Below, piece by piece: positions 1-64,000 of a stretch of DNA of 64,000 nucleotides. A program made the translations under genes and the position numbers. The notes under the pieces are model-generated. The model saw only the letters and a program-made list of their open reading frames with translations, was not told the DNA's origin and did not search any database. Each line of letters starts with the position of its first letter. Position 1 is the stretch's first letter. This stretch comes from Halorussus amylolyticus (lineage in GTDB: Archaea; Halobacteriota; Halobacteria; Halobacteriales; Haladaptataceae), in NCBI RefSeq assembly GCF_004143485.2, contig NZ_ML974131.1:241867-305866 (forward strand), given 5' to 3'.

Positions 1-38
1 TTGTATAGCGGGTTTTCCAAAACTAAATATAAATAGGT

Positions 39-794
39 TTAAGAATAGCTAGTTTGTAAAATAGTGGTTCTAAACGACTCTAATTCTTCCAATTTCCTTT
101 CCAGCTCTTCTATATCGTCTTCCAGATCATTATAATAATATAACTCTTTAAAAACCTCTTCTCCCAACTCCTCAGCTGATTCAAAATCGCTAACGTTCAA
201 TGAAAACGATTGCGACTCCTCAACGAGATGATTGGAATGCTGTCTGAGCATGGACCTCAGATGAGATTTTAAATTTTTGAGTAATTCCTCATCAAAATCC
301 TCAATCACGTCGCCAAATTCTTGCTCCACATCCGAAACCTGATCATAAAAGTACGAGGAATAGCTAAATGGGTCGGTTATCAAAAACTGGCGGTCAGAAG
401 CATAGAATTCGTCTGGATTTCCCACTCTCAATCGGATATGGAAACGTTCTCCGTTAATGTATTTGTCAAAAATCTTTTCTGAATTGTTCAATTCTTTTGA
501 ATCTTCGCCGTAGCCAGTTTCAATTTTGACAGATATTGTCACCTCATCCTGTCCTGTTTTATAATGGCAGGCAAGCATATCTCTAGGAATTTCATACAGT
601 CTCAGATCTAAATCTTCATGTGAGTGTGGGTTTTGCAAAGTTTTAGGGATATATTTTAAATTCTCCCGGATGGTCTTCAGTTTCCCAGCTAAATCTCTTA
701 GACGGTCTTTCTCTCGTTGTTTGTATTTAGTATGTAATGCTATTAGAATTGCAACTAAAGAAAGGCCAATTCCAATAAACTCCTGAACCGGCAT
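39..794 (-). CDS. AT-rich orphan, membrane-anchored hypothetical protein
   Basis: The product is 251 residues and I do not recognise it. Residues about 5-22 form one hydrophobic segment, followed by a basic stretch (KYKQREKDR) and a charged region that ends in a predicted coiled coil. This suggests an N-terminally anchored protein with a cytoplasmic body. I chose the ATG at 794 because a TTTAAA box lies 25 bases upstream, the spacing of a haloarchaeal leaderless promoter; a TTG at 818 is the alternative. Base composition is far more AT-rich than the rest of the window, with lysine, asparagine and isoleucine common, unlike its acidic, GC-rich neighbours. That points to recent transfer. The real protein-coding status is fairly sure from the long intact frame; the function is unknown. 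Confidence 0.7.
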   Translation of the reverse strand: MPVQEFIGIGLSLVAILIALHTKYKQREKDRLRDLAGKLKTIRENLKYIPKTLQNPHSHEDLDLRLYEIPRDMLACHYKTGQDEVTISVKIETGYGEDSKELNNSEKIFDKYINGERFHIRLRVGNPDEFYASDRQFLITDPFSYSSYFYDQVSDVEQEFGDVIEDFDEELLKNLKSHLRSMLRQHSNHLVEESQSFSLNVSDFESAEELGEEVFKELYYYNDLEDDIEELERKLEELESFRTTILQTSYS

Positions 795-818
795 ATGAAC
801 TTCATCCGAAAGAACCAA

Positions 819-824
819 TTTAAA
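819..824 (-). promoter_or_regulatory. TATA box of the AT-rich orphan gene
   Basis: TTTAAA on the minus strand, 25 bases from the ATG at 794. The spacing fits a leaderless haloarchaeal transcript and supports the ATG over the upstream TTG. Confidence 0.5.
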
Positions 825-925
825 TCATCGGATTCTTGGCGAGTTATATCGTGATTCACTCACCTCCGAGTGGCAATTTTCGCGTCGTCCCGACACTTTA
901 GCCCCCTCGCCCCGAATGGTGTGGT

Positions 926-3619
926 ATGAAATTGCACGCCAGAGACGTGCGTCAGGACGTGCGCGAACTCGGCGCGCTCCTCGGCGACGTGCTCGAAGCC
1001 CAAGCCTCCGGCGAGGCGTTCGACCTCGTGGAGTCGGCCCGAACCGCCGCCATCGACTACCGGCAGGGCGAGACTGACTCGCGCGACTCGCTCCGAATCA
1101 CGCTCGACGGCCTCTCGTCCGAGAACGAGGCAGCGGTCGCGCGGGCGTTCACGACCTACTTCGAACTCGTAAATCTCGCCGAGGAGCGCGAGCGCGTCCG
1201 AGCCATCCGCGAGGGGTCCCAAGCGGGCACCCTCTCGGACAGCGTGGCCGCGGCCGCCGACGCGCTCGCGGAGGCGGGCGCGGACACGGAGACCGTCCGG
1301 GGCGTCCTCGACGACGTGCTGGTCGAACCCACGTTCACCGCCCACCCGACCGAGGCGCGTCGGAAGACCGTGAAGGCGAAACTCCGAGCGGTCGCGGGCG
1401 ACTTAGAAACGCTCGACGAACACCGCCTGACCGACCGCGAGCGAGCGCGCGTCGAGCGCGACCTCGAATCCGAGGTCACGAGCCTCTGGCAGACCCCGCA
1501 GGTCCGGGACCGCCGCCCCGAGGTGACCGACGAGGCGCTCAACGTCCAGTGGTACCTCGAAAACGTGCTGTTCGACGTGGTCGGCGAGGTGTACGACGAA
1601 CTCGAACGCGAACTCGGCGACCGGTTCGAGGACGCTCGGATTCCGAAGCTGTTCGAGTTCCGGTCGTGGGCCGGGAGCGACCGCGACGGCAACCCCTACG
1701 TCACGCCCGAGGTGACCGCCGAGACCCTCGCGCGCCAGCGGGAGGTCGCGGTGTCGCGCTACCGGACGGAACTCGAACGCCTCTCGGGCGTCCTGAGCCA
1801 GGACGACCGGAGCGTCGAACTCGGCGACGACCTGCGCGCGCGTCTCGACGCCGACCGCGAGCGCCTGCCGACCGTCGCTTCGGAGGCCCGAGAACGCTAC
1901 CCCGACGAACCCTACCGCCAGAAGCTCAGGCTGATGCGCGAGCGCCTCGACAGGGTCGGCGACGTGCGCCCCGGCGAGTACGAGGACGCAGACGAACTCC
2001 TCGCCGACGTGGAGGCAATCGCCGAGAGCCTGCGCGAAAACGGCGCGGAGGTCATCGCCGAAGCCGAGGTCGATTCGCTCGTTCGGCAGGTCGAGACGTT
2101 CGGGCTGACGCTCGCGAGTCTCGACCTGCGCGACCACCAGGAGAATCACACCGCGGCGGTCGGCGAGGCGCTCGCGCGCGAGGGAATCGAATACGAGACT
2201 CTCGACGAGGCCGAGCGCGTCGAGGTCCTGACCGAGGCCATCCTGCAGGACGACCCCGTGATAGACGTGGACGACACCGCCGACCTCTCGGAGACCGCCG
2301 AGCGCGTCCTCTCCCTCTTCTCGCGGACCGCCGACTGGCAGGCCGAGTACGGCGCGCAGGCCATCGACACCTACTGTATCAGCATGACCGAGGAAGCGAG
2401 TCACGTCCTCGAAGTCCTGTTTCTGGCCGACCAGGCCGGAATCGTGGCTCTCCCCGGACACTCGGGACTCGACGTAGTGCCCCTGCTCGAAACCGAGTAC
2501 GCGCTGTCGGGCGCGCGCCGAATCATGGGCACGCTGTTCGAGAACGAGGCGTACGCCGCGGCGCTCGACGCCCGGAACGGAACGCAGGAAATCATGCTCG
2601 GCTACTCGGACTCCAACAAGGAGAACGGCTTCCTCGCGGCCAACTGGAGCCTCTACCGAAACCAGAAGCACATCGCCGACATCTGCGACGACTACGACGT
2701 GTCGCTCCGACTGTTCCACGGCCGGGGCGGGTCCATCTCGCGGGGCGGCGGTCCGATGAACGACGCCCTGCTCGCGCTCCCGCCCGAGACGGTGTCCGGA
2801 CAGGTCAAGTTCACCGAGCAGGGCGAGGCAATCGCCGAGAAGTACGCCAACCCCCGAATCGCCGAGCGCAATCTGGAGCAGATGCTCGACGCCCAACTCC
2901 GCGCCCGCCACCGCGCGCTCGACACCGATGCCGAGGACGTGCCCGGCGAGTGGACCGACGCGATGGATGTCGCGGCCGACGCCGCCCGCGAGGCGTACCG
3001 CGGCCTGCTCGAAACCGAGGGATTCGTGTCGTACTTCGAGCAAACGACTCCCATCGAGGTCATCGAGGAACTCCACCTCGGGTCGCGCCCGGCCTCCCGG
3101 TCGGGCGAGCGGTCGGTCGAGGACCTCCGGGCGATTCCGTGGGTGTTCTCGTGGACGCAGAGTCGGTGTATCCTTCCGGGGTGGTACTCGCTCGCCGCCG
3201 GACTGGACGCGTTCCTCGAATCGGGCGGCGACCTCGACACCCTCCGGGAGATGTACGACGAGTGGCCGTTCTTCCGGACCACCCTCGACAACGCCGCGCT
3301 GGCGCTCGCCCGCACCGACCTCGAAATCGCGACCGAGTACGCTGCACTCGCGCCCGACGACCTCCGCGAGCAGTTCTTCCCGGAACTCGAATCGGAGTAC
3401 GACCGCGCGGTCGAACTCGTGACCGCGATTGCGGGCCGCGACGGACTCCTGACCCGCGAGTGGCTCGAAGAGAGCCTGGAGCGCAGAAACCCCTACGTGG
3501 ACCCGCTGAACCTCCTGCAGGTGAATCTGCTCGCCGATTCCGACCGGACGCCCGACGACGAGCGCGCGCTCAGGCTGACGGTCACGGGAATCGCGGCCGG
3601 GATGAAGAACACGGGCTAG
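926..3619 (+). CDS. ppc: Phosphoenolpyruvate carboxylase
   Basis: The 897-residue enzyme carboxylates PEP with bicarbonate to oxaloacetate, refilling the TCA cycle in the cytoplasm. Family hallmarks appear in order: [12 protein letters not shown] with the catalytic His at about residue 140, the [11 protein letters not shown] motif, [14 protein letters not shown] (the substrate phosphate loop), [10 protein letters not shown], and a C-terminal [12 protein letters not shown]. The length is typical of the bacterial-type enzyme found in haloarchaea. The ATG at 926 starts a protein with the usual family N-terminus. The gene ends in a CTAG whose central TAG is read on both strands, so it shares its stop bases with the convergent hemAT-like gene. 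It is transcribed divergently from the AT-rich orphan, across a gap of about 130 bases. Confidence 0.97.
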
Positions 3620-5145
3620 AGCTTCGAAATCACGTCGTCGAGTTCCGACACCATCATCGACTGTTCCTCGGTCGCGGCGGCGATGGTGTCCACCTCGTCG
3701 GACACCTGCTCGGCCTTGTCGGCGGCGTCGTCTATCATGCTCGCCACCTCCTCGGTGCTGGCGGCCTGCTCGTCGGTCGCGTCGGTGATTTCGCCCATCC
3801 CGGTCGCGGTCTCGGTCGCCGCGTCCACGATGCGTTCGAGCTTCTGGCCGGTCTTCTCGACCGCCTCGACGGTGTCGGAGATGGACCGCTCGCTCTCGCC
3901 GAGGCTCATCAGCGTGCTCTGCGTTCTGTCCTCGATTCGCTCGACCATCGACTCGATTTCTGAGGCGCGGGTCTGGGACTCCTCGGCCAGATTCTTGACC
4001 TCCTCGGCGACGACCGCGAAGCCGTCCCCGGCCTCTCCGGCACGAGCGGCCTCGATGGAGGCGTTGAGCGCGAGGAGGTTCGTCTGGTCGGCCACGTCGT
4101 TTATCATCCTCACCGCGTCACCGATTTCGTCCACGGCCTCCTGTAGCGCCTCGGCGTCCGCCACGATGCTCTCGCGGGCCTCGTCGGTCTCGCCGGTCGC
4201 CTCGATGGCTCGCTGACCGAGTTCTTGGCCCTCCTCGGCGAGACGCTGGGTCTCGCGGCTCTTCTGTCCGACCTCCTCGGCGCTCGCGGCGACCTCCTCG
4301 ATGGTCGCACTCTGTTTCGACACCTCGGTCGCGATTTGGTTCATCTGGTCGGACTGCTCGCTGGTGAGTTGGCTGATTTCCTGCGAACTCTGTGTCACGT
4401 CCTGTGCCGACTTGTTGAGGTCGGTCACGTTTGCTTGGGCCTGCTCTTGGACCGCCTCTGCCTTCTTCATCTCGCGCTCCATCCGGTCGTGTTCCTCGAC
4501 CAGTTCTTCGTACTCCGCGCGGAGGTCGGCGTCGTCGCCGACTTCGTAGGCGTCGAGTCCCACGCTCGCGTCGAGCGCGAACAGGCGCGCGAGCGAGGTC
4601 ACTTGCTCGAATCGCTCGGTGACGTGGGCGTTCACCTGCTCGATGAGAACCGAAAGCTCGTCGGACTCGGAATCGCCGTCTTCGCCCGATTCGACGCCCC
4701 TTGTGCTCGGCGCGAGTTCCCGGACCGACCGCTCCATGTCGGCCTGAAGCGTCTCGGCCAGCGCGGGGAGAACCGCCTCGAACAGCCGTGTGTGGCCACA
4801 GAGGTACGCCGACGACGGAAGCCCGAGTTCGTCGTGGGCCGCGCCGAATCGAGCGCGCTCGGCGAAGTGGTCGGCGTCGTACGCCTCGGCGGTGTCGGTC
4901 AGCGTCACGCCGAGTTCCGCCAGCGCCGCGGTCTGGTCGGCGTCGATGTCGTCGTGGTCGGCGTACGCGTCCCGGAGTCGCTCGGCAATCGGGTCGTCCC
5001 GGCCGTCGAGAAGTTCTCGGACGCCGGCCACGTTCTCGGCGTCGGTTTCACCGAATCCGACCAGCGACTTTCGCGCGTCGAGTTCCGCCGGGGAGACGGT
5101 CCCAGTAAGCTCCTGCTCGGCGAATATTCCCGTCGATTTTGACAT
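3616..5145 (-). CDS. hemAT: HemAT-like globin-coupled aerotaxis transducer
   Basis: The 509-residue soluble methyl-accepting protein has no membrane segment. Residues about 1-170 look like a globin-coupled sensor: AAHDELGLP places a candidate proximal haem histidine at 104, followed by the helix that packs on the haem. A linker and long coiled coil follow, then a signalling domain whose tip, near [18 protein letters not shown], is the invariant CheA/CheW contact. In HemAT proteins the haem binds O2 and the signal drives aerotaxis through CheA. The start at 5145 (MSKSTG) is preferred: upstream in-frame residues are basic and non-globin-like, and TATA-like TTTTATATG lies just upstream. The gene stands alone, convergent with ppc and sharing the CTAG stop. 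Confidence 0.88.
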
Positions 5146-5267
5146 GCATATAAAAGATGACTCGTAGTATATATGTTTGACGCTTTTCGAAAAAAGCGGT
5201 GTCTCGGCAGGCGGACCGTGGTCCTCGACCCGGCAACAACGATTATGAGCGTCAGCACCGAGGGGTG

Positions 5268-5286
5268 ACACTGTCGGCGACAGTGT
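5268..5286. promoter_or_regulatory. Inverted repeat in the divergent hemAT/alcohol dehydrogenase region
   Basis: ACACTGTCG, one spacer base, CGACAGTGT. A perfect 9-base dyad lies 71 bases before the dehydrogenase ATG and 123 bases from the hemAT ATG. It could be an operator for either gene; no regulator is identifiable nearby. Confidence 0.3.
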
Positions 5287-5356
5287 GAGTCGAGGCTCTC
5301 GGCGGCAAACTCCGGGGAGAGGTACAGTTTTACCCCCGGAAGCCAACGGTTCGGAC

Positions 5357-6406
5357 ATGAAAGCGGTCCAGTTCACCGACCACGGGGACCGGGACGTAAT
5401 CGAGTACGGCGACTTCCCCGACCCGACGCCAGACCGCGACGAGGTGCTGGTGGACGTGAAGGCGGGCGCGCTGAACCACCTCGACGTGTGGACGCGCAAG
5501 GGCCTGCCCGGCATGGACCTCGACATGCCTCACATCCCGGGGAGCGACGGCGCGGGCGTCGTCCTCGAAGTCGGCGCGGACGTGACCAGATTCGAACCCG
5601 GCGACCGGGTGGCGCTCGCCGCCGCGGTCTCGTGTGGGACGTGCGAGTACTGTCGCCACGGCGACACCACGATGTGCGTGGACTTCCACGTCATCGGCGA
5701 GCACGTCCCCGGCGTCCACGCCGAGATGGCCGCGGTGCCCGAGGACAATCTCATCGAGGTCCCCAAAGGCGTCGATTGGCGGACCGCGGCGGCCGCGCCG
5801 CTCGTCTTCCAGACCGCGTGGCGGATGCTCATCACGCGCGGCGAGGTGAAACCCGGCGAGGACGTGCTCGTTCTCGGCGCGTCGGGCGGGGTCGGTCACG
5901 CCGCGGTCCAGATAGCCAAGTACGCCGGGGCGAACGTCTACGCCACCGGGAGCAGTGAGGAAAAACTCGACCGCGCCAGAGAACTCGGCGCGGACCACGT
6001 CATCGACTACGAGGAAGCGAACTTCGCCGAGCGAATCCGCGAGATGACGGGCAAGCGCGGTGTTGACGTGGTGGTGGACCACGTCGGCGCGGCGACGTGG
6101 CGCGACTCGCTCAAGAGCCTCGCGAAGGGTGGTCGGGTGCTAACCTGCGGCGCGACCACGGGCGGAAATCCCACTACCGACATCAATCGCATCTTCTGGA
6201 ACCAACTCCACGTCATCGGGTCCACGATGGCGACCCTCGGGGAAGCCGAGGACGTGCTCGACCTCGTGTGGTCGGGCGACCTCGAACCCGCGATTCGGGA
6301 GGTGCTGCCGATGAGCGAGACCGCCCGCGCCCACGAGATGCTCGAAGACCGCGAGGGATTCGGAAAAGTCGTGGTGCTCCCCGACAGCGAGTACGGTAGG
6401 GAATGA
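5357..6406 (+). CDS. Zinc-containing alcohol dehydrogenase / quinone oxidoreductase family (MDR)
   Basis: The 349-residue medium-chain dehydrogenase/reductase should oxidise an alcohol or reduce a carbonyl with NAD(P). The GroES-like N-terminal domain carries [13 protein letters not shown]. The structural zinc lobe has four spaced cysteines ([15 protein letters not shown], about residues 94-108). The Rossmann half follows with [20 protein letters not shown]. The usual GHE metal-binding motif reads GSD here, so catalytic zinc binding is uncertain, and the substrate cannot be deduced. The ATG at 5357 begins the canonical MKAVQF; earlier in-frame codons encode a basic, unrelated stretch. Its TGA overlaps the start of the next small membrane gene (ATGA), so they are co-transcribed. 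Confidence 0.9.
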
Positions 6407-6696
6407 CCGACGACACCTACACCCACCGGCCCGGACAGGTCGAGAGCGACCGCGAGGACGGGGATTCGGACGCGACGACCGACCACGCCGCTCCAATCGA
6501 GCGCGGGAAGGAGGAGTGGGACTGGCGCGGGTGGGTACTGGTCGGCGTCATCGTGTTCAGCTTTCTGGTCGTCCCGGCCGTGATTCTCCTGCTTCCGCCG
6601 GTCGCGCCCTTCCGATTCGCGTATCTCGTGTTGCCGATGATTCCGGCGATTCTGCTGGGTCTGGTCGCGGTCTGGTCGGCTCAGCGGTCGAACTGA
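6403..6696 (+). CDS. Small two-span membrane protein
   Basis: 97 residues. An acidic, hydrophilic N-terminal arm of about 40 residues is followed by two hydrophobic segments (about 44-65 and 70-90) separated by a short turn, ending AQRSN. The layout implies an integral membrane protein with a cytoplasmic N-terminus. It overlaps the dehydrogenase by four bases, which argues for translational coupling. I do not recognise a family; small double-span proteins of this type are common in haloarchaea and mostly uncharacterised. Confidence 0.75.
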   Translation: MTDDTYTHRPGQVESDREDGDSDATTDHAAPIERGKEEWDWRGWVLVGVIVFSFLVVPAVILLLPPVAPFRFAYLVLPMIPAILLGLVAVWSAQRSN

Positions 6697-6782
6697 GACG
6701 CCGAAACCGGGATTCAGATTTCTCGGACTTCCTCTCTCGAAACTTCGTCCTTCTCATCCGCGTCCTCCTCGTCCATCCACAG

Positions 6783-6914
6783 TCGGCGCGCGCTGGCGCG
6801 CCCTCGTGGCGCGCCATCATTCGTGCGAGGGATGAGCATCGCAGGCCGAAGGCCGAGAAGCGCAGTCGGTTGGGGAGGGTGTGGCCCGCGGTTGCGGTGC
6901 CGTGCGGTCTTCAT
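6783..6914 (-). repeat. Copy A of the dispersed ATGARGACCGC element
   Basis: Read on the minus strand, this starts ATGAAGACCGCACGGCACCG and runs about 130 bases to CGCCAGCGCGCGCCGA. It matches copy B (55554-55739) nearly throughout and copy C (7647-7691) in its first part. Inside is a hairpin (6795-6815) with arms GGCGCGCC around ACGAG. It lies directly downstream of the JAMM gene on the same strand. A short frame can be read through it, but repeat copies and structure suggest an element rather than a conserved protein. The 296-base gap 6697-6992 holds this copy and its flanking direct repeats. Confidence 0.7.
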
Positions 6915-6925
6915 TTGTGACGTGC

Positions 6926-6982
6926 GAGCAGGACGCTTCGGTCAAAAAAGTACGTCGAGAGCGAGAGCAGGATGCTTTAGTC
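6926..6982. repeat. Two 18-base direct repeats upstream of element copy A
   Basis: GAGCAGGACGCTTCGGTC at 6926 and GAGCAGGATGCTTTAGTC at 6965 match at 15 of 18 positions. They sit between the JAMM stop codon and element copy A. Equivalent local tandem repeats precede copies B and C. Confidence 0.55.
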
Positions 6983-6992
6983 GAGAGTCAGA

Positions 6993-7463
6993 CTACTCCG
7001 ATACAACGACCCGAACCGTCTCGGTCACGAACTCCTCGCCCGTCCAGCGCCACGACCCGAGAGAAGCACCACCATCGTCCCCGAGCGACGCGATGACGTA
7101 CGACCGGCCGGGCCACGTCGCCGCCGCCGCGTCGGTCGCGCTCGGTTCAGCGGGACCTCGCGGGTGAGAGTGGTAGAACCCCACCACCTCCGACCCCGAC
7201 GCTTCGACCGATTCCAGCAGGTCGAGTTGCTCGCGCGGGTCGATTTCGTACCGCGTCCGGGGCGAGTCGGCGACGTTCTCGGCGGGGTGGTGAGTCTCGA
7301 CGCGATGGTGCGCCTCGATGCGGTGTGACGCCTCCGGGTCGTCGTCACTGGGGTCGCCCTCGCGCACGCCAGCGAGGACGCCGCAGATTTCCTCGGGCGC
7401 GCCGTCGCGGGCGTGTGCGAGGATTTCGTCGCGGATTCGTTTCGGGATGGTGATGGTCGGCAC
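6993..7463 (-). CDS. JAMM/MPN+ metalloprotease, possible desampylase
   Basis: The 156-residue protein is a compact MPN+ domain. The complete JAMM signature is present: an upstream Glu in APEEICGVL, then HSHPRGPAEPSATD, which satisfies H-x-H-x7-S-x2-D for the zinc ligands and catalytic serine. In haloarchaea such proteins (HvJAMM1) remove ubiquitin-like SAMP modifiers from lysines; this one could act likewise, but no SAMP or E1 gene is in the window. Length and the intact active site favour a functional enzyme. The gene stands alone and is bracketed by two outward-facing copies of the dispersed element (A downstream on the same strand, C upstream on the other), an unusual setting. Confidence 0.85.
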   Translation of the reverse strand: MPTITIPKRIRDEILAHARDGAPEEICGVLAGVREGDPSDDDPEASHRIEAHHRVETHHPAENVADSPRTRYEIDPREQLDLLESVEASGSEVVGFYHSHPRGPAEPSATDAAAATWPGRSYVIASLGDDGGASLGSWRWTGEEFVTETVRVVVSE

Positions 7464-7570
7464 GGTGTGCGTTCGGTTCCGAGATTGGGGGCGGGTCGGG
7501 ATAAGTGCTGTCTGTAGCAGTCTATCGTGCAGGTCGTCAAGTCTGGGGTAGCCTCTCGAACGATGTGTAG

Positions 7571-7642
7571 TCCGAGAAGTGAACGACTCTCAGTTCCGAG
7601 AAGTGAACGATTCTCAGTTCCGAAAAGCGAACGACTCCCGGT
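7571..7642 (+). repeat. Three perfect-period 24-base tandem repeats
   Basis: Units start at 7571, 7595 and 7619, each of the form TCCGAGAAGTGAACGACTCT plus four bases. Units 1 and 2 differ at one position; unit 3 has four or five changes. The array ends immediately before GGTACATATGAAGACC of element copy C. Such arrays may be protein-binding iterons or replication-slippage products. Confidence 0.75.
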
Positions 7643-7646
7643 ACAT

Positions 7647-7691
7647 ATGAAGACCGCCCCGCACAGCACCGCGCCCCCGTGCCTCCCCGCT
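7647..7691 (+). repeat. Copy C (partial) of the dispersed ATGARGACCGC element
   Basis: Begins ATGAAGACCGCCCCGCACAG and shares CTCCCGGTAC just upstream with copy B. Similarity fades after about 45 bases, where a 19-base perfect inverted repeat takes over. The 493-base gap 7464-7956 holds the tandem array, this copy, the palindrome and a possible decayed reading frame. Confidence 0.55.
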
Positions 7692-7692
7692 T

Positions 7693-7741
7693 GCATCTGC
7701 GTTCGGTCGCCCGCACCGCAGAGGCGACCGAACGCAGATGC
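7693..7741. repeat. 19-base perfect inverted repeat
   Basis: Arms 7693-7711 and 7723-7741 are exact reverse complements around an 11-base loop. It directly follows element copy C and may form its 3' structure or a transcription terminator. Confidence 0.7.
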
Positions 7742-7792
7742 GGCGCGTCCCGTGGTCTGCGACAATTCAGGATACCCGATTCTCGCCGGTCG

Positions 7793-7905
7793 TCAGTCCC
7801 ACTCGGGTTCGTCCTCGCGGTCCATGTCCCTGAGGATGAACTAGAGCATCGCCCGCGAGAGGTTCACCAACTCCCACTGGACGGTGACCCGACGGAAATA
7901 TCCGC
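7793..7905 (-). pseudogene. Possible decayed small gene
   Basis: On the minus strand a frame reads RRVTVQWELVNLSRAML, stop, FILRDMDREDEPEWD, stop. The second part has the acidic composition of a real haloarchaeal C-terminus and the two halves are joined by a single in-frame TAG. This may be a relic interrupted by a nonsense change, or chance; no start codon with a promoter is evident. Confidence 0.2.
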
Positions 7906-7956
7906 GGGGCCGCTCCGCCGCGGAGCTTTTTGGTTCTGCGGCCCGTCCGTGAGTGC

Positions 7957-9318
7957 ATGGCACGGTCAGCCAGAGTCGCCGTGGTGCTGGCGGTCATGCT
8001 CGCGCTCGCGGGTGCGACCCCGGCGCTCGGCGCCTCGACACCGGGGGACGGGGAATCGACGGCAGTCGGCCCGACGACTGCGGAACGCGACGGTCCGACG
8101 ACGGTAACGACCGAGACGACAACCGAAACGAGTACGACGACCGCGAACGGGAACGAAACGACCACGCAGAGCGACGAAGACGAGCGCGTGGTGACGAAGG
8201 GGTTCGACCCCGACTACGACCCTGAGGGGGTCCTCTCTCGGGTCGAATCGCTCCGGGACCTGACCGCGACCGACGAAATCGTCCTCCACGAGTACGACGA
8301 CGCCGACGGCCCGGAGACCGACCTCCGAGACCAGTTCGCCGACGTGCGCCCCGAGGGCGCGCGCGCCCTCCAACTCTATTCGAACGCCTCGACCGACCGC
8401 CGGATGCCGCTCGGTTACGCTGTCGAACGCGCCGACGGCGTCCACATCCACCTCATGAACGCGTCCGACCTCGCGAAGTACGACATCGCTCAAGAGGTGG
8501 TGCTGGCCCACGAGTTCGTCCACGCGCTCCAGTTCCAGCACGACCTGATTTCGCCCTCGCGCGAGGAGTTCCGGACTCACTTCGGCGAGTGGACGACCGA
8601 CACCCAGTTGGTCGCGACCGCTGTGGTCGAGGGTGACGCGATGTGGACCACCCGCGAGTACGTCGATGCGTACGCCGGGGGCGGCTACTCTGTCGGCGAC
8701 TACAATCGAACGCTCGCGCGCCCGGCGTGGCCCCACAGCATCGCGGGCGCGCCCTACTACTACGGCCACGAGTACTATCGGGCGAGCGGCGGGTCGCCCG
8801 ACGAGCGAAGCGCCGCGATTCGGCGGCCGCCGAACTCGACCGCCGAGCTTCTCCACCCCGACGCGTCGGCCGGAAGCGGCGCGCGCGCGCCGCTTCCGGC
8901 CCCGCCGAACTCCTCGCAGGAGTTCGGCGAGCTAACCACGTACCACGAGGACACCGTGGGCGAACTCGCGATTCGCCACGCGCTCAGAATCAACGACGTG
9001 TCGTACGCCGATGCGGCCGCGGCCGCCGACGGCTGGGCGAACGACAGGATGTACTACGCGACCGAGCAGGCCACGAGCGCGACTCACTGGGTAACCGTCT
9101 GGGACGACGAGACCGAGGCCGCGGAGTTCGCGGAGACGTGGCGCGGGATGCTCGACGCTCGCGGCGCGAAGACTGGCGCGAACGGGACGCTGGTGGTTCC
9201 GGCGTCCGACGACGCGCCGAGCGTCCACTACGTCGTCGAGCGCGACGGCGACACGGTCAGAATAACGACGGCACCCGATGCGGCCTTGGCCGAGCGATTC
9301 GCCCAGGCCGGACGGTAA
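7957..9318 (+). CDS. Hvo_1808-like secreted surface protein with HExxH motif
   Basis: 453 residues. A signal peptide (about 1-26, ending ALGA) leads to a threonine-rich, likely glycosylated stretch (TTVTTETTTETSTTTANGNE), then a folded acidic domain. The HEFVHALQFQHD segment contains HExxH, followed about 30 residues later by an EGDA that could supply a third zinc ligand, so a metalloprotease-like active site is plausible. The ATG at 7957 gives a proper signal peptide; an upstream in-frame start adds only basic residues. A hairpin followed by TTTTT (about 7909-7930) lies just before the start. Two adjacent palindromes (8868-8929) sit in frame in a Gly/Ala/Pro linker. It converges with pspA with one base between stops. 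Confidence 0.75.
   Translation: MARSARVAVVLAVMLALAGATPALGASTPGDGESTAVGPTTAERDGPTTVTTETTTETSTTTANGNETTTQSDEDERVVTKGFDPDYDPEGVLSRVESLRDLTATDEIVLHEYDDADGPETDLRDQFADVRPEGARALQLYSNASTDRRMPLGYAVERADGVHIHLMNASDLAKYDIAQEVVLAHEFVHALQFQHDLISPSREEFRTHFGEWTTDTQLVATAVVEGDAMWTTREYVDAYAGGGYSVGDYNRTLARPAWPHSIAGAPYYYGHEYYRASGGSPDERSAAIRRPPNSTAELLHPDASAGSGARAPLPAPPNSSQEFGELTTYHEDTVGELAIRHALRINDVSYADAAAAADGWANDRMYYATEQATSATHWVTVWDDETEAAEFAETWRGMLDARGAKTGANGTLVVPASDDAPSVHYVVERDGDTVRITTAPDAALAERFAQAGR
8868..8929. repeat. Two adjacent in-gene palindromes
   Basis: 8868-8901 is a 34-base perfect palindrome with no loop. 8903-8929 is a 12-base inverted repeat with a 3-base loop. Both are in frame in the surface-protein gene and encode a linker (SAGSGARAPLPAPPNSSQEF). 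Confidence 0.85.
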
Positions 9319-9319
9319 T

Positions 9320-10156
9320 CTAGCTCTCGTCTTCGTCTCGAATCTCTTCGAGTTCCTGTTCGATGTCTTCGTCTACGACGTCGGCTTCGGTCTCGGTCTC
9401 GGTTTCGAGTTCGGCCTCGATATCGGTCTCCCCGCCGGAGCCGCCCGAGTCGGACGACCCCTTGCCCATCTCGGACTTCAGGGTCTCGAGTTCGGCATCG
9501 ACTTCGCCGGAGGTCCGGACGTCTTCGAGTTCGCGGTCGAGGCTGTCCTTGTCCGAGAGGGCGTCCTCGAACGCGCCCGACTCCTGGAGTTCGTCCATCG
9601 CCTGCGAGCGGGCCTCCATGTCCTCGGTGCGCTCCTCGGCGCGCTCGATTGCGCGCCCGACGTCTTCCATCTCGTCGCCCGCACCGGTCATGGCCTCCGA
9701 GACGCGGGTCTGAGCTTCCGCGGCCTCGTAGCGCGCCTTCATGCTCTCCTTCTTGGTGCGGAACTCCTCGATGCGGTTCTGGAGCTGGTTCTTCTTGTCC
9801 ACGAGGTTGTCCTGCGTGTTCTGGAGGTTCGCGATTTGGCCCTCTAGCTCCTCGATTTGGTTCATCTTGGTCTTCTTCTTTTCGAGCGCTTGGCGCGCGA
9901 GGTCCTCGCGGTCGGCCTCCACGGCCTGTCGAGCCTGGTCGTTGTGCTTCTCGACGTTCTCCTCGAGCTTGCGTTTCTGCATTTCGAGTCGCTTCTTCTG
10001 GGTCGTGAGGTCTGCGATGCCCTGTTTCACGTCCTGTAGCTCGTCGCGCATCTGCTCGTAGGAGTAATCGAGCGTCTCCGACGGGTCCTCGGCCCGGTTG
10101 AGGATGGCGTTTATCTTCGACCGGACGACGTACGACATGCGTGAGAGTACTCCCAT
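9320..10156 (-). CDS. pspA: PspA/IM30 (ESCRT-III-fold) membrane-stress protein
   Basis: 278 residues, almost entirely helical. It begins with the amphipathic MGVLSRMSYVVRSKINAILN membrane-binding helix, followed by EDPSETLDYSYEQMRDELQ, a typical PspA opening. Residues about 25-185 form the long coiled-coil hairpin, and the C-terminus is a very acidic tail rich in Glu and Ser. PspA proteins polymerise on damaged membranes and remodel them. A TATA-like TTTTAAG element lies about 30 bases upstream of the start. The gene is monocistronic and converges with the surface protein gene. It is about 10 kb from the tubulin cluster, so no link to it is implied. Confidence 0.92.
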   Translation of the reverse strand: MGVLSRMSYVVRSKINAILNRAEDPSETLDYSYEQMRDELQDVKQGIADLTTQKKRLEMQKRKLEENVEKHNDQARQAVEADREDLARQALEKKKTKMNQIEELEGQIANLQNTQDNLVDKKNQLQNRIEEFRTKKESMKARYEAAEAQTRVSEAMTGAGDEMEDVGRAIERAEERTEDMEARSQAMDELQESGAFEDALSDKDSLDRELEDVRTSGEVDAELETLKSEMGKGSSDSGGSGGETDIEAELETETETEADVVDEDIEQELEEIRDEDES

Positions 10157-10315
10157 ACCCCCTCTTTGGTGACCGTACCCTTAAAATCCTCACCTCTCCA
10201 ACAGTCGTCTGACGCGTCGATGCCGGTTCCCGTCGCCTCGCGGGCCACGCGTTCTCGACCTCGCGACCCGAAGCCGAGTGCAATCCTTATCTAAATCCCC
10301 CCGCAAACAACGCGC

Positions 10316-10924
10316 GTGAACTCCGAAGACCTCCCGCTCCCCGGCGGACGCGACGTTCGCGCCACGCTCGACACGCCCGACGACGCCGACCCGGGTGCAA
10401 TCGTCGTCGCGTGCCCGCCCCATCCACAACACCGCGGCCACCGCGGCGACGCGCGCCTGACCGCGGTGAGCGAGTTTCTGACCGACCGCGAAATCGCGTG
10501 CCTGCGCTTCGACTACGGCGACTGGGACAAGGGGTACGGCGAGCGCGAGGACGCCCGGAACGCGCTCCGGTGGGCCGACGAGCGCTACGACCGCGTGGGC
10601 ATCTTCGGCTTCAGTTTCGGGACCGCGGTCGCCGCGCTCGCGGCGGCGACCGTCGAGCCACAGCCGGACGCCGTCTCGCTGCTCGCGCCGACCCCGCGAC
10701 TCGCGGAGGACTTGGACGCCGTGGCGGCGCTCTCGGATATCGAGGCCCCGGTACAGGTGGTGTACGGCACGCGCGACGACACCGTGAACTGGGAGCCGGT
10801 GGTCGAGCGCGCGCGAGAGTTGGGCCACGAGGTCGTGGAGATACGTGGCGACCACTTCTTCGTGGGACAACACGCGAAGGTGGCCGACGCGGTGGGCGGG
10901 TTTCTGGTCGAGCGCCTCGGGTGA
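10316..10924 (+). CDS. Alpha/beta hydrolase (dienelactone hydrolase-like)
   Basis: The 202-residue protein is a single alpha/beta hydrolase domain. The nucleophile elbow is GFSFGTA (G-x-S-x-G), the acid likely lies in YGTRDDTVNW, and the histidine in IRGDHFFVGQH; CPPHPQHRGH near residue 34 fits the oxyanion-hole strand. The substrate is unknown; similar haloarchaeal proteins are annotated as general hydrolases. The start is a GTG at 10316, about 26 bases after the TATA-like CTTATCTAAAT, consistent with a leaderless message. It lies just upstream of pyrG in the same direction, but a 90-base gap suggests separate transcription. Confidence 0.85.
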   Translation: MNSEDLPLPGGRDVRATLDTPDDADPGAIVVACPPHPQHRGHRGDARLTAVSEFLTDREIACLRFDYGDWDKGYGEREDARNALRWADERYDRVGIFGFSFGTAVAALAAATVEPQPDAVSLLAPTPRLAEDLDAVAALSDIEAPVQVVYGTRDDTVNWEPVVERARELGHEVVEIRGDHFFVGQHAKVADAVGGFLVERLG

Positions 10925-11014
10925 CACCCCGACAGAACGCCGGTTTCTGTGACATCGCGTGACGACCGACTCGCGCTCCGAAATCGTTTTGAACGACGCT
11001 CGCCGACACTCGGT

Positions 11015-12676
11015 ATGCCGACCGAACCCGAAACCGATTACGACCCTTCTCTCGGGAACAAGTTCATCTTCGTGACCGGGGGCGTCATGTCCGGCCTCGG
11101 CAAGGGCATCACCGCGGCCTCGACGGGCCGCCTGCTCGCCAACGCCGGATTCGACGTGACCGCGGTCAAGGTGGACCCGTATCTCAACGTGGACGCCGGG
11201 ACGATGAACCCCTTCCAGCACGGCGAGGTGTACGTCCTCAAAGACGGCGGCGAGGTGGACCTCGACCTTGGGAACTACGAGCGCTTCCTCGACATCGACA
11301 TGACGTTCGACCACAACGTCACGACGGGTAAGACCTACCAGCACGTCATCGACAAGGAGCGCGCGGGCGACTACCTCGGGAAGACGGTCCAGATTATCCC
11401 CCACGTCACCGACGACATCAAGCGCCGCATCCGCGAGGCCGCCGAGGGCCACGACGTGTGCATCGTGGAAGTCGGCGGGACCGTGGGCGACATCGAGGGG
11501 ATGCCCTTCCTCGAAGCCCTCCGGCAGTTCGCCCACGAGGAAGACGAGGGCGACTTTCTTCTCACGCACGTCACGCTCGTCCCCTACTCGAAAAACGGCG
11601 AGCAGAAGACCAAGCCGACTCAGCACTCGGTGAAGGAACTCCGGAGTATCGGTCTTCAGCCCGACATTCTGGTCGGGCGGTGTGAGAACGAACTCGACGC
11701 CTCCACCAAGGAGAAAATCGCGCTGTTCTGCGACGTACCGACCGACGCCGTCTTCTCGAACGCCGACGTGGCCGACATCTACCACGTTCCGCTGATGGTC
11801 GAGGAGGAAGGTCTTGACGAGTACGTGATGGACCGTCTCGACCTCGCCGAGGACGCGATTCCGAAGGCCGACCGCGACAACGAGTGGCGAAAGCTCGTCA
11901 CCCAAGACACCCACGGCGAGGTGGACATCGCGCTGGTCGGCAAGTACGACCTCGAAGACGCTTACCTCTCTGTCAACGAGGCGCTCAAGCACGCCGGACT
12001 GGAGAAGAACGTGGACGTGAACGTCCTGTGGGTAGACTCCGAGAAGATGGACGACGACCACGAAGAGCGCCTCCGTGAGGCCGACGGCATCGTAGTCCCC
12101 GGCGGCTTCGGCTCCCGCGGAACCGAGGGCAAAATCGAGGCAGTCCGGTACGCCCGCGAGAACGGCGTGCCGTATCTCGGACTGTGTCTCGGCTTCCAGC
12201 TAGCGGTCGTGGAGTTTGCACGAAACGTCCTCGGACTAGAGGGCGCACACTCGGCCGAACTCGACCCCGACACGCCCCACCCGGTCATCGACCTCCTGCC
12301 CGAGCAGTACGACCTCGAAGACCTCGGCGGGACGATGCGACTCGGCGCGCACGAGACCACCATCGAAGCCGGAACGCTCGCCGAACGCGTCTACGGCGGC
12401 ACCTCCTGCACTGAGCGCCACCGTCACCGCTACGAGGTCAACCCCGAGTACTTCGACGCGTTCGAGGGAACCGACCTCGTGTTCTCGGGCGAGTCGGGCA
12501 ATCGGATGGAGATTCTCGAACTCGACGGCCACCCGTACTTCTTCGGCACGCAGTTCCACCCCGAGTTCCGGTCGCGGCCGACTCGCGCGAGTCCGCCGTT
12601 TGTCGGCCTGCTCGACGCGGTCCTCGACGGCGAGACGGATGATTCGGCCGCGGCCCGAGAGGAGGTGGAGGCCTGA
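11015..12676 (+). CDS. pyrG: CTP synthase
   Basis: 553 residues. The enzyme converts UTP, ATP and glutamine to CTP. The N-terminal synthetase domain opens with [17 protein letters not shown] (P-loop). The C-terminal class I glutamine amidotransferase has GGFGSRG, the nucleophile elbow LGLCLGFQ and a late His-x-Glu in QFHPEF. Length matches the family. The ATG at 11015 is supported by homologous N-termini starting MPTEP; the in-frame region upstream is basic and unlike the family. Its TGA overlaps the following guaA ATG by one base, so pyrG, guaA and the small downstream gene form an operon joining CTP and GMP synthesis. Confidence 0.97.
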
Positions 12677-13593
12677 TGGTGAACGCAGCGGAGTTTGTCG
12701 AGGAAGCCGTCGAAGAAATTCGCGAGGAAGTCGGCGACGACAACGCCATCATCGCGCTGTCGGGCGGCGTGGACTCGTCGGTCGCGGCCGCGCTCGCGTA
12801 CGAGGCCATCGGCGACCAACTCACCCCGGTCTACGTCGATACCGGCCTGATGCGGAAGGGCGAGACAGAGGGCGTCCGCGAGACGTTCGCGTTCATGGAG
12901 AGCCTGCGAATCGTGGACGCTCGAGACCGATTCTTCGACGCGCTCGCGGGAATCACCGACCCCGAGGAGAAGCGCCACGTCATCGGCGAGCAGTTCATCC
13001 GGGAGTTCGAGACGGTCGCGCGCGAGACCGACGCGAAACAGCTCGTGCAGGGGACCATCTACCCCGACCGCATCGAGAGCGAGGGCAACATCAAGTCCCA
13101 CCACAACGTCGGCGGTCTCCCCGAGGTCGTGGACTTCGACGGCATCGTGGAGCCGGTTCGTGACCTCTACAAGGACGAAGTCCGGGAGGTGGCCCGCGAA
13201 CTCGGTCTGGAGGAAGTCGTCGCCGAGCGCATGCCGTTCCCCGGTCCGGGCCTCGCGGTCCGAGTCATCGGCGAAGTCACGCCCGAGAAGGTCGAAGTCG
13301 CGCGCGAAGCGTGCCACGTCGTCGAGGACGAACTCGAAGAACACGAGCCGTGGCAGGCGTTCGCCGCGGTCATCGGGAAGGCCACCGGCGTCAAGGGCGA
13401 CAACCGCGTCCACGGCTGGGTGGTCGCGGTTCGCTCGGTGGAAAGCCGGGACGGCATGACCGCTCGCGCCCAGGAAATCGACTGGGAGACGCTCCAGCGC
13501 ATCCAGAGTCGCATCACCGGCGTTCACGAGAACGTCGCGCGCGTCGTCTACGACGTAACCCACAAACCGCCAGCGACCATCGAGTACGAGTGA
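12676..13593 (+). CDS. guaA: GMP synthase, ATP-pyrophosphatase subunit (GuaAb)
   Basis: 305 residues. This subunit activates XMP with ATP and accepts ammonia to make GMP. The PP-loop is [12 protein letters not shown] near residue 25, the XMP-binding region includes [11 protein letters not shown], and the C-terminal dimerisation domain ends [13 protein letters not shown]. Archaea often split GMP synthase, and this protein lacks a glutaminase domain, so that partner must be elsewhere. It overlaps pyrG by one base upstream, and its final TGA overlaps the next ATG (TGATG), so all three genes are translationally coupled. Confidence 0.96.
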
Positions 13594-13913
13594 TGAAGGC
13601 GATAGTCGTCGGTCCCGACGAGGACGGACTGGGCGACGCCCTCGAACGCGAGGGCGTCGAAGTCACGCGAATCGAGGAGTTCGGCACCCGGCCCGCCTTG
13701 GAGGAGGCCGGAATCACCGACGCCGACGCGGTGGTTCTGACGCTCGCGGCGAGCGCGACCACCATCCCGGTCGCCAAGGACCTGAACGACGACGTTCGGG
13801 TCGTGGTGTACGCCGGGGACAGTCTGCCGGACTTCGCGCGCGGACAGGCCGACTTCATCGTGGACCCGCAGTTGCTGTCGGCTGAGGCCGTCGCCGAGGA
13901 ACTCGCGGCCTGA
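13593..13913 (+). CDS. Small Rossmann-like protein downstream of guaA (DUF7126-like)
   Basis: 106 residues. It starts [21 protein letters not shown], a beta-strand and glycine turn like a TrkA-N half domain, followed by DADAVVLTLAASATTIPVAKDLN and VRVVVYAGD. Without the second Rossmann half it may bind a nucleotide weakly or act as a regulator. Haloarchaea keep such a gene after guaA; I believe this is the DUF7126 family, but that name is from memory. Overlap with the guaA stop codon (TGATG) implies coupling to nucleotide synthesis. The function is unknown. Confidence 0.75.
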   Translation: MKAIVVGPDEDGLGDALEREGVEVTRIEEFGTRPALEEAGITDADAVVLTLAASATTIPVAKDLNDDVRVVVYAGDSLPDFARGQADFIVDPQLLSAEAVAEELAA

Positions 13914-13968
13914 GTCCGGTTTGCACCCCATTTTCGTTCTCCGTATCGAGCGCGATTGGCCCTCTCCA

Positions 13969-14016
13969 GACGAGCGCGGGTCGGGCCGGTCGCGACCGGC
14001 CCGACCCGCGCTCGTC
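13969..14016. repeat. 48-base perfect palindrome, no loop
   Basis: Arms 13969-13992 and 13993-14016 are exact reverse complements, starting GACGAGCGCGGG. It lies in the 182-base gap between the guaA operon and the Zn-ribbon gene. It may act as a bidirectional terminator, although no T-tract follows. It is the longest of the many palindromes in this window. Confidence 0.9.
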
Positions 14017-14095
14017 AGTTCCTTGACCCCCACTTCGCGACTTCTTCCGCCCAACTCCACGCGTTTTTACGCACGCGGTCCGTAGCGGGGTGTAT

Positions 14096-14749
14096 ATGAG
14101 CGAAACAGCCCAGCGCGTCCCCGTGGCGTGCCCCTCGTGTTCGCCCGACGCCGAGACGGTCCACGAGGTGCTGAAGGAGGGAAGCGGTCACGCGACGGTG
14201 CGATGCACGGAGTGCAGTCACGTCCACAAGACCAAGGTCGAGAAAGACGAGCAGGTCGAGCGCGACGTCGTGGTGTCTCAGGACGGCGAATCGTTCACCG
14301 CGACGGCCGACGCGCCGCCCGAGGAGACGGTCGCGGTCGGCGAGGAGTTCGTCCTCGAAACGCCCGAGGCCATCATGGTCGTGCGAATCACCGACCTCCA
14401 ACTCGGCGACGAGGTGCGCCGCGAGCAAGCGAAAGTGAAGGACGTGGAGACGTTCTGGACTCGCGCGGTGGACAACGTCCGCGTCAACGTCACCGTCAAT
14501 CCCAACGACGGGAGCCACGACGATTCGACGAGCCTCAAGATGGACGTGCCCGGCGACCACGAGTTCGTCGTCGGCGAGTCCGAGGAGTTCGGCGACGAGA
14601 AGTTCAAGGTCAAGTCCATCGCGCTCCGCGACGACGCGGAGGGCTACTACTTCAATCCGCTCGGCGAGAAAGGCGACAGCGCGGTCGCAAAGGACGTGAA
14701 ACGGCTCTACGCCGACGACGAGACCTCGTCGGCGTGGTCTGCGTGGTGA
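14096..14749 (+). CDS. HVO_0476-type zinc-ribbon protein
   Basis: 217 residues. The N-terminus carries two Cys pairs, CPSC near residue 11 and CTEC near 40, as a zinc ribbon. The body is beta-rich with conserved EEFVLETPEAIMVVRITDLQ and a late SDE-rich segment. Haloarchaeal relatives are annotated as HVO_0476 family zinc-finger proteins of unknown role; nucleic-acid or protein binding is plausible. I chose the ATG at 14096; a GTG two codons earlier is possible. A 20-base tandem duplication begins at its stop codon and runs towards pcm. Confidence 0.8.
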   Translation: MSETAQRVPVACPSCSPDAETVHEVLKEGSGHATVRCTECSHVHKTKVEKDEQVERDVVVSQDGESFTATADAPPEETVAVGEEFVLETPEAIMVVRITDLQLGDEVRREQAKVKDVETFWTRAVDNVRVNVTVNPNDGSHDDSTSLKMDVPGDHEFVVGESEEFGDEKFKVKSIALRDDAEGYYFNPLGEKGDSAVAKDVKRLYADDETSSAWSAW

Positions 14750-14784
14750 TTCGATGCGCCGCGAGGTGATTCGATGCGCCGCGA
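14745..14784 (+). repeat. Exact 20-base tandem duplication before pcm
   Basis: GGTGATTCGATGCGCCGCGA occurs twice back to back, and a third partial GGTGA follows. It starts within the last codons of the zinc-ribbon gene and ends 11 bases before the pcm ATG. Replication slippage is the simplest cause; it doubles the GAGGTGA-type sequence that could act as a ribosome-binding site. Confidence 0.85.
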
Positions 14785-14795
14785 GGTGAACTGAG

Positions 14796-15443
14796 ATGTC
14801 CGGGGGTGGGGACCCGACGTTCGAGCAGGCTCGCAACCGCCTCGTCGAGCGACTCGCGGCCCGCGAGTCGTTCGACGAATCGACAGTCGAAGCGATGCGC
14901 GGAGTTCCGCGCCACGAGTTCGTGCCGCCCACCCACAGGAACCGAGCCTACGACGACCGGCCGCTCCCCATCGGGAACGACCAGACCATCAGCGCGCCCC
15001 ACATGGTGGCGACGATGGTCGATACGCTCGACCTCGACCCCGGCGAGACCGTCCTCGAAATCGGCACCGGGTGCGGATACCACGCCGCGGTCACGGCCGC
15101 CGTCGTCGGTCCCGAGAACGTCTACAGCGTGGAGTATCACGACTCGCTCGCCGAGTCGGCCCGCGACCGACTCGACCGCCTCGGGTACGGCGGCGTCTCG
15201 ATTCGGGTCGGCGACGGCCGCGAGGGGTGGCCCGAGCACGCGCCCTACGACGCGGCGTATCTGACCTGCGCCGCCTCGGAGATTCCGAACGCGGTAGTCG
15301 AACAGGTCAGACCCGGGGGCCGCCTGCTCGCGCCCGTCGGAACTGCGGACCAGCGGCTCGTGTTCGCCCGTCGGCGCGCCGACGGGTCGCTCGACCGCGA
15401 GACGCGCGGACGGGTCCGGTTCGTCCGGATGCAGGAGGATTAA
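14796..15443 (+). CDS. pcm: Protein-L-isoaspartate O-methyltransferase
   Basis: 215 residues. It repairs isoaspartyl residues by SAM-dependent methylation. The N-terminal VPRHEFVPPTHRNRAYDD and the SAM site EIGTGCGYHAAV (about residue 87) are diagnostic, as is GDGREGWPEHAPYDA. The family-typical length and start MSGGGDPTFEQAR support the ATG at 14796. The next methyltransferase starts 25 bases later in the same direction, and a second PCMT-like gene follows it, so three SAM enzymes are clustered. A 20-base palindrome (15367-15386) lies in frame near the C-terminus. Confidence 0.93.
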   Translation: MSGGGDPTFEQARNRLVERLAARESFDESTVEAMRGVPRHEFVPPTHRNRAYDDRPLPIGNDQTISAPHMVATMVDTLDLDPGETVLEIGTGCGYHAAVTAAVVGPENVYSVEYHDSLAESARDRLDRLGYGGVSIRVGDGREGWPEHAPYDAAYLTCAASEIPNAVVEQVRPGGRLLAPVGTADQRLVFARRRADGSLDRETRGRVRFVRMQED

Positions 15444-15468
15444 GCCGACGGCCCGCCACGCTCCCGAC

Positions 15469-16380
15469 ATGGACTACCGCGAAGCGCTCCTTCTGCGCGC
15501 GGCCCGCGAGACGGGCGTCCTCGACGCGGTGACGACCGAGGCCAGAACGCCGGAGGCGGTCGCCGACGCGGCGGGCGTCACCGAGCGCGCCGCCCGCATC
15601 ACCCTCGACGCGATGGTCGAACTGGGCTATCTGAAGCGAGTCGAGGGCGAGTACGAAATCACGAACCGCGCGCTCGGATTCATCGCCAAGGCGGACGTGC
15701 GCTCCATCGGGAGCGTCCCCCACACGCTCGACTGCGTGGAGCGGTGGATTCGCCTCCCCGAGACGATGACGACGGGCGAACCGCCCGAATCGCCCGATGA
15801 CTGGACGGTGAACTTCATGGGCGCGATGGCGAACGCCGACGAGGCCGCAGTACGGGCGAGCGTCACCGCCGCGGTCCACCGGAACCCCGACGCCGAGCGC
15901 GTTCTCGACGCGGGCGGCGGCCCGGGTCTCTTCGCGAAGGAGTTCGTCCGCCGGGGGTTCGACGTGACGCTCGTGGACCGCCCCGACGTTATCGACATCG
16001 ACCGTCGATTCCTCGAACACGAGCCAATCGAACTGGCCGAAGGCGACATCACCGATGAACTCCCGACGGGCTTCGACCTCGTGTTCTGCTCGCGGGTCGC
16101 TCACGCGCTCTCGCCCGACGAGAACCGCCGATTTCTCGGCCACGCCTACGACGCGCTCGACCCCGGCGGCGCGGTCGTTCTCACCGATACGGTGCGGGGC
16201 CGCGCCGAGGACGCCGCCCTCTTCGGCGCGCACATGCTCGCCCAGACCGAGCGCGGCGACACCTACACCGAGACCCAGTTCACCGAGTGGCTTCGCGATG
16301 CGGGGTTCGAAGACGTGGAAATTCGGGACGTTCCCGGCACCGACCAGCAGGCCATCGCGGGCCACCGACCGAGCGACTGA
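15469..16380 (+). CDS. SAM-dependent methyltransferase with N-terminal winged helix
   Basis: 303 residues. Residues about 1-75 form a winged-helix dimerisation-like region (RAARETGVLDAVTTEA, then VTERAARITLDAMVELGYL). The SAM domain begins VLDAGGGPGLFAKEF near residue 146 and continues with DVTLVDRPDVIDI. This architecture resembles plant and bacterial small-molecule O-methyltransferases; the substrate is unknown. A 25-base gap from pcm implies co-transcription. A perfect 17-base inverted repeat follows the stop and separates it from the second PCMT-like gene. Confidence 0.85.
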   Translation: MDYREALLLRAARETGVLDAVTTEARTPEAVADAAGVTERAARITLDAMVELGYLKRVEGEYEITNRALGFIAKADVRSIGSVPHTLDCVERWIRLPETMTTGEPPESPDDWTVNFMGAMANADEAAVRASVTAAVHRNPDAERVLDAGGGPGLFAKEFVRRGFDVTLVDRPDVIDIDRRFLEHEPIELAEGDITDELPTGFDLVFCSRVAHALSPDENRRFLGHAYDALDPGGAVVLTDTVRGRAEDAALFGAHMLAQTERGDTYTETQFTEWLRDAGFEDVEIRDVPGTDQQAIAGHRPSD

Positions 16381-16393
16381 CCGGCCGTTCGTC

Positions 16394-16429
16394 CGGTCCG
16401 GCCCCGCGACGAGTCGCGGGGCCGGACCG
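16394..16429. terminator. 17-base inverted repeat, probable terminator
   Basis: Perfect arms 16394-16410 and 16413-16429 around the 2-base loop GA, just after the methyltransferase stop codon. No T-tract follows, so termination is an inference. It belongs to the same class as the other short-loop palindromes in the window. Confidence 0.5.
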
Positions 16430-16475
16430 TACCGTGGCCGGGCGATTCAAGACCCTCCGACGCCAGGGTGGACGT

Positions 16476-17273
16476 ATGGAACTCGCGGTGTTGCGCGACG
16501 ATATGGTAGACAGCCTCGAACACCCCTCGAAGGGGTTCGTCTCCAGCGACAGCCTCAGCACCGCGATGCGGACGGTCCCGCGCCACGAGTTCGTAGACGA
16601 CGACCAGCTCGCCTACGCCGACCGGGCGTTCGAACACCGAGGCACTCGCGTCCTCGCGCCCAGCACCGCGGCGCGTCTGCTCGAAGCCCTCGACGCCGAA
16701 CCGGGCGACTCGGTACTCGTCGTCGGCGCTGGCGTGGGCTACACCGCGGCGGTCCTCGCGGAAATCGTGGGCGAGTGCAACGTCCACGCGGTGGACATCA
16801 CCCGCGGCCTCGTCCTCGACGCCCGCGCGAACCTCGAATCGGCGGGCTACGACGGCGTGTTCGTGGACCGCCGAAACGGCGCGGACGGACTGCCCGAGTA
16901 CGCGCCGTTCGACCGCATCCTCGTGGAAGCCGCCGCGGTCGAACCGCCGCGCGCGCTCCGCGACCAACTCGCACCCGGCGGGCGACTGGTCATCCCGCTC
17001 GGGGCGGGCCAGCAGTCGCTTACAATCGTGGAGGGCGCGGAACCCCGTTCCGCGGACGGTCGAGCGGCATCGCCGCGAGATGGTGACGGAGAGGCCGACG
17101 ACACGCAACCGCTCGGCTCCGTCCTGTTCGCGCCCCTCCTCGTGGAGGGCGAGCATTCGGGGTCCATCGAGCGCAACCGAACCGTCCGGGAGGACCGCGA
17201 GCGCGCCCAGCGCGCTCGCGAGCGACAGACCGGATGGGAACACGAGTGGATAGACTGGGACGGCTACTCGTAG
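16476..17273 (+). CDS. Second, divergent protein-L-isoaspartate methyltransferase family protein
   Basis: 265 residues. It has the PCMT layout: TVPRHEFVDDDQLAYADRAF, then a SAM site VGAGVGYTAAVLAEIVGECN. The motif has lost the G-T-G-C-G of canonical enzymes and the isoaspartyl-binding region differs, so it may methylate something else. The ATG at 16476 begins MELAVLRDDMVDSLEH; the in-frame sequence upstream is basic and non-homologous. The C-terminus carries an RERAQRARERQ helix that coincides with an 11-base inverted repeat (17196-17220). It probably arose as a paralogue of the nearby pcm. Confidence 0.85.
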   Translation: MELAVLRDDMVDSLEHPSKGFVSSDSLSTAMRTVPRHEFVDDDQLAYADRAFEHRGTRVLAPSTAARLLEALDAEPGDSVLVVGAGVGYTAAVLAEIVGECNVHAVDITRGLVLDARANLESAGYDGVFVDRRNGADGLPEYAPFDRILVEAAAVEPPRALRDQLAPGGRLVIPLGAGQQSLTIVEGAEPRSADGRAASPRDGDGEADDTQPLGSVLFAPLLVEGEHSGSIERNRTVREDRERAQRARERQTGWEHEWIDWDGYS

Positions 17274-17297
17274 CCAACCGACTCTCGCGCTTGGCGT

Positions 17298-17798
17298 CTA
17301 GTCATAGTCGTCCAGCACGAGTATCGCGGTGTTCTCCCGGTCGTCGGCGTAGTCGCTCCCCGCGGGCGGCTTTATCGTCACCTCCAAGCTCCCTTCCTGC
17401 TGATTCGGTCCGAGTTCGGGGTCGAGCGAGAGCTTCGCGGTTCCGTCGTCGCCGGTCGTTCCGGTCGCCACGCCGTCGATGGTCGCGGTGTCGCTTTTGA
17501 CCACCACAGTCGCGTCCGAGACGGGCGCGCCGTCGGGGTCCACCACCGCGATTTCGACGCTCTGCTGGTCGGGACCGATAACGTCGGGTTCGGGTTGGGC
17601 GTCGAGTTCGGTCACGGTGAGTCCGTTGAGACCCGAGAGCATGTTCATCATCACGCCGAGGCTGGCGACCCCGACCACGAGCGCGATGACGAGGCGGATT
17701 GGAAGCCCTTCGATGGCGCGATTGTCGCTGTGAAAGCGGTCGAAGGTGTCGAAATGCGGACTGTCGAAGTAGCCGTAGTAGCCGAGCAGGCACGTCAT
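17298..17798 (-). CDS. Pilin-like or surface protein with one TM and Ig-like C-terminus
   Basis: 166 residues. After a short N-terminal arm, RAIEGLPIRLVIALVVGVAS starts a single hydrophobic helix near residues 36-60, followed by a beta-rich domain (VEIAVVDPDGAPVSDATVVVKS) that resembles carboxypeptidase regulatory-like folds. Similar haloarchaeal proteins are annotated DUF7382, a name I recall rather than can verify. The ATG at 17798 is favoured over an upstream start that crosses a basic region. It is transcribed divergently from the HerA-like gene, 76 bases away, and might be functionally linked to it, but nothing proves this. Confidence 0.65.
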   Translation of the reverse strand: MTCLLGYYGYFDSPHFDTFDRFHSDNRAIEGLPIRLVIALVVGVASLGVMMNMLSGLNGLTVTELDAQPEPDVIGPDQQSVEIAVVDPDGAPVSDATVVVKSDTATIDGVATGTTGDDGTAKLSLDPELGPNQQEGSLEVTIKPPAGSDYADDRENTAILVLDDYD

Positions 17799-17874
17799 GA
17801 GCAGGCTTGGTCCCGGCTTTTGATTTAAACCCTCGCGCAAACTTTTATATTCGAAAGCGCGACCAACCCTCCCC

Positions 17875-18960
17875 GTGTCCCGAACGCTCGGCCGCCGCGA
17901 CTCCGACGACTCCGCAACCCCCGACGCTCCCACCGGCCACCTCGGAGCCTACCGCGCTCGCGACGGAAGCCCCGGCGCGCGGGTCCGCATCGACCTCAAC
18001 CGCCCGCACGCGGGTCTCGTGGTCGGCAAGCGCGGCTACGGAAAATCGTACACCCTCGGCGTGCTCGCGGAGGAACTCACCCGGGCGTCCGGAGTCCTGC
18101 CCGTCGTCGCCGACCCGATGGGCGTCTTCTCGTCGCTCGCGGGCGTCGGTGTCGAAGTCGTCTCGTGCCCGCGGGTGCCCGCCGACGCGCTCGGGCCGCG
18201 GGCGTGGTGCGACCTGCTCGGTCTCGCACCCGACTCGGCGGTCGGCGCGCTCGTCTGGCAGGCCGCCGGAGCCTGTGCGACCCTCGCCGGAATGCGGGAG
18301 TTCGTCGCGGCCGCCGATACGAAGGCCGAGCGCGCGACCCGCCGGGCCGCCGAGAATCACCTCGCGCTCGCGGATTCGTGGGACGCGTTCGCACCCGAAG
18401 GACTGGCCGCTTCGGACCTGCTCGGCGACGGGTCGCCGAGCAGGTCGGACGCGGAATCGAACTCGGGGGCGGGCGTCGTCCTCGACCTCTCGGGATTCGA
18501 CCCAACTCCTGCGAACGCGGTCGTGCGCGGGGTCGCGAGCGGTCTCTACGACCGCTGCGTTCGCGGGACTCCGGCTCGACTTCCGTGGTTACTGGTGGAC
18601 GAGGCCCACGCCTTCTTCACTGGCACCGCGGACCCCGCGCTCCGAACAGTGCTGACTCGGGGCCGCCAACCCGGCGTCAGTCTCGTTGCGGCGACACAGC
18701 GACCGAGCGCGCTCCCTCCGGTGGCGATTTCGCAGGCCGACCTTGTGGTCGCCCACCGCCTCACCTCACACGCCGACCTCGGCGCGCTCGCCGACGCCCG
18801 CCCGACCTACGTCTCGTCGTCGTTCGACGAGCGTCTGCCCGAGAATCCGGGCGAGGCGCTGGTCGTGGACGACGCGACAGAGAGCGTCCACGCGGTCCGA
18901 ATCCGCGAGCGCGGGACGCCCCACGGCGGTGGAAGCCCGTGCGCTTCGGACCTCGGATGA
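17875..18960 (+). CDS. HerA/VirB4-type ATPase
   Basis: 361 residues. The P-loop is VVGKRGYGKSYTLGVL near residue 50 and the Walker B is WLLVDEAHAFF near 241; VSLVAATQRPSALP is the sensor-like motif of the HerA/FtsK superfamily (DUF87). Related proteins pump DNA or serve in type IV secretion-like or pilus systems. No HerA partner (NurA, Mre11) is adjacent, so its role is unclear. The start is a GTG at 17875, with TTTATATTC about 30 bases upstream, suggesting a leaderless message. An in-frame 14-base inverted repeat (18415-18446) encodes an extra LLGDGSPSRSD loop. Confidence 0.8.
   Translation: MSRTLGRRDSDDSATPDAPTGHLGAYRARDGSPGARVRIDLNRPHAGLVVGKRGYGKSYTLGVLAEELTRASGVLPVVADPMGVFSSLAGVGVEVVSCPRVPADALGPRAWCDLLGLAPDSAVGALVWQAAGACATLAGMREFVAAADTKAERATRRAAENHLALADSWDAFAPEGLAASDLLGDGSPSRSDAESNSGAGVVLDLSGFDPTPANAVVRGVASGLYDRCVRGTPARLPWLLVDEAHAFFTGTADPALRTVLTRGRQPGVSLVAATQRPSALPPVAISQADLVVAHRLTSHADLGALADARPTYVSSSFDERLPENPGEALVVDDATESVHAVRIRERGTPHGGGSPCASDLG
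18415..18446. repeat. In-gene 14-base inverted repeat (4-base loop)
   Basis: Arms 18415-18428 and 18433-18446 around CGGG, in frame in the HerA-like ATPase gene at a serine-rich loop. Confidence 0.85.
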
Positions 18961-19011
18961 GCGCTCCGAAAGCGGTATTTCGACTCCGCGATTGGTCACG
19001 GACAGAGTCGA

Positions 19012-19521
19012 ATGACGAAGTCGGGGAAGCCAGCCGAGGCCGGTGGTGAGAACGGTCCGGGCGGTGAGAACGGTTCGAGCGCCGAGAGCGGTCCGGAAAC
19101 CGCGGCGGCGTCGGCGACGCGCGTCGCCGACGCCGCCGCGAGAGAGCGACTGCGCCCGCTCCTGCTCGTCGCGGTGGGCGGCTTCGCCGGAGCGGTCGCC
19201 CGCCACGCCGTCGCGGTCGCGCTCCCCGCCGGATTCCCGTGGGGCACGCTCGCGGTCAACGTCGCGGGGAGCTTCGCGCTCGGCGTCGTGCTCTACGAGG
19301 TCCGGCTGACGGGGCGGCTCACACCCGAACTCCGCCTGCTGGTCGGTACCGGCTTTCTCTCGTCGTTCACCACGTACAGCACGTTCGCGGTCGAGACCGC
19401 CGCGCTGTCGCCGACGTTCGCGGTGGCGAACGTCGGCGCGAACTACGCGCTCGGCTTCGCGGCCGTCCTCGCGGGGCGTGCGGTCGTCCGGACCGCGGTT
19501 TCCGGGGAGGTGTCGAGATGA
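19012..19521 (+). CDS. crcB: CrcB/Fluc fluoride channel, subunit 1
   Basis: 169 residues. The four-helix Fluc fold spans residues about 42-160: GGFAGAVARHAVAV, then WGTLAVNVAGSFALGV, then GTGFLSSFTTYSTFAVE with the conserved Phe and Thr/Ser lining the fluoride pore. About 40 extra N-terminal residues are unusual for the family; they contain a duplicated GGENG stretch and a 40-base palindrome. If translation began later this tail would vanish, but no good internal ATG is present. It overlaps the second crcB gene by four bases (ATGA). Two adjacent unequal genes suggest a heterodimeric channel that exports fluoride. Confidence 0.9.
   Translation: MTKSGKPAEAGGENGPGGENGSSAESGPETAAASATRVADAAARERLRPLLLVAVGGFAGAVARHAVAVALPAGFPWGTLAVNVAGSFALGVVLYEVRLTGRLTPELRLLVGTGFLSSFTTYSTFAVETAALSPTFAVANVGANYALGFAAVLAGRAVVRTAVSGEVSR
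19101..19140. repeat. In-gene 40-base perfect palindrome
   Basis: Every base pairs across a centre between 19120 and 19121. It is in frame in the extended N-terminal tail of crcB subunit 1 ([17 protein letters not shown]). Confidence 0.85.
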
Positions 19522-19883
19522 GCGCCCTCGGTGCAAATATCGTCCTGCTGGTCGGTGCGGGCGGCGCGCTCGGCGCGCTCGCCCGGTACGCGGTCGGCGT
19601 CCTGCTCTCGGGTCGGACCGCGGACACCCTCGCGGTCAACGTCCTCGGGAGCTTCGCACTCGGCGCGCTGACCGTGGTTTCGGCCGAGGGGTCGGCTCTC
19701 TCGGCGACGTTCGGGGTCGGTTTCTGCGGCGCATTTACCACGTTTTCGAGCTTCGCGGTCGAGACGGTGCTACTGTACGAGGACGGCGAGCGTCGGGCCG
19801 CGATTCGAAACGCGGCGGTGAATCTGGCGGGCGCGCTACTCGCTGTGGGTCTCGGCGGGTGGGTGGCAATCTGGCTGTCGTGA
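19518..19883 (+). CDS. crcB: CrcB/Fluc fluoride channel, subunit 2
   Basis: 121 residues, a minimal four-helix Fluc protein. GAGGALGALARYAVGV is the first-helix signature, TLAVNVLGSFALGAL carries the conserved Asn, and GFCGAFTTFSSFAVET is the pore motif. It starts at the ATG at 19518, overlapping the stop of subunit 1, and so is made with it. The sequence differs enough from subunit 1 to expect an obligate heterodimer. I see no clear fluoride riboswitch in the short gap before the pair. Confidence 0.93.
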   Translation: MSALGANIVLLVGAGGALGALARYAVGVLLSGRTADTLAVNVLGSFALGALTVVSAEGSALSATFGVGFCGAFTTFSSFAVETVLLYEDGERRAAIRNAAVNLAGALLAVGLGGWVAIWLS

Positions 19884-20070
19884 GTCGCGCAGGCCGAATC
19901 GACGGTATCGTTTCGCGAGGGTCCCAGCCGAGAGATATTCGAAGCAATGCGTAAAGTATTGACATTTGACGTTATCGGGTGGTCGGTTTTCGACTCTGTG
20001 AACGCGCCATTCGGTGTCTTTGCGGGAAACGTCGCAAACTTTAGTATGTAGCAAAAACGTGGAATTACCG

Positions 20071-21195
20071 ATGCCACTTCGTCCCACTGACACCGACGTT
20101 CTCTCGGACATCTGTATGTCGGTCGCATTACAGAACTACGGGTTTCTGTACGTCGACCAAGTGACCGACCAACTCCGGTCGGAGTACGAGAGCGCCGACA
20201 AGAGTCCGCTGAAGGCGAGCTCGCTCTCGGCGACCGACATCAAAAAAGCGATGGAGAACGTAGCGGGCGACGAGTACTCGAAGCTCCAGCGGCTCCGAAC
20301 CGGGGTGTACTACTACGACCCGTTCGGAACAGGCAACGGCGAGGATATCGCCACCGAACTCACCACGCTGTTTCGCCAGCAGCTCGTAGTCACCGGCGAG
20401 GAACTCCGGTCGCGGTTCGACCTCGCCATCGACGACATCGACTTCTTCACCGACGAACTCGCCGACCGGAATCTGGTCCGACGCATCGCGACCGGGGAGC
20501 GCGACTACTACACCATCGGCTCCCAGCTCAAAGAGCAGGCCGGAGAGGCGGGCGTCGCCGCTCGTCTCAGCCAGCGCGCCACGAAGGGGAAACTGACTCA
20601 CGGCGAGCTCGAAAAGGAGATAAGCGTCTCGGCGACCGCCGACGTAATTCGGTATCTGGAGACGCAAGACTTCATCATCGACCTCGACGGCGAGTACTTG
20701 GTCAAGACCGCCATCGACGAGTACGCCACCAAGCTCGCCGACCAACTCACCGAGCGCGTGACCGAGGCGTTCGGAGAGAGCGGCTACGTGATGCCCGAAC
20801 GCGAGTACCGACAGCTCCTCGTGACCGAAATCAAAGAGCGCACCGACGTTCTCGAACGCGAACCCGGTCTCCGGGATACGGTGGTCGAACACGTCGAGAC
20901 GACGCTCGCGGAGGGGTCGGGCGAGACCGGCGAGTCGTATCCCGGCATCGTCGTGGACGAGGACGCCGGGATGGCCGTCCACGAGGAGCAGTTCGACGAA
21001 AAAATCGACTCGCACGCCGAGGAGCTGTCCCGTCAGGTCCTCGCAGACTCGATGGCTTCGACTCCAAGTCAGATGGTCGAGACCGTCCGTTCGGACATCG
21101 ACGCGCTCACGCTGGCGACCGACCCCGACGCCAACGAGTACGTCCAGCGGGAAATCGAGGCTGCGACCCGCGAAAAGATAGAAGAAGAATTTTGA
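20071..21195 (+). CDS. Tubulin cluster gene 1: cytoplasmic winged-helix-like protein
   Basis: 374 residues without signal peptide or membrane span. The N-terminal half looks like repeated winged-helix units (LQNYGFLYVDQVTDQLRSEY, then LVVTGEELRSRFDLAIDDID, then LVRRIATGERDYYTIGS, then TADVIRYLETQDFIIDLDGE); the C-terminal half is helical and acidic. The resemblance to tandem winged helices is my inference, and I assign no family. I chose the ATG at 20071 over an upstream in-frame start, because TTTAGTATG about 25-30 bases upstream is a likely TATA box. It is the first gene of the plus-strand block of the tubulin cluster and is followed after 26 bases by gene 2. Confidence 0.75.
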   Translation: MPLRPTDTDVLSDICMSVALQNYGFLYVDQVTDQLRSEYESADKSPLKASSLSATDIKKAMENVAGDEYSKLQRLRTGVYYYDPFGTGNGEDIATELTTLFRQQLVVTGEELRSRFDLAIDDIDFFTDELADRNLVRRIATGERDYYTIGSQLKEQAGEAGVAARLSQRATKGKLTHGELEKEISVSATADVIRYLETQDFIIDLDGEYLVKTAIDEYATKLADQLTERVTEAFGESGYVMPEREYRQLLVTEIKERTDVLEREPGLRDTVVEHVETTLAEGSGETGESYPGIVVDEDAGMAVHEEQFDEKIDSHAEELSRQVLADSMASTPSQMVETVRSDIDALTLATDPDANEYVQREIEAATREKIEEEF

Positions 21196-21221
21196 ACGCC
21201 TATCCGGAGAAATAGACAACA

Positions 21222-22235
21222 ATGCAGAAATACACCGAATTCGAGACGAAGGGCGAACACGTCGTGGCTAGACCGCGAAACAGCACCGAGGAACCGGTTC
21301 GACTCCCGAAGGAGGTCGCCGACCGCGGAGACGACCAGTCGGCGCAGGGCAACTGGGAGGACGTCGTCGCGCAGTTGACGCGCCACGAACTCGGCGAGAC
21401 GCTGACGATAAACGAAGTCGGCGAGGGCACGATTTCCCGGAACGTTGCGGTGGACGCGCTCGTCAACGCCGAGGAGACGTACGTCCGCGGCGAGACGGGG
21501 GCGAGCGCGCTCATCGACTATCTCGCCAGCGAGGAAATATTCGAAATCGGCGACGACGGCGGCGACGTCGTGGTGCTGAAGTCGCCGTCGGAGGCGCTCG
21601 AAAACAACCCGAAGATGCTCAACAACTGGGCCGCGACACTCGACACCTCCATCGACCGTATCGAGACCGCGGTCCAGCGGGTCAAGGACGCCCAAGAACG
21701 ACTCAAGAAACACGAACAGGACGTTCAGAGCGACGTGAACCTCACGTCACGGACGAGCGACAAGAAGGCCGAGATAAAACAGGAGATACAGAGCCACCTC
21801 GCGGGCCGCCATCCATCCGAACTCGACGACACCGAGTACCAGCGGTTCAAGCAGTTGCGCAAGCGCTACCACATGTACGAGTCGATGGAGAAGGTCAAGG
21901 AGGACGGCGACATCGCCGAATCCGCCGGACAGGCTCAGAAGCTCGGCGAACTCGTCGAGGACTTCGAGACCGTGCAGGCGACGATGGCCGAGATACGCGA
22001 GGACTTCCGGGAACTCGCGCTCAAAAACGACCTGTTCCCGCAGAATGCGGTCGAGCAACTCGACAACTTCGTGGACATCGTCACAGGGCTGACCGACACC
22101 TTCGGTCCCGAGGACAAGATGGAAGAGCAGTCCGACGAGGAGTTCCTCGACGACCTCATGGACAACACCGGCCAGATAGAGGAGGTCAGCGAGAGCGTCG
22201 AGAGCGTGGACCAGGTGCTACACGACACCGCGTGA
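21222..22235 (+). CDS. Tubulin cluster gene 2: coiled-coil protein
   Basis: 337 residues, soluble. Residues about 1-115 are mixed alpha/beta, with an early ETKGEHVVARPRNSTEEPV segment. From about residue 120 the chain is strongly helical with heptad character (ATLDTSIDRIETAVQRVKDA and onward), interrupted near 175-190, ending in an acidic tail. I recognise no family. It is probably a scaffold or adaptor. It follows gene 1 by 26 bases and precedes gene 3 by four, so all are one transcript with the AAA+ ATPase. Confidence 0.75.
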   Translation: MQKYTEFETKGEHVVARPRNSTEEPVRLPKEVADRGDDQSAQGNWEDVVAQLTRHELGETLTINEVGEGTISRNVAVDALVNAEETYVRGETGASALIDYLASEEIFEIGDDGGDVVVLKSPSEALENNPKMLNNWAATLDTSIDRIETAVQRVKDAQERLKKHEQDVQSDVNLTSRTSDKKAEIKQEIQSHLAGRHPSELDDTEYQRFKQLRKRYHMYESMEKVKEDGDIAESAGQAQKLGELVEDFETVQATMAEIREDFRELALKNDLFPQNAVEQLDNFVDIVTGLTDTFGPEDKMEEQSDEEFLDDLMDNTGQIEEVSESVESVDQVLHDTA

Positions 22236-22239
22236 GTCG

Positions 22240-22881
22240 ATGTACGCGATGTCATTCGTCGGGACGGTCCGGTCGGTCGAAGCTCGTTTCACGGCGCTCC
22301 GTCGCCACCGCCGACTCGACGACGAGCGCCCGATTCGGCGGTGCGTCGAGCGGGCGCTCGCCGACCTCGCCGACCTCGTGGAACTAGTCGTGGTCGCGTT
22401 TCCCGTGCCGCCGCTGTCGCGGCCCCGGTCGGCCGACGACGACGAGGCGGTCGAGTCGGTGCTCCGCCGGACCTACGAGCGCGAGGACCCGATGGCCCGT
22501 GACGAGGCCGACCCGGCGGTTCGTGCGCTCGACGGCGGTCGCCTCGAAACCGTCGCCGGAACGCTCCTCGTCCCGCTTCCGTCGGCCGGTCCGGCCGCGG
22601 CGAACTGGTACGTGTTGTACCCGTGGCTCGGCGACCGACTCGACGCGATACGACAGACTTGCGGCCGACTCGCGGGTCGAATCGACGCGCAGGGCTGGCC
22701 CGCGTTCGCCGACGCCCTGCTCGGACTCCGCGAAGTCGTCACCGACCTCCGCTCGGTCGTCGGCCACGCGGTCGCGGTGACCGACTGGATTGCACCGCCC
22801 GACGGCGGCATCGACGACGAAGCCAGAGACGCGCGGCGGACCGCCGCGAGATTGGTCAGGAAGCTATCCAACGAACTATGA
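22240..22881 (+). CDS. Tubulin cluster gene 3: small helical protein
   Basis: 213 residues, soluble, arginine- and acid-rich. Segments such as RPIRRCVERALADLADLVEL and GLREVVTDLRSVVGHAVAVT predict helices; FPVPPLSRPRS may be a flexible link. I do not recognise it. An alternative ATG three codons later (MSFVG) is possible. Its last four bases overlap the start of the AAA+ ATPase (ATGA), suggesting translational coupling and possibly a direct partnership with the ATPase. Confidence 0.7.
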   Translation: MYAMSFVGTVRSVEARFTALRRHRRLDDERPIRRCVERALADLADLVELVVVAFPVPPLSRPRSADDDEAVESVLRRTYEREDPMARDEADPAVRALDGGRLETVAGTLLVPLPSAGPAAANWYVLYPWLGDRLDAIRQTCGRLAGRIDAQGWPAFADALLGLREVVTDLRSVVGHAVAVTDWIAPPDGGIDDEARDARRTAARLVRKLSNEL

Positions 22882-24596
22882 CTCTTAACCTCACACCGAT
22901 ACTGAAACGAGACCAGCCGACCTCTCACGTCGTCGTCGGTCGAAGTAAACTCGACGCATCGACGGAGGTCGTGAAGATACGCCACCGAGGCGTCCCCGTC
23001 TTCTTCAGGGTGGACCCCGAGGACGACCGCCTCGCCGACAGCATCGGCAACAAGGTGTATCTGAACGAGAGCGTCGAGCAACTGTTCGGTGGCATCGACC
23101 GCGGTGAAAGCTTTCTGGTGGATACCTCGCCCCAGTTGCGGTCGGTGCCGGTCTGCAGGGAGGCCACGCTCCACGCGCCGGGTCTCGACGACGAATCGCT
23201 GGCGGCCGCGCTCCGGAGTCGCGAGTACCTCCTCCACCCCGGCATCGAGGAGGTGGCCGACTTCGACGGCCAGCGAATCGAGTTCACGGTCAACGACGCC
23301 GAACCCGCCGACTACACCACCTTGCGAGTCACCGACGCCACCGAACTGGAGTTCGCCGACGAACCCGACCCGAGCGTGAATCACTCCGGCGGTGGGGCCG
23401 CGGGTGGCGCTCGCGGTTCCGGCGGCGGACAAGGCGGCGGACAGGGTGGTTCGGGCGGCGAACAGGGCGGCCGCGAGGAGGTGGACATCGACATCACGCC
23501 CAAGAAGCCGACCAAGAGCTTCGAGGACGACGTGGCCGGGTTGGAAACCGTGAAAGGGACCGCCCGGACGATGCTGGCGATGTTCGACCCCGAGAAACAG
23601 CGCGCTGTCGAGGACCGATACGGCGAGGAGTTCGCGGCCCGCGGCGGGAGCATGATGTTGTACGGCCCGCCCGGGTGCGGAAAGACCCTCGTCTCGGAGG
23701 CCATCGCCCACGAGGCCAAAGAGGAGACCGACATCGAGGAGGAGTACGGCGACGTGAAGTTCCTCGAAATCAAGGGCGGGGACGTGCTCTCGCGGTACCC
23801 CGGCGAGTCCGAGCGCCGCATCGAGGCGGTGTTCGACCAGGCCCACCAGGTCGCCCAGGGCGGGTTCGCGGTCCTGTTCTTCGACGAGGTCGAGACCCTG
23901 ATTCCCGACCGGAGCGACGACGGCCTCCAGCGCCACGAGCGGTCGCTCACCAACGCGTTCCTCCAGGAGATGAACGACATCGAGGACAATCTGTTGGTCA
24001 TCGGCGCGACCAACATGCCGTTCACTATCGACCCCGCGGCGACCCGGCGGTTCCCCATCCAGCAGTTCATCCCCCAACCCGACGCGAAAGTTATGTCGCA
24101 GGTGTGGGAGGTGAATCTCCGGTCGCTCCCCAACGCCGACGACATCGACTTCGAGCGACTCGGCGAGGCGTCGGTGGGGTACACGCCCGCCGAAATCGCC
24201 GACCGCGTGCTCGGAAGCGACCTCCAGCGCGAGTTCGTCGAGAGCATCGTGGACCCGGACCGCGACCCCATCACCCCGGACACCGAGTACCTGCTGGAGT
24301 GGCTGGACGACACCGAACCCAAGACGGTCCGCCAGTACGTCTCCAGCGTGCGCGAGCAGTTGGACGACCTCGAAGGCTACCCGGAGATGCAGCGCTACAT
24401 CGAAGACCAGGCCGAGGAGCACGGTATCTCGCTCGGCCGAGGCGGCGGTGGCGGACTCGGCGACCTGCTCGCGAGCGCGGCGGGCGGCGACTCCTCGGAG
24501 TCGCCGCCCGCGGACGGTGACGGCGAGGAATCGGGAGACACCCCGGAGGACGGCGAACCCGCTCGCCCGCCTGCAGGCGGAGGGAACGAGTCGTGA
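22878..24596 (+). CDS. Tubulin cluster gene 4: Cdc48-like AAA+ ATPase
   Basis: 572 residues, one AAA+ module. The N-terminal domain (about 1-165) is unlike the double-psi barrel of Cdc48 in sequence and probably recognises a cluster-specific substrate. A Gly/Gln-rich linker spans about 170-198. The motor has Walker A GPPGCGKT (263-270), Walker B VLFFDEVET (332-340), sensor-1 GATN (376-379) and a candidate arginine finger in TRRFP near 390. The C-terminus is Gly/acid-rich and disordered, with a 15-base palindrome (24480-24511). Such ATPases unfold proteins or disassemble polymers; here it could remodel the tubulin-like filaments. It overlaps gene 3 and gene 5 by four bases each. Confidence 0.9.
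   Translation: MTLNLTPILKRDQPTSHVVVGRSKLDASTEVVKIRHRGVPVFFRVDPEDDRLADSIGNKVYLNESVEQLFGGIDRGESFLVDTSPQLRSVPVCREATLHAPGLDDESLAAALRSREYLLHPGIEEVADFDGQRIEFTVNDAEPADYTTLRVTDATELEFADEPDPSVNHSGGGAAGGARGSGGGQGGGQGGSGGEQGGREEVDIDITPKKPTKSFEDDVAGLETVKGTARTMLAMFDPEKQRAVEDRYGEEFAARGGSMMLYGPPGCGKTLVSEAIAHEAKEETDIEEEYGDVKFLEIKGGDVLSRYPGESERRIEAVFDQAHQVAQGGFAVLFFDEVETLIPDRSDDGLQRHERSLTNAFLQEMNDIEDNLLVIGATNMPFTIDPAATRRFPIQQFIPQPDAKVMSQVWEVNLRSLPNADDIDFERLGEASVGYTPAEIADRVLGSDLQREFVESIVDPDRDPITPDTEYLLEWLDDTEPKTVRQYVSSVREQLDDLEGYPEMQRYIEDQAEEHGISLGRGGGGGLGDLLASAAGGDSSESPPADGDGEESGDTPEDGEPARPPAGGGNES
24480..24511. repeat. In-gene 15-base inverted repeat (2-base loop)
   Basis: Arms 24480-24494 and 24497-24511 around TC, in frame in the disordered tail of the AAA+ ATPase (AGGDSSESPPADG). 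Confidence 0.85.
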
Positions 24597-27397
24597 CGCC
24601 ACCGACCGACTACGCGCCGACCGGGTCGTTCGAGTCCGCGACCGTGACCGCGGTCGCCGCCGACGCCGACCGCGTCGTCCTCGGCACCGAGGCGGGCGAG
24701 ATTGCGGTCGTCTCCTCGGACGGCAGAACGACGACCGAGTTCGACGACCCGGTCGCCGACCTCGCGGTCGGCAACCGAATCTACGCGCTGGCAGGCGACA
24801 CCGTCGCCGCGCTCTCGGGCGCGGGCACCCGCGTCTGGTCGGTCGAACTCCCGTCGGCCGAGACGTTGGCCGCGCTTCCGGGGGCAGACGTGCTCGGCGT
24901 CGTGACCGACGACGACGCCTTCCTCGGATTCGACGGCGAGACCGGCAGCCAGCGGTTCGACGCGTCCGACCCTCACGCGGACGTGACCGATGACCCCGGT
25001 TTCTTCGCGACCGACGGCGCGTTCGTGTTCGTCGCGTGGTCGTTTCTCGCGGTCCGGAACCCCGACGGGAGCGAGCGGTTCGACCGAAACCTCGACGGCG
25101 CAATCGAGTCGGCCGGAATCGTCGGCGAGACCATCGTCGTCTCGCTCAAAGACGAGCGCGTGGTTGGAATCGACGCCGAGACCGGCGACCGGCAGTGGGA
25201 GCGCGAACTCACGGTCACCGACCTCCCCGAGCGCGGCGACGACGCCCTGTTGTTCACCGCCGATGGCGAACTGGTGTCGCTCGCGCCCGACGGCACGTAC
25301 GGACCGGTCACCGACCTCCCGAGCGGTGATGTCTACCCCACGAGCGACGGGAGTTTGTTCTGCGTCGTCGCCGACGGCACCGTCTCGGTGTATCGCTCCA
25401 TTGGCGACCCGTCCGAGGCGCTCGCGGTCGAAATCGACGACGCCGAACTCGTCCCCGGCGCGGCCGACGAACTCGACTTCACGGTCCGAAACGACGGCGA
25501 CGACCCCGTCTCGGCCGCGCTCGAAATCGACGGCGAGGGCGTCGTGTTCGCCGGTGGCGACCGCTCGATAGACCTCCCACCGGGCGAGTCTGCCGACCTG
25601 TCGGTGTCGGTCGGCACCGTGACCGCCGACCAGACCGCGACCGTCGCGGTCGGTATCCGCGACAGCACCTTGGCGTCGGCGTCGCTCCCGGTCGCGTCGA
25701 GCGCATCGCCGACCGATGCGCTCGACGTGACCGCCGAACTCGACGCCGTCGCTGACGGCACTGCCACGCTGGCCGTTACGGTCCGAAACGACGGCGAGAC
25801 GCCCCTCGACGGCGTTTCGGTGTCGCCCGGCGATGCTCGTTTCGAGCGACTCCGGTCCGGCGAGTCCGCGACCGCAACCGTCGAGACCGAGTTCGACCCC
25901 GGACGGACGGTTCCGTTGACGGTTCGAACCGAGCGTGGCGAGACCGGTACCGACGTGTCGCTCCCCGACCGTGCCGCCGACCTCGCAATCGAGGCGACCG
26001 ACCGGTCGTTCGTGGACGTTCGGGTCGAAAACGCGACCGACGCCGAACTCGCCGACGACCTCGCAGTCGAAGGGGACCGCGTCGGCGGGCGGGTCGAGCG
26101 CCGAGTCGAACTCCCCGGCGGGGGCGCGCTCGTTCTCGCGCTCCGACCCGAGACCGCGCCGGGCGAGGTGCGAGTGGACGCGAGTCTCGACGGACTCGGC
26201 GCGCGCGAGTCGGCGACGTTCGACGCCGGAGAGTTCGAGGTGCCAGCGCACGAGCGGCCGTCCGAACCGGTCGCTCGAAGCGCGACGAGCGAGGACGCAC
26301 AGGCGCGCACGCCGACCGGGGGTGCACCGTCGAACGCGGCGACCGACGCCGAGCGCAGGACTCCGGACCCGACCGGTGCGGTCCTCTCGGCCGACCGAAC
26401 CGTCGAATCGACCGACCCCGCCCGGACGCAGGGCGTGCGCGAGCGTCTCACAATCGAGAACGAGGGCGACGAGACCGCCGAGGACGTTCGGGCGTCGTTC
26501 CCCTCCGAGACGGCCGCGGTCGGCGCGCTCGCGCCGGGCGAGCGCGCCACCCTCGTACGCAGACACGCGTTCGCCGAGACGGGACCGGTCGAACTTCCGT
26601 CCGGAACCGTCACGGCTGAGAACGCGTCCGACGCCCGAATCGACGGACGAAGCCTCGCGGTCGGCCCCGCCGAGTTCGCGGTCGAAGTCGGCTTCGACGC
26701 CGACGACGGGGGTCGCCGTCTCGCGGTCACGCTCACCAATCGACGCGACGTGGGGTGTGACGTGACTCGAATCGGTGTCAAGGGATTCGGCGTGTGGGAC
26801 ACCGACCTTCGGGTCCCGCCGGGCGAGACGGTCGAGTGGACCCGCCCGGTCGAATCCGGGGGGCTGTCCGGGACCGCGGTCGAGACCGCGGTCGAGTACG
26901 CCTACGACGACCGCGACCCCGAACGGTGGGGGACGATGGGGTACGTTCCCGACGCCGACGCCGACGACCCGGAGGGTATCGACGCGCTCGCGGCGTCGGT
27001 CGGCGAGGAGACCCGCGTTTCGGGCGGCTACGGGAGCGTCGTCCTCGTGGTCGAGAACGCCTCGGGGTCGCCCGTTTCGGACGTGTCGGTCGAGGCGACC
27101 GGCGAGGCGGTCAGCGACCTGATGTACGCGGGGAGCGAGTCGGTAGAGCGCCTCGATGCGGACGAGGCGTTCACTCACTTCGTGGACGTGGAGGCCGAGG
27201 GCCCCGACGTTTCGGTCGCGGTCGCCCTCGCCACGGACGACGACGAGACCGAACTGACGCTCCGCGGCCCGGCCCCCGCCGACGAGGACGGCTGGTCCGA
27301 ATCGACGCTCGACGAGTGGCGCGTCGAGCGCGCGGACGGCGACGGGACCGACGACTCTCGGCCGACTCACGTCGCTTCGTCGTTCGCGGTGCAGTAG
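24593..27397 (+). CDS. Tubulin cluster gene 5: beta-propeller plus Ig-fold protein without signal peptide
   Basis: 934 residues. Residues about 1-270 have repeated strands like a PQQ/WD-type propeller (RVVLGTEAGEIAVVSSDG, IYALAGDTVAALSGAG, GIDAETGDRQWEREL). The rest is a series of CARDB/Ig-like domains (DFTVRNDGDDPVSAALEIDG, AVTVRNDGETPLDGVSV, LVVENASGSPVSDVSVEA). No signal peptide or membrane span is visible, so these usually extracellular folds would lie in the cytoplasm. It starts at a GTG overlapping the ATPase stop (GTGA). It may be an internal scaffold on which the ATPase works. An in-frame inverted repeat lies at 25695-25727. It converges with the minus-strand block; nothing gene-like lies in the 108-base gap. 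Confidence 0.8.
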   Translation: MTPPTDYAPTGSFESATVTAVAADADRVVLGTEAGEIAVVSSDGRTTTEFDDPVADLAVGNRIYALAGDTVAALSGAGTRVWSVELPSAETLAALPGADVLGVVTDDDAFLGFDGETGSQRFDASDPHADVTDDPGFFATDGAFVFVAWSFLAVRNPDGSERFDRNLDGAIESAGIVGETIVVSLKDERVVGIDAETGDRQWERELTVTDLPERGDDALLFTADGELVSLAPDGTYGPVTDLPSGDVYPTSDGSLFCVVADGTVSVYRSIGDPSEALAVEIDDAELVPGAADELDFTVRNDGDDPVSAALEIDGEGVVFAGGDRSIDLPPGESADLSVSVGTVTADQTATVAVGIRDSTLASASLPVASSASPTDALDVTAELDAVADGTATLAVTVRNDGETPLDGVSVSPGDARFERLRSGESATATVETEFDPGRTVPLTVRTERGETGTDVSLPDRAADLAIEATDRSFVDVRVENATDAELADDLAVEGDRVGGRVERRVELPGGGALVLALRPETAPGEVRVDASLDGLGARESATFDAGEFEVPAHERPSEPVARSATSEDAQARTPTGGAPSNAATDAERRTPDPTGAVLSADRTVESTDPARTQGVRERLTIENEGDETAEDVRASFPSETAAVGALAPGERATLVRRHAFAETGPVELPSGTVTAENASDARIDGRSLAVGPAEFAVEVGFDADDGGRRLAVTLTNRRDVGCDVTRIGVKGFGVWDTDLRVPPGETVEWTRPVESGGLSGTAVETAVEYAYDDRDPERWGTMGYVPDADADDPEGIDALAASVGEETRVSGGYGSVVLVVENASGSPVSDVSVEATGEAVSDLMYAGSESVERLDADEAFTHFVDVEAEGPDVSVAVALATDDDETELTLRGPAPADEDGWSESTLDEWRVERADGDGTDDSRPTHVASSFAVQ
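25695..25727. repeat. In-gene 14-base inverted repeat (5-base loop)
   Basis: Arms 25695-25708 and 25714-25727 around CCGAC, in frame in the propeller/Ig-fold gene between two Ig-like domains (VASSASPTDALDV). Confidence 0.8.
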
Positions 27398-27505
27398 TCG
27401 TCGGTACGAATTTTCCGCTCAGAAGTCAGTCGATTCGGTCGTGTAGCGCGAGCGATTTTCCGGGCTGTAAAAAGCGCGGTCGTCGAAAATCGAATCGAGA
27501 ACCGC

Positions 27506-30199
27506 CTACGACGCCACGAGGAAGTCGCCGCTGACCGCTTCGCGGGCGTCCCGGACGTAGGCGTAGGTGTTCCGACCGAGGTATCCCAGCAGTCCCACGA
27601 ACAGCAGACCGGAGACTGCGGTCGAACCGTACAGCGAGTAGCGCGCGAGCTGGAGCTGACTCGCGGCCTGCTGGCGCTCGCTCGTCACGCGGTCGGCCTC
27701 CTCGTCGGCTCCGGCGGCCTCGAACGACGCCGCTGCGTCGTCGTAGGCCGAGAGGACCGACGACGACTGGGTGGTGAACGCGTCCCAGTTCGCCGGGCTG
27801 AACACGAGCGGCTGTCCCGCGACGACCGTCACGGTCCCGTCGCGCATCTCCTCGCGCACGTCGCGGGCCTCTTGCCGCTGTTCGTTGCCCTGTGCCACCG
27901 TCTCGCTGTACTCGTCGAACGCCGCCGAGGACTCGGCTCGGAGCTCCTCCGCGCGTTCCTCGTCGCCCTGGAGTGACGCGAGCTGTGCGAGCTGACGGTT
28001 GATGTTCGCTTGCTCTATCATCGAGACGTCGTCGGATTCGAGCTGTGACTCGTAGTACGTGGTCTGCTCGTCCACGAGGTTGTTGACGGTCTCCTCGGCC
28101 GCGTCTCGGGACTCCCCGGCCGACGACTGTAGCTCGTCGTCGTCGTACTCGTCGATGTAGCTGTCGAGGAGATTGTAGGTCGCGGCGGCTCGAACGACTT
28201 CGTCCTGAGCCGCCTCGTTGCCGTCGCTCTCCATCGTGTCTCTGGCAGACTCGACCGATTCTACGAACAGGAGCGTACTCCGTCCGGCCGCAATCGAGGT
28301 CGTGAGGTCGGTCCGCGACACGTCCCCGCCCTCGCGAAGCTCGCCTTCGAGCGTGTCGAGCGTCGTCACCATCCCCGATGCGGTGTCGCTCCGCCAGTCG
28401 TTCCCGTCAGTGTACTCCGCGAGCGGGTCGCGTATCTCCTCGAACGACACCGGCTCGGGGGTCGCGGTCACGGTGACGGTCTCGGACTCGATGTCGTCGC
28501 CGGTCACTTCGAACTCCCACGTGTACTCGCGGTAGAGTTCCGCGGAGGTGTCGAACTCGACCGCGACGACGAGCGGCGCGGTCTCGCCCGCGGTCAGCGT
28601 CTCCGGCGGGCGGTCTACGACCGTGAGCCACTCGTCGGGACCCGACTCTTTGGTGATTTCGAGGTTCGACACGTCGCGGTACTCCAGCGCCTCCGCGATG
28701 TCGGTACTCTCGGTGAGGTTCTCGGTCACGATGACGTCGCCGTACTCGATTGACGTGCGCTCGACCGCGAGTTCCACGTCGTGAGTGACCTCCACGTCCG
28801 AGGTGACGCTCTCGGTGCCGTCCTCGTCGGAATCGACCTCGACGGTCAGGGGGTAGCTCCCCTCGGGCGTTCCGGGGTCGGCCTCGATTTCGACTTCGAC
28901 CTCGCCGGACTCCTGTCCCTGTATCGTGTCCGGGGAGTCCACGACGCTCGCGCTCACGTCGGCGTCGTCGATTCCGGCGCTCGCGCCGAACACGTTCAGC
29001 TCTTGGTCGCCGTCGTTCGGGACATCGACCGTGACGGTCTGGGTGTGGGAACTCACTTCCGACTGGGGTTCGTCGAACACCATCTCGGTGTCCGACATCG
29101 ACAGGTCGCCGAACCGCGCGGGGTAGATGACTCGTCCCGTGAACGTCACCTCCTCGCCCACGCCGTTCTCGCTGTCGGGCGTGAGTCGGGCGTCGAATTC
29201 GAGGTCGCTGTGCTGGGGTGCGTTGTCGCCCGCCGATATCGTCACCTCGGCGGTGTCGCTTCCGCCCGCCGAGGTGCTGACGTAGGGCAGGCCGCTGAAG
29301 TCTATCGACCCGTGCTGGTCGGACGACGTGACCTGCGAGTCCACACCCGAGATGCCGGTGGAGCCGCCCTCCTCGGTGATGGTGAACTCGGTCGTCTCGT
29401 CGGTACCGACGAGCACGTCGCCGACGTCCACCTCGTCGTCGTCGACGCCGAGGACGGCGGGCTTTGTGACTTGGACTTCGACGGGGAACGTCTCGGTGTT
29501 GCCAAGGTTGTCAGTCACCGTGGCGTCGAACTGATAGGTGCCCTCGTTCAGCGACGAGTCCGCCGTGAGTTCGAGGGTCGCGGTGGTGCTCCCACCGGCG
29601 TCGATTCGGTTCGGAAGCCCGGAGTAGTCCACGCTGAGACCGCTTGGCACGCCGCTGAAGGTGATATCAGTCGGGCGCATCTCGCCGCTACCGACGTTGT
29701 CGATGTCTACCTCGTGTTCGGCCGTCCCCTCGTTCTGCGATTCGAACGCGAGGTCCACGTTCTGTTGGAAGATGCCGTCGATTTGCGGTGCGACGACTTC
29801 GACGTCTATCTCCTCGTAGGGACCGCTCTGGAAGATGTTCTCGACGTACCGTTGGGGTGCGGCGTTCTCGCTGACCGTCACTTCGTAGGTGACCTCGTAC
29901 TCGCTGCCCGCGACGAGGTTCCACGAGGTTCCCTCGCCGCTCTGCCCGTTACCCTCCCACTCACTGAATTCGAACACGACGTTGCCGCCGTCGGCCTGGA
30001 TTCGGTCGTTGGCGGTCACGCTCTCGTTCGAACTCGCGGTGAAGGTGTGGGTCACCGTCTGAGTCGTCGTCCCTGAGGACCCCTCGGCGGCGTCGGCGAG
30101 TTGGACGGTGCCGTCGATGTTGGCCGCCGCGCTCCCCGCGAAGCCGTGGAGACCCACCATCAGCGCCACCGCGACCACGAGGACGGTGCGGCTATCCAT
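27506..30199 (-). CDS. Tubulin cluster gene 17: secreted Ig-repeat protein with C-terminal anchor
   Basis: 897 residues. A signal peptide (about 1-26, MDSRTVLVVAVALMVGLHGF then ASA-type cleavage) leads to several COG1361/CARDB-like beta domains up to about residue 590. Next comes an alpha-helical region rich in Glu and Ala (about 600-850), then one membrane helix (about 862-882) and a short cytoplasmic tail. It resembles haloarchaeal S-layer-associated surface proteins, but the long helical stalk next to the membrane is unusual. It starts eight bases inside the end of gene 16, so it is translationally coupled. It is the last gene of the minus block. Function inferred: external module of the cluster's envelope complex. 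Confidence 0.8.
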   Translation of the reverse strand: MDSRTVLVVAVALMVGLHGFAGSAAANIDGTVQLADAAEGSSGTTTQTVTHTFTASSNESVTANDRIQADGGNVVFEFSEWEGNGQSGEGTSWNLVAGSEYEVTYEVTVSENAAPQRYVENIFQSGPYEEIDVEVVAPQIDGIFQQNVDLAFESQNEGTAEHEVDIDNVGSGEMRPTDITFSGVPSGLSVDYSGLPNRIDAGGSTTATLELTADSSLNEGTYQFDATVTDNLGNTETFPVEVQVTKPAVLGVDDDEVDVGDVLVGTDETTEFTITEEGGSTGISGVDSQVTSSDQHGSIDFSGLPYVSTSAGGSDTAEVTISAGDNAPQHSDLEFDARLTPDSENGVGEEVTFTGRVIYPARFGDLSMSDTEMVFDEPQSEVSSHTQTVTVDVPNDGDQELNVFGASAGIDDADVSASVVDSPDTIQGQESGEVEVEIEADPGTPEGSYPLTVEVDSDEDGTESVTSDVEVTHDVELAVERTSIEYGDVIVTENLTESTDIAEALEYRDVSNLEITKESGPDEWLTVVDRPPETLTAGETAPLVVAVEFDTSAELYREYTWEFEVTGDDIESETVTVTATPEPVSFEEIRDPLAEYTDGNDWRSDTASGMVTTLDTLEGELREGGDVSRTDLTTSIAAGRSTLLFVESVESARDTMESDGNEAAQDEVVRAAATYNLLDSYIDEYDDDELQSSAGESRDAAEETVNNLVDEQTTYYESQLESDDVSMIEQANINRQLAQLASLQGDEERAEELRAESSAAFDEYSETVAQGNEQRQEARDVREEMRDGTVTVVAGQPLVFSPANWDAFTTQSSSVLSAYDDAAASFEAAGADEEADRVTSERQQAASQLQLARYSLYGSTAVSGLLFVGLLGYLGRNTYAYVRDAREAVSGDFLVAS

Positions 30200-31199
30200 G
30201 GACGACCTCCTCGGTCAGCACGATGTCACCGATTTGGGAGTCCTCCACGTCCTTCGCCCACGCCGAGAGGCGGTGGGCGACGACCATCGCGACGAGCGCG
30301 ACCACGAGCGCGAAGCCGACCGCGAGGATTACGCTCGCGACCGCGAGCGAGAACACGGTCGATTGGGCGCGCTCGCTCATCGTTCCGACCGTCTCCGACC
30401 GGTCCGACAGGCCGTGTTCGGCCGTGGCCTCCGACGCCGTACCGAGTCGGTCGCTCGCAGTTCTGGCGTCGGCGTAGTGGTCGAACACGGAGACGGTGTG
30501 GGTCGTGAGCGCGCCGACCGGCGAGGTGCACGACTCGCCGCAGTCGGCGAAGAACGCGTCTGCGGCCGCCACCGACTCGTTCACGGTCTCCACGTCGCTC
30601 TCGTACGTCGATTGGAGGCTCTCGCGCTGGACTACCAGATTCGAGTACTCCTCGACTGCGCCGCCGCGCTGGTAGGCGGTCGCGGCGCTTCCCATCAGTT
30701 CGAGCGCGACCCGGGTGTCGTTGGCCGCGAGCGCCTCGTCGTGGAGCGTCTCGCCCTGATTCTGGTAGAAACGGTCGAGCGCGATGGACGTTAGCGCGGC
30801 GTACTGGCTCCCGCCCGCCGACCGAAGCTCCTCCAAACGGGCTTCGGTCTCGTTCGCGCGGTCAATGCTCTCGGCGCGCTCGCCCGACTGGCTCAGTTCG
30901 TACGCCTCGTCGAAGCTCACCAGCACGTCGTAGACGAGCGCCATTCGGTCGGCCTTCGCGTCGGTGAACTCGCCGACCTGCACGGCCGAGACGGCCTGTG
31001 CGCGCACGACTTCGAACTCGCTGTACTCCTCGAACGCCTCCTGTCCTTCGAGCGCCCGGAGCGATTCGAGGTACTCGTCGGCCGTCTCGGGCGACGAGTC
31101 TTGGGTCGCCGCGCTGGCGGCGGTCGCGGGAGCGACCGCCGACCAGCAGACGAGGACGACCACGAACACGCATCGGGCGCGCTTGTGTTTTCCTGCCAT
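30192..31199 (-). CDS. Tubulin cluster gene 16: secreted helical protein with C-terminal TM
   Basis: 335 residues. The signal peptide (about 1-28, ARCVFVVVLVCWSAVAPATA) is followed by an extracytoplasmic helical domain. It contains a probable disulfide pair in FADCGESCTSP near residue 220. A hydrophobic helix at about 285-310 is followed by a short cytoplasmic tail (AWAKDVEDSQIGD). The architecture mirrors the membrane-proximal half of gene 17, so they may pair. The ATG at 31199 was chosen because it begins the signal peptide; longer in-frame sequence is non-acidic. The stop overlaps the start of gene 17; gene 15 ends 13 bases upstream. Confidence 0.78.
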   Translation of the reverse strand: MAGKHKRARCVFVVVLVCWSAVAPATAASAATQDSSPETADEYLESLRALEGQEAFEEYSEFEVVRAQAVSAVQVGEFTDAKADRMALVYDVLVSFDEAYELSQSGERAESIDRANETEARLEELRSAGGSQYAALTSIALDRFYQNQGETLHDEALAANDTRVALELMGSAATAYQRGGAVEEYSNLVVQRESLQSTYESDVETVNESVAAADAFFADCGESCTSPVGALTTHTVSVFDHYADARTASDRLGTASEATAEHGLSDRSETVGTMSERAQSTVFSLAVASVILAVGFALVVALVAMVVAHRLSAWAKDVEDSQIGDIVLTEEVVHG

Positions 31200-31212
31200 G
31201 TTTTCCTCCCGG

Positions 31213-34017
31213 TTAGAACACCGTCCGCTCCAGTCTGCTCCGCAGTTCGTCGTGGTCGAACAGTTCGTCCACGCCGTCGAGCAGTCCGATTGCGACGAAC
31301 GCGACCGCGGCCCCGCGAACCCGGTCATCGCCCCGCTCGGAGTTGACGAACTCTTTGACGCCGTCCCACAGCTCTCGGGCGGGCGCGACCACCGCGAGGT
31401 CCGACCGCTCGCGGTCGATTCGGTCGTCCACCGCCCGGAGCCGCTGGAGCACGGTCTGGCGCTGGCTCGTCCGGTCGTCTTCGAGGAGTTCGAACAGCGC
31501 GTCGGCGTCGAAGCTCCCCGACCACTCGACCCACTCGTCGGGCATGTCGGCGCACGCCCCGAACAGGTCGGTGTTCCGCTTGGTGGTCATCGCGGTGTGT
31601 ATCAGTTCGACCGCCTCCTCGGCCGCGTCGAGGAGCGCCGCCACGACCGCGTCGGGGTCGGCGTCCGCGGTGGCGAAGCGATGACCCTGCCGAGACGTGC
31701 GCTCGACCGTGTCCACCAGCGCGGTCACGACGCTCCCGTAGTACCGCGGCACCGCCACGTCGCGTCCGCTCGCGGCGGCGAGCGACTCCACGTCCTGTCG
31801 AATCGAGGTGATTCGGTCGCGCTCGGCGCGTCCGAGGGTGAACTCGAACGGCGAGTCGAGCGTCTCGCGGGTCCGCCCGCCGTCGCGGACCTCGACCCGC
31901 TTCGACTGGGCCGAAAAGGCGTTTCCACCGCCGGAGAACTCCAGTCGGGCCTCGTAGGTGCCGACGAGCAGGTCGTCGAACGTCGCGACTCCCGACTCGT
32001 CGGTGGTCGCCCGGTGGGTCCCGCCGAGTTCGGCCACGGCGTCCTCCTCCGGCCGAATCTCGACCGGAAGCCCCGCGACCGGCGTCCCCTCGACGGTCGC
32101 GGTCACGTCGAGTCGCCCGGTCAACTGTCGGAGCGTCAGCGAGTCCTCGACCGGCGCGGAACCGCCCAACGAGAGCGTCGCCGCGTCGCTCTCGTACTTC
32201 TCGTGGTCGGCCGACACCTCGACTTCGGTCGCCGCGAAGGGAACCGAGAGCCCCACTCTCCCGCGGTCGTCGGTCCGCTCGGTTCGTGAGTCGCCGTTGT
32301 CGAGCGTCGCGGTGACGGGGATGTCCGACAGGGGTTCGCCGTCGTCGTCGGTCACCGACACGCGGGCTTTCTTCGGCCCGAACTCGAAGCCGACCTGTTT
32401 GTCGCCCCGGACGTTCACGGTCTTCTGTTCGGTGACGCCACCGGTCTCGGCTTCGAGAATCCACGTCCCGCGTTCGAGCGTGAGCGACCCCGCTCCGTCC
32501 GAGACGGTGGTCTCCTCGGTGTCCTGATGACCGTTCGTGAAGTTGTTCTTCGCAGTCGCGGTCACTTTCGCATCGAGGTTGGTGCCGGTCCCCGCGTCCT
32601 CGACGGTGACGGTGACCGAGGGGTCGGTGGCCGCGGCCGGGGGTGCCGAACTCCCGGTCGTCACCGAGGGAGTTCGGCGCTTTCGAATCAGTGCGATACC
32701 CGCGCCAGCGCCCAGTACCACGAGCGTCCCCGCGATGGCTGCCACGCCGAGTAGGCCGCCGGGAACGGCCGCGAACGTCCCGCCGGAATCGCCGTCGGCG
32801 TTCGCGGCGTCGCCGCTCTCGCCGGTGGAGGAGTCGGCCGGGGCGTAGCTCAGAGTGCTGTTGTCGGGTTCGGGTCCGTCGATTTCTGCGCGGACGAATC
32901 GGTCGCCCGCGAGCATGAGTCGATAGCTTCCGTTCGGATGCAGTCGATAGTCGGTTCCGCTCAGGTCGAGGGTTCCGTTCTCGACCGAGACGGTCGCGTT
33001 CACCGCCGCCGACTCCTCGTCCACGACGTGCATCAAGAGCGTCGCGCCGTCGGCCGAAAGCGACTCGTCGCTGAAGTTCACCGCGGTTCCGTTCGACGCC
33101 ACGGTCGCGGTCATCGTCTCGGTCTCGCCGCCCTCGGGACTGGCGTCCTCGAACAGCGGGTCGCCGCCGTGATACGCCGAGACGCTCAGGGCCCCGGCGC
33201 TCGCGAGCGCCTCGTCGGTGACCGCGAGTTCGGTCCCGCTCGCCGTCACCGTCGCCGCGTAGGTCCCGGTCGGGTTCTCGGTGGTCACCACGAGGTCGTA
33301 GTCGGTGTCGGCGACCACGAACGGGTTCACGACGACCGTCTCGTTGCCGTCGCGTTCGATTTCGGTCGCACCGGTCACGAGCGACCGGAGATTCACGTCT
33401 GTCGAATTTCCGTTCGAGACCTGAATCGTCGCGCTCTGTTCGAGCGGGAGGTCGAGGCGGTCGGGCGCGAGCGACGCCGCGAGAACGTCGGTGCCGTTTC
33501 GGTACTCGACGGTCGCATCGACCGGCCCGGTCTCGCCGTCGAGTCGGGCGTCGGCACCGCCGCCGTCGGCGTAGCCGAGCGCCTGCGTGACCGGCAGTTC
33601 GAGCGTCGCGCCCGAAAGCTTCGCGGACGCGGACCCGTCGAACGTGAGTAACTGGAGGTTCTCGTGCTCGGTGACGGCGCTTCCGTTCTGCGGTTTCACC
33701 GTGACGCTCGCGTTCGAGAGGTCGGTCTGCGGTTCGCTGAGTCGCGCGACGGGCACGCTGTACGTTGCTTCGCCCGCTCCGGCACTCGCGTTTCGGTCCA
33801 CAGAGCCACCCGCCGCGCTGACGGTGACGTTCCGGTTGTCGCCGTCGAAGTGCTGTGCGCCGAGGGTTATCTCCAGCGTGTCGCCGTTGCGGGTCACGTG
33901 GTCGCCGCCGTGGGCGCTCCCGACGCCCGCGACCGCCGCGACCATCGAGCAGACGAGGAGCGCGGCGACGACGACCGCGCCCGCGCGTTCGAGTCGTGAG
34001 TGACGCGTGCCTGGCAT
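31213..34017 (-). CDS. Tubulin cluster gene 15: transmembrane protein with Ig folds on both sides
   Basis: 934 residues. A signal peptide (about 1-35, AGAVVVAALLVCSMVAAVAG) leads to an extracellular beta-rich region with many N-glycosylation sequons to about 415. One membrane helix spans about 418-445 (LLGVAAIAGTLVVLGAGAG), stopped by IRKRR. The C-terminal half, predicted cytoplasmic, has CnaB/carboxypeptidase regulatory-like domains (KVTATAKNNFTNGHQDTEE, LSDIPVTATLDNGDSRTE, VAGLPVEIRPEEDAVAELGG) and then a helical domain of about 200 residues. Cytoplasmic Ig-like domains are unusual and echo gene 5. The ATG at 34017 is preferred; upstream in-frame sequence is a shadow of the tubulin gene. 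The gap from gene 14 is two bases. Confidence 0.78.
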   Translation of the reverse strand: MPGTRHSRLERAGAVVVAALLVCSMVAAVAGVGSAHGGDHVTRNGDTLEITLGAQHFDGDNRNVTVSAAGGSVDRNASAGAGEATYSVPVARLSEPQTDLSNASVTVKPQNGSAVTEHENLQLLTFDGSASAKLSGATLELPVTQALGYADGGGADARLDGETGPVDATVEYRNGTDVLAASLAPDRLDLPLEQSATIQVSNGNSTDVNLRSLVTGATEIERDGNETVVVNPFVVADTDYDLVVTTENPTGTYAATVTASGTELAVTDEALASAGALSVSAYHGGDPLFEDASPEGGETETMTATVASNGTAVNFSDESLSADGATLLMHVVDEESAAVNATVSVENGTLDLSGTDYRLHPNGSYRLMLAGDRFVRAEIDGPEPDNSTLSYAPADSSTGESGDAANADGDSGGTFAAVPGGLLGVAAIAGTLVVLGAGAGIALIRKRRTPSVTTGSSAPPAAATDPSVTVTVEDAGTGTNLDAKVTATAKNNFTNGHQDTEETTVSDGAGSLTLERGTWILEAETGGVTEQKTVNVRGDKQVGFEFGPKKARVSVTDDDGEPLSDIPVTATLDNGDSRTERTDDRGRVGLSVPFAATEVEVSADHEKYESDAATLSLGGSAPVEDSLTLRQLTGRLDVTATVEGTPVAGLPVEIRPEEDAVAELGGTHRATTDESGVATFDDLLVGTYEARLEFSGGGNAFSAQSKRVEVRDGGRTRETLDSPFEFTLGRAERDRITSIRQDVESLAAASGRDVAVPRYYGSVVTALVDTVERTSRQGHRFATADADPDAVVAALLDAAEEAVELIHTAMTTKRNTDLFGACADMPDEWVEWSGSFDADALFELLEDDRTSQRQTVLQRLRAVDDRIDRERSDLAVVAPARELWDGVKEFVNSERGDDRVRGAAVAFVAIGLLDGVDELFDHDELRSRLERTVF

Positions 34018-34019
34018 GG

Positions 34020-35243
34020 CTACCCCTCGTTGATTTCGATGTACTCGGTCAGATTCTCCTCGATGCGTCCGAGTTCGGTGGCCGAAAGCTGGCCGTTGCC
34101 GAGCGAGCGACCCGACTGGAGGCTCTCTTTGTACTCCTCGTACTCCTCCCACGAGTGGTCGAGCAGGGGGTCCAAATCGAACCCGCCGAGCAACAGGAGC
34201 ACGTCGACGTCGGTACCTCGCTCTTGTTTCGGGGTCAGACTCGTCATGCCCGACGCGCCGAGCAGGCCGTGCTTGCGCTTCCAGTCGTTGAACGCGTTCT
34301 GCACGTCCGGTTCGGTGATGTCGCCGTTCTGTATCATCGACTCGGGCGCGCGAACGACCGCGTACGTGACCCGGGAGGTGCCCACGTCCATCGGGACGAA
34401 CGCGTTCTCGGCGGCCTTGTCGAACATGTACTCCATCTCGAACAGGTCGCCGTTGAGGTCGGTCGCGACCGCGGGCGTGAAGTGGTACGCGCCGATTTGC
34501 GAGGGAACCGTCACGTAGTCTTGCACGTCGATGACCCCGCGCGTCTCGCGGCCCGCACCTATCATCAGGTCGATGGCCGAGATTATCTGGTCGTTGACCT
34601 CGCTGTAGTCGGTGCCCGTGGTCTCGTCGTCGCTCAGGTGAGAGTTCGCCGCCAGCAACACCATGTCGGCGTTCTGGCTCCCGTCCGACGACCGGAGGAG
34701 TCGCGAGAGACCGCACACCGCGTTGAACTGGCGCTGGGGTGCCTCGTAGTAGTACGGCCACACCGCGAGCGCGGTGTGGATGGTGCTGTCCATCCACCCC
34801 TCGTGGGCGTCGGAGTCGAGACCGCTCTTGAACTGGTCGATGATGTACGGTATCGACCCGTTTCCGGTCCCGCCGCCGAGAGTCGCCGTGTGGAGGAACG
34901 CGTCGGTCGCGGTCCCGACTTGGCTCATGCTCCCCACGATTCGGTCCAGGTCCTCGCGGGCGGCCTCCTGACCCATCACGAAAAAGTTCCCCGCGCCCTG
35001 CTGGGAGCCGAATTCGAGCGCGTGGTTGGCCCACGGGTCCTCGCCGTCGTCGAGATGGGTCTCCATCCGACTGATGGTGTTTCTGATGTCCGCGCGATTC
35101 GTGTTCATTACGAGGATGCGGTCGTCGATACCGGGGTTGTCCGACCGGGTGAAAAACTGCGAAGCGATTCGCCCGCCACCCTCGCCGGACGCGATGACCG
35201 TCCACCGCGTGTATGTATCTGCCTTCTGTGACATGTTACTCAT
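34020..35243 (-). CDS. Tubulin cluster gene 14: divergent tubulin/FtsZ-family GTPase (paralogue I)
   Basis: 407 residues, about the size of FtsZ or CetZ. The N-terminal nucleotide loop is GEGGGR (20-25). The signature G-box is GGGTGNGS (123-130), as in tubulin superfamily GTPases. NAVCGLSRLL (174-183) and ADMVLLAANSHL match the helix that contacts the guanine. GVIDVQDYV places a T7-loop D-x-x-D at 239 and 242, the catalytic pair that completes a neighbour's active site on polymerisation. It should therefore form filaments. It is too divergent to be FtsZ1, FtsZ2 or a typical CetZ. A second ATG (35234, MSQKAD) is possible; the first overlaps the stop of gene 13 by eight bases. Confidence 0.85.
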   Translation of the reverse strand: MSNMSQKADTYTRWTVIASGEGGGRIASQFFTRSDNPGIDDRILVMNTNRADIRNTISRMETHLDDGEDPWANHALEFGSQQGAGNFFVMGQEAAREDLDRIVGSMSQVGTATDAFLHTATLGGGTGNGSIPYIIDQFKSGLDSDAHEGWMDSTIHTALAVWPYYYEAPQRQFNAVCGLSRLLRSSDGSQNADMVLLAANSHLSDDETTGTDYSEVNDQIISAIDLMIGAGRETRGVIDVQDYVTVPSQIGAYHFTPAVATDLNGDLFEMEYMFDKAAENAFVPMDVGTSRVTYAVVRAPESMIQNGDITEPDVQNAFNDWKRKHGLLGASGMTSLTPKQERGTDVDVLLLLGGFDLDPLLDHSWEEYEEYKESLQSGRSLGNGQLSATELGRIEENLTEYIEINEG

Positions 35244-37335
35244 CCTTCCTGATACCGCTCGGCGTCAGTTCGACCGACTCGGCCTTTGCGCCGTCCGCGA
35301 CCGTCTCCCGAATCACGTCGTCGGGAAGCGGTGCCGAGAGGAATCGGTCGCGCAGGTCGTCGAACGACATCGACTCGCCCGCGTCGAGGTTGTGCTCGAC
35401 GACCATCTCCACCTCCTGATTCGACTGGACGCGGTCGTACGCGACCACGCCCTCGTCGGTCATGGTGACCGACAGGTCCTCCTGCTCGGCCCACAGCGCG
35501 AGCAGACACGGCACGTAGTCGTCCGTGATGGGGTAGGACATCGACGTCGAGAGGTAGCCTTCGTCGTCGTACTGTTCGTTCAAATCGTCGGTGAGTTCGG
35601 GCAGGTACTCGCGGATGTCGCTCTCGACGCCCGCACACACCTGCTCGCGCAGGCCGACTTCCTCCATCGTGAGTTCGACTTCCGCGTCGTCCTCGACGGT
35701 CACGCTCTCCTCGGGAGTCCGGTAATCGTCGGGACCCGGCACCGCCCGAACCGTGTACTCGCCGTACGGCACGTCTTCGAAGGTGACCTCCTCGGCGAGA
35801 TGGGTCTCGCGGCGCTCGCTGTCGGCGTGGCCGGTGCCGTCGATTTCGACGGTCACGCCGCGCTTGGGACCGCCCTGGTCGAACTGCGCGAACACCGTCA
35901 CGTCGTACATCTCGCCGTCGCCCGCTGACGACAGCGTCGGCCCGGCGGGGTCGTAGGTCACGTCCGGGTTGTTGCGGGCGTAGAGGTCCATGAACCGCCC
36001 GACCTGTTTGACCGGGAGGTCGTCACCCGAAACCTCGGCGTCGGTCCGGAGTTCCTCGTCGATGACCGCCTCGATGTCTGCGTACGACTCGGCGACGGAC
36101 GCCTTCTCGCTCACCTGGTCGAGCGCGCTCGACAGGTCGCCGACCGCGCCGGTCCACGTCATTCGGAAGTCGTCGAGCGAGTCGGTCCGTCGAAGGTCGG
36201 CCACGTAATCCTGGGTCGCGGCCGACGGTCGCTGGTAGTAGTCGGCCGGAACGTCGGCGTCCGCGAGCGTCGAGAGGTCGGCTTCGAGGTCGGCGGCCAT
36301 CTCCTCGACCATCGCGGTCGCGGTCTCCCGGAGGTCGTCCTGGTGTTTCCGGAGGTCGCTCACGTCGAGCGCCGAGTCGAGCGACGCCATCGCGGCGTCG
36401 ATGTCTCGGACCCGCTCGACGTGGTGAGCGTCCACGTAGTCATCGACCACCGACGACTCGACGGTTTCGAGCAGATTCTCGACCGATTCGCGGTCGGCCT
36501 CGAACCGCCCCGAGAGTTCGCCTTCGAGCGCGGCCTGCGCGTCGAGCACCGAATCGACCGCGCCCGCGTGGTCGTCGGCCGACGCGCGGGAGTCTGCGTC
36601 CGCGAGCAGGTCGCGGACGCGGTTCTCGTCCACCGGGCCGTCCACGTCCGCGAGCAGGCGCTCGACTTCCTCGCTCGCGCGCTCGACAGTCCGGGTGGCC
36701 TGTTCGCGGTGGGACGCCAGCACGTCTTCGAATGCGCCGATGTCGTCGGCGTCGTCGGCGGCCTGCTGACCCTCCCACGTGCCGACCGTCGCGAGGTCGG
36801 CACCCTCCAGTCTGAGGAGCGTCTCGTCGAGTCTCTGAAGCTCGTCCCGGACGAACAACTCGAACGACGACGCGAGCGTCTCGCCGAGGTCGTCGATGTC
36901 CGAGCGAATCTGTTCCAGTCCCTGAATGTCGGCCGAACTGAACCGCTTCATCGAGTACGACCCCGACTCGGCGTCGAAGCTGACGCCGTGTTCTTCGAGG
37001 TCGTTCGCGACGTGTTCGACCGACGACTCCACGCCCGAAGCGTCCCACGCCGGGTACCGACCGCGAAGGTCGTCGAACTCCGCGTGGAAGTCCCGGAGCG
37101 CGGTCGCGGTGTCGGTCGCCTGCTGTTTGGCGTAGTCCGACTGGGACGTTCCCGGCTTGGAGACGACGCCGCGCACGTAGACGCCGACGCCGACCACGAG
37201 CAGGGCCGGAATCCCGATTGCGATGAAGCCGACGCCGAGTCGGGAGCTCGTAAACAGGAACAGGCCGATTCCGACCACTGCCGCCACGAGGACGATACCG
37301 CCGATACCGAGTGCCGCTTTGAGTTCGCGTTTCAT
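35236..37335 (-). CDS. Tubulin cluster gene 13: membrane-anchored coiled-coil protein
   Basis: 699 residues. Two hydrophobic helices near the N-terminus (about 9-28 and 33-54) leave the large remainder in the cytoplasm. Residues about 60-430 are mostly coiled coil with repeated acidic helices (LEGADLATVGTWEG, LLADVDGPVDENRVRDLLAD). About 500-590 looks like one Ig or PEGA-like domain (KRGVTVEIDGTGHAD, VPYGEYTVRAVPGPDDY). A mixed C-terminal domain follows. It could tether a tubulin-like filament to the membrane, like ZipA or SepF in cell division, but it has no sequence kinship to them. Its ATG overlaps gene 12's stop by four bases. Confidence 0.78.
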   Translation of the reverse strand: MKRELKAALGIGGIVLVAAVVGIGLFLFTSSRLGVGFIAIGIPALLVVGVGVYVRGVVSKPGTSQSDYAKQQATDTATALRDFHAEFDDLRGRYPAWDASGVESSVEHVANDLEEHGVSFDAESGSYSMKRFSSADIQGLEQIRSDIDDLGETLASSFELFVRDELQRLDETLLRLEGADLATVGTWEGQQAADDADDIGAFEDVLASHREQATRTVERASEEVERLLADVDGPVDENRVRDLLADADSRASADDHAGAVDSVLDAQAALEGELSGRFEADRESVENLLETVESSVVDDYVDAHHVERVRDIDAAMASLDSALDVSDLRKHQDDLRETATAMVEEMAADLEADLSTLADADVPADYYQRPSAATQDYVADLRRTDSLDDFRMTWTGAVGDLSSALDQVSEKASVAESYADIEAVIDEELRTDAEVSGDDLPVKQVGRFMDLYARNNPDVTYDPAGPTLSSAGDGEMYDVTVFAQFDQGGPKRGVTVEIDGTGHADSERRETHLAEEVTFEDVPYGEYTVRAVPGPDDYRTPEESVTVEDDAEVELTMEEVGLREQVCAGVESDIREYLPELTDDLNEQYDDEGYLSTSMSYPITDDYVPCLLALWAEQEDLSVTMTDEGVVAYDRVQSNQEVEMVVEHNLDAGESMSFDDLRDRFLSAPLPDDVIRETVADGAKAESVELTPSGIRKDE

Positions 37336-38393
37336 AGTAACCCTCCGAGTGCCGTGAGTCCGCCGAGCGCGAATAGCGCCGCCGCCGTGACGAGGAGCGC
37401 GACGAGCGCGAGGCCGCCCGCTCGCGCGAGCACGCGCGGCCCGTAGGTCACGCTCGAGTTGACTTGCCGGTCGTATCTGATGTCTTCGAGTTTGCTCGCG
37501 GTCAGCTTCCACCCCGGAATCCCGCCGACCACGAGACCGACGACCGCCGCGCCGACCAGATTGAGGAGAACGGTCGACCGCGCGTCGCTTTCGGCCGCTT
37601 CGAGTCGCGTCAGGTAGTTCTGTTTCGCCGCACGCGCGTCGGCGTCCGCGGCCCGCTTGCGGTCGTTCGTGGCCTCCAACGCCAGTATCGCGTTCGAACC
37701 GCCGCTCGAGTTCCACGCAGTTTCGTACAGGTGGTTTTCGAGTTCGTTCGTGTGATTCGCGACCGACTGGCTGCTCTCGTTGAGCGGGTCCAACAGCTCC
37801 TCGGTCGAGTTCTCCGGGTCGTCGGAAGCCGCCGAAACATCCGTGTCGTTCAGTCGCTCGGTCGCGTTGGAGTAGTCTGCCAGCGCGTCGAGGTACTCGG
37901 TTTCGCTCTCGGCGTACGCCGACGCGGCGTCCGCACTTCCGAAGGCTATCGAACTGTCCGCGAGTTCGGACTCGACCGTCGGCGGCTGCTGGACGCGAAT
38001 CGAGACGCCGTCGAGGTCGTCTTTGTCCTCCACGAGGCTCGGCACGTCGGTCTCGGACTCGTCGCCGGTCACACGAACCGTCACGTCTGACTGGCTCCGG
38101 TCGAGTGTTTCGAGTCCGGGCGAATCGGCGAGCGACCACTCCGACCCTTGGGTGTTCGCGAGTTCGCCGTTCTTGCAGAGCGCGACCTTCAGCGTGGTTC
38201 CGGCGTACAGCGTCGTGGTGTCGTTCAGCACCTGCCCGTCACTCGGGGTGTCAGCCCCCGGGAGGACGCCGATTAGCACCTCGCCCCCGCCGGCCTCCGA
38301 ACAGGCCGTTTCCACGTCCGGGTAGTCGGCCGCGACCGCAGGCTGTGCGACGAGCAACACCGCGAGAAACGCCACGAAAATTCGCCGCCTCAC
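37332..38393 (-). CDS. Tubulin cluster gene 12: secreted domain with two C-terminal TMs
   Basis: 353 residues. A signal peptide (about 1-22, FVAFLAVLLVAQPAVA) is followed by an external domain with candidate disulfide cysteines (TACSEAGGG, ALCKNGELAN), then a helical stalk with N-glycosylation sequons. Two membrane helices lie at about 285-305 and 327-350, with a short loop between (KLTASKLEDIRYDRQVNSS). It starts at a GTG that overlaps the stop of gene 11 by one base (TAGTG). I recognise no family. It probably forms part of the envelope portion of the same complex. Confidence 0.75.
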   Translation of the reverse strand: MRRRIFVAFLAVLLVAQPAVAADYPDVETACSEAGGGEVLIGVLPGADTPSDGQVLNDTTTLYAGTTLKVALCKNGELANTQGSEWSLADSPGLETLDRSQSDVTVRVTGDESETDVPSLVEDKDDLDGVSIRVQQPPTVESELADSSIAFGSADAASAYAESETEYLDALADYSNATERLNDTDVSAASDDPENSTEELLDPLNESSQSVANHTNELENHLYETAWNSSGGSNAILALEATNDRKRAADADARAAKQNYLTRLEAAESDARSTVLLNLVGAAVVGLVVGGIPGWKLTASKLEDIRYDRQVNSSVTYGPRVLARAGGLALVALLVTAAALFALGGLTALGGLL

Positions 38394-38656
38394 TACGCGT
38401 CACCTCGCTTCAGGTACGCGCCAGCCCCACCAGCCACCAGTCCGACCGCGAGGCCGACCCCGAGTCCCGCGACCCGCGGCGTCCAGATGTCGTTCGCGAG
38501 CGTGACAGCGGCGTACGTCGCGTCCGCCTGCTGGTGTATCTGTGCGGACAGCGCCGAAGTGGTCGTCCCGCCGTCGGCTCCGGTCACGGCCGACTGGAGA
38601 GCGACCGCGAGCGCGAAGACGACCGCGAGACCCACGACAGAGCGTTCGCGTCTCAT
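38393..38656 (-). CDS. Tubulin cluster gene 11: small membrane protein
   Basis: 87 residues. An N-terminal signal or anchor helix (SVVGLAVVFALAVALQSAVT) is followed by about 35 external residues and a glycine-rich membrane helix (VAGLGVGLAVGLVAGGAGAY) ending KRGDA. It resembles a small subunit or holin-like spacer. The ATG at 38656 overlaps the end of gene 10 by four bases (ATGA), so it is coupled to the tubulin-like protein. I assign no family. Confidence 0.7.
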   Translation of the reverse strand: MRRERSVVGLAVVFALAVALQSAVTGADGGTTTSALSAQIHQQADATYAAVTLANDIWTPRVAGLGVGLAVGLVAGGAGAYLKRGDA

Positions 38657-39849
38657 ATCGGATTCTGTGCCTCGTACTGGTCGGCTTGGTCTTCTATCTC
38701 CGCGATTCGGTCGATTTGGTCGCGCTCGTACGTGAACAGCGACGTGAACGACGCGAGGTTCCGGCGGGTCAGCGCCACGCCGAGGTTGACCTCCGAGCAC
38801 TGCGATTCGAGGAACCGCCGGATGGTCGAGGTCTCGATGCGCTTGCCCTCGTTCGAGATGTGTTCGACGGGTGCTCGGATGAGACCAATTGCCTTCTGGG
38901 CCTCGCTCGGCGAGACGCCCGAGAGCGTCTGCTTGCTCGCCGCGAGTCGCGAGAGCGCGCTGCTATCGACCTCGCGGTCGCCGACGAACGGGACGAGATA
39001 GCCGACCAGCGACTTGGTCATCGTGACCGACCGCCCGATGGTCGCGTACCCCGGCCGGGAGTTCGTGCCCCGGGTGTCGAACGACAGCGACGTCACCACG
39101 TCCTGGAGGTCCACGACCGGCGGGTCCACCTCGTCGTACTCGCTCGGGTCGATTCGTTCGAGCGTCGAACCCGAGATGAGGTCCACGAGACCAGACGCCA
39201 CGTACTCGTTGTACTCCGAAAATCGGCCCTCGGCGGCGTTCTCGTAGGCGAGTCGCTGATTGTCCACGAGGACGATGCCATCGACCGACTCCTCCAGTCG
39301 GTCGAGACCGTAGATGGTGTTCCACGCCTGTCGGCCCGCGCTTATCTGCTCGTCGTCGTCCTCGGCGACCGGTCCGTCCGTGTTCGGAAGCACGCCGACT
39401 CCGATGATTTGTGCCACGCCGTCGGTGTACTCCTTGATGGCGTCGGCGACGTGGGGCGCGATACCGCACCCGGTTCCGCCGCCGAGTCCGAGACAGACGA
39501 ACGCGAACGGGATGTCGCCCGGCGTTCCGTCGGGCTCGTCGAAGTGAGCCGCCAGCGTCTCTACGAGTTCCCCGCGGTGGTCCTCCATCACGGAGTCGGC
39601 CTCCACCGGATTCCGACCGAACCCACCTGTGACCTGTTCCTCGAACCCCGGCGTGCCCCGTTCGACCAATCCGTGTCGCTCGGCGATGCCGTACTGACTC
39701 TCCTCGTCGATATTTGATAAATTTCTGAGGTCTCGAATGGTCGAATTGAACACGAGGGGAGATGCAGGTGTAGAGACGCGTCGGTGCCCGAACACGTCGT
39801 CTACGATTGCGCTCCCTGCTTGCCCTGTGCCAGCAAATACGTATACCAT
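38653..39849 (-). CDS. Tubulin cluster gene 10: divergent tubulin/FtsZ-family GTPase (paralogue II)
   Basis: 398 residues. It starts MVYVFAGTGQAGSA, placing the first glycine-rich loop (7-13) at the extreme N-terminus as in CetZ proteins. The G-box is LGGGTGCG (122-129). GLDRLEESVDGIVLVDNQRL matches the guanine-contact helix and strand. PPVVDLQDVV supplies the T7 acidic pair at 247 and 250. All polymerisation determinants appear intact. Of the three paralogues it looks closest to the CetZ/FtsZ group. It heads the promoter-proximal part of the eight-gene run 39849-27506; an AT-rich stretch with TATA-like motifs lies just upstream. Confidence 0.88.
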   Translation of the reverse strand: MVYVFAGTGQAGSAIVDDVFGHRRVSTPASPLVFNSTIRDLRNLSNIDEESQYGIAERHGLVERGTPGFEEQVTGGFGRNPVEADSVMEDHRGELVETLAAHFDEPDGTPGDIPFAFVCLGLGGGTGCGIAPHVADAIKEYTDGVAQIIGVGVLPNTDGPVAEDDDEQISAGRQAWNTIYGLDRLEESVDGIVLVDNQRLAYENAAEGRFSEYNEYVASGLVDLISGSTLERIDPSEYDEVDPPVVDLQDVVTSLSFDTRGTNSRPGYATIGRSVTMTKSLVGYLVPFVGDREVDSSALSRLAASKQTLSGVSPSEAQKAIGLIRAPVEHISNEGKRIETSTIRRFLESQCSEVNLGVALTRRNLASFTSLFTYERDQIDRIAEIEDQADQYEAQNPI

Positions 39850-39939
39850 GTCGGTACGTCGGTACTTTATCTACAAAGCTCGTACATATATCTGGCGAAA
39901 ATCAAAACTTAGATATATGATGTATATCTTACGGGTGGG
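39850..39939 (-). promoter_or_regulatory. AT-rich promoter region of the second minus-strand operon
   Basis: A 90-base gap between genes 9 and 10 is markedly AT-rich, with several TATA-like motifs on the minus strand (GATATACAT, CATATATCT, AGATATATG). It is the only sizeable break in the minus block apart from the 64-base gap after gene 6. This suggests that genes 10-17 have their own promoter. Confidence 0.55.
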
Positions 39940-40365
39940 CTATCCACGGAGCCGTCTCAGCATGACGCTGTATTCGTTTCGCTCGTAGAGCTGTGTCACG
40001 TGGTCGAGGGTTTCGTCCGCGGCCGCACAGAGTCCGGCGGCGCGCGCGTCGTCGCCGGTCGCGGCCGCGCGCTCGGCCTCGTCCGCGAGCGCGTCCACCA
40101 GCGAGAGGAAGTGGAGCGGGATGCTGTGGTTGTGGTCGCGGCGACCCTCGACGTACCTGTCTTCGAGGTCCTCGCGGCGCTCGGCGACTCGCGCGAGCGG
40201 CACGTCCGCGCTCTCGCTCGAACCTCCGCTGGCCGCGCCCGTCCCGCCGAGTTCCGAGAGCAACGTCCGGTCGTAAAATCGGAGTTCGTTCCGAATCGCG
40301 TAGGGGATGACCCGATTCGACTCGTCGGCGCGGTCGAGCATCCCTCGAAGGTCGCCGACGCGCAC
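39940..40365 (-). CDS. Tubulin cluster gene 9: small helical protein
   Basis: 141 residues, soluble, mostly helical (VGDLRGMLDRADESNRVIPY, LVDALADEAERAAATGDD, ETLDHVTQLYERNEYSVML). I do not recognise it. The proposed start is a GTG at 40365, 27 bases after the stop of gene 8. Some ORF shadows overlap here, but codon usage and acidic composition favour this strand. It is the last gene before the internal promoter region. Confidence 0.6.
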   Translation of the reverse strand: MRVGDLRGMLDRADESNRVIPYAIRNELRFYDRTLLSELGGTGAASGGSSESADVPLARVAERREDLEDRYVEGRRDHNHSIPLHFLSLVDALADEAERAAATGDDARAAGLCAAADETLDHVTQLYERNEYSVMLRRLRG

Positions 40366-40392
40366 GGCGAGCGCGTCGGCGACCGGCCCCGA

Positions 40393-41469
40393 TTAGTCGT
40401 CGAGTCGGTCCGCCACGGCGTCGGCGAGGCTTCGAACCGAATCGCGGTCGAGGTCCGAGACGATGCTGTGGGTCGTGGTCGCGGCGTCCAACTGCTCGGC
40501 CGCGGTGTCGAGCGCGGCCTCCACGTCGCCCAGTTTCGGCGACGCGAGTCGGTCGAGGAGACGCTTCGCAATCGCGCTCTCGGGGTTTCGAGACCGCCGA
40601 ACCTCGGCCGCGGCCGCGGGGACGCGGCCGCTCCCGCCCGCACCGAATCCGAGTTCGTCGCGGTTCACCGCGTCGGCGACGACGCCCAACCGCTCGGCGA
40701 CCGGCCGACCGCTGTTCGGGCCGACGTCGAGGTCTGTCGCTTCGGTCGCGCTCTCGGTCAGCGTGTCGGTGGCGTCGGCGATTCGTTCGTACTCAGTCTC
40801 GCGGTTCTCGGCGGTCGCGTGGCTCTCCTCGGCCTTCGCGGCCAGCCGCCGGACCCCCGCCGTGACCGCGTTGTCGGGGTGGTCGAGCCGATTTCGGACC
40901 CGTCGGGCCTCGCTCGGCGCGAACTCGTCGCCCTCGGACACGTCGCCCAGTGCGCGTTCGAGTTCGCGTTGCGTGTCGAGCGCGCCGACCGCGCGTTCGA
41001 GCAGGTCGGTCAGTTCGCCGCGGTCCGCACGGGCCGGTGCCGCGGTCGCGTCGAGCAACCGACGGGCCGCGGGAGAAGACGGCGACGCGTCACTTTTGAC
41101 GGCGGCGGCCGCGCTCGCAACCGTCCCACCGGTCTCACCCTCCGACCCCGCCGTTGCCGCCGGGCCGACCGAGAGCCGGTCGCGCTCGACCGCCCGCGAC
41201 AGCGCCTCGGCCTTCTCGACGCTCGACGCGTCGGCGGCCGGGGGGTTCGAAACGTGGCGGTCGAGGTCGGCGTCGGCTATCAGCGTGTCTATCGCTCTGT
41301 CGAGCGCGTCGAGCTTTCGCTCGACCGCGTCGGGGTCCTCTCGGGCGTCGAGTCGCCGTGCGATTCGACTCAGACCGCCGTCGTCGTTCGAGTCGCGCCC
41401 GAACAGACCGAGGACGCCGACGCCGACCAGCGATGCCGCGGCCGCACCGAGTGGGACGAGCACCTCCAT
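40393..41469 (-). CDS. Tubulin cluster gene 8: N-anchored helical protein
   Basis: 358 residues. A single N-terminal hydrophobic helix (MEVLVPLGAAAASLVGVGVL, about 3-22) anchors a long, helical, Ala/Glu/Asp-rich cytoplasmic body with heptad stretches (KLDALDRAIDTLIADADLD, LERAVGALDTQRELERALGD). It resembles an adaptor or spacer. The ATG at 41469 starts two bases after the stop of the tubulin-like gene 7, arguing for direct coupling and a possible role as its membrane anchor. No family is recognised. Confidence 0.72.
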   Translation of the reverse strand: MEVLVPLGAAAASLVGVGVLGLFGRDSNDDGGLSRIARRLDAREDPDAVERKLDALDRAIDTLIADADLDRHVSNPPAADASSVEKAEALSRAVERDRLSVGPAATAGSEGETGGTVASAAAAVKSDASPSSPAARRLLDATAAPARADRGELTDLLERAVGALDTQRELERALGDVSEGDEFAPSEARRVRNRLDHPDNAVTAGVRRLAAKAEESHATAENRETEYERIADATDTLTESATEATDLDVGPNSGRPVAERLGVVADAVNRDELGFGAGGSGRVPAAAAEVRRSRNPESAIAKRLLDRLASPKLGDVEAALDTAAEQLDAATTTHSIVSDLDRDSVRSLADAVADRLDD

Positions 41470-41471
41470 GA

Positions 41472-43088
41472 TTAGGCCATGTTCTCCCGACCGAGACACG
41501 AGAACAGCGGGTCCACGAGGTGCCAGATGTCCCGGAGGCTCTCGGCCTGTCTGCTGTTGCCCTCCTCTTTGAGTTTCTTTGCGTGTTCGTACATCGCTTC
41601 GAGCGACGGCATCCGGGGGTTCCAGAGCGTGCCCCAGAGGTAGACGTCGTCGAGGTACGGGATGACCATCTGGCTGATGTGGATGTCGATGGACTCCGCA
41701 CCGCTCACGTCTCCCACGTCGAGCATCTCCTCGCCGCCGATTATCTCACGGAGCGTGTTGTCGTTGACGTACGGCGAGATGCTCTCCATCTTCTCCTCGG
41801 GACCGTAGATGAGGAAGGTGCCGCCCCACGCGGTCGTGGGGTCGAAGTCCGAGAGCTTGTTGTGGAACAGCGCGTTCCGCACCAGAATTTCGAGGCCCGA
41901 CTTGTCGAGCGAGGCGTCCCGCGACCGGCCCAACACGGGCGCGAGGATGACCGCGGGGGTGTACTCGCGGTCGAGGTCGAGCGGGTACTTGTCCTCGACG
42001 GGCCGGAAGCTGTCGGACACGTCGAACACCTCGCCCTGAATCGACATGGTCGCGTCTTGGTCGATAATCTGGGGCGTCGAGGACATGGTGAACGCCTCCA
42101 GGAACGCGACCAGCGGCTTGTTGAGTTCGGTGTACTGGGGTGGATTGTACCGCTCGATGCCGTCGATGCGTGGCTTTACGTCGCCCTGCACGTCCTGCAG
42201 TCGCTCGTTGTTGAACGGGATGATGGCGTCGGCGGTCTGGGACATCCGGGCGAGTCCGACCGCGCCGTTGGTCCGCGCCCGGCCGCCGAACTTGTCCTCC
42301 GCGGAGGGGATGACGACCGAACTCAGAATCGCCTTGTCGATGACGTAGTCGTCGGACAGCACCTCCTCGCGGACGTGTTCGGCGAGCGCGGGCGTCGAAC
42401 CGCACCCGGTGCCCTTCGTGACGCTGTGGACGAACATGATTGCCTGGGCGTCCCGGATGTGCTGGGGGTCCATGTCCCACCGTTCGCGGAACGGATTGCC
42501 GTCCTCGAAGTCCGCCCGGACCACCTTCTCGCCGTTGTCCCACCGCCGCCCCATCCCGGAGTAGTCGTGCTTGCCGAACCCGATGATGGCGTTCGGAAGC
42601 AGGTCGTTTCTGCTGTACTCCTTGAGTTCCTGGGCGTAGTAGGTCTGCTCCAACTCGGCGATGTTGGTGTTGAGCATGCCGTAGCCCGCGAGACCGCCCC
42701 GCCACACCAGCGACCGGTCCTCGTTGTTGCGCTCCAGCGTCGATTTCCGGAGCAAGATGGCGTCCATGATGTTGTTACCCGCGCCGCCGACGCCTATCAT
42801 GTACCACTTCTTTCCGTAGGTGTCGTCGAGCAGGTCGTCGCTCACCGAGCTATCGAAGCCTCCGTCGTCGAGGGGTCCGAGTTCCGACCCGGACTCCGCC
42901 TCGGAGTCTGCGTCGGTCTCGTCGTCGGTTTCGACCGGTGCGCCGTTCTCGAACAGGCGTTCGTACCGGTCGCTGTACACCGCGCGAATCGAAGTCTCGT
43001 CGGTCGCGTGGGATTCGAGCAGGTGGTCGTCGAGGCTGTTCTCCGGCCATTCGGCCTTCGTCTGGTAGCAGATTCTGCACTTTGTCAT
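41472..43088 (-). CDS. Tubulin cluster gene 7: zinc-finger/tubulin-family GTPase fusion (paralogue III)
   Basis: 538 residues. The N-terminus carries a Cys2His2-like motif: C4 and C7 in CRICYQT, then H22 and H27 in DDHLLESH. An acidic linker covers about 52-88. The GTPase domain starts YMIGVGGAGNN (about 96-106). The G-box is KGTGCGS (225-231), with Lys replacing the first Gly of the usual GGGTG. RTNGAVGLARM and ADAIIPFNNERL are the guanine-contact segments, and VFDVSDSF gives T7 aspartates at 356 and 359. A zinc finger on a tubulin-like protein is unusual and may bind DNA, RNA or a partner. Gene 8 follows after two bases. Confidence 0.87.
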   Translation of the reverse strand: MTKCRICYQTKAEWPENSLDDHLLESHATDETSIRAVYSDRYERLFENGAPVETDDETDADSEAESGSELGPLDDGGFDSSVSDDLLDDTYGKKWYMIGVGGAGNNIMDAILLRKSTLERNNEDRSLVWRGGLAGYGMLNTNIAELEQTYYAQELKEYSRNDLLPNAIIGFGKHDYSGMGRRWDNGEKVVRADFEDGNPFRERWDMDPQHIRDAQAIMFVHSVTKGTGCGSTPALAEHVREEVLSDDYVIDKAILSSVVIPSAEDKFGGRARTNGAVGLARMSQTADAIIPFNNERLQDVQGDVKPRIDGIERYNPPQYTELNKPLVAFLEAFTMSSTPQIIDQDATMSIQGEVFDVSDSFRPVEDKYPLDLDREYTPAVILAPVLGRSRDASLDKSGLEILVRNALFHNKLSDFDPTTAWGGTFLIYGPEEKMESISPYVNDNTLREIIGGEEMLDVGDVSGAESIDIHISQMVIPYLDDVYLWGTLWNPRMPSLEAMYEHAKKLKEEGNSRQAESLRDIWHLVDPLFSCLGRENMA

Positions 43089-43152
43089 TGTTGTGTATTC
43101 TGTGTCGAGCGGTCGGTGCTCCCGTCCCGTTCTACTGCATCCGCGCTTCGCG

Positions 43153-45057
43153 CTATCCGTACTGCTCCCGGTATCGCTCGTGAAGCGCGTCCGCCGCGGC
43201 CTCGACGGACGTCCCTTCCTTGGGAACGAGTTCGATGAATCCGGGCGGCGCGTTCTCCTGCACGTCGAGCGTTTCGAGCACGTCGGTCTGGCGCTGCCCG
43301 AACCGGCGTATCTGTGTCAGCACTGCGGGCGTGGCGACGCTCTCGGGCAGTTCGCCGGTCTGGATTTCGGCGTGGTCGCCGTCGGTCGCCCGCCCGGCGG
43401 TTTTCAGCTCGCGGAACACGAACAGCACCGAGTCGATTACCTCCTCGGGTCGGGCCCGCTCGACCTGCCCGTCGGACTCGGTTCGGACGTCGGCTTCGCC
43501 CCGTTCGTGAGCGGCGACTTCTCCGCCGACTCCGGATTCGGAACCGCCCTCGGATTCGTCACCGGGTTCCGTCTCGCCCGCCCGCTCCCGGTACGTGAGT
43601 TCGAGCGCGCCGTCGGCGACCCGAAACTCGACGCCGTACTCGCGCTCGAACGCCGGGCGAAGCCGCTCGATAGCCGTCGGGTCCACGCTCGCGGGAAGCG
43701 AGACGCGCTCGCCGCGGTGGTCGATGGTGCCGACGACGCTCCAGAGGAACTCCACGAGCGTCACGGCCTCGCTCGCGTCTTCGGCGGCCTCCTCGGCCGC
43801 ACGCTCGGCCTCGTCGAACCGACAGTCGTGAAGCGCGTCCCGTCCCGAATCCAGTCGCTCGCGGACTCCCCGCACGCTCGGGAGGTCGCCGTCGCGGCCC
43901 TCGACCACTAACTCCGAGAGTCGGTCGGCGACACGGCCCTCGAATCGGTCGCACTTGGTCTCGACCGTCTCGATATCGGACCCGGCCGCGTCGGCACGCT
44001 CGGCGAACGAGGATTCGTACTGGCCGACGTAAGCCTCGATGCGCCCGACGTGGTCGTCCACCTCGCCGACCGCCTGCGCGACGGTTTCGAGGTCGGCACC
44101 CTCGTCGAGACGCGAGAGAAACGCTTCGTCGATTCGGCCGACGTGGACCGCCGTGTCGAACGCTTGAATCTCTACGTCTCGGAACCGACTCGGGAGGTTC
44201 ACGAGTTCGTACGACCGGTCGTACCGCGACCAGCACTGGACCGTACCGTAGGTGGTTCTGACGCCGGACGCGACCCGCTCGCGGAGGTCGTCCTCGATGC
44301 GACCGACTTCCGTCTCGGGGTCGAGACTCTCGACGCGACTCGCGAGCGACGACGCCTCGGCCCGGAGTTGGTCGGCCGACCCGCGGCCGGCGGCCGCCAC
44401 GTCGGATTCGAGACCGTCGCACCGCTCTCGGAACTCTCGCCGACGTTCTCGGGCACGCTCGACCCCGTTCGGCGCGATATCGGCGAGCGCGTCGAGGTCA
44501 CCGATTCGTCGGCGATACGCCTCCTCGAACGCCTCTCGCTTCCGGTCGAGGTCCGACGCGACCGCGGCGAGTTCGGCCGACTTCTCCTCGACTACCTTCT
44601 CGTCCCAGTCGTGACCGAGCGCCGACCCGACCGCCGCGCCCGACGCGACGACCGGAACTGCGAAGAACCCGAGGACCTGCACGAGCGGTACGTCAGACCC
44701 GAACATCGGGAAGTAAACGCCGAAGAACAGCGCGAAGAACAGCACAGAGACGAGTCCCGCGGCCGCGAACGTCACGTCGCGGTTGTGCCGCCCGAACTGC
44801 GCTACGCCCTGTGCGGCCCACGCGCCCGCGATGAGTACGAACAGTCCGGACACCAGCCCCGGACTCTGCCACATGAGAATCGCGGCGGCGTCGAACACCG
44901 CGACCGAGCGAATCGCGTCCTGCACGCCGCTAAGACCCGCCGAGCCCAGTGTCGTCTCAGCGACCGCCAACGTCGTCTGGACGAACGTCGCCAGTATTGG
45001 TACCCCTGCGAGCCCCCATGCCGCGAGGGGTAACTGCGTGTCACGACCTGTAGCCAT
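43153..45057 (-). CDS. Tubulin cluster gene 6: four-span membrane protein with cytoplasmic coiled coil
   Basis: 634 residues. Four hydrophobic helices lie in about residues 10-145 (LPLAAWGLAGVPILATFVQT; SGLFVLIAGAWAAQGVAQF; FAAAGLVSVLFFALFFGVYF; VLGFFAVPVVASGAAVGSAL). A long coiled coil follows (about 150-410), then a mixed domain and an acidic linker, and a final small domain (VFRELKTAGRATDGDH, FGQRQTDVLETLDVQ). I chose the ATG at 45057; a GTG one codon before is possible. It is first in the minus block, with tubulin-like gene 7 64 bases downstream, and could be the membrane platform of the system. No family is recognised. Confidence 0.75.
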   Translation of the reverse strand: MATGRDTQLPLAAWGLAGVPILATFVQTTLAVAETTLGSAGLSGVQDAIRSVAVFDAAAILMWQSPGLVSGLFVLIAGAWAAQGVAQFGRHNRDVTFAAAGLVSVLFFALFFGVYFPMFGSDVPLVQVLGFFAVPVVASGAAVGSALGHDWDEKVVEEKSAELAAVASDLDRKREAFEEAYRRRIGDLDALADIAPNGVERARERRREFRERCDGLESDVAAAGRGSADQLRAEASSLASRVESLDPETEVGRIEDDLRERVASGVRTTYGTVQCWSRYDRSYELVNLPSRFRDVEIQAFDTAVHVGRIDEAFLSRLDEGADLETVAQAVGEVDDHVGRIEAYVGQYESSFAERADAAGSDIETVETKCDRFEGRVADRLSELVVEGRDGDLPSVRGVRERLDSGRDALHDCRFDEAERAAEEAAEDASEAVTLVEFLWSVVGTIDHRGERVSLPASVDPTAIERLRPAFEREYGVEFRVADGALELTYRERAGETEPGDESEGGSESGVGGEVAAHERGEADVRTESDGQVERARPEEVIDSVLFVFRELKTAGRATDGDHAEIQTGELPESVATPAVLTQIRRFGQRQTDVLETLDVQENAPPGFIELVPKEGTSVEAAADALHERYREQYG

Positions 45058-45150
45058 CACCTACATCTCTCTCAGTGGGGTTTCAAAACGTTTGCCCTTG
45101 GTGGTATGTCCGGATTCGAGAGAGTATCGGCCGTCGTTCACTTCACGCCC

Positions 45151-45186
45151 GACCGGAGCAGACCGCGACCGCGGTCTGCTCCGGTC
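45151..45186. terminator. 17-base inverted repeat overlapping the HPP-gene stop
   Basis: Perfect arms 45151-45167 and 45170-45186 around AC. It overlaps the first bases of the HPP gene stop codon and so lies at the 3' end of that minus-strand gene, 94 bases upstream of cluster gene 6. It probably ends the HPP transcript before the tubulin cluster begins. Confidence 0.55.
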
Positions 45187-45688
45187 ACGATTCCAGATAC
45201 CGCTTCATTCGGTCGAATCCCGCGACGAACGCCCGGTGGACCTCGACCAGAATCACGACGCTCACCACGATGGTCGCGGCCTGTCGCGGCGTCGATAATA
45301 ATCCGAGCGAGACGATGAGCGTCGTCGCACACGCCGGGGCGTGATTCGTGTCGGTCGCTATCATTCCCCAACTCGTAACCGCGATGGAGACGACGCCGCT
45401 CGCGGCGAGTCGAAGGCCGTCGGACGACAGGCCAGCGGGCGTGCTCGTGAGCGACACGCCATCGGCGATAAGCGTGTACGCGAGCAGCCCCGCTACCGCG
45501 CCGATGAAGTGACTCCCGACGATTCGATACGTCGAGGTGCGCTCGCCCCGCCGGTCGAACGCGAGGATGAACGCCGACGGCCCGAGGCTCGGGAAGATGA
45601 ACGGCTGGCCGGTCAGCCACGCGACGAGACCGAGAACCGTGAACAGCACGCTCGCGTAGAGGCTCGTGCCGATGCGGCGTCTGTTCAT
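45185..45688 (-). CDS. HPP family membrane protein
   Basis: 167 residues with four predicted membrane helices. The signature FPSLGPSAFILAF near residue 38 is typical of HPP proteins; HAPACATTLIVSLG near the end of the third helix carries another conserved segment. Some plastid HPP proteins carry nitrite, but the archaeal substrate is unknown. The ATG at 45688 (MNRRRIGTSLYAS) was chosen because the longer frame runs into the repeat flanking the tRNA gene. It is transcribed in the same direction as the tubulin minus block, but a strong inverted repeat separates them. Confidence 0.82.
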   Translation of the reverse strand: MNRRRIGTSLYASVLFTVLGLVAWLTGQPFIFPSLGPSAFILAFDRRGERTSTYRIVGSHFIGAVAGLLAYTLIADGVSLTSTPAGLSSDGLRLAASGVVSIAVTSWGMIATDTNHAPACATTLIVSLGLLSTPRQAATIVVSVVILVEVHRAFVAGFDRMKRYLES

Positions 45689-45742
45689 GTCCACGCGTCT
45701 GTGGAACGCGGTTATAACGGTGGTCGATTTCGGTTTCGCAGT

Positions 45743-45883
45743 CGCTGTCGCCAGCGTTTGCTCGTCGCGATGCTCCTCGCTCACGAGTTGGCGTCAGCAG
45801 AAAGCGCCCGAGGCGGGATTTGAACCCGCGTCACAACCGTGACAGGGTTGTATGATGGGCCACTACACCACCCGGGCTTTCGT
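45743..45883. repeat. Direct repeat, copy 1, containing a tRNA-Asp gene
   Basis: About 141 bases here match 46668-46808 with only a few differences, at a constant offset of 925 bases. The block includes about 60 bases of tRNA 3' flank (CTCCTCGCTCACGAGTTGGC) and the whole tRNA. This is a segmental duplication bracketing a nuclease gene. Confidence 0.85.
45805..45877 (-). tRNA. tRNA-Asp (GTC), copy 1
   Basis: On the minus strand this folds as a full 73-base tRNA. The acceptor is GCCCGGG pairing CTCGGGC (one G-U), with discriminator G. The anticodon stem CAACC/GGTTG encloses CTGTCAC, giving anticodon GTC. The T arm is GCGGG TTCAAAT CCCGC. CCA is not encoded. Asp identity agrees with the discriminator G. 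The second copy 925 bases away is identical across the tRNA. Confidence 0.95.
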
Positions 45884-45976
45884 AGTGCACTCGTTCATTT
45901 CGGCGGCCCGTATTAAGGCGTGCCGATTTGCTCCGCTATTGGGGTGTGATACCTCGACACACTTTCCGGCCTCAGG

Positions 45977-46402
45977 TTATGGAATTCGCCCTCGAAATTC
46001 GTATTCCTCAGCCCAATTGATAGACGGGTGGTCAATCTCGCCCTCGAAGCGAAGTTCCATCTTCTGTCCGGTCGCTTCCTCGATGTCGACCCAGTAAATG
46101 CGCTCGTTTTTCGGGTACCGGACGATGAACGCGTCGATATCCCCATCGTACGTATTTTCGTGATACTTCCCATCTCTCGTGGTCTGAGAGTGTGTGTTGA
46201 AACGCATCGTGTCTGGTTTGTTTGTCCAGGCGGTTTTACATTGGATGCGTTGTAGACCCTCTCCGCAGTCTACGACGAGATCATATTTGTCGTTATCTCC
46301 GAACGGTACCGAAACGCTGTATCCGTTCGAAATCAGCTCGTGGATGACCTTCGCCTCCGTCTCGTCGCCTTTGTCCTTCGTATTTACTGCACCTTTGACC
46401 AT
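45977..46402 (-). CDS. PD-(D/E)XK nuclease of the group I intron-associated type
   Basis: 141 residues. GDETEAKVIHELISNGYSV opens a restriction-endonuclease fold; DKYDLVVDCGEGLQRIQCKT fits the D...QxK core found in this subfamily (PDDEXK_5). FIVRYPKNERIYWVDIEEA follows. Haloarchaea often carry such genes next to tRNA genes. The local base composition is lower in G+C than elsewhere in the window. Its position between an intact tRNA-Asp and a tRNA-Asp 3' fragment indicates arrival on a tRNA-targeting element. No integrase is present, so it may be a remnant or a minimal homing unit. Confidence 0.8.
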   Translation of the reverse strand: MVKGAVNTKDKGDETEAKVIHELISNGYSVSVPFGDNDKYDLVVDCGEGLQRIQCKTAWTNKPDTMRFNTHSQTTRDGKYHENTYDGDIDAFIVRYPKNERIYWVDIEEATGQKMELRFEGEIDHPSINWAEEYEFRGRIP

Positions 46403-46552
46403 GCTTCAGTTTTCATTCTCTTCAAACATAAGTTTAGGCTATTTTGACTACAAGGTGATGTCGAGTCGTTTCTCTCCGCTTCGTGGAGACCCTCGATGAC
46501 GGACTCTCTAAGTGGTGACAGAATAACGTCTCGCTGGCGAATTGGAATCAGG

Positions 46553-46578
46553 AAAGCGCCCGAGGCGGGATTTGAACC
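46553..46578 (-). repeat. 26-base tRNA-Asp 3' fragment (att-like)
   Basis: Identical to the 3' terminal 22 bases of tRNA-Asp plus four flanking bases (matching 45801-45826 and 46726-46751). After GAACC the match stops. About 60 bases later a T-arm-like AGGGTTCAAATCCCT appears on the plus strand. It fits an attachment-site scar. Confidence 0.8.
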
Positions 46579-46667
46579 GGACGAAGACGGTCCGGGCATG
46601 CGGCCTCACTTTGTTCGGCCGTTCCGGGCGTGCGACTTCTAGGGTTCAAATCCCTTCGAAGTTGCTT

Positions 46668-46808
46668 CGCTGACGCCAGCGTTCGCTTGTCGCGGTGCTC
46701 CTCGCTCACGAGTTGGCGTCAACAGAAAGCGCCCGAGGCGGGATTTGAACCCGCGTCACAACCGTGACAGGGTTGTATGATGGGCCACTACACCACCCGG
46801 GCTTTCGA
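46668..46808. repeat. Direct repeat, copy 2, containing a tRNA-Asp gene
   Basis: Partner of 45743-45883. Differences are concentrated in the first 60 bases; the tRNA is unchanged. The 46403-47127 gap holds the att-like fragment, this repeat with its tRNA, and the promoter region of the RNA polymerase operon. Confidence 0.85.
46730..46802 (-). tRNA. tRNA-Asp (GTC), copy 2
   Basis: The same 73-base tRNA as copy 1, with acceptor, anticodon GTC and T arm intact, on the minus strand. The upstream sequences diverge within a few bases, so the two copies have different promoters. One of them may be silent. Confidence 0.95.
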
Positions 46809-46938
46809 ACGCATCTTCTGCTTGTGCCCTATCGAACTTAAGACTTCCCAAACGGAGTCGGCGTGGCGTGCAGTCACGTGGATTCGAGTCGCATCGAGCG
46901 AGGGCCCGCCCGAGCGGACGTGTCCCGCCGCCCCAAAC

Positions 46939-46948
46939 GATTTATACT
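46939..46948 (+). promoter_or_regulatory. TATA-like element of an unassigned transcript
   Basis: GATTTATACT is a good haloarchaeal TATA box, but no ORF starts 25-60 bases downstream. It may drive a small RNA of about 80 bases or an additional long leader for rpoH. A local hairpin (TTCCCCGACACGGCGGGG) follows. Confidence 0.35.
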
Positions 46949-47044
46949 TCCGTCGAGTGAACGTGACTAACGGACACCTCGTCGCGGTCGGGATTCCCCG
47001 ACACGGCGGGGTCGAATAGCTCGTGGTGCGCTCGACTTAGCAAG

Positions 47045-47054
47045 TCTTAAATCA
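47045..47054 (+). promoter_or_regulatory. Likely TATA box of the RNA polymerase operon
   Basis: TCTTAAATCA, 74 bases before the rpoH ATG, predicts a leader of about 50 bases. It is a second candidate alongside the box at 46939. Confidence 0.5.
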
Positions 47055-47127
47055 CCCTCGCGTGTAATACCCTGTAGTATCTCGTGACAGCCATTTCTCC
47101 ATTCGCCCAGAGAACCCACCGCCACAC

Positions 47128-47355
47128 ATGGTAGACGTAAGCCAACACAACCTAGTCCCGGACCACAGCGTCGTCGATGACGAGGAGTTAGACGGCCTGT
47201 TGGAGGAGTACAACATCCAATCAACCGACTTACCCAAAATAAAACGCACCGACCCGGCGCTCCCCGACGACGCCGAGGTCGGCGACGTAATCAAAATCGT
47301 GCGCGACTCCCGAACGACAGACATCGCGACCGTATACCGACTCGTCGTAGAATAA
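47128..47355 (+). CDS. rpoH: RNA polymerase subunit H (Rpo5)
   Basis: 75 residues, the archaeal Rpo5, equivalent to the C-terminal half of eukaryotic RPB5. It opens [20 protein letters not shown] and contains [20 protein letters not shown] with the conserved LPRI-like core, ending RLVVE. It sits at the jaw of the polymerase. It is the first gene of the operon and its TAA overlaps the ATG of rpoB'' by one base (TAATG). Confidence 0.97.
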
Positions 47356-48920
47356 TGAATAGGGAAAACCGACGCACAATCTCGAAGGAGTACTTTTCGA
47401 AGGAACGACTCGCAGAACACCACTACCGCTCGTTCAACGCGTTCCTCCTCCGGGGGATGCAACAGGTCGTCGACGAGAAGGAGACAATCGAGACCGACAT
47501 CGGCGACAAGGAGGACGAAGAGCCGGTCCACGTCGAACTCAGCGACGTTCGTGTGGTGACTCCGCGCGTGCGCGAAGCCGACGGGAGCGAGGAGTTGCTC
47601 TACCCTCAGGAGGCCCGCCTGCGGAACATCACCTACTCCGCGCCCGTGTTCATGGAGATGTCCATCGTGAAGGGCGAGGGCGAGGACGAGCGAGTGGTCG
47701 ATTCGACCGAGACCAAGGTGGGCCGGATGCCCATCATGGTCGGCTCCGAGAAGTGTAACATCGCGGGCTTCTCGGACGACGAACTCGTGGACATCGGCGA
47801 GGACCCCGCCGACCCCGGCGGCTACTTCATCGTCAACGGCTCCGAGCGCGTGCTGATGACGAGCGAGGACCTCGCGCCGAACAAGATTCTCGCGGAGTAC
47901 GACACCAAGTACGGCGACGAGATTCAGGTCGCCAAGACGTTCAGCCAGCGCCGGGGCTATCGCGCCCTCGTGCTGGTCGAGCGCACCCGCGACGGCCTGC
48001 TCGAAGTGTCGTTCCCCTCGGTTTCGGGGAGCGTCAACTTCGTCACGCTCGTCCGGGCGCTCGGACTCGAATCCGACGAGGAAATCGTCCACCGCGTCTC
48101 GGACGACCCCGAAATCGTGAAGTTCATGCTCGAAAATCTGGAGGCCGCCGAGGTCCAGACCGAGGAGGAGGCAATCGAGTCGCTCGGCAAGCGAGTCGCC
48201 TCCGGGCAGGGCAAGAACTACCAGCTCAAGCGCGCGAACTACGTCATCGACCGCTACCTCCTGCCGCACCTCCACGAGGAGGGCGTCGAGGAGGAGGACG
48301 TGCGCATCAACAAGGCGTACTACCTCTGCCGGATGGCCGAGGCGTGCTTCGAGTTGGCGCTTCAGCGCCGCGAACCCGACGACAAGGACCACTACGCGAA
48401 CAAGCGGCTGAAGGTGTCGGGCGACCTGATGAAGGACCTGTTCCGGACGGCGCTCAACAAGCTGGCACGCGACGTGAAGTACCAGCTCGAACGCGCGAAC
48501 ATGCGCAACCGTCAGCTCTCGGTCAACACCGTGGTCCGGTCGGACGTGCTGACCGAGCGGCTCGAACACCCGATTGCGACCGGGAACTGGGTCGGCGGCC
48601 GGTCGGGCGTCTCTCAGCTCGTGGACCGGACCGACTTCATGGGGGTTCTGTCACACCTCCGGCGGCTCCGGTCGCCGCTGAGTCGGTCTCAGCCCCACTT
48701 CGAGGCGCGGGACCTCCACGCGACCCAGTGGGGTCGCATCTGTCCCTCCGAGACGCCGGAGGGGCCGAACTGTGGGCTGGTGAAGAACTTCGCCCAAGCG
48801 ATGGAACTGTCGCAGAACGTCGAGGACGAACAGGGACTCAAACGAGAACTGGCGTCGATGGGTGTCGAAGGCATCCCCGGAATCGAGGGCGTCGAACCAA
48901 CCGCAAGCGCGGACGACTAA
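47355..48920 (+). CDS. rpoB2: RNA polymerase subunit B'' (Rpo2N)
   Basis: 521 residues, the N-terminal half of the catalytic B subunit; haloarchaea split it in two. Recognisable blocks include [21 protein letters not shown] (truncated here to its key GSERV core), [15 protein letters not shown] and the fork-loop region [12 protein letters not shown]. The protein ends [18 protein letters not shown] and a short linker, the usual split point. It shares one base with rpoH and ends a single base before the ATG of rpoB'. It assembles with B', A' and A'' into the core enzyme. Confidence 0.97.
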
Positions 48921-48921
48921 C

Positions 48922-50748
48922 ATGAGTCAGGGACGAGAAGCCAAAGTGTACGTCAACGGTAGTTTGGTCGGGACGCATCCCGACCCCGAACAGCTCGCAG
49001 AACAAGTGCGCCACGCTCGCCGACGCGGCGACGTGTCCGACATGGTCAACGTGTCCATCAAGGAGCGCACCCGCGAAGTCATCATCAACGCCGACGCGGG
49101 CCGCGCGCGCCGCCCGCTCCTCGTCATCGAGAACGGCGAGGCGCTCATCACCGACGAGGAGATTAAGGCGGTCGAGAACGGCGACCTCGACTTCGAGGAC
49201 CTCGTCGAGCGCGGCAAGGTCGAGTTCATCGACGCCGAGGAGGAAGAGGACATCTACGTCGCGGTGGACCGCGAGGACCTCAACGAGGACCACACCCACC
49301 TCGAAGTCGACCCGCAGCTCATCTTCGGCATCGGCGCGGGGATGATTCCGTACCCCGAGCACAACGCGTCGCCCCGGATTACGATGGGGTCGGGGATGAT
49401 TAAGCAGTCGCTCGGGCTTCCCGCGGCGAACTACCGCATCCGGCCCGACACACGCCAGCACCTGCTCCACTACCCGCAGCTCTCGATGGTCAAGACCCAG
49501 ACCACCGAGCAAATCGGGTACGACGACCGCCCCGCCGCCCAGAACTTCACGGTCGCCGTGATGAGCTACGAGGGGTTCAACATCGAGGACGCGCTCGTCA
49601 TGAACGGCGGCTCGGTGGACCGCGCGCTGGCTCGCTCGCACTTCTTCCGGACCTACGAGGGCGAAGAACGCAGATACCCCGGCGGACAGGAGGACCGCTT
49701 CGAGATTCCGGACGACGACGTGCGCGGCGCGCGCGGTGAAGACGCGTACACCCACCTCGACGAGGACGGACTGGTCAACCCCGAGACCCGAGTGGACGAG
49801 AACAGCGTCCTGCTCGGCAAGACCAGCCCGCCCCGGTTCCTCGAAGAGCCCGACGACATGGGCGGTCTCTCGCCGCAGAAGCGCCGAGAGACCTCCGTGA
49901 CGATGCGGTCGGGCGAGTCCGGCGTCGTGGACACAGTGACCCTGATGGAGGGCGAGGACGGCTCGAAGCTCTCGAAGGTGTCGGTGCGCGACGAGCGCAT
50001 CCCGGAACTCGGCGACAAGTTCGCGTCCCGGCACGGACAGAAGGGCGTCGTCGGCCACATCGCGCCCCAGGAGGACATGCCGTTCACCGAGGAGGGCGTC
50101 GTGCCCGACCTCGTCATCAACCCTCACGCGCTCCCGTCCCGGATGACGGTCGGCCACGTGCTGGAGATGATTGGCGGAAAGGTCGGCGCGCTCGAAGGCC
50201 GACGCGTGGACGGAACCGCGTTCACGGGCGAAGACGAAGAGGAGCTTCGGTCGGCGCTCGAAGAGAAGGGCTTCAAGTCGTCGGGCAAGGAGATTATGTA
50301 CTCCGGCGTCACCGGCGAGAAAATCGAGGCCGAAATCTTCATCGGGACCATCTTCTACCAGAAGCTCTACCACATGGTCTCGAACAAGCTCCACGCCCGC
50401 TCGCGCGGGCCGGTGCAGGTGCTCACGCGCCAGCCCACCGAGGGTCGCGCCCGCGAAGGCGGCCTGCGTGTCGGGGAGATGGAGCGCGACGTGCTCATCG
50501 GGCACGGTGCCGCTCTGACCCTCAAGGAGCGACTGCTGGACGAATCTGACCGCGAGTGGATTTACGTCTGTGCGAACTGCGGCATGAGTGCGGTCGAGAA
50601 CGTCGAGCAGAACCGCGTCTACTGCCCGAACTGCGACGAGGAGACCGACATCCACGAAATCGAGATGAGCTACGCGTTCAAGCTCCTGCTCGACGAGATG
50701 AAGGCGCTCGGCATCGCCCCGCGACTCGAACTGGAGGACGCAGTCTAA
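48922..50748 (+). CDS. rpoB1: RNA polymerase subunit B' (Rpo2C)
   Basis: 608 residues, the C-terminal half of the B subunit. Landmarks are [19 protein letters not shown], the [11 protein letters not shown] active-site region, [14 protein letters not shown], and a C-terminal zinc site CANCGM...[18 protein letters not shown] precedes the end. I chose the ATG at 48922, one base after the stop of rpoB''; an upstream in-frame start would overlap that gene by about 60 bases. Confidence 0.97.
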
Positions 50749-50751
50749 ACC

Positions 50752-53685
50752 ATGGCTACAGGACAAACACCCAAGGAAATCGGCGAGATTAGCTTCGGGC
50801 TGATGGACCCCGAAGAGTACCGAGAGATGTCGGCCACGAAGATAATCACTGCCGACACCTACGACGACGACGGCTTCCCCATCGACATGGGGCTGATGGA
50901 CCCGCGACTCGGCGTCATCGACCCCGGACTGGAGTGCAAGACGTGCGGGAAGCACTCGGGGTCGTGCAACGGCCACTTCGGCCACATCGAACTCGCCGCG
51001 CCCGTCATCCACGTCGGGTTCACGAAGCTCATCCGCCGCCTGCTTCGGGGCACCTGTCGGAACTGCTCGCGCCTCCTGCTGACCGAGGAGGAAAAAGAGC
51101 AGTACGCCTCGAAGCTCACCCGGACCAAACAGCTCGGCAACGACGTCAACGACGTCACGAAGGCCGCCATCCGGGAGGCCCGCAAGAAGGACCGGTGTCC
51201 GTACTGCGGCGAGGTCCAGTACGACATCAACCACGAGAAGCCCACCACCTACTACGAGGTCCAGCAGGTCCTCACTAGCGAGTACTCCGAGCAGATTGCC
51301 GCCGCGATGCAGGGCAAAAGTCCCGACGGGGACGACGACGAGGAGAACGGACGCGAGCCAATCGCGCCCCAAGAGCTCGCCGACCAGACCGGCATCGACC
51401 TCTCGCGGGTCAACGACATCATGTCGGGCGAGTTCCGACCGCGCGAGTCCGACCGGAAGGCGCTCGAAAAGGCGCTCGACATCGACCTCACCGAGGAGGA
51501 CATGAACAAGCTGATGCCCTCGGACATCCGCGATTGGTTCGAGGACATCCCCGACGAGGACGTCGAGGCGCTCGGCATCAACTCCGAGCGCTCGCGACCC
51601 GAGTGGATGATTCTGACCGTCCTGCCGGTGCCGCCGGTCACGGCCCGTCCGTCGATTACGCTCGACAACGGCCAGCGGAGCGAGGACGACCTGACCCACA
51701 AGCTGGTGGACATCATCCGCATCAATCAGCGGTTCATGGAGAATCGTGAGGCTGGCGCGCCCCAACTCATCATCGAGGACCTCTGGGAACTGCTTCAGTA
51801 CCACGTCACCACCTTCATGGACAACGAGATTTCGGGCACGCCGCCCGCCCGCCACCGCTCCGGGCGTCCGCTCAAGACGCTCAGCCAGCGGCTGAAGGGC
51901 AAGGAAGGCCGATTCCGCGGGAGCCTGTCGGGCAAGCGCGTGAACTTCTCGGCCCGGACGGTCATCTCGCCCGACCCCACACTGAGCCTGAACGAGGTCG
52001 GTGTCCCCGAGCGCGTGGCTCGGGAGATGACTCAGACGATGAACGTGACCGAGCGAAACGTCGAGGAGGCGCGTCGGTACGTCGCCAACGGTCCCGAGGG
52101 CCACCCCGGCGCGAACTACGTCAAGCGACCTGACGGCCGCCGACTCAAAGTGACCGAGAAGAACTGCGAGGAGCTTTCGACCAAGGTCGAGGCCGGGTGG
52201 GAGGTCAACCGCCACATGGTGGACGGCGACATCATCATCTTCAACCGTCAGCCGTCGCTCCACCGGATGTCCATCATGGCCCACGAGGTCGTGGTGATGC
52301 CGTACAAGACGTTCCGGCTCAACACCGTCGTCTGTCCGCCGTACAACGCCGACTTCGACGGCGACGAGATGAACATGCACGCGCTCCAGAACGAGGAGGC
52401 CCGCGCGGAGGCGCGCGTGCTCATGCGCGTGCAGGAACAAATCCTGTCTCCACGCTTCGGCGAGAACATCATCGGCGCGATTCAGGACCACATCTCGGGC
52501 ACCTACCTGCTCACCAACGAGAATCCGCACTTCAACGAGACGCAGGCGCTCGACCTGCTCCGGGCGACTCGTATCGACGAACTTCCGGAGCCGTCGGGTC
52601 ACGACGACGGCGAACCCTACTGGTCCGGCCGCGACATCTTCTCGGAGCTCCTGCCGAGCGACCTCTCGCTCGAATTCACCGGGACGGTCGGCGAGGACGT
52701 GATAATCGAGAACGGCCAGTTCGTCGAAGGTACCATCGCCGAGGACGAGGTCGGCGGCTTCGGCGGCGAAATCGTCGACACCATCTGCAAGACCTACGGC
52801 AACACGCGCGCCCGCATCTTCATCAACGAGGTCGCGGCGCTCGCGATGCGCTCTATCATGCACTTCGGGTTCTCCATCGGTATCGACGACGAGACCGTCC
52901 CGACCGAGGCCCAGGACCGCATCGACGAAGCCATCGACAACGCCTACGACCGCGTCGAGGAACTCATCGAGACCTACCAGGCGGGCAACCTCGAATCGCT
53001 GCCCGGCCGGACGGTGGACGAGACGCTCGAGATGAAAATCATGCAGACGCTCGGCAAGGCGCGTGACTCTGCGGGCGACATCGCGGAGGACCACTTCGAC
53101 GACGACAACCCCGCGGTCGTGATGGCCGAGTCCGGCGCGCGTGGGTCGATGCTCAACCTCACGCAGATGGCCGGCTGCGTCGGCCAGCAAGCGGTTCGGG
53201 GCGAGCGCATCAACCGCGGCTACGAGGACCGAACCCTGAGCCACTACCAGCCCAACGACCTCTCGGCGGAGGCCCACGGCTTCGTGGAGCACTCCTACAC
53301 CGGCGGGCTGAACCCGCGGGAGTTCTTCTTCCACGCGATGGGCGGCCGCGAGGGTCTCGTGGACACTGCGGTCCGAACCTCGAAGTCCGGGTATCTCCAG
53401 CGCCGACTCATCAACGCGCTGTCGGAGCTCGAAACCCAGTACGACGGCACGGTGCGCGACACGAGCGACACCATCGTCCAGTTCGAGTTCGGCGAGGACG
53501 GCACCAGTCCGGTGTTGGTCTCGTCCGACGACGACAACGACATCGAGGTGGACCAAATCGCAGACCGCGTGCTCGACGCCGAGTTCGACGACGAGGCGGC
53601 GAAAGGGGAGTTCGTCGGCGAGAAGCGCCCGCCGACGAACCTCTCGGAGCACGCCGACGCACGACAGGTCGAGAGCGACGACTAA
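50752..53685 (+). CDS. rpoA1: RNA polymerase subunit A' (Rpo1N)
   Basis: 977 residues, the N-terminal part of the largest subunit. The zinc-binding motif is CKTCGKHSGSCNGHFGH near residue 62. A second pair, CRNC and CPYC, follows. The catalytic metal site NADFDGDEMNMH sits near residue 532. SGKRVNFSARTVISPDP and MTEEDMNKL are further family segments. The C-terminus, at the known A'/A'' split, ends in an acidic stretch. It starts three bases after rpoB'. Confidence 0.97.
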   Translation: MATGQTPKEIGEISFGLMDPEEYREMSATKIITADTYDDDGFPIDMGLMDPRLGVIDPGLECKTCGKHSGSCNGHFGHIELAAPVIHVGFTKLIRRLLRGTCRNCSRLLLTEEEKEQYASKLTRTKQLGNDVNDVTKAAIREARKKDRCPYCGEVQYDINHEKPTTYYEVQQVLTSEYSEQIAAAMQGKSPDGDDDEENGREPIAPQELADQTGIDLSRVNDIMSGEFRPRESDRKALEKALDIDLTEEDMNKLMPSDIRDWFEDIPDEDVEALGINSERSRPEWMILTVLPVPPVTARPSITLDNGQRSEDDLTHKLVDIIRINQRFMENREAGAPQLIIEDLWELLQYHVTTFMDNEISGTPPARHRSGRPLKTLSQRLKGKEGRFRGSLSGKRVNFSARTVISPDPTLSLNEVGVPERVAREMTQTMNVTERNVEEARRYVANGPEGHPGANYVKRPDGRRLKVTEKNCEELSTKVEAGWEVNRHMVDGDIIIFNRQPSLHRMSIMAHEVVVMPYKTFRLNTVVCPPYNADFDGDEMNMHALQNEEARAEARVLMRVQEQILSPRFGENIIGAIQDHISGTYLLTNENPHFNETQALDLLRATRIDELPEPSGHDDGEPYWSGRDIFSELLPSDLSLEFTGTVGEDVIIENGQFVEGTIAEDEVGGFGGEIVDTICKTYGNTRARIFINEVAALAMRSIMHFGFSIGIDDETVPTEAQDRIDEAIDNAYDRVEELIETYQAGNLESLPGRTVDETLEMKIMQTLGKARDSAGDIAEDHFDDDNPAVVMAESGARGSMLNLTQMAGCVGQQAVRGERINRGYEDRTLSHYQPNDLSAEAHGFVEHSYTGGLNPREFFFHAMGGREGLVDTAVRTSKSGYLQRRLINALSELETQYDGTVRDTSDTIVQFEFGEDGTSPVLVSSDDDNDIEVDQIADRVLDAEFDDEAAKGEFVGEKRPPTNLSEHADARQVESDD

Positions 53686-53697
53686 CTCCAATCAACC

Positions 53698-54891
53698 ATG
53701 ACCGACTACGACGTATCCGAGAACACCGAGGCCGTCGTGGAGGACACCGACCTCCCGCGACGACTCAAAGACGAGGTGTACCGCACCATCGAAGACCGCG
53801 ACGGCGTCACCGACGAGCAGGCCGACCACATCGCGAAGGCGGTCGAGAGCCGATATCTCGACACCCGCGTGGACCCGCTCGACCCCGTAGGGACGGTTTC
53901 GGCTCAGTCCATCGGAGAGCCCGGAACGCAGATGACGATGAACACGTTCCACTACGCAGGGGTCGCGGAGATTGACGTTACACAGGGTCTCCCGCGACTC
54001 ATCGAATTAGTGGACGCTCGGAAGACCCCCGACACGCCGATGATGACCGTCCACCTCGACGGCGAGTACGCCACCGACCGCGAGAAGGCCCACGAGGTCG
54101 TCTGGCAGATAGAGGCGACCAAGATTCTGGCGCTCGGCGACATCTCGACGAACGTCGCCGACATGATAGTGTCCATCGACCTGAACGAGGACACCCTCGA
54201 AGAGCGGATGATTGCGCCCGACGAAATCGCGGACATCATCGAGGACGAACTCGGTGTCAAGGCCAATCAGCAGGGAACCGTCGTGGAGTTCGGCCCGCAG
54301 GAGCCGAGCTATCGGGACCTGCTCCAGTTGGTCGAACAGCTCCGAGACATCGTGTTCAAGGGCATCGAGGACATCTCGCGGGTCGTCATCCGAAAGGAGG
54401 ACCTCGAATCCGGCGAGGAGTTCGTCCTCTACACCGAAGGCTCGGCGTTCGGCGACGTTATCGAAATCGAGGGCGTGGACGCGACGCGGACCACCTCGAA
54501 CAACATCCACGAGGTCCACAAGAACCTCGGTATCGAGGCGGCCCGCGAGGCCATCATCGAGGAGACGATGGACACCCTCGAAGAGCAGGGTCTCGACGAC
54601 GTGAACGTCCGCCACCTGATGCTCGTGGCCGACATCATGACGAATCAGGGCACCATCGAATCTATCGGTCGCCACGGCATCTCCGGGAACAAGGACTCGG
54701 TTCTCGCGCGCGCGGCGTTCGAAGTCACGGTCAATCACCTGCTCGACGCCGCCATCCACGGCGAAGTGGACGACCTGAACGGCGTGACCGAGAACGTCAT
54801 CGTCGGCAAGCCGATCAAGCTCGGCACCGGCGACGTGGACCTCCGGATGGGGTCGATTTCCCAGGACGCCGAACCCGAAGCGTCCGACTGA
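53698..54891 (+). CDS. rpoA2: RNA polymerase subunit A'' (Rpo1C)
   Basis: 397 residues, the C-terminal part of the largest subunit. [20 protein letters not shown] is the trigger-loop motif; [15 protein letters not shown] and the late [19 protein letters not shown] are conserved. It completes the catalytic centre with A'. It begins 12 bases after rpoA' and ends one base before the ATG of nusA, so the unit stays one operon. Confidence 0.97.
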
Positions 54892-54892
54892 G

Positions 54893-55348
54893 ATGCGCGT
54901 CACGCTCTCGGATACGGCCCGCCAGTACATCGCGCTCTTCGAGGACGAAACGGGCGCGACGGCTCGCGACTGCGTGGTGTTCGACGCTGCGGACGCCGGG
55001 GAAGACGACGCCAAGACCGACGAGCGCGTCGTCTTCCTCGTCAAGTCCGGCGACATGGGCCGGGCAATCGGGTCGGGCGGCGAGAACGTCCGGAAGGTCG
55101 AAGCCCAGTTGGGCAAGGACGTGACGCTGGTCGAGGACGCCGACACCGCCGAGAACTTCGTCGCCAACGCGCTCGCCCCCGCGGCGGTGTACAACGTCAC
55201 CGTCAGCGAGGACGACGAGACGGTGGCCTACGCCGAGGTCGATTCGGCCGACACCGGCGTCGCCATCGGCGAGGGCGGCCGGAACATCCTCGCGGCCGAG
55301 AAACTCGCGAAGCGACACTACGACATCGACGACATCCAGTTGACGTAG
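54893..55348 (+). CDS. nusA: Archaeal NusA-like transcription factor
   Basis: 151 residues with two KH domains and no S1 domain, the usual archaeal NusA. VFLVKSGDMGRAIGSGGENV is the first KH GxxG loop and VDSADTGVAIGEGGRNILAA the second. It is expected to bind nascent RNA and to act in elongation or termination. It follows rpoA'' by one base. In many haloarchaea rps12 comes next after a short gap, but here a 699-base stretch intervenes. Confidence 0.93.
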   Translation: MRVTLSDTARQYIALFEDETGATARDCVVFDAADAGEDDAKTDERVVFLVKSGDMGRAIGSGGENVRKVEAQLGKDVTLVEDADTAENFVANALAPAAVYNVTVSEDDETVAYAEVDSADTGVAIGEGGRNILAAEKLAKRHYDIDDIQLT

Positions 55349-55457
55349 CTCGGATTTTTCCCTTCGTCGGTCGCTGCTTTTCGCGACTCAGAGTAACCAC
55401 GACTGCGGACGAAGCGGGCGACTGGCGTTCCTCAATATCGGGAGTGGCTAATTTGCT

Positions 55458-55535
55458 CGACGTGACGGTGACTCTCCTCGATTCGACGTGATGGTAATTT
55501 TCCTCGACTCGACGCGATGGCTGTGTCGGAGAAGC
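55458..55535 (+). repeat. Three degenerate 26-base repeats before element copy B
   Basis: Units begin CGACGTGACGG, CGACGTGATGG and CGACGCGATGG at 55458, 55484 and 55510, exactly 26 bases apart. CTCCCGGTACCTATGAGGAC follows soon after. Similar arrays precede copies A and C, although their unit sequences differ. Confidence 0.6.
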
Positions 55536-55553
55536 TAGCTACTCCCGGTACCT

Positions 55554-55739
55554 ATGAGGACCGCACAACACCGCGACCGCAGGCCACGCCCTCCCCAACC
55601 GATTCCCTCGTTCGCGCCTCCGGCGCGTCACTCAGTCATCCCTCGCGCGACTGATGGCGCTCCACGAGGGAGCGCCGTGGGAGACGACCTCCCACGAGCC
55701 TTGTCTCACTCCGTTCGACAAGACGCCAGCGCGCGCCGA
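55554..55739 (+). repeat. Copy B of the dispersed ATGARGACCGC element
   Basis: Begins ATGAGGACCGCACAACACCG, continues CCCTCCCCAACCGA, and ends CGCCAGCGCGCGCCGA. The hairpin at 55656-55676 has arms GGCGCTCC and GGAGCGCC around ACGAG; in copy A the same hairpin has GGCGCGCC on both sides, a compensatory change. The 699-base gap 55349-56047 between nusA and rps12 contains the 26-base repeats, this element, about 270 bases with no clear feature, and the rps12 promoter. Confidence 0.7.
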
Positions 55740-56014
55740 GGTGAACGGTTCACCGGAAGTCAGCCGGTGGACCAGTCCACGGAGCGCCCGCGAGGGGGGA
55801 GGGATTTCTCTGTCTCGACTGCGGTTTAGAGCGTGCTACGAATCGCTCGAACGAACGGGATGAATCGTTGACCGTGTTTCACCCCAAGCCACTAGCTCTA
55901 CAGAACGAATCGGGCCTAAGATGCGAGCAGAGCGGTTCGCTGAAACGCGCTCAGATTCCGTAATCGACCCCTCTCGGCCGACCTGCGGGCGTAACTCCGT
56001 CTCGAAAGAGGGAG

Positions 56015-56023
56015 GCTTAAGTA
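56015..56023 (+). promoter_or_regulatory. Likely TATA box of rps12-rps7
   Basis: GCTTAAGTA lies about 28 bases before the rps12 ATG, implying a near-leaderless start separate from the RNA polymerase operon. Confidence 0.5.
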
Positions 56024-56047
56024 GCTCCGCCGGATAGCTCACGCCAT

Positions 56048-56476
56048 ATGGCGAACGGCAAGTACGCAGCACGGAAGCTAAAAAAGGACCGTCAGAACTA
56101 CCGATGGTCCGACTCAGATTACGCCCGACGCGAGCGCGGCCTCAACGTGAAGTCCGACCCGCTCGAAGGCGCGCCGCAGGGCCGAGGTATCGTCCTAGAG
56201 AAGGTGGGCGTCGAAGCGAAACAGCCCAATTCTGCGATTCGGAAGTGCGTCCGAGTCCAGCTCATCAAGAACGGCAAGCAGGTCACCGCGTTCTGTCCCG
56301 GTGACGGCGCGATTTCGTTCATCGACGAGCACGACGAGGTCACCATCGCGGGCATCGGCGGCGCGAAGGGCCGCGCGATGGGCGACCTCGGTGGTGTCAA
56401 CTACAAGGTCGAGAAGGTCAACGGCGTGAGCATGGAAGAACTGGTTCGCGGAAACGCGGAGAAACCGGTGCGATAA
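56048..56476 (+). CDS. rps12: Ribosomal protein uS12
   Basis: 142 residues of the decoding-centre protein of the 30S subunit. The sequence runs [20 protein letters not shown], then [20 protein letters not shown] and the conserved [19 protein letters not shown] loop. The length is archaeal. It is followed after two bases by rps7. It is preceded by its own TATA box rather than directly by nusA. Confidence 0.98.
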
Positions 56477-56478
56477 TC

Positions 56479-57096
56479 ATGGCTGCCGAAGACCAACCCG
56501 AACCCGACGACGCCGTCGGCACCGACGACGAGGAGACCGCCGCCGCGAAGCTGTTCGGCGAGTGGGACGTCACCGACATCGAGTACAGCGACCCCTCGAC
56601 CGAACGCTACATCACGGTCACGCCGGTCGCCCACACGATGGGCCGCCACGCCGGAAAGCAGTTCCAGAAGAGCGAGGTGTCCATCGTCGAGCGACTCACC
56701 AACCGCCTGATGCAGACCGAGGAGAACACGGGCAAGAAACAGCAGGCGCTCCAAATCGTCCGGGACGCCTTCGAGAGCGTTCACGCCCAGACCGACGAGA
56801 ACCCGATTCAGGTCCTCGTCGAGGCCGTCGAGAACGCCGCCCCGCGCGAGGAGACCGTCCGCCTGAAGTACGGCGGCATCTCGGTCCCGAAGGCCGTGGA
56901 CGTGGCCCCGCAGCGCCGAGTTGACCAGTCGCTGAAGTTCATCGCCGAGGGCGTCCAAAGCGCGTCGTTCAAGACCTCGACCGACGCCGCCGACGCGCTC
57001 GCCACTCAGCTCATCGGCGCGGCCGACTACGACGTGCAGGCCTACGCTATCAACCAGAAAGAGGAAAAAGAGCGCGTCGCGGCCGCGGCCCGCTAA
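56479..57096 (+). CDS. rps7: Ribosomal protein uS7
   Basis: 205 residues; uS7 nucleates the 30S head. The family core is present: IVERLTNRLMQTEENTGKKQ, VEAVENAAPREETVRLKYGG and VDVAPQRRVDQSLKF. The acidic N-terminal extension of about 30 residues is typical of haloarchaea. It is co-transcribed with rps12. EF-2, normally next, is displaced about 5.5 kb downstream by five unrelated genes. Confidence 0.97.
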   Translation: MAAEDQPEPDDAVGTDDEETAAAKLFGEWDVTDIEYSDPSTERYITVTPVAHTMGRHAGKQFQKSEVSIVERLTNRLMQTEENTGKKQQALQIVRDAFESVHAQTDENPIQVLVEAVENAAPREETVRLKYGGISVPKAVDVAPQRRVDQSLKFIAEGVQSASFKTSTDAADALATQLIGAADYDVQAYAINQKEEKERVAAAAR

Positions 57097-57151
57097 CGCT
57101 CGCTTTTATTTTCTACTCTCGCTCGGCGGACGGTCGCTTCGCCCCGAGCGG

Positions 57152-57183
57152 CGCGACTCGAAGCCGTCCGGCTTCGAGTCGCG
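57152..57183. terminator. 15-base inverted repeat between convergent genes
   Basis: Perfect arms 57152-57166 and 57169-57183 around TC, between the rps7 and cupin stop codons. The position suits a bidirectional terminator. Confidence 0.55.
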
Positions 57184-57184
57184 G

Positions 57185-57511
57185 TCACTCCCCGGACGCA
57201 CCGACCAGAACGAACGTGCTCTCGGTGTCGCCGTTCCGAATCTGGCGGGTCGCGTCGGGCGAGATTCGGAGAGCCTCGCCGGACTCCAGCGATACGTCCT
57301 CGCCGTCGACTGTGACGGTCGCCGACCCGTCGAGGAGGACGTACACCTCCTCCTGACCGTCCTCGGCGTGGTCGTGCTCCTTGCCGGTCCAGCCGGGGTC
57401 GGCTTCCAAGACGGACACGCCGAGCTTTTCGCAGTCGAGCGGGTCGCGGAGGAATCGGAGTCCGTCCGCAATCGGTTCGACATCGCGTGAATCGACTTTG
57501 GTGTGGGACAC
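57185..57511 (-). CDS. Cupin-domain protein
   Basis: 108 residues, a single cupin barrel. Motif 1 is degenerate but recognisable (KEHDHAEDGQEEVYVLLDGS, with His and Glu ligands), and SLESGEALRISPDATRQIRNG supplies motif 2. It may bind a metal or small ligand; no enzymatic role can be assigned. It is divergent from the sugar dehydrogenase gene; the shared 84-base region contains the DtxR-like palindrome, so both genes may respond to the same metal regulator. Confidence 0.85.
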   Translation of the reverse strand: MSHTKVDSRDVEPIADGLRFLRDPLDCEKLGVSVLEADPGWTGKEHDHAEDGQEEVYVLLDGSATVTVDGEDVSLESGEALRISPDATRQIRNGDTESTFVLVGASGE

Positions 57512-57567
57512 GCGACCGAGTACGGTCGCGTCGGGTAAATACGTGGTCCCGGCGGAGATAGATAGAT

Positions 57568-57583
57568 TTTAGGCGTGCCTAAA
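57568..57583 (+). promoter_or_regulatory. DtxR/SirR-like operator over the promoter
   Basis: TTTAGGCGTGCCTAAA, a perfect 7-base dyad with GT centre. It resembles DtxR-family iron or manganese boxes known in haloarchaea. It overlaps the position expected for the TATA box, 27 bases before the ATG at 57596, so a bound repressor would block TBP. Confidence 0.65.
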
Positions 57584-57595
57584 TCACACTCGCGT

Positions 57596-58957
57596 ATGGA
57601 CGAGTCCCCGACCCCAATCTCAACCCCGAATGCGACGCGACGCCAGTTTCTCGCGGTCGCGGGTGCGGCGGCCCTCGCCGGATGCGGTAAGGTCGAAATC
57701 GAAGACGGGACCACCACGCCCGAGTACGACTACGAGGTGACTCACGACGAGACGACCTGGGAGGACTACGACCCCGACTGGGCGGGACCGACCGACCCGC
57801 CGCTCCCCGCCGCGGTCGAACCCGAGGTGCTGGTCGAGAACCTCGAAATCCCGTGGGACCTCGCGTTCGCGCCGTCGGGCGAACTGTTCGTCACCGAGCG
57901 GACGGGCCGCGTCCTCGAATTCGACGGTGACGACCTCCAGACGGTGACCGAACCCGATTCGATTATCGACGCCGAGGCGTTTCCGCCCGGTCCCGACGAC
58001 GAGGAACACTGGGAGACGTGGTTCGTGGAGGGCGGCGAGGGCGGCATGCTCGGTGTCGCGGTCCACCCGGAGTATCCGGCTCCACCGTACGTCTACGTCT
58101 ACTTCACCGCGGAGACCGACGACGGCAAGGTGAACCGTATCGTCCGGTACGACGTCGATGCCGACGACCCGGCCGAGACGGCCGAGACGATTCTGGACGA
58201 CGTTCCGGCCGACACGGTCCACAACGGCGGCCGAATCGCGTTCGGTCCCGCGAACTACCTCTGGGTGACGGTCGGCGACGCGGGGGAGGCCGACCTCGCT
58301 CAAGACCCCGACTCGCTCCCCGGAAGCGTCCTGCGACTCACGCCCGACGGCGACCCGCACCCCGACAACCCCGACGTGGGCGACCCGCGAGTCTTCACCT
58401 ACGGCCACCGGAACCCACAGGGAATCACGTGGCTTCCCGACGCTCGCCCCCTAATCACGGAACACGGTCCCGACGGCCACGACGAGGTGAACCTTCTCCG
58501 GGCGGGCGAGAACTACGGCTGGCCCGAGGTGCGGTTCCCGGACGAGTACGCCGCCGCCGACGAGTACGCCCATCCGCTCGCCAACACCGGCGAGGAGTCG
58601 TGGGGAATCTGTGGGTGCGTGTTCTACACCGGCGAGTCGGTTCCGGAGTGGACGAATCGGCTGGTCGTCGGGACGCTCATCGGCCAGCACGTCAACCTCG
58701 TGACCCTGAACCGCGACGGCGAGACCCCTCCCCGGGACGACGACGCACAGGTCTTCGACGACGCGTGGTACGACGACGCGCTCGCGGCCACCTCCCACCG
58801 CACCTTCGAGGACGTTCTGGGTCGGGTGCGCCACGTCGAGCAGGGCCCGGACGGCGACCTCTACGCCATCACGTCGAACCGGGACGGTCGCCCGCGCGGC
58901 GACCGATTCCCGCGCAAGCGCGACGACGCACTGGTGCGTCTGCGTCTCACGACGTAG
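57596..58957 (+). CDS. PQQ-dependent sugar dehydrogenase-like Tat lipoprotein
   Basis: 453 residues. The N-terminus has a Tat motif (TRRQFLAVAG) and lipobox ALAGC, so the protein is exported folded and lipid-anchored. The rest is a glucose/sorbosone dehydrogenase beta-propeller: LEIPWDLAFAPSGELFVTER, then GGEGGMLGVAVHPEY, DTVHNGGRIAFGP and YGHRNPQGITWLPD, each typical of the family. It likely oxidises a sugar at the outer face of the membrane. I rejected a GTG at 57575 because it lies inside the palindromic operator. The ATG at 57596 with TATA/operator 27 bases upstream fits a leaderless, metal-regulated message. Confidence 0.9.
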   Translation: MDESPTPISTPNATRRQFLAVAGAAALAGCGKVEIEDGTTTPEYDYEVTHDETTWEDYDPDWAGPTDPPLPAAVEPEVLVENLEIPWDLAFAPSGELFVTERTGRVLEFDGDDLQTVTEPDSIIDAEAFPPGPDDEEHWETWFVEGGEGGMLGVAVHPEYPAPPYVYVYFTAETDDGKVNRIVRYDVDADDPAETAETILDDVPADTVHNGGRIAFGPANYLWVTVGDAGEADLAQDPDSLPGSVLRLTPDGDPHPDNPDVGDPRVFTYGHRNPQGITWLPDARPLITEHGPDGHDEVNLLRAGENYGWPEVRFPDEYAAADEYAHPLANTGEESWGICGCVFYTGESVPEWTNRLVVGTLIGQHVNLVTLNRDGETPPRDDDAQVFDDAWYDDALAATSHRTFEDVLGRVRHVEQGPDGDLYAITSNRDGRPRGDRFPRKRDDALVRLRLTT

Positions 58958-59086
58958 TTCCGGGCCGCCTGCGTCAGAGGTTCGGGGAGGGTCGCGGTCC
59001 GCGACGTGGCGCGCTATCCGTATCGTCAAACCTATACCGTCTCACTTGTAACTACCCTGACCGTAGTTGGATGGTACGTCTACAAC

Positions 59087-60859
59087 ATGGTTGCAGGTGA
59101 TAGACTCGACCGAATCGACGGTCGCAGAAGGCGGTTGCTGGCCGGACTCGCCGGTGTCTCCACGGGGGCGACCGCTGGCTGTCTCCAGCAGTTTCGAAGC
59201 ATGGCGAACCGGAATTCGCCGAGAGACGTCTCCCTCGAAGTGAAGACGGTCCCGGCCGACATCGACCCGCGAGGGATTCACATCGCCCGAGACGTCGCCG
59301 ACAACCTCGAAGCGGTCGGTATCGGCGCCACCGTGACCCCGATGGACGAACAGGAACTCCTCCGGGACGTACTCATCAACAACGACTTCGACCTCTACGT
59401 CGCTCGCCATCCGGGGTACGACGACCCCGACTTTCTGCGGCCGCTCCTTCACTCGGACTTCGTGGAGGAGCCCGGTTGGCAGAACCCGTTCGGCTTCACC
59501 GACCTCGAAGTGGACGACCTCCTCGACGCCCAGCGCCGGAGTTCGGGCGACCGCCGCCGTCGGCAGTTGTCCGAACTCCAGCGCGCCGTCGCTCGCCAAC
59601 AGCCGTTCTCGGTCGTGGCGTTCCCCGACGACATCTGGGCGGTTCGAACCGATAGGTTCGTAGGGTGGAATAGGTTCGGTCTCAGGCGTGCGCTCGGCAT
59701 CCTCGGACTCGACGCCGAAACCGACGACCCGGACCGACTCGACCTCGTGACGACCGACGACAGGCTGACCAAGAATCTGAATCCGCTGGCGAGCGAGTTC
59801 CGCAACCGAGGCACGTTCGTGGGACTGCTGTACGACTCGCTCGGCCGCCGGTACGACGGCGAGGTCAGACCGTGGCTCGCGGCCGACTGGGAGTGGTCGT
59901 CCGAGGGCGGCCGCCCGGCCGCACGGGTGGACCTGCGCGAGGACCTGACGTGGCACGACGGCGAACCCCTCACCGCCGACGACGTGGCGTTCACGTACGA
60001 ACTACTTGCCGATACGTCGCTCGGTCGCGAGGAGGACCCGATTCCCGCACCGCGGTTCCGCGGGCGCGTCTCGCTGGTCGAGACGGTTCGCGCGGTCGGT
60101 TCTCGGACCGTCGAGTTCGCGTTCGCGGACTGCGACCCCGAGGTCGCAGTCCGCGCGTTCGCCGTCCCGGTCCTCCCGGAGGCCGAGTGGGAGTCGAAAG
60201 CGTCGGAGGCGAACTTCGCGGGCATCGGTCTCGGCGGCCAGACGACCGAGGCGGTCGTCTGGGACAACCCCAATCCGGTCGGAAGCGGACCGCTCCAGTT
60301 CGAAGAGCGCGAACCGGCCGACAGCGTCGTCTTCTCCCGGTTCGACGACCACTTCCTCCACGGCGACGAAGTCGCCTCCCGGTTCGGAGCTACGTTCGAG
60401 ACGCTTCAGCTTCAGGTCGTGCCGTCGAACGACGCCGCCATCGAGGTGCTCACGGAGGCGCGTGCGGACGCCGCCGCGTCCACCATCATGCCCAAATTCG
60501 TCCCGGAGGTCGCCGAGAGCGACGACGTCGAAGTCGTCTCGAAAGCGTCCCGCTCGTTCTACCACCTCGGATTCAACGTCGAGCGAGCGCCGCTCGGTAA
60601 TCCGCGCTTCCGCCAGAACGTCGCGCGCCTCCTCGACAAGGGGACAATCGTTTCGGAGGTGTTCGACGACTACGCGGTTCCGGCCGCGACCCCGCTCGCG
60701 GTCACCGACTGGGCCGCCCCCGACCTCGAATGGGACGGCGAGGACCCGGTCGTTCCGTTCTTCGGCTCCGGCGGCGACCTCGACACCGACGAGGCCCACG
60801 CCGCGTTCCGGGACGCCGGATACCGATACGCCAAAGACGGGTCGCTTCGAAACCGGTGA
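59087..60859 (+). CDS. Family 5 solute-binding lipoprotein (oligopeptide-type)
   Basis: 590 residues. An arginine-rich signal (GRRRRLLAGLAGVSTGATAG) with a Cys lipobox implies Tat export and lipid anchoring. The SBP family 5 signature appears mid-protein: WEWSSEGGRPAARVDLREDL, TWHDGEPLTADDVAFTYELL, and later NPRFRQNVARLLDKG. An unusually long N-terminal domain of about 150 residues (PADIDPRGIHIARDVADNLE, HPGYDDPDFLRPLLHSDF) looks like the C-terminal lobe of the same family, as if lobes were permuted. No permease or ATPase is next to it, so its transporter must be elsewhere or it acts as a sensor. The ATG at 59087 was chosen for the signal peptide. Confidence 0.82.
   Translation: MVAGDRLDRIDGRRRRLLAGLAGVSTGATAGCLQQFRSMANRNSPRDVSLEVKTVPADIDPRGIHIARDVADNLEAVGIGATVTPMDEQELLRDVLINNDFDLYVARHPGYDDPDFLRPLLHSDFVEEPGWQNPFGFTDLEVDDLLDAQRRSSGDRRRRQLSELQRAVARQQPFSVVAFPDDIWAVRTDRFVGWNRFGLRRALGILGLDAETDDPDRLDLVTTDDRLTKNLNPLASEFRNRGTFVGLLYDSLGRRYDGEVRPWLAADWEWSSEGGRPAARVDLREDLTWHDGEPLTADDVAFTYELLADTSLGREEDPIPAPRFRGRVSLVETVRAVGSRTVEFAFADCDPEVAVRAFAVPVLPEAEWESKASEANFAGIGLGGQTTEAVVWDNPNPVGSGPLQFEEREPADSVVFSRFDDHFLHGDEVASRFGATFETLQLQVVPSNDAAIEVLTEARADAAASTIMPKFVPEVAESDDVEVVSKASRSFYHLGFNVERAPLGNPRFRQNVARLLDKGTIVSEVFDDYAVPAATPLAVTDWAAPDLEWDGEDPVVPFFGSGGDLDTDEAHAAFRDAGYRYAKDGSLRNR
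60124..60155. repeat. In-gene 14-base inverted repeat (4-base loop)
   Basis: Arms 60124-60137 and 60142-60155 around CCGA, in frame in the solute-binding protein gene (FADCDPEVAVRAF). Confidence 0.8.
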
Positions 60860-60866
60860 GTAGCGT

Positions 60867-61664
60867 ATGTTTGCATTTCGCGTGCTGGGGTTGGTTCTAG
60901 CCATCGTTCTCTCGATGCTCGTCGTTGCAACGGTGGCGTTCGTCGGCCGAGAGCGGCTCGTTCGCACGCCGGGCGACGCCCGACGGCGGATTCGAGCGGT
61001 TCTCCCGTACTTCGTCGCGCTGGCCGTTTTGCTCGTTCTCAACAGCGTCATCCGGGACCTCGGTCCCGAGTTCTCGTGGATAGTCGGCTGGAACATCACG
61101 GGCGGCATCCACGCGATAGAGGGCCAGTTCGTCGCACACCTCCAGTCGGCGCTTTTCCACCCCGCCCTCACGGCGTACTTCTCGTTCATCTACGTGTACG
61201 GCTACACGTTCCTGCTGCTGTTCCCGCTGGTCGCGTACTTCGCGCTCGCGGACACCGGGCCGCTCCGCCGGACCATCGTCGCCTACGGTCTCAACTACGG
61301 GCTTGGCGTGATATGCTACATCGCGTTCATCGCGTACGGCCCCCGGAATCTGATGCCCGAACTGGTAGACGGGCTGTTGTTCAGCACGTATCCGCAGTAC
61401 CAGCTCCTGACCGCCGAGGTCAACAGTAACACGAACGTGTTTCCGTCGCTCCACACGTCGCTGTCGGTCACGGTGGCGCTCCTCGCGGCGCGCACGCGCG
61501 ACATCTACCGCGGGTGGTGGTACGTCGCGACCGTCATCGCGACGAGCGTCGTGATTTCGACCATGTATCTCGGTATCCACTGGGGAATCGACGTCGTGGC
61601 GGGGATACTCCTCGCGGTCGCGAGCGTCCGACTCGCCGAATCGTCGTGGTTCGACTGGGAGTAG
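60867..61664 (+). CDS. PAP2-superfamily membrane phosphatase/transferase
   Basis: 265 residues, about six membrane helices. The PAP2 catalytic motifs are visible late in the chain: NVFPSLHTSLSVTVALL (the P-S-x-H motif) and YLGIHWGIDVVAGILLA (the H...D motif). A long first helix and an ARRRIRAVL cytoplasmic segment precede. The order resembles inositolphosphorylceramide synthase-like PAP2 proteins that act on lipid phosphates. It starts seven bases after the solute-binding gene, so it is co-transcribed, though a functional link is not evident. It converges with the DUF5781-like gene, three bases apart. Confidence 0.88.
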   Translation: MFAFRVLGLVLAIVLSMLVVATVAFVGRERLVRTPGDARRRIRAVLPYFVALAVLLVLNSVIRDLGPEFSWIVGWNITGGIHAIEGQFVAHLQSALFHPALTAYFSFIYVYGYTFLLLFPLVAYFALADTGPLRRTIVAYGLNYGLGVICYIAFIAYGPRNLMPELVDGLLFSTYPQYQLLTAEVNSNTNVFPSLHTSLSVTVALLAARTRDIYRGWWYVATVIATSVVISTMYLGIHWGIDVVAGILLAVASVRLAESSWFDWE

Positions 61665-61667
61665 CCG

Positions 61668-62441
61668 TCAGTCGGCGGCCCGATTTCCCCGGCCGACCGC
61701 GTACTCCTGAGTCGCGTCCACGAGGTCCCGGCGATACTCGCTCTCGTCGGGGTCGGGACCCAGCGACACGAATCGGTCCTTGAACGCGTCCACGTCCACC
61801 TCGGGCGCGTCGTTCGCGGCCGCGTGCGCGAGGTCGTACAATCTGTGGTCCGAATCCACGAGGTCGTGGCGCTCGACCAGTGCCAGCGCGAACGCGGCGT
61901 TGACCGCGGTCATCTCGGGGTCGGCAGTGCTCGTGAGACGGAGACCGTCACGCCCCGATTTCGGGGCGTGACGGTCTCCCTTCGGTCGGTCGGCGACCGA
62001 CGCCGCGAGTTCGGATTCGAGGAAGGAGACGAGTTTGTCCGTCGGCCCCACCCGGAGGGTGATGTCGTCGGCGTAGATGTCTTTCATGTGGTTCGCTATC
62101 TGGTAACACTGGGTGACGCGCCTGCGCTCGACCGACTCGCCCGAGAGCGCGAGAAACAGCACCTCCTCGATGGACTGGGTGTGAGAGGGGTGGGCCTGCT
62201 CGTGGCGCGCCATGTGGGCGTACTCGTGGAGCGCGAGCTCGCGCGCCATCGCGCTGGTGGCGGCCTGTCGCGAGATGTTCAGAACGTGTCTGTCCTCGGG
62301 GTGGGCGGTCCACGTCCGCTCGTCGGGGCTCTCCCGGACGTGGACGTGAATCGGCGCGTCGAGGTCGTGGCCGGTCTCGAAGAGGTCGCGAGCGCGGAGA
62401 AAGGGCGTCGCCGGACCCGGACCGTGAACGTGCACCTCCAT
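61668..62441 (-). CDS. DUF5781-like protein with HExxH motif
   Basis: 257 residues. LALHEYAHMARHEQAHPSHT carries an HExxH zinc-metalloprotease-like motif near residue 73, with a further His nearby. The remaining sequence is mixed and acidic. Haloarchaea carry such a protein beside EF-2; I recall the family name DUF5781 but cannot verify it. The start at 62441 (MEVHVHGPGP) precedes a folded domain; in-frame sequence beyond it is only the shadow of EF-2. A 19-base inverted repeat (61940-61979) encodes the basic loop RPKGDRHAPKSGRDG, which stands out in this acidic protein. It is divergent from EF-2. Confidence 0.78.
   Translation of the reverse strand: MEVHVHGPGPATPFLRARDLFETGHDLDAPIHVHVRESPDERTWTAHPEDRHVLNISRQAATSAMARELALHEYAHMARHEQAHPSHTQSIEEVLFLALSGESVERRRVTQCYQIANHMKDIYADDITLRVGPTDKLVSFLESELAASVADRPKGDRHAPKSGRDGLRLTSTADPEMTAVNAAFALALVERHDLVDSDHRLYDLAHAAANDAPEVDVDAFKDRFVSLGPDPDESEYRRDLVDATQEYAVGRGNRAAD
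61940..61979. repeat. In-gene 19-base inverted repeat (2-base loop)
   Basis: Arms 61940-61958 and 61961-61979 around TT, in frame in the DUF5781-like gene. It encodes a basic insert unlike the rest of the protein. Confidence 0.88.
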
Positions 62442-62570
62442 GCGTACTCTTGCCAAGGTCTCGGCGAGTAAGACTCTTGCGTTGGTTGTGAGTATTTCGC
62501 AGGGTCTGCGTGCGGTTTGGCGGATGGGAAACACTACGCTTTTCAACTTCCTACGGGTAGAACATCCATA

Positions 62571-64000
62571 ATGGGTAGACGAAAGAAGATCGTCGAACAG
62601 TGCGAGCGATTGATGGACGAGCCGGAGCACATCCGGAACATCGCAATCGCCGCACACGTCGACCACGGCAAGACGACGCTCACTGACAACCTTCTCGCTG
62701 GTGCCGGCATGATTGCCGACCAGGGAGAGGCGACACAGCTGATGATGGACACCGAGGAGGACGAGCAGGAGCGCGGCATCACCATCGACGCCGCGAACGT
62801 CTCGATGACTCACGAGTACGAGGACACCGCCCACCTCATCAACCTCATCGACACGCCCGGCCACGTGGACTTCGGTGGCGACGTGACCCGCGCGATGCGC
62901 GCGGTCGACGGCGCGCTCGTGGTCGTTGACGCGGTCGAGGGCGCGATGCCTCAGACCGAGACCGTCCTCCGACAGGCGCTTCGGGAGGGCGTCAAGCCCA
63001 CGCTGTTCATCAACAAGGTGGACCGCCTCATCTCGGAGCTTCAGGAGGGTCCCGAGGAGATGCAGCGCCGCCTGCTCAGCGTCATCGACGACGTGAACGA
63101 GCTGATTCGCGGCATGACCGAGGACATGGACGACATCGACGACTGGACCGTCTCGGTCGAGGGCGGCACCGTCGGCTTCGGGTCCGCGCTCTACAAGTGG
63201 GGCGTCTCGATGCCGTCGATGCAGCGCACCGGGATGGACTTCGGCGACATCATGGAGCTCGAACGCGCCGACAAGCGCCAGGAGCTTCACGAGCAGACGC
63301 CGCTCTCGGACGTCGTCCTCGACATGGTCTGTGAGCACTTCCCGGACCCCATCGAGGCCCAGCCCCGTCGTATCCCGCGCGTCTGGCGTGGCGACGACGA
63401 ATCCGAACTCGCCGAGGACATGCGTCTGGTCAACGAGGACGGCGAAGTCGTCCTGATGGTCACCGACATCGGCATCGACCCGCACGCCGGCGAAATCGCG
63501 GCCGGTCGTGTCTTCTCGGGAACCATCGAGAAGGGCCAGGACCTCTACGTCTCCGGAACGGCCGGGACGAACCGCGTCCAGAGCGTCGGCATCTACATGG
63601 GCGGCGAGCGCGAGGAAGTCGAGCGAGTTCCCGCCGGAAACATCGCGGCGGTCACCGGTCTCAAGGACGCCATCGCCGGTTCCACCGTCTCCAGCGTCGA
63701 AATGACGCCGTTCGAGTCCATCGAGCACATCTCCGAGCCGGTCATCACGAAGTCCGTCGAGGCGAAGAACATGGACGACCTGCCGAAGCTCATCGAGACG
63801 CTCCGTCAGGTCTCGAAGGAGGACCCCACGATTCAGGTCACAATCAACGAGGACACCGGCGAACACCTCATCTCCGGGCAGGGCGAGCTTCACCTCGAAG
63901 TCATCACCCAGCGCATCGAGCGCAATCAGGGCATCCCGGTCAACACCGGCGAACCCATCGTCGTGTTCCGCGAGGCCATCCAGCAGGCCACCGAGGTCAT
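62571..64000 (+). CDS. fusA: Translation elongation factor EF-2 (cut by window end)
   Basis: The first 476 residues are present; the gene continues past the window. EF-2 is the GTPase that translocates the ribosome. G1 is AHVDHGKTT, then [13 protein letters not shown] (switch I), [12 protein letters not shown] (switch II) and [11 protein letters not shown] (NKxD). Domain II follows, with [35 protein letters not shown] is in domain [23 protein letters not shown] is the normal archaeal N-terminus, supporting the ATG at 62571. The diphthamide loop lies beyond the window. Confidence 0.97.

What the first reader, a model, noticed from the sequence alone, without database searches (positions are those of the whole stretch)
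20071..45057. A 25-kb cluster built around three divergent tubulin-family GTPases and a Cdc48-like ATPase
Seventeen genes in two convergent blocks (five plus, twelve minus), many overlapping by 1-8 nt. They encode three tubulin/FtsZ-superfamily proteins, one AAA+ ATPase, at least eight membrane or secreted proteins and several coiled-coil adaptors. Seen: G-boxes, T7 D-x-x-D pairs, Walker motifs, signal peptides, TMs. Known: tubulin-family GTPases polymerise using these residues; AAA+ proteins disassemble complexes. Inferred: a filament system inside the cell coupled to an Ig-fold structure in the envelope, for shape, adhesion, secretion or membrane remodelling. Comparative work by Makarova and Koonin has noted extra FtsZ-like families tied to membrane remodelling; whether this locus falls in one is open.
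Basis: partly seen in the sequence, partly recalled or inferred. Interest (0 to 1): 0.97.

Follow-up and report, generated by a model that had tools for sequence, protein, structure and literature searches.

The report
Three-tubulin archaeal ESCRT membrane-remodelling locus
This salt-loving archaeon carries a 16-gene kit, travelling as one block between species, that pairs three unusual relatives of tubulin with an ESCRT-like set of parts (the toolkit our cells use to pinch membranes) and eight membrane proteins; the kit was predicted once before on paper but nobody has tested what it does.

Summary
In the window the 17 open frames at 20071-45060 are two convergent operons with three PF00091 tubulin-family proteins and one Cdc48-type AAA+ ATPase. 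One gene (g14+g15) is a single gene split by an in-frame stop, so the unit has 16 genes. The same order and orientation recurs in at least 29 further haloarchaeal genomes. A marker of each half co-occurs in 35 of 35 genomes, even where the halves are unlinked. Cluster genes agree with each other and conflict with the species tree, and cluster-less sister species have an empty site, so it moves as a unit. The three GTPases are three separate families outside FtsZ/CetZ and FtsZl1, all with aligned T7 D-x-x-D pairs. The order matches the published 'Halo_adaptin' ESCRT system (Makarova et al. 2024), so this is a member of a known, untested system. In the text I could read, the paper mentions one CetZ-like protein. 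I found no report of the three tubulin families, or of swaps in four genomes where half the cluster sits beside an FtsZl1-type or other divergent tubulin operon. Best reading: a membrane budding or sorting machine driven by GTPase polymers and a Cdc48-type ATPase; function is inferred.

The parts
20071..21195 (+). g01, tandem winged-helix protein (374 aa), cytosolic; first gene of the ESCRT-like block
   Evidence: AF2 model pLDDT 75.6 with repeated HHH-EE units; fold hits UFL1 (E 9e-5), SelB, weaker ESCRT-II; in 36/392 genomes, including all 35 with TubC
21222..22235 (+). g02, acidic N-terminal domain plus coiled coil (337 aa), cytosolic
   Evidence: conserved position, only generic coiled-coil hits; corresponds by position to the wH-plus-coiled-coil arCOG11741 of Halo_adaptin
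22240..22881 (+). g03, small protein directly upstream of the ATPase; positional match of the proposed ESCRT-III/PspA-like protein
   Evidence: in all 29 plus-blocks found; 27% mean column identity; no Pfam match, Snf7/PspA not seen
22878..24596 (+). g04, single-AAA ATPase with Cdc48/VAT-type N domain, no MIT domain
   Evidence: PF00004 2.2e-30, CDC48_2 7.3e-5; PDB profile best Cdc48/p97 4e-56, Vps4B 2e-32; Walker A GPPGCGKT and Walker B invariant
24593..27397 (+). g05, PQQ beta-propeller plus Ig-like repeats, no signal peptide (adaptin-like protein of Halo_adaptin)
   Evidence: PF13360 1.9e-9; TM scan
27506..30199 (-). g06, signal peptide, Ig-like domains, C-terminal TM
   Evidence: HYDIN/CARDB/FixG_C Ig hits; 2 TM in 30 of 33 homologues
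30192..31199 (-). g07, signal peptide, helical ectodomain, C-terminal TM
   Evidence: present in 33 genomes
31213..34017 (-). g08, secreted Ig-like N part, TM, cytosolic transthyretin/Ig-like domains
   Evidence: PF13620 5e-10, MG4; TM near residue 430
34020..35243 (-). g09 TubA, tubulin-superfamily GTPase, nearest solved structures 4b46/4b45 (archaeal FtsZ/CetZ)
   Evidence: PF00091 2.8e-9; GGGTGNG and D239xxD242 invariant; separate clade
35236..37335 (-). g10, two N-terminal TMs, coiled coil, Ig-like (SpaA) domain, C-terminal domain
   Evidence: 2 TM in 33 of 33 homologues
37332..38393 (-). g11, signal peptide, ectodomain, two C-terminal TMs
   Evidence: 3 hydrophobic segments in 33 of 33 homologues
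38393..38656 (-). g12, small two-TM protein (about 87 aa)
   Evidence: orthologous slot annotated on H. salinarum R1 pHS2 (83 aa)
38653..39849 (-). g13 TubB, tubulin-superfamily GTPase
   Evidence: PF00091 3.3e-10; PF13809 20.5 bits, below cut-off 27; GGGTGCG and D247xxD250 invariant
39940..41499 (-). g14/15, coiled-coil protein with N-terminal TM in part of the family; split here by an in-frame TAA at 40393-40395; conserved C-terminus LYERNEYSVMLRRLRG
   Evidence: alignment with 19 intact homologues; uninterrupted in the near relative G050
41472..43088 (-). g16 TubC, tubulin-superfamily GTPase with N-terminal C2H2 zinc finger and KGTGCG T4 loop
   Evidence: PF00091 2e-12; C4, C7, H22, H27, KGTGCG, D356xxD359 invariant
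43153..45060 (-). g17, four N-terminal TMs, long helices, C-terminal alpha/beta domain
   Evidence: AF2 pLDDT 85.6; no significant fold match; retained with TubC and g15 in G201 and G006
19888..45202 (.). span absent from cluster-less Halorussus (empty site between crcB and the HPP gene/tRNA-Asp)
   Evidence: in G066 only 377 bp lie between the two flanks; crcB-rpoB'' 1.7-2.4 kb apart in six cluster-less congeners

Best explanation
The locus is a complete Halo_adaptin-type archaeal ESCRT system. Shown: a conserved, horizontally transferred 16-gene unit with three separate tubulin-superfamily families (nucleotide-loop and T7 residues intact), a Cdc48-type single-AAA ATPase, a tandem winged-helix protein, and eight membrane proteins, four of which have an ectodomain. 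Inferred mechanism: Ig-bearing and other ectodomain membrane proteins (g06, g07, g08, g11) gather cargo or surface partners. Membrane-anchored coiled-coil proteins (g10, g14/15, g17) recruit TubC and the TubA/TubB pair, which polymerise with GTP at that membrane patch. The winged-helix and coiled-coil proteins g01/g02, with g03 in the ESCRT-III position and the PQQ-Ig protein g05, link the patch to g04, which takes the assembly apart with ATP. The product would be a budded vesicle or a sorted membrane domain, not the division ring, because the genome also holds ordinary FtsZ/CetZ proteins. FtsZl1-type operons can stand in for parts of it.
For: Gene order matches the published description (wH protein, wH+coiled coil, PspA-like, Vps4-like ATPase with VAT_N and no MIT, propeller-Ig protein, more Ig proteins, membrane protein, CetZ-like). 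Same order in at least 29 other genomes and in Haloquadratum walsbyi J07HQW1, from the published exemplar species. AAA and N-domain hits; tandem winged helices. Co-occurrence 35/35 of TubC and g01, also when unlinked: Halopenitus keeps g01-g05 elsewhere in the genome, about 60-265 kb away where both lie on one contig. Internal congruence of gene trees. Three distinct tubulin clades with T4/T7. Module swaps: G132 and G138 carry the TubA/TubB half next to an FtsZl1 operon; G201 carries the g15-TubC-g17 half next to one; G006 carries that half near another divergent tubulin-like frame.
Against: No functional data. g03 shows no ESCRT-III/PspA similarity by Pfam, so the ESCRT-III step rests on position and on the paper's own weak similarity. 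The ATPase scores better to Cdc48 than to Vps4/CdvC. Extracellular vesicles in Haloferax are made by the ArvA small GTPase, and CetZ knockouts there do not change vesicle output (PMC10927574), so vesiculation does not need this locus. Only about 9% of sampled haloarchaea have it. The paper describes two propeller-Ig proteins per locus; only one was found here.
Confidence: 0.6

Rival explanations
1. It builds and positions a cell-surface structure (adhesion, contact or envelope patch) of Ig-domain proteins; the tubulins are a static intracellular scaffold and the AAA protein a quality-control unfoldase. No budding is involved.
For: Four proteins with ectodomains and C-terminal anchors, g06-g08 and g11; patchy, transferable distribution typical of surface traits.
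Against: Winged-helix/coiled-coil/AAA block matches ESCRT-type loci; all three GTPases keep catalytic T7 acids, suggesting turnover rather than a static scaffold.
Confidence: 0.2
2. It is a defence or inter-microbial conflict system spread by transfer and plasmids.
For: Patchy, unit-wise transfer, empty sites, plasmid copies; the AAA domain hits IetA models.
Against: No nuclease, toxin or effector domain in any of the 16 proteins; the IetA hit is a generic AAA match that scores below CDC48; 16 genes kept in strict order at high identity.
Confidence: 0.08
3. A TubZRC-like DNA partition system: tubulin filaments plus winged-helix DNA-binding protein that segregate a replicon.
For: Found on several large plasmids; g01 is made of winged helices, with TubR among weak fold hits (E 0.08).
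Against: Chromosomal in the window and most genomes; eight membrane proteins; nothing like a repeated centromere seen in the locus.
Confidence: 0.03
4. Ordinary CetZ paralogues for cell shape with unrelated neighbours.
For: Tubulin-superfamily proteins in a haloarchaeon; TubA's closest solved relatives are archaeal FtsZ/CetZ entries.
Against: TubA, TubB, TubC fall outside the CetZ clade (support 100) and the CetZ+FtsZ clade (95); neighbours strictly conserved.
Confidence: 0.03

Closest known systems
Halo_adaptin archaeal ESCRT system (Makarova et al. 2024, mBio 15:e00335-24, PMC10936438)
   Same: Gene order of the plus block, single-AAA ATPase with Cdc48/VAT N domain and no MIT, winged-helix proteins, PQQ-Ig protein, extra Ig and membrane proteins, tubulin-family member outside CetZ; the exemplar species Haloquadratum walsbyi (strain J07HQW1) has the same locus
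   Different: The readable text names one CetZ-like protein and a membrane protein; here three tubulin families and eight membrane proteins are seen. ESCRT-III identity of g03 was not reproduced. Supplementary tables could not be read, so the authors may list more.
FtsZl1 / Tubulin_2 systems (Makarova and Koonin 2010, PMC2875224)
   Same: Divergent tubulin-superfamily GTPase encoded with membrane proteins and predicted to remodel membranes; FtsZl1 operons sit beside half-clusters in G132, G138 and G201
   Different: TubA/B/C do not pass PF13809, are 400-540 aa without the long coiled coil, and keep the T7 D-x-x-D that FtsZl1 lacks
CetZ family (haloarchaeal cell shape)
   Same: Tubulin superfamily; TubA profile's best PDB hits are 4b46 and 4b45
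   Different: Separate clades outside CetZ+FtsZ; embedded in a fixed 16-gene locus
UFL1 (UFM1 E3 ligase) and ESCRT-II tandem winged-helix proteins
   Same: g01 model is a chain of winged helices; best fold hits are UFL1 (E 9e-5), then SelB, then ESCRT-II (0.013)
   Different: TM-scores are low (0.15-0.35), so this is a resemblance of architecture, not evidence of membership

Membership tests
Halo_adaptin ESCRT | Single-AAA ATPase with Cdc48/VAT-type N domain and no MIT domain | tested here: met
   AAA 2.2e-30, CDC48_2 22.8 bits (cut-off 22.4), no MIT hit; profile vs PDB
Halo_adaptin ESCRT | Vps4-like ATPase groups with the Meth_adaptin/Halo_adaptin Vps4 clade in a tree rooted on Cdc48 | not tested
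   reference sequences not at hand; by HMM it is nearer Cdc48 than CdvC
Halo_adaptin ESCRT | Winged-helix protein as first gene of the locus | tested here: met
   AF2 model and fold search of g01
[quoted passage not shown]
   g02 has a coiled coil and sits in that position; the winged helix was not modelled
Halo_adaptin ESCRT | ESCRT-III/PspA-like protein directly upstream of the ATPase | tested here: inconclusive
   g03 holds the position, no Pfam similarity in 20 homologues; the paper reports only weak similarity
Halo_adaptin ESCRT | Two adaptin-like proteins with PQQ/WD40 propeller plus Ig domains | tested here: inconclusive
   one found (g05); a second propeller was not detected
Halo_adaptin ESCRT | Tubulin-family protein outside the main CetZ branch, extra Ig proteins, membrane protein | tested here: met
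Halo_adaptin ESCRT | Same locus in Haloquadratum walsbyi | tested here: met
   strain J07HQW1: g01-g08 and TubA-TubC with g10, g11, g15, g17 in the same order
FtsZl1 (PF13809) | Passes the Tubulin_2 model | tested here: not met
   TubB 20.5 bits against 27, TubA and TubC no hit
FtsZl1 (PF13809) | Long coiled coil and helical C-terminus, no recognisable T6-H7/T7 | tested here: not met
   lengths 398-538 aa; T7 D-x-x-D invariant
CetZ | Branches within the CetZ clade | tested here: not met
   CetZ clade support 100 and CetZ+FtsZ clade support 95 exclude TubA, TubB and TubC
Tubulin/FtsZ superfamily | PF00091 GTPase domain with T1, T4 and T7 loops | tested here: met
   all three above cut-off; motifs aligned
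Tubulin/FtsZ superfamily | GTP-dependent polymerisation | not testable with these tools
   needs purified proteins
TubZRC partition | Centromere-like repeats next to tubulin and winged-helix genes | tested here: not met
   only short low-identity or tRNA-related repeats in the locus

The most novel reading that the evidence does not exclude
The unit is a membrane-remodelling machine with three tubulin families in which TubC (zinc-finger tubulin anchored through g17/g14-15) and the TubA/TubB pair form a mixed GTPase polymer serviced by a Cdc48-type ATPase, and in which FtsZl1 operons can replace the ATPase/TubC half. That would make FtsZl1 systems and Halo_adaptin ESCRT systems exchangeable variants of one machine joining the tubulin and ESCRT toolkits.
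Probability: 0.35. Interest if true: 0.85.

Novelty: new member of a known kind. Interest (0 to 1): 0.62.

Why it matters
Tubulin-type filaments and ESCRT-type machines are usually separate toolkits; this locus packs three tubulin families, a Cdc48-type ATPase and ESCRT-associated parts into one transferable unit in cells that already divide with FtsZ. It ties together two systems so far predicted separately (FtsZl1 and Halo_adaptin). It is present complete on plasmid pHS2 of Halobacterium salinarum R1, a standard laboratory strain, so the prediction can be tested directly. All of its genes there are annotated as hypothetical, FtsZ, ATP-binding or PQQ repeat proteins.

Tried and rejected
Ordinary CetZ paralogues: rejected by the tree. 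FtsZl1 membership: rejected by PF13809 and T7. Mobile element with attachment repeats: no flanking repeats; the two tRNA-Asp genes beside the cluster are also found in most cluster-less congeners. Phage origin: TubA has no match in 50,697 phage records. Defence system: no effector; only a generic AAA hit to IetA. PDB profile search of g01: weak hits to unrelated enzymes and SelB. g02: chance coiled-coil hits. g03: nothing. g17 fold search: no significant match. The first HMM round drew CetZ proteins of G017, G306 and G002 into the Tub profiles; profiles were rebuilt without them, and those proteins fall in CetZ.
Full report
Observation. The window lies in a haloarchaeal genome (G000, contig 2, 3.78 Mb in total), and its neighbours match the genus Halorussus. 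Between crcB and the RNA polymerase operon lie 17 open frames, five on the plus and twelve on the minus strand, converging with about 110 bp between the blocks. Three encode PF00091 proteins above cut-off and one a AAA ATPase with a Cdc48 N-domain. The genome has seven further FtsZ/CetZ proteins elsewhere. Two of the 17 frames (39940-40365 and 40393-41499) share a frame and are parts of one gene that is intact in nearly all other genomes compared, including the near relative G050; G234 has a shorter single frame. The unit therefore has 16 genes, and the window strain carries either a nonsense mutation or a sequencing error.

Conservation. TubC was sought in 392 genomes of the order; 35, the window's own included, have a strong match. 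Neighbourhoods of 40 kb were compared: 29 other genomes show the complete order and orientation, counting Halopenitus for the minus-strand block only, and further ones are broken only by contig ends. Flanking genes are shared only within the genus. The small gene g12 is the least certain family; its slot is present and it is annotated in H. salinarum. g01, which has no known domain by sequence, was searched independently in the same 392 genomes: 36 have it, namely all 35 TubC genomes plus one genome that is 59% complete. In three Halopenitus genomes the plus-strand block has moved elsewhere in the genome yet is retained. Gene trees of six cluster proteins agree with each other (0-4 conflicting supported splits) but conflict with the RpoA' tree in 8-10 of 22. 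Cluster-less Halorussus species show an empty site: in G066 the window flanks 19887 and 45203 are 377 bp apart. The cluster also occurs on plasmids. It moves as one accessory unit by a route not identified here; no integrase or flanking repeats were found.

The three GTPases. A tree of tubulin-superfamily proteins from haloarchaea gives TubA (support 71), TubB (100) and TubC (100) as separate clades, outside CetZ (100) and CetZ+FtsZ (95), and apart from FtsZl1 (98). Deep branching order is weakly supported and should not be read. All three keep the T1 glycines, a T4 loop and a D-x-x-D pair aligned with the FtsZ T7 loop. TubC differs: KGTGCG in place of GGGTG(S/T)G and an invariant C2H2 zinc finger at its N-terminus. 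Sequence alone supports GTP binding and possibly hydrolysis; polymerisation is inferred from the superfamily.

The other parts. g04 is closest to Cdc48/p97 and, over one domain, Vps4. The AF2 model of g01 shows tandem winged helices, with UFL1, SelB and, more weakly, ESCRT-II among the fold hits; TM-scores are low and this is not a claim of homology. g17 models as four membrane helices, long cytosolic helices and a C-terminal alpha/beta part, without a PDB match. Membrane segments and signal peptides were judged by hydropathy only, so topology is tentative.

Comparison with known systems. The plus-strand order (winged-helix protein, coiled-coil protein, small protein, Cdc48-like single-AAA ATPase without MIT, PQQ-Ig protein) matches the Halo_adaptin ESCRT system defined by Makarova et al. 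[quoted passage not shown]). Their exemplar species, Haloquadratum walsbyi, has the whole locus in strain J07HQW1, including TubA, TubB and TubC. The locus is therefore a member of a known kind. Two defining features were not reproduced: ESCRT-III similarity of g03 and a second propeller protein. The paper's text speaks of one CetZ-related protein; its supplementary tables were not readable here, so the number it lists is unknown to me.

What seems unreported. First, three distinct tubulin families per locus. Second, module exchange: G132 and G138 carry g05-g11 with TubA and TubB next to an FtsZl1 operon, and neither has a TubC or g01 match in its genome. G201 carries g15-TubC-g17 and a PQQ protein next to an FtsZl1 operon without TubA/B. 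G006 carries the same TubC half with a PQQ protein near another divergent tubulin-like frame, an AAA gene and a metallopeptidase-like gene. The FtsZl1 operons share neighbouring membrane genes with each other. FtsZl1 occurs in many other haloarchaea without these halves, so the link is one of combination, not dependence.

Mechanism. Shown: parts list, conservation, co-inheritance, motif integrity. Inferred: assembly of TubA/B/C at a membrane patch recruited by g10, g14/15 and g17; coupling to ectodomains through g06-g08 and g11; disassembly by g04; outcome budding or sorting. Against a general role in vesicle production: Haloferax makes vesicles with ArvA, and CetZ knockouts do not alter them (PMC10927574).

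Verdict. Real, strongly conserved, a member of a published but experimentally untouched system (as far as the searched papers show), with unreported tubulin complexity and FtsZl1 exchange, and testable in Halobacterium salinarum R1, where the complete unit is on plasmid pHS2.

Noticed in passing
window 40393-40395 (- strand): In-frame TAA splits g14/15, which is one gene in nearly all relatives compared; strain-specific pseudogenisation or an assembly error.
   Followed up: yes
window 45804-45877, 46552-46578, 46729-46802: Two tRNA-Asp genes with a 27-nt tRNA 3'-end fragment between them, like a remnant of tRNA-targeted integration; the tandem tRNAs are also in most cluster-less congeners.
   Followed up: partly
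L257 15446-39847 (Halobacterium salinarum R1 pHS2): The complete 16-gene unit on a plasmid of a laboratory strain; TubA there is annotated only as hypothetical protein.
   Followed up: yes
L198 2303-3490 and L200 2569-3756: In Halopenitus the detached ESCRT-like block lies about 3 kb from a CetZ-type gene.
   Followed up: no
L104 and L103 (G006, joined 10888-20521): Near the divergent TubC half lie a MoxR-like AAA gene, a metallopeptidase-like gene and another tubulin-like frame (GGGG...GGSGNGT), possibly a further variant system.
   Followed up: no
L045 about 2813-3751 and L192 3870-4805: Second copies of g02 near the cluster in G156 and G016.
   Followed up: no
L193 and L194 (G212, G381): Clusters of two or three shorter (765-957 aa) Tubulin_2 proteins in tandem, another multi-tubulin arrangement in haloarchaea.
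   Followed up: no
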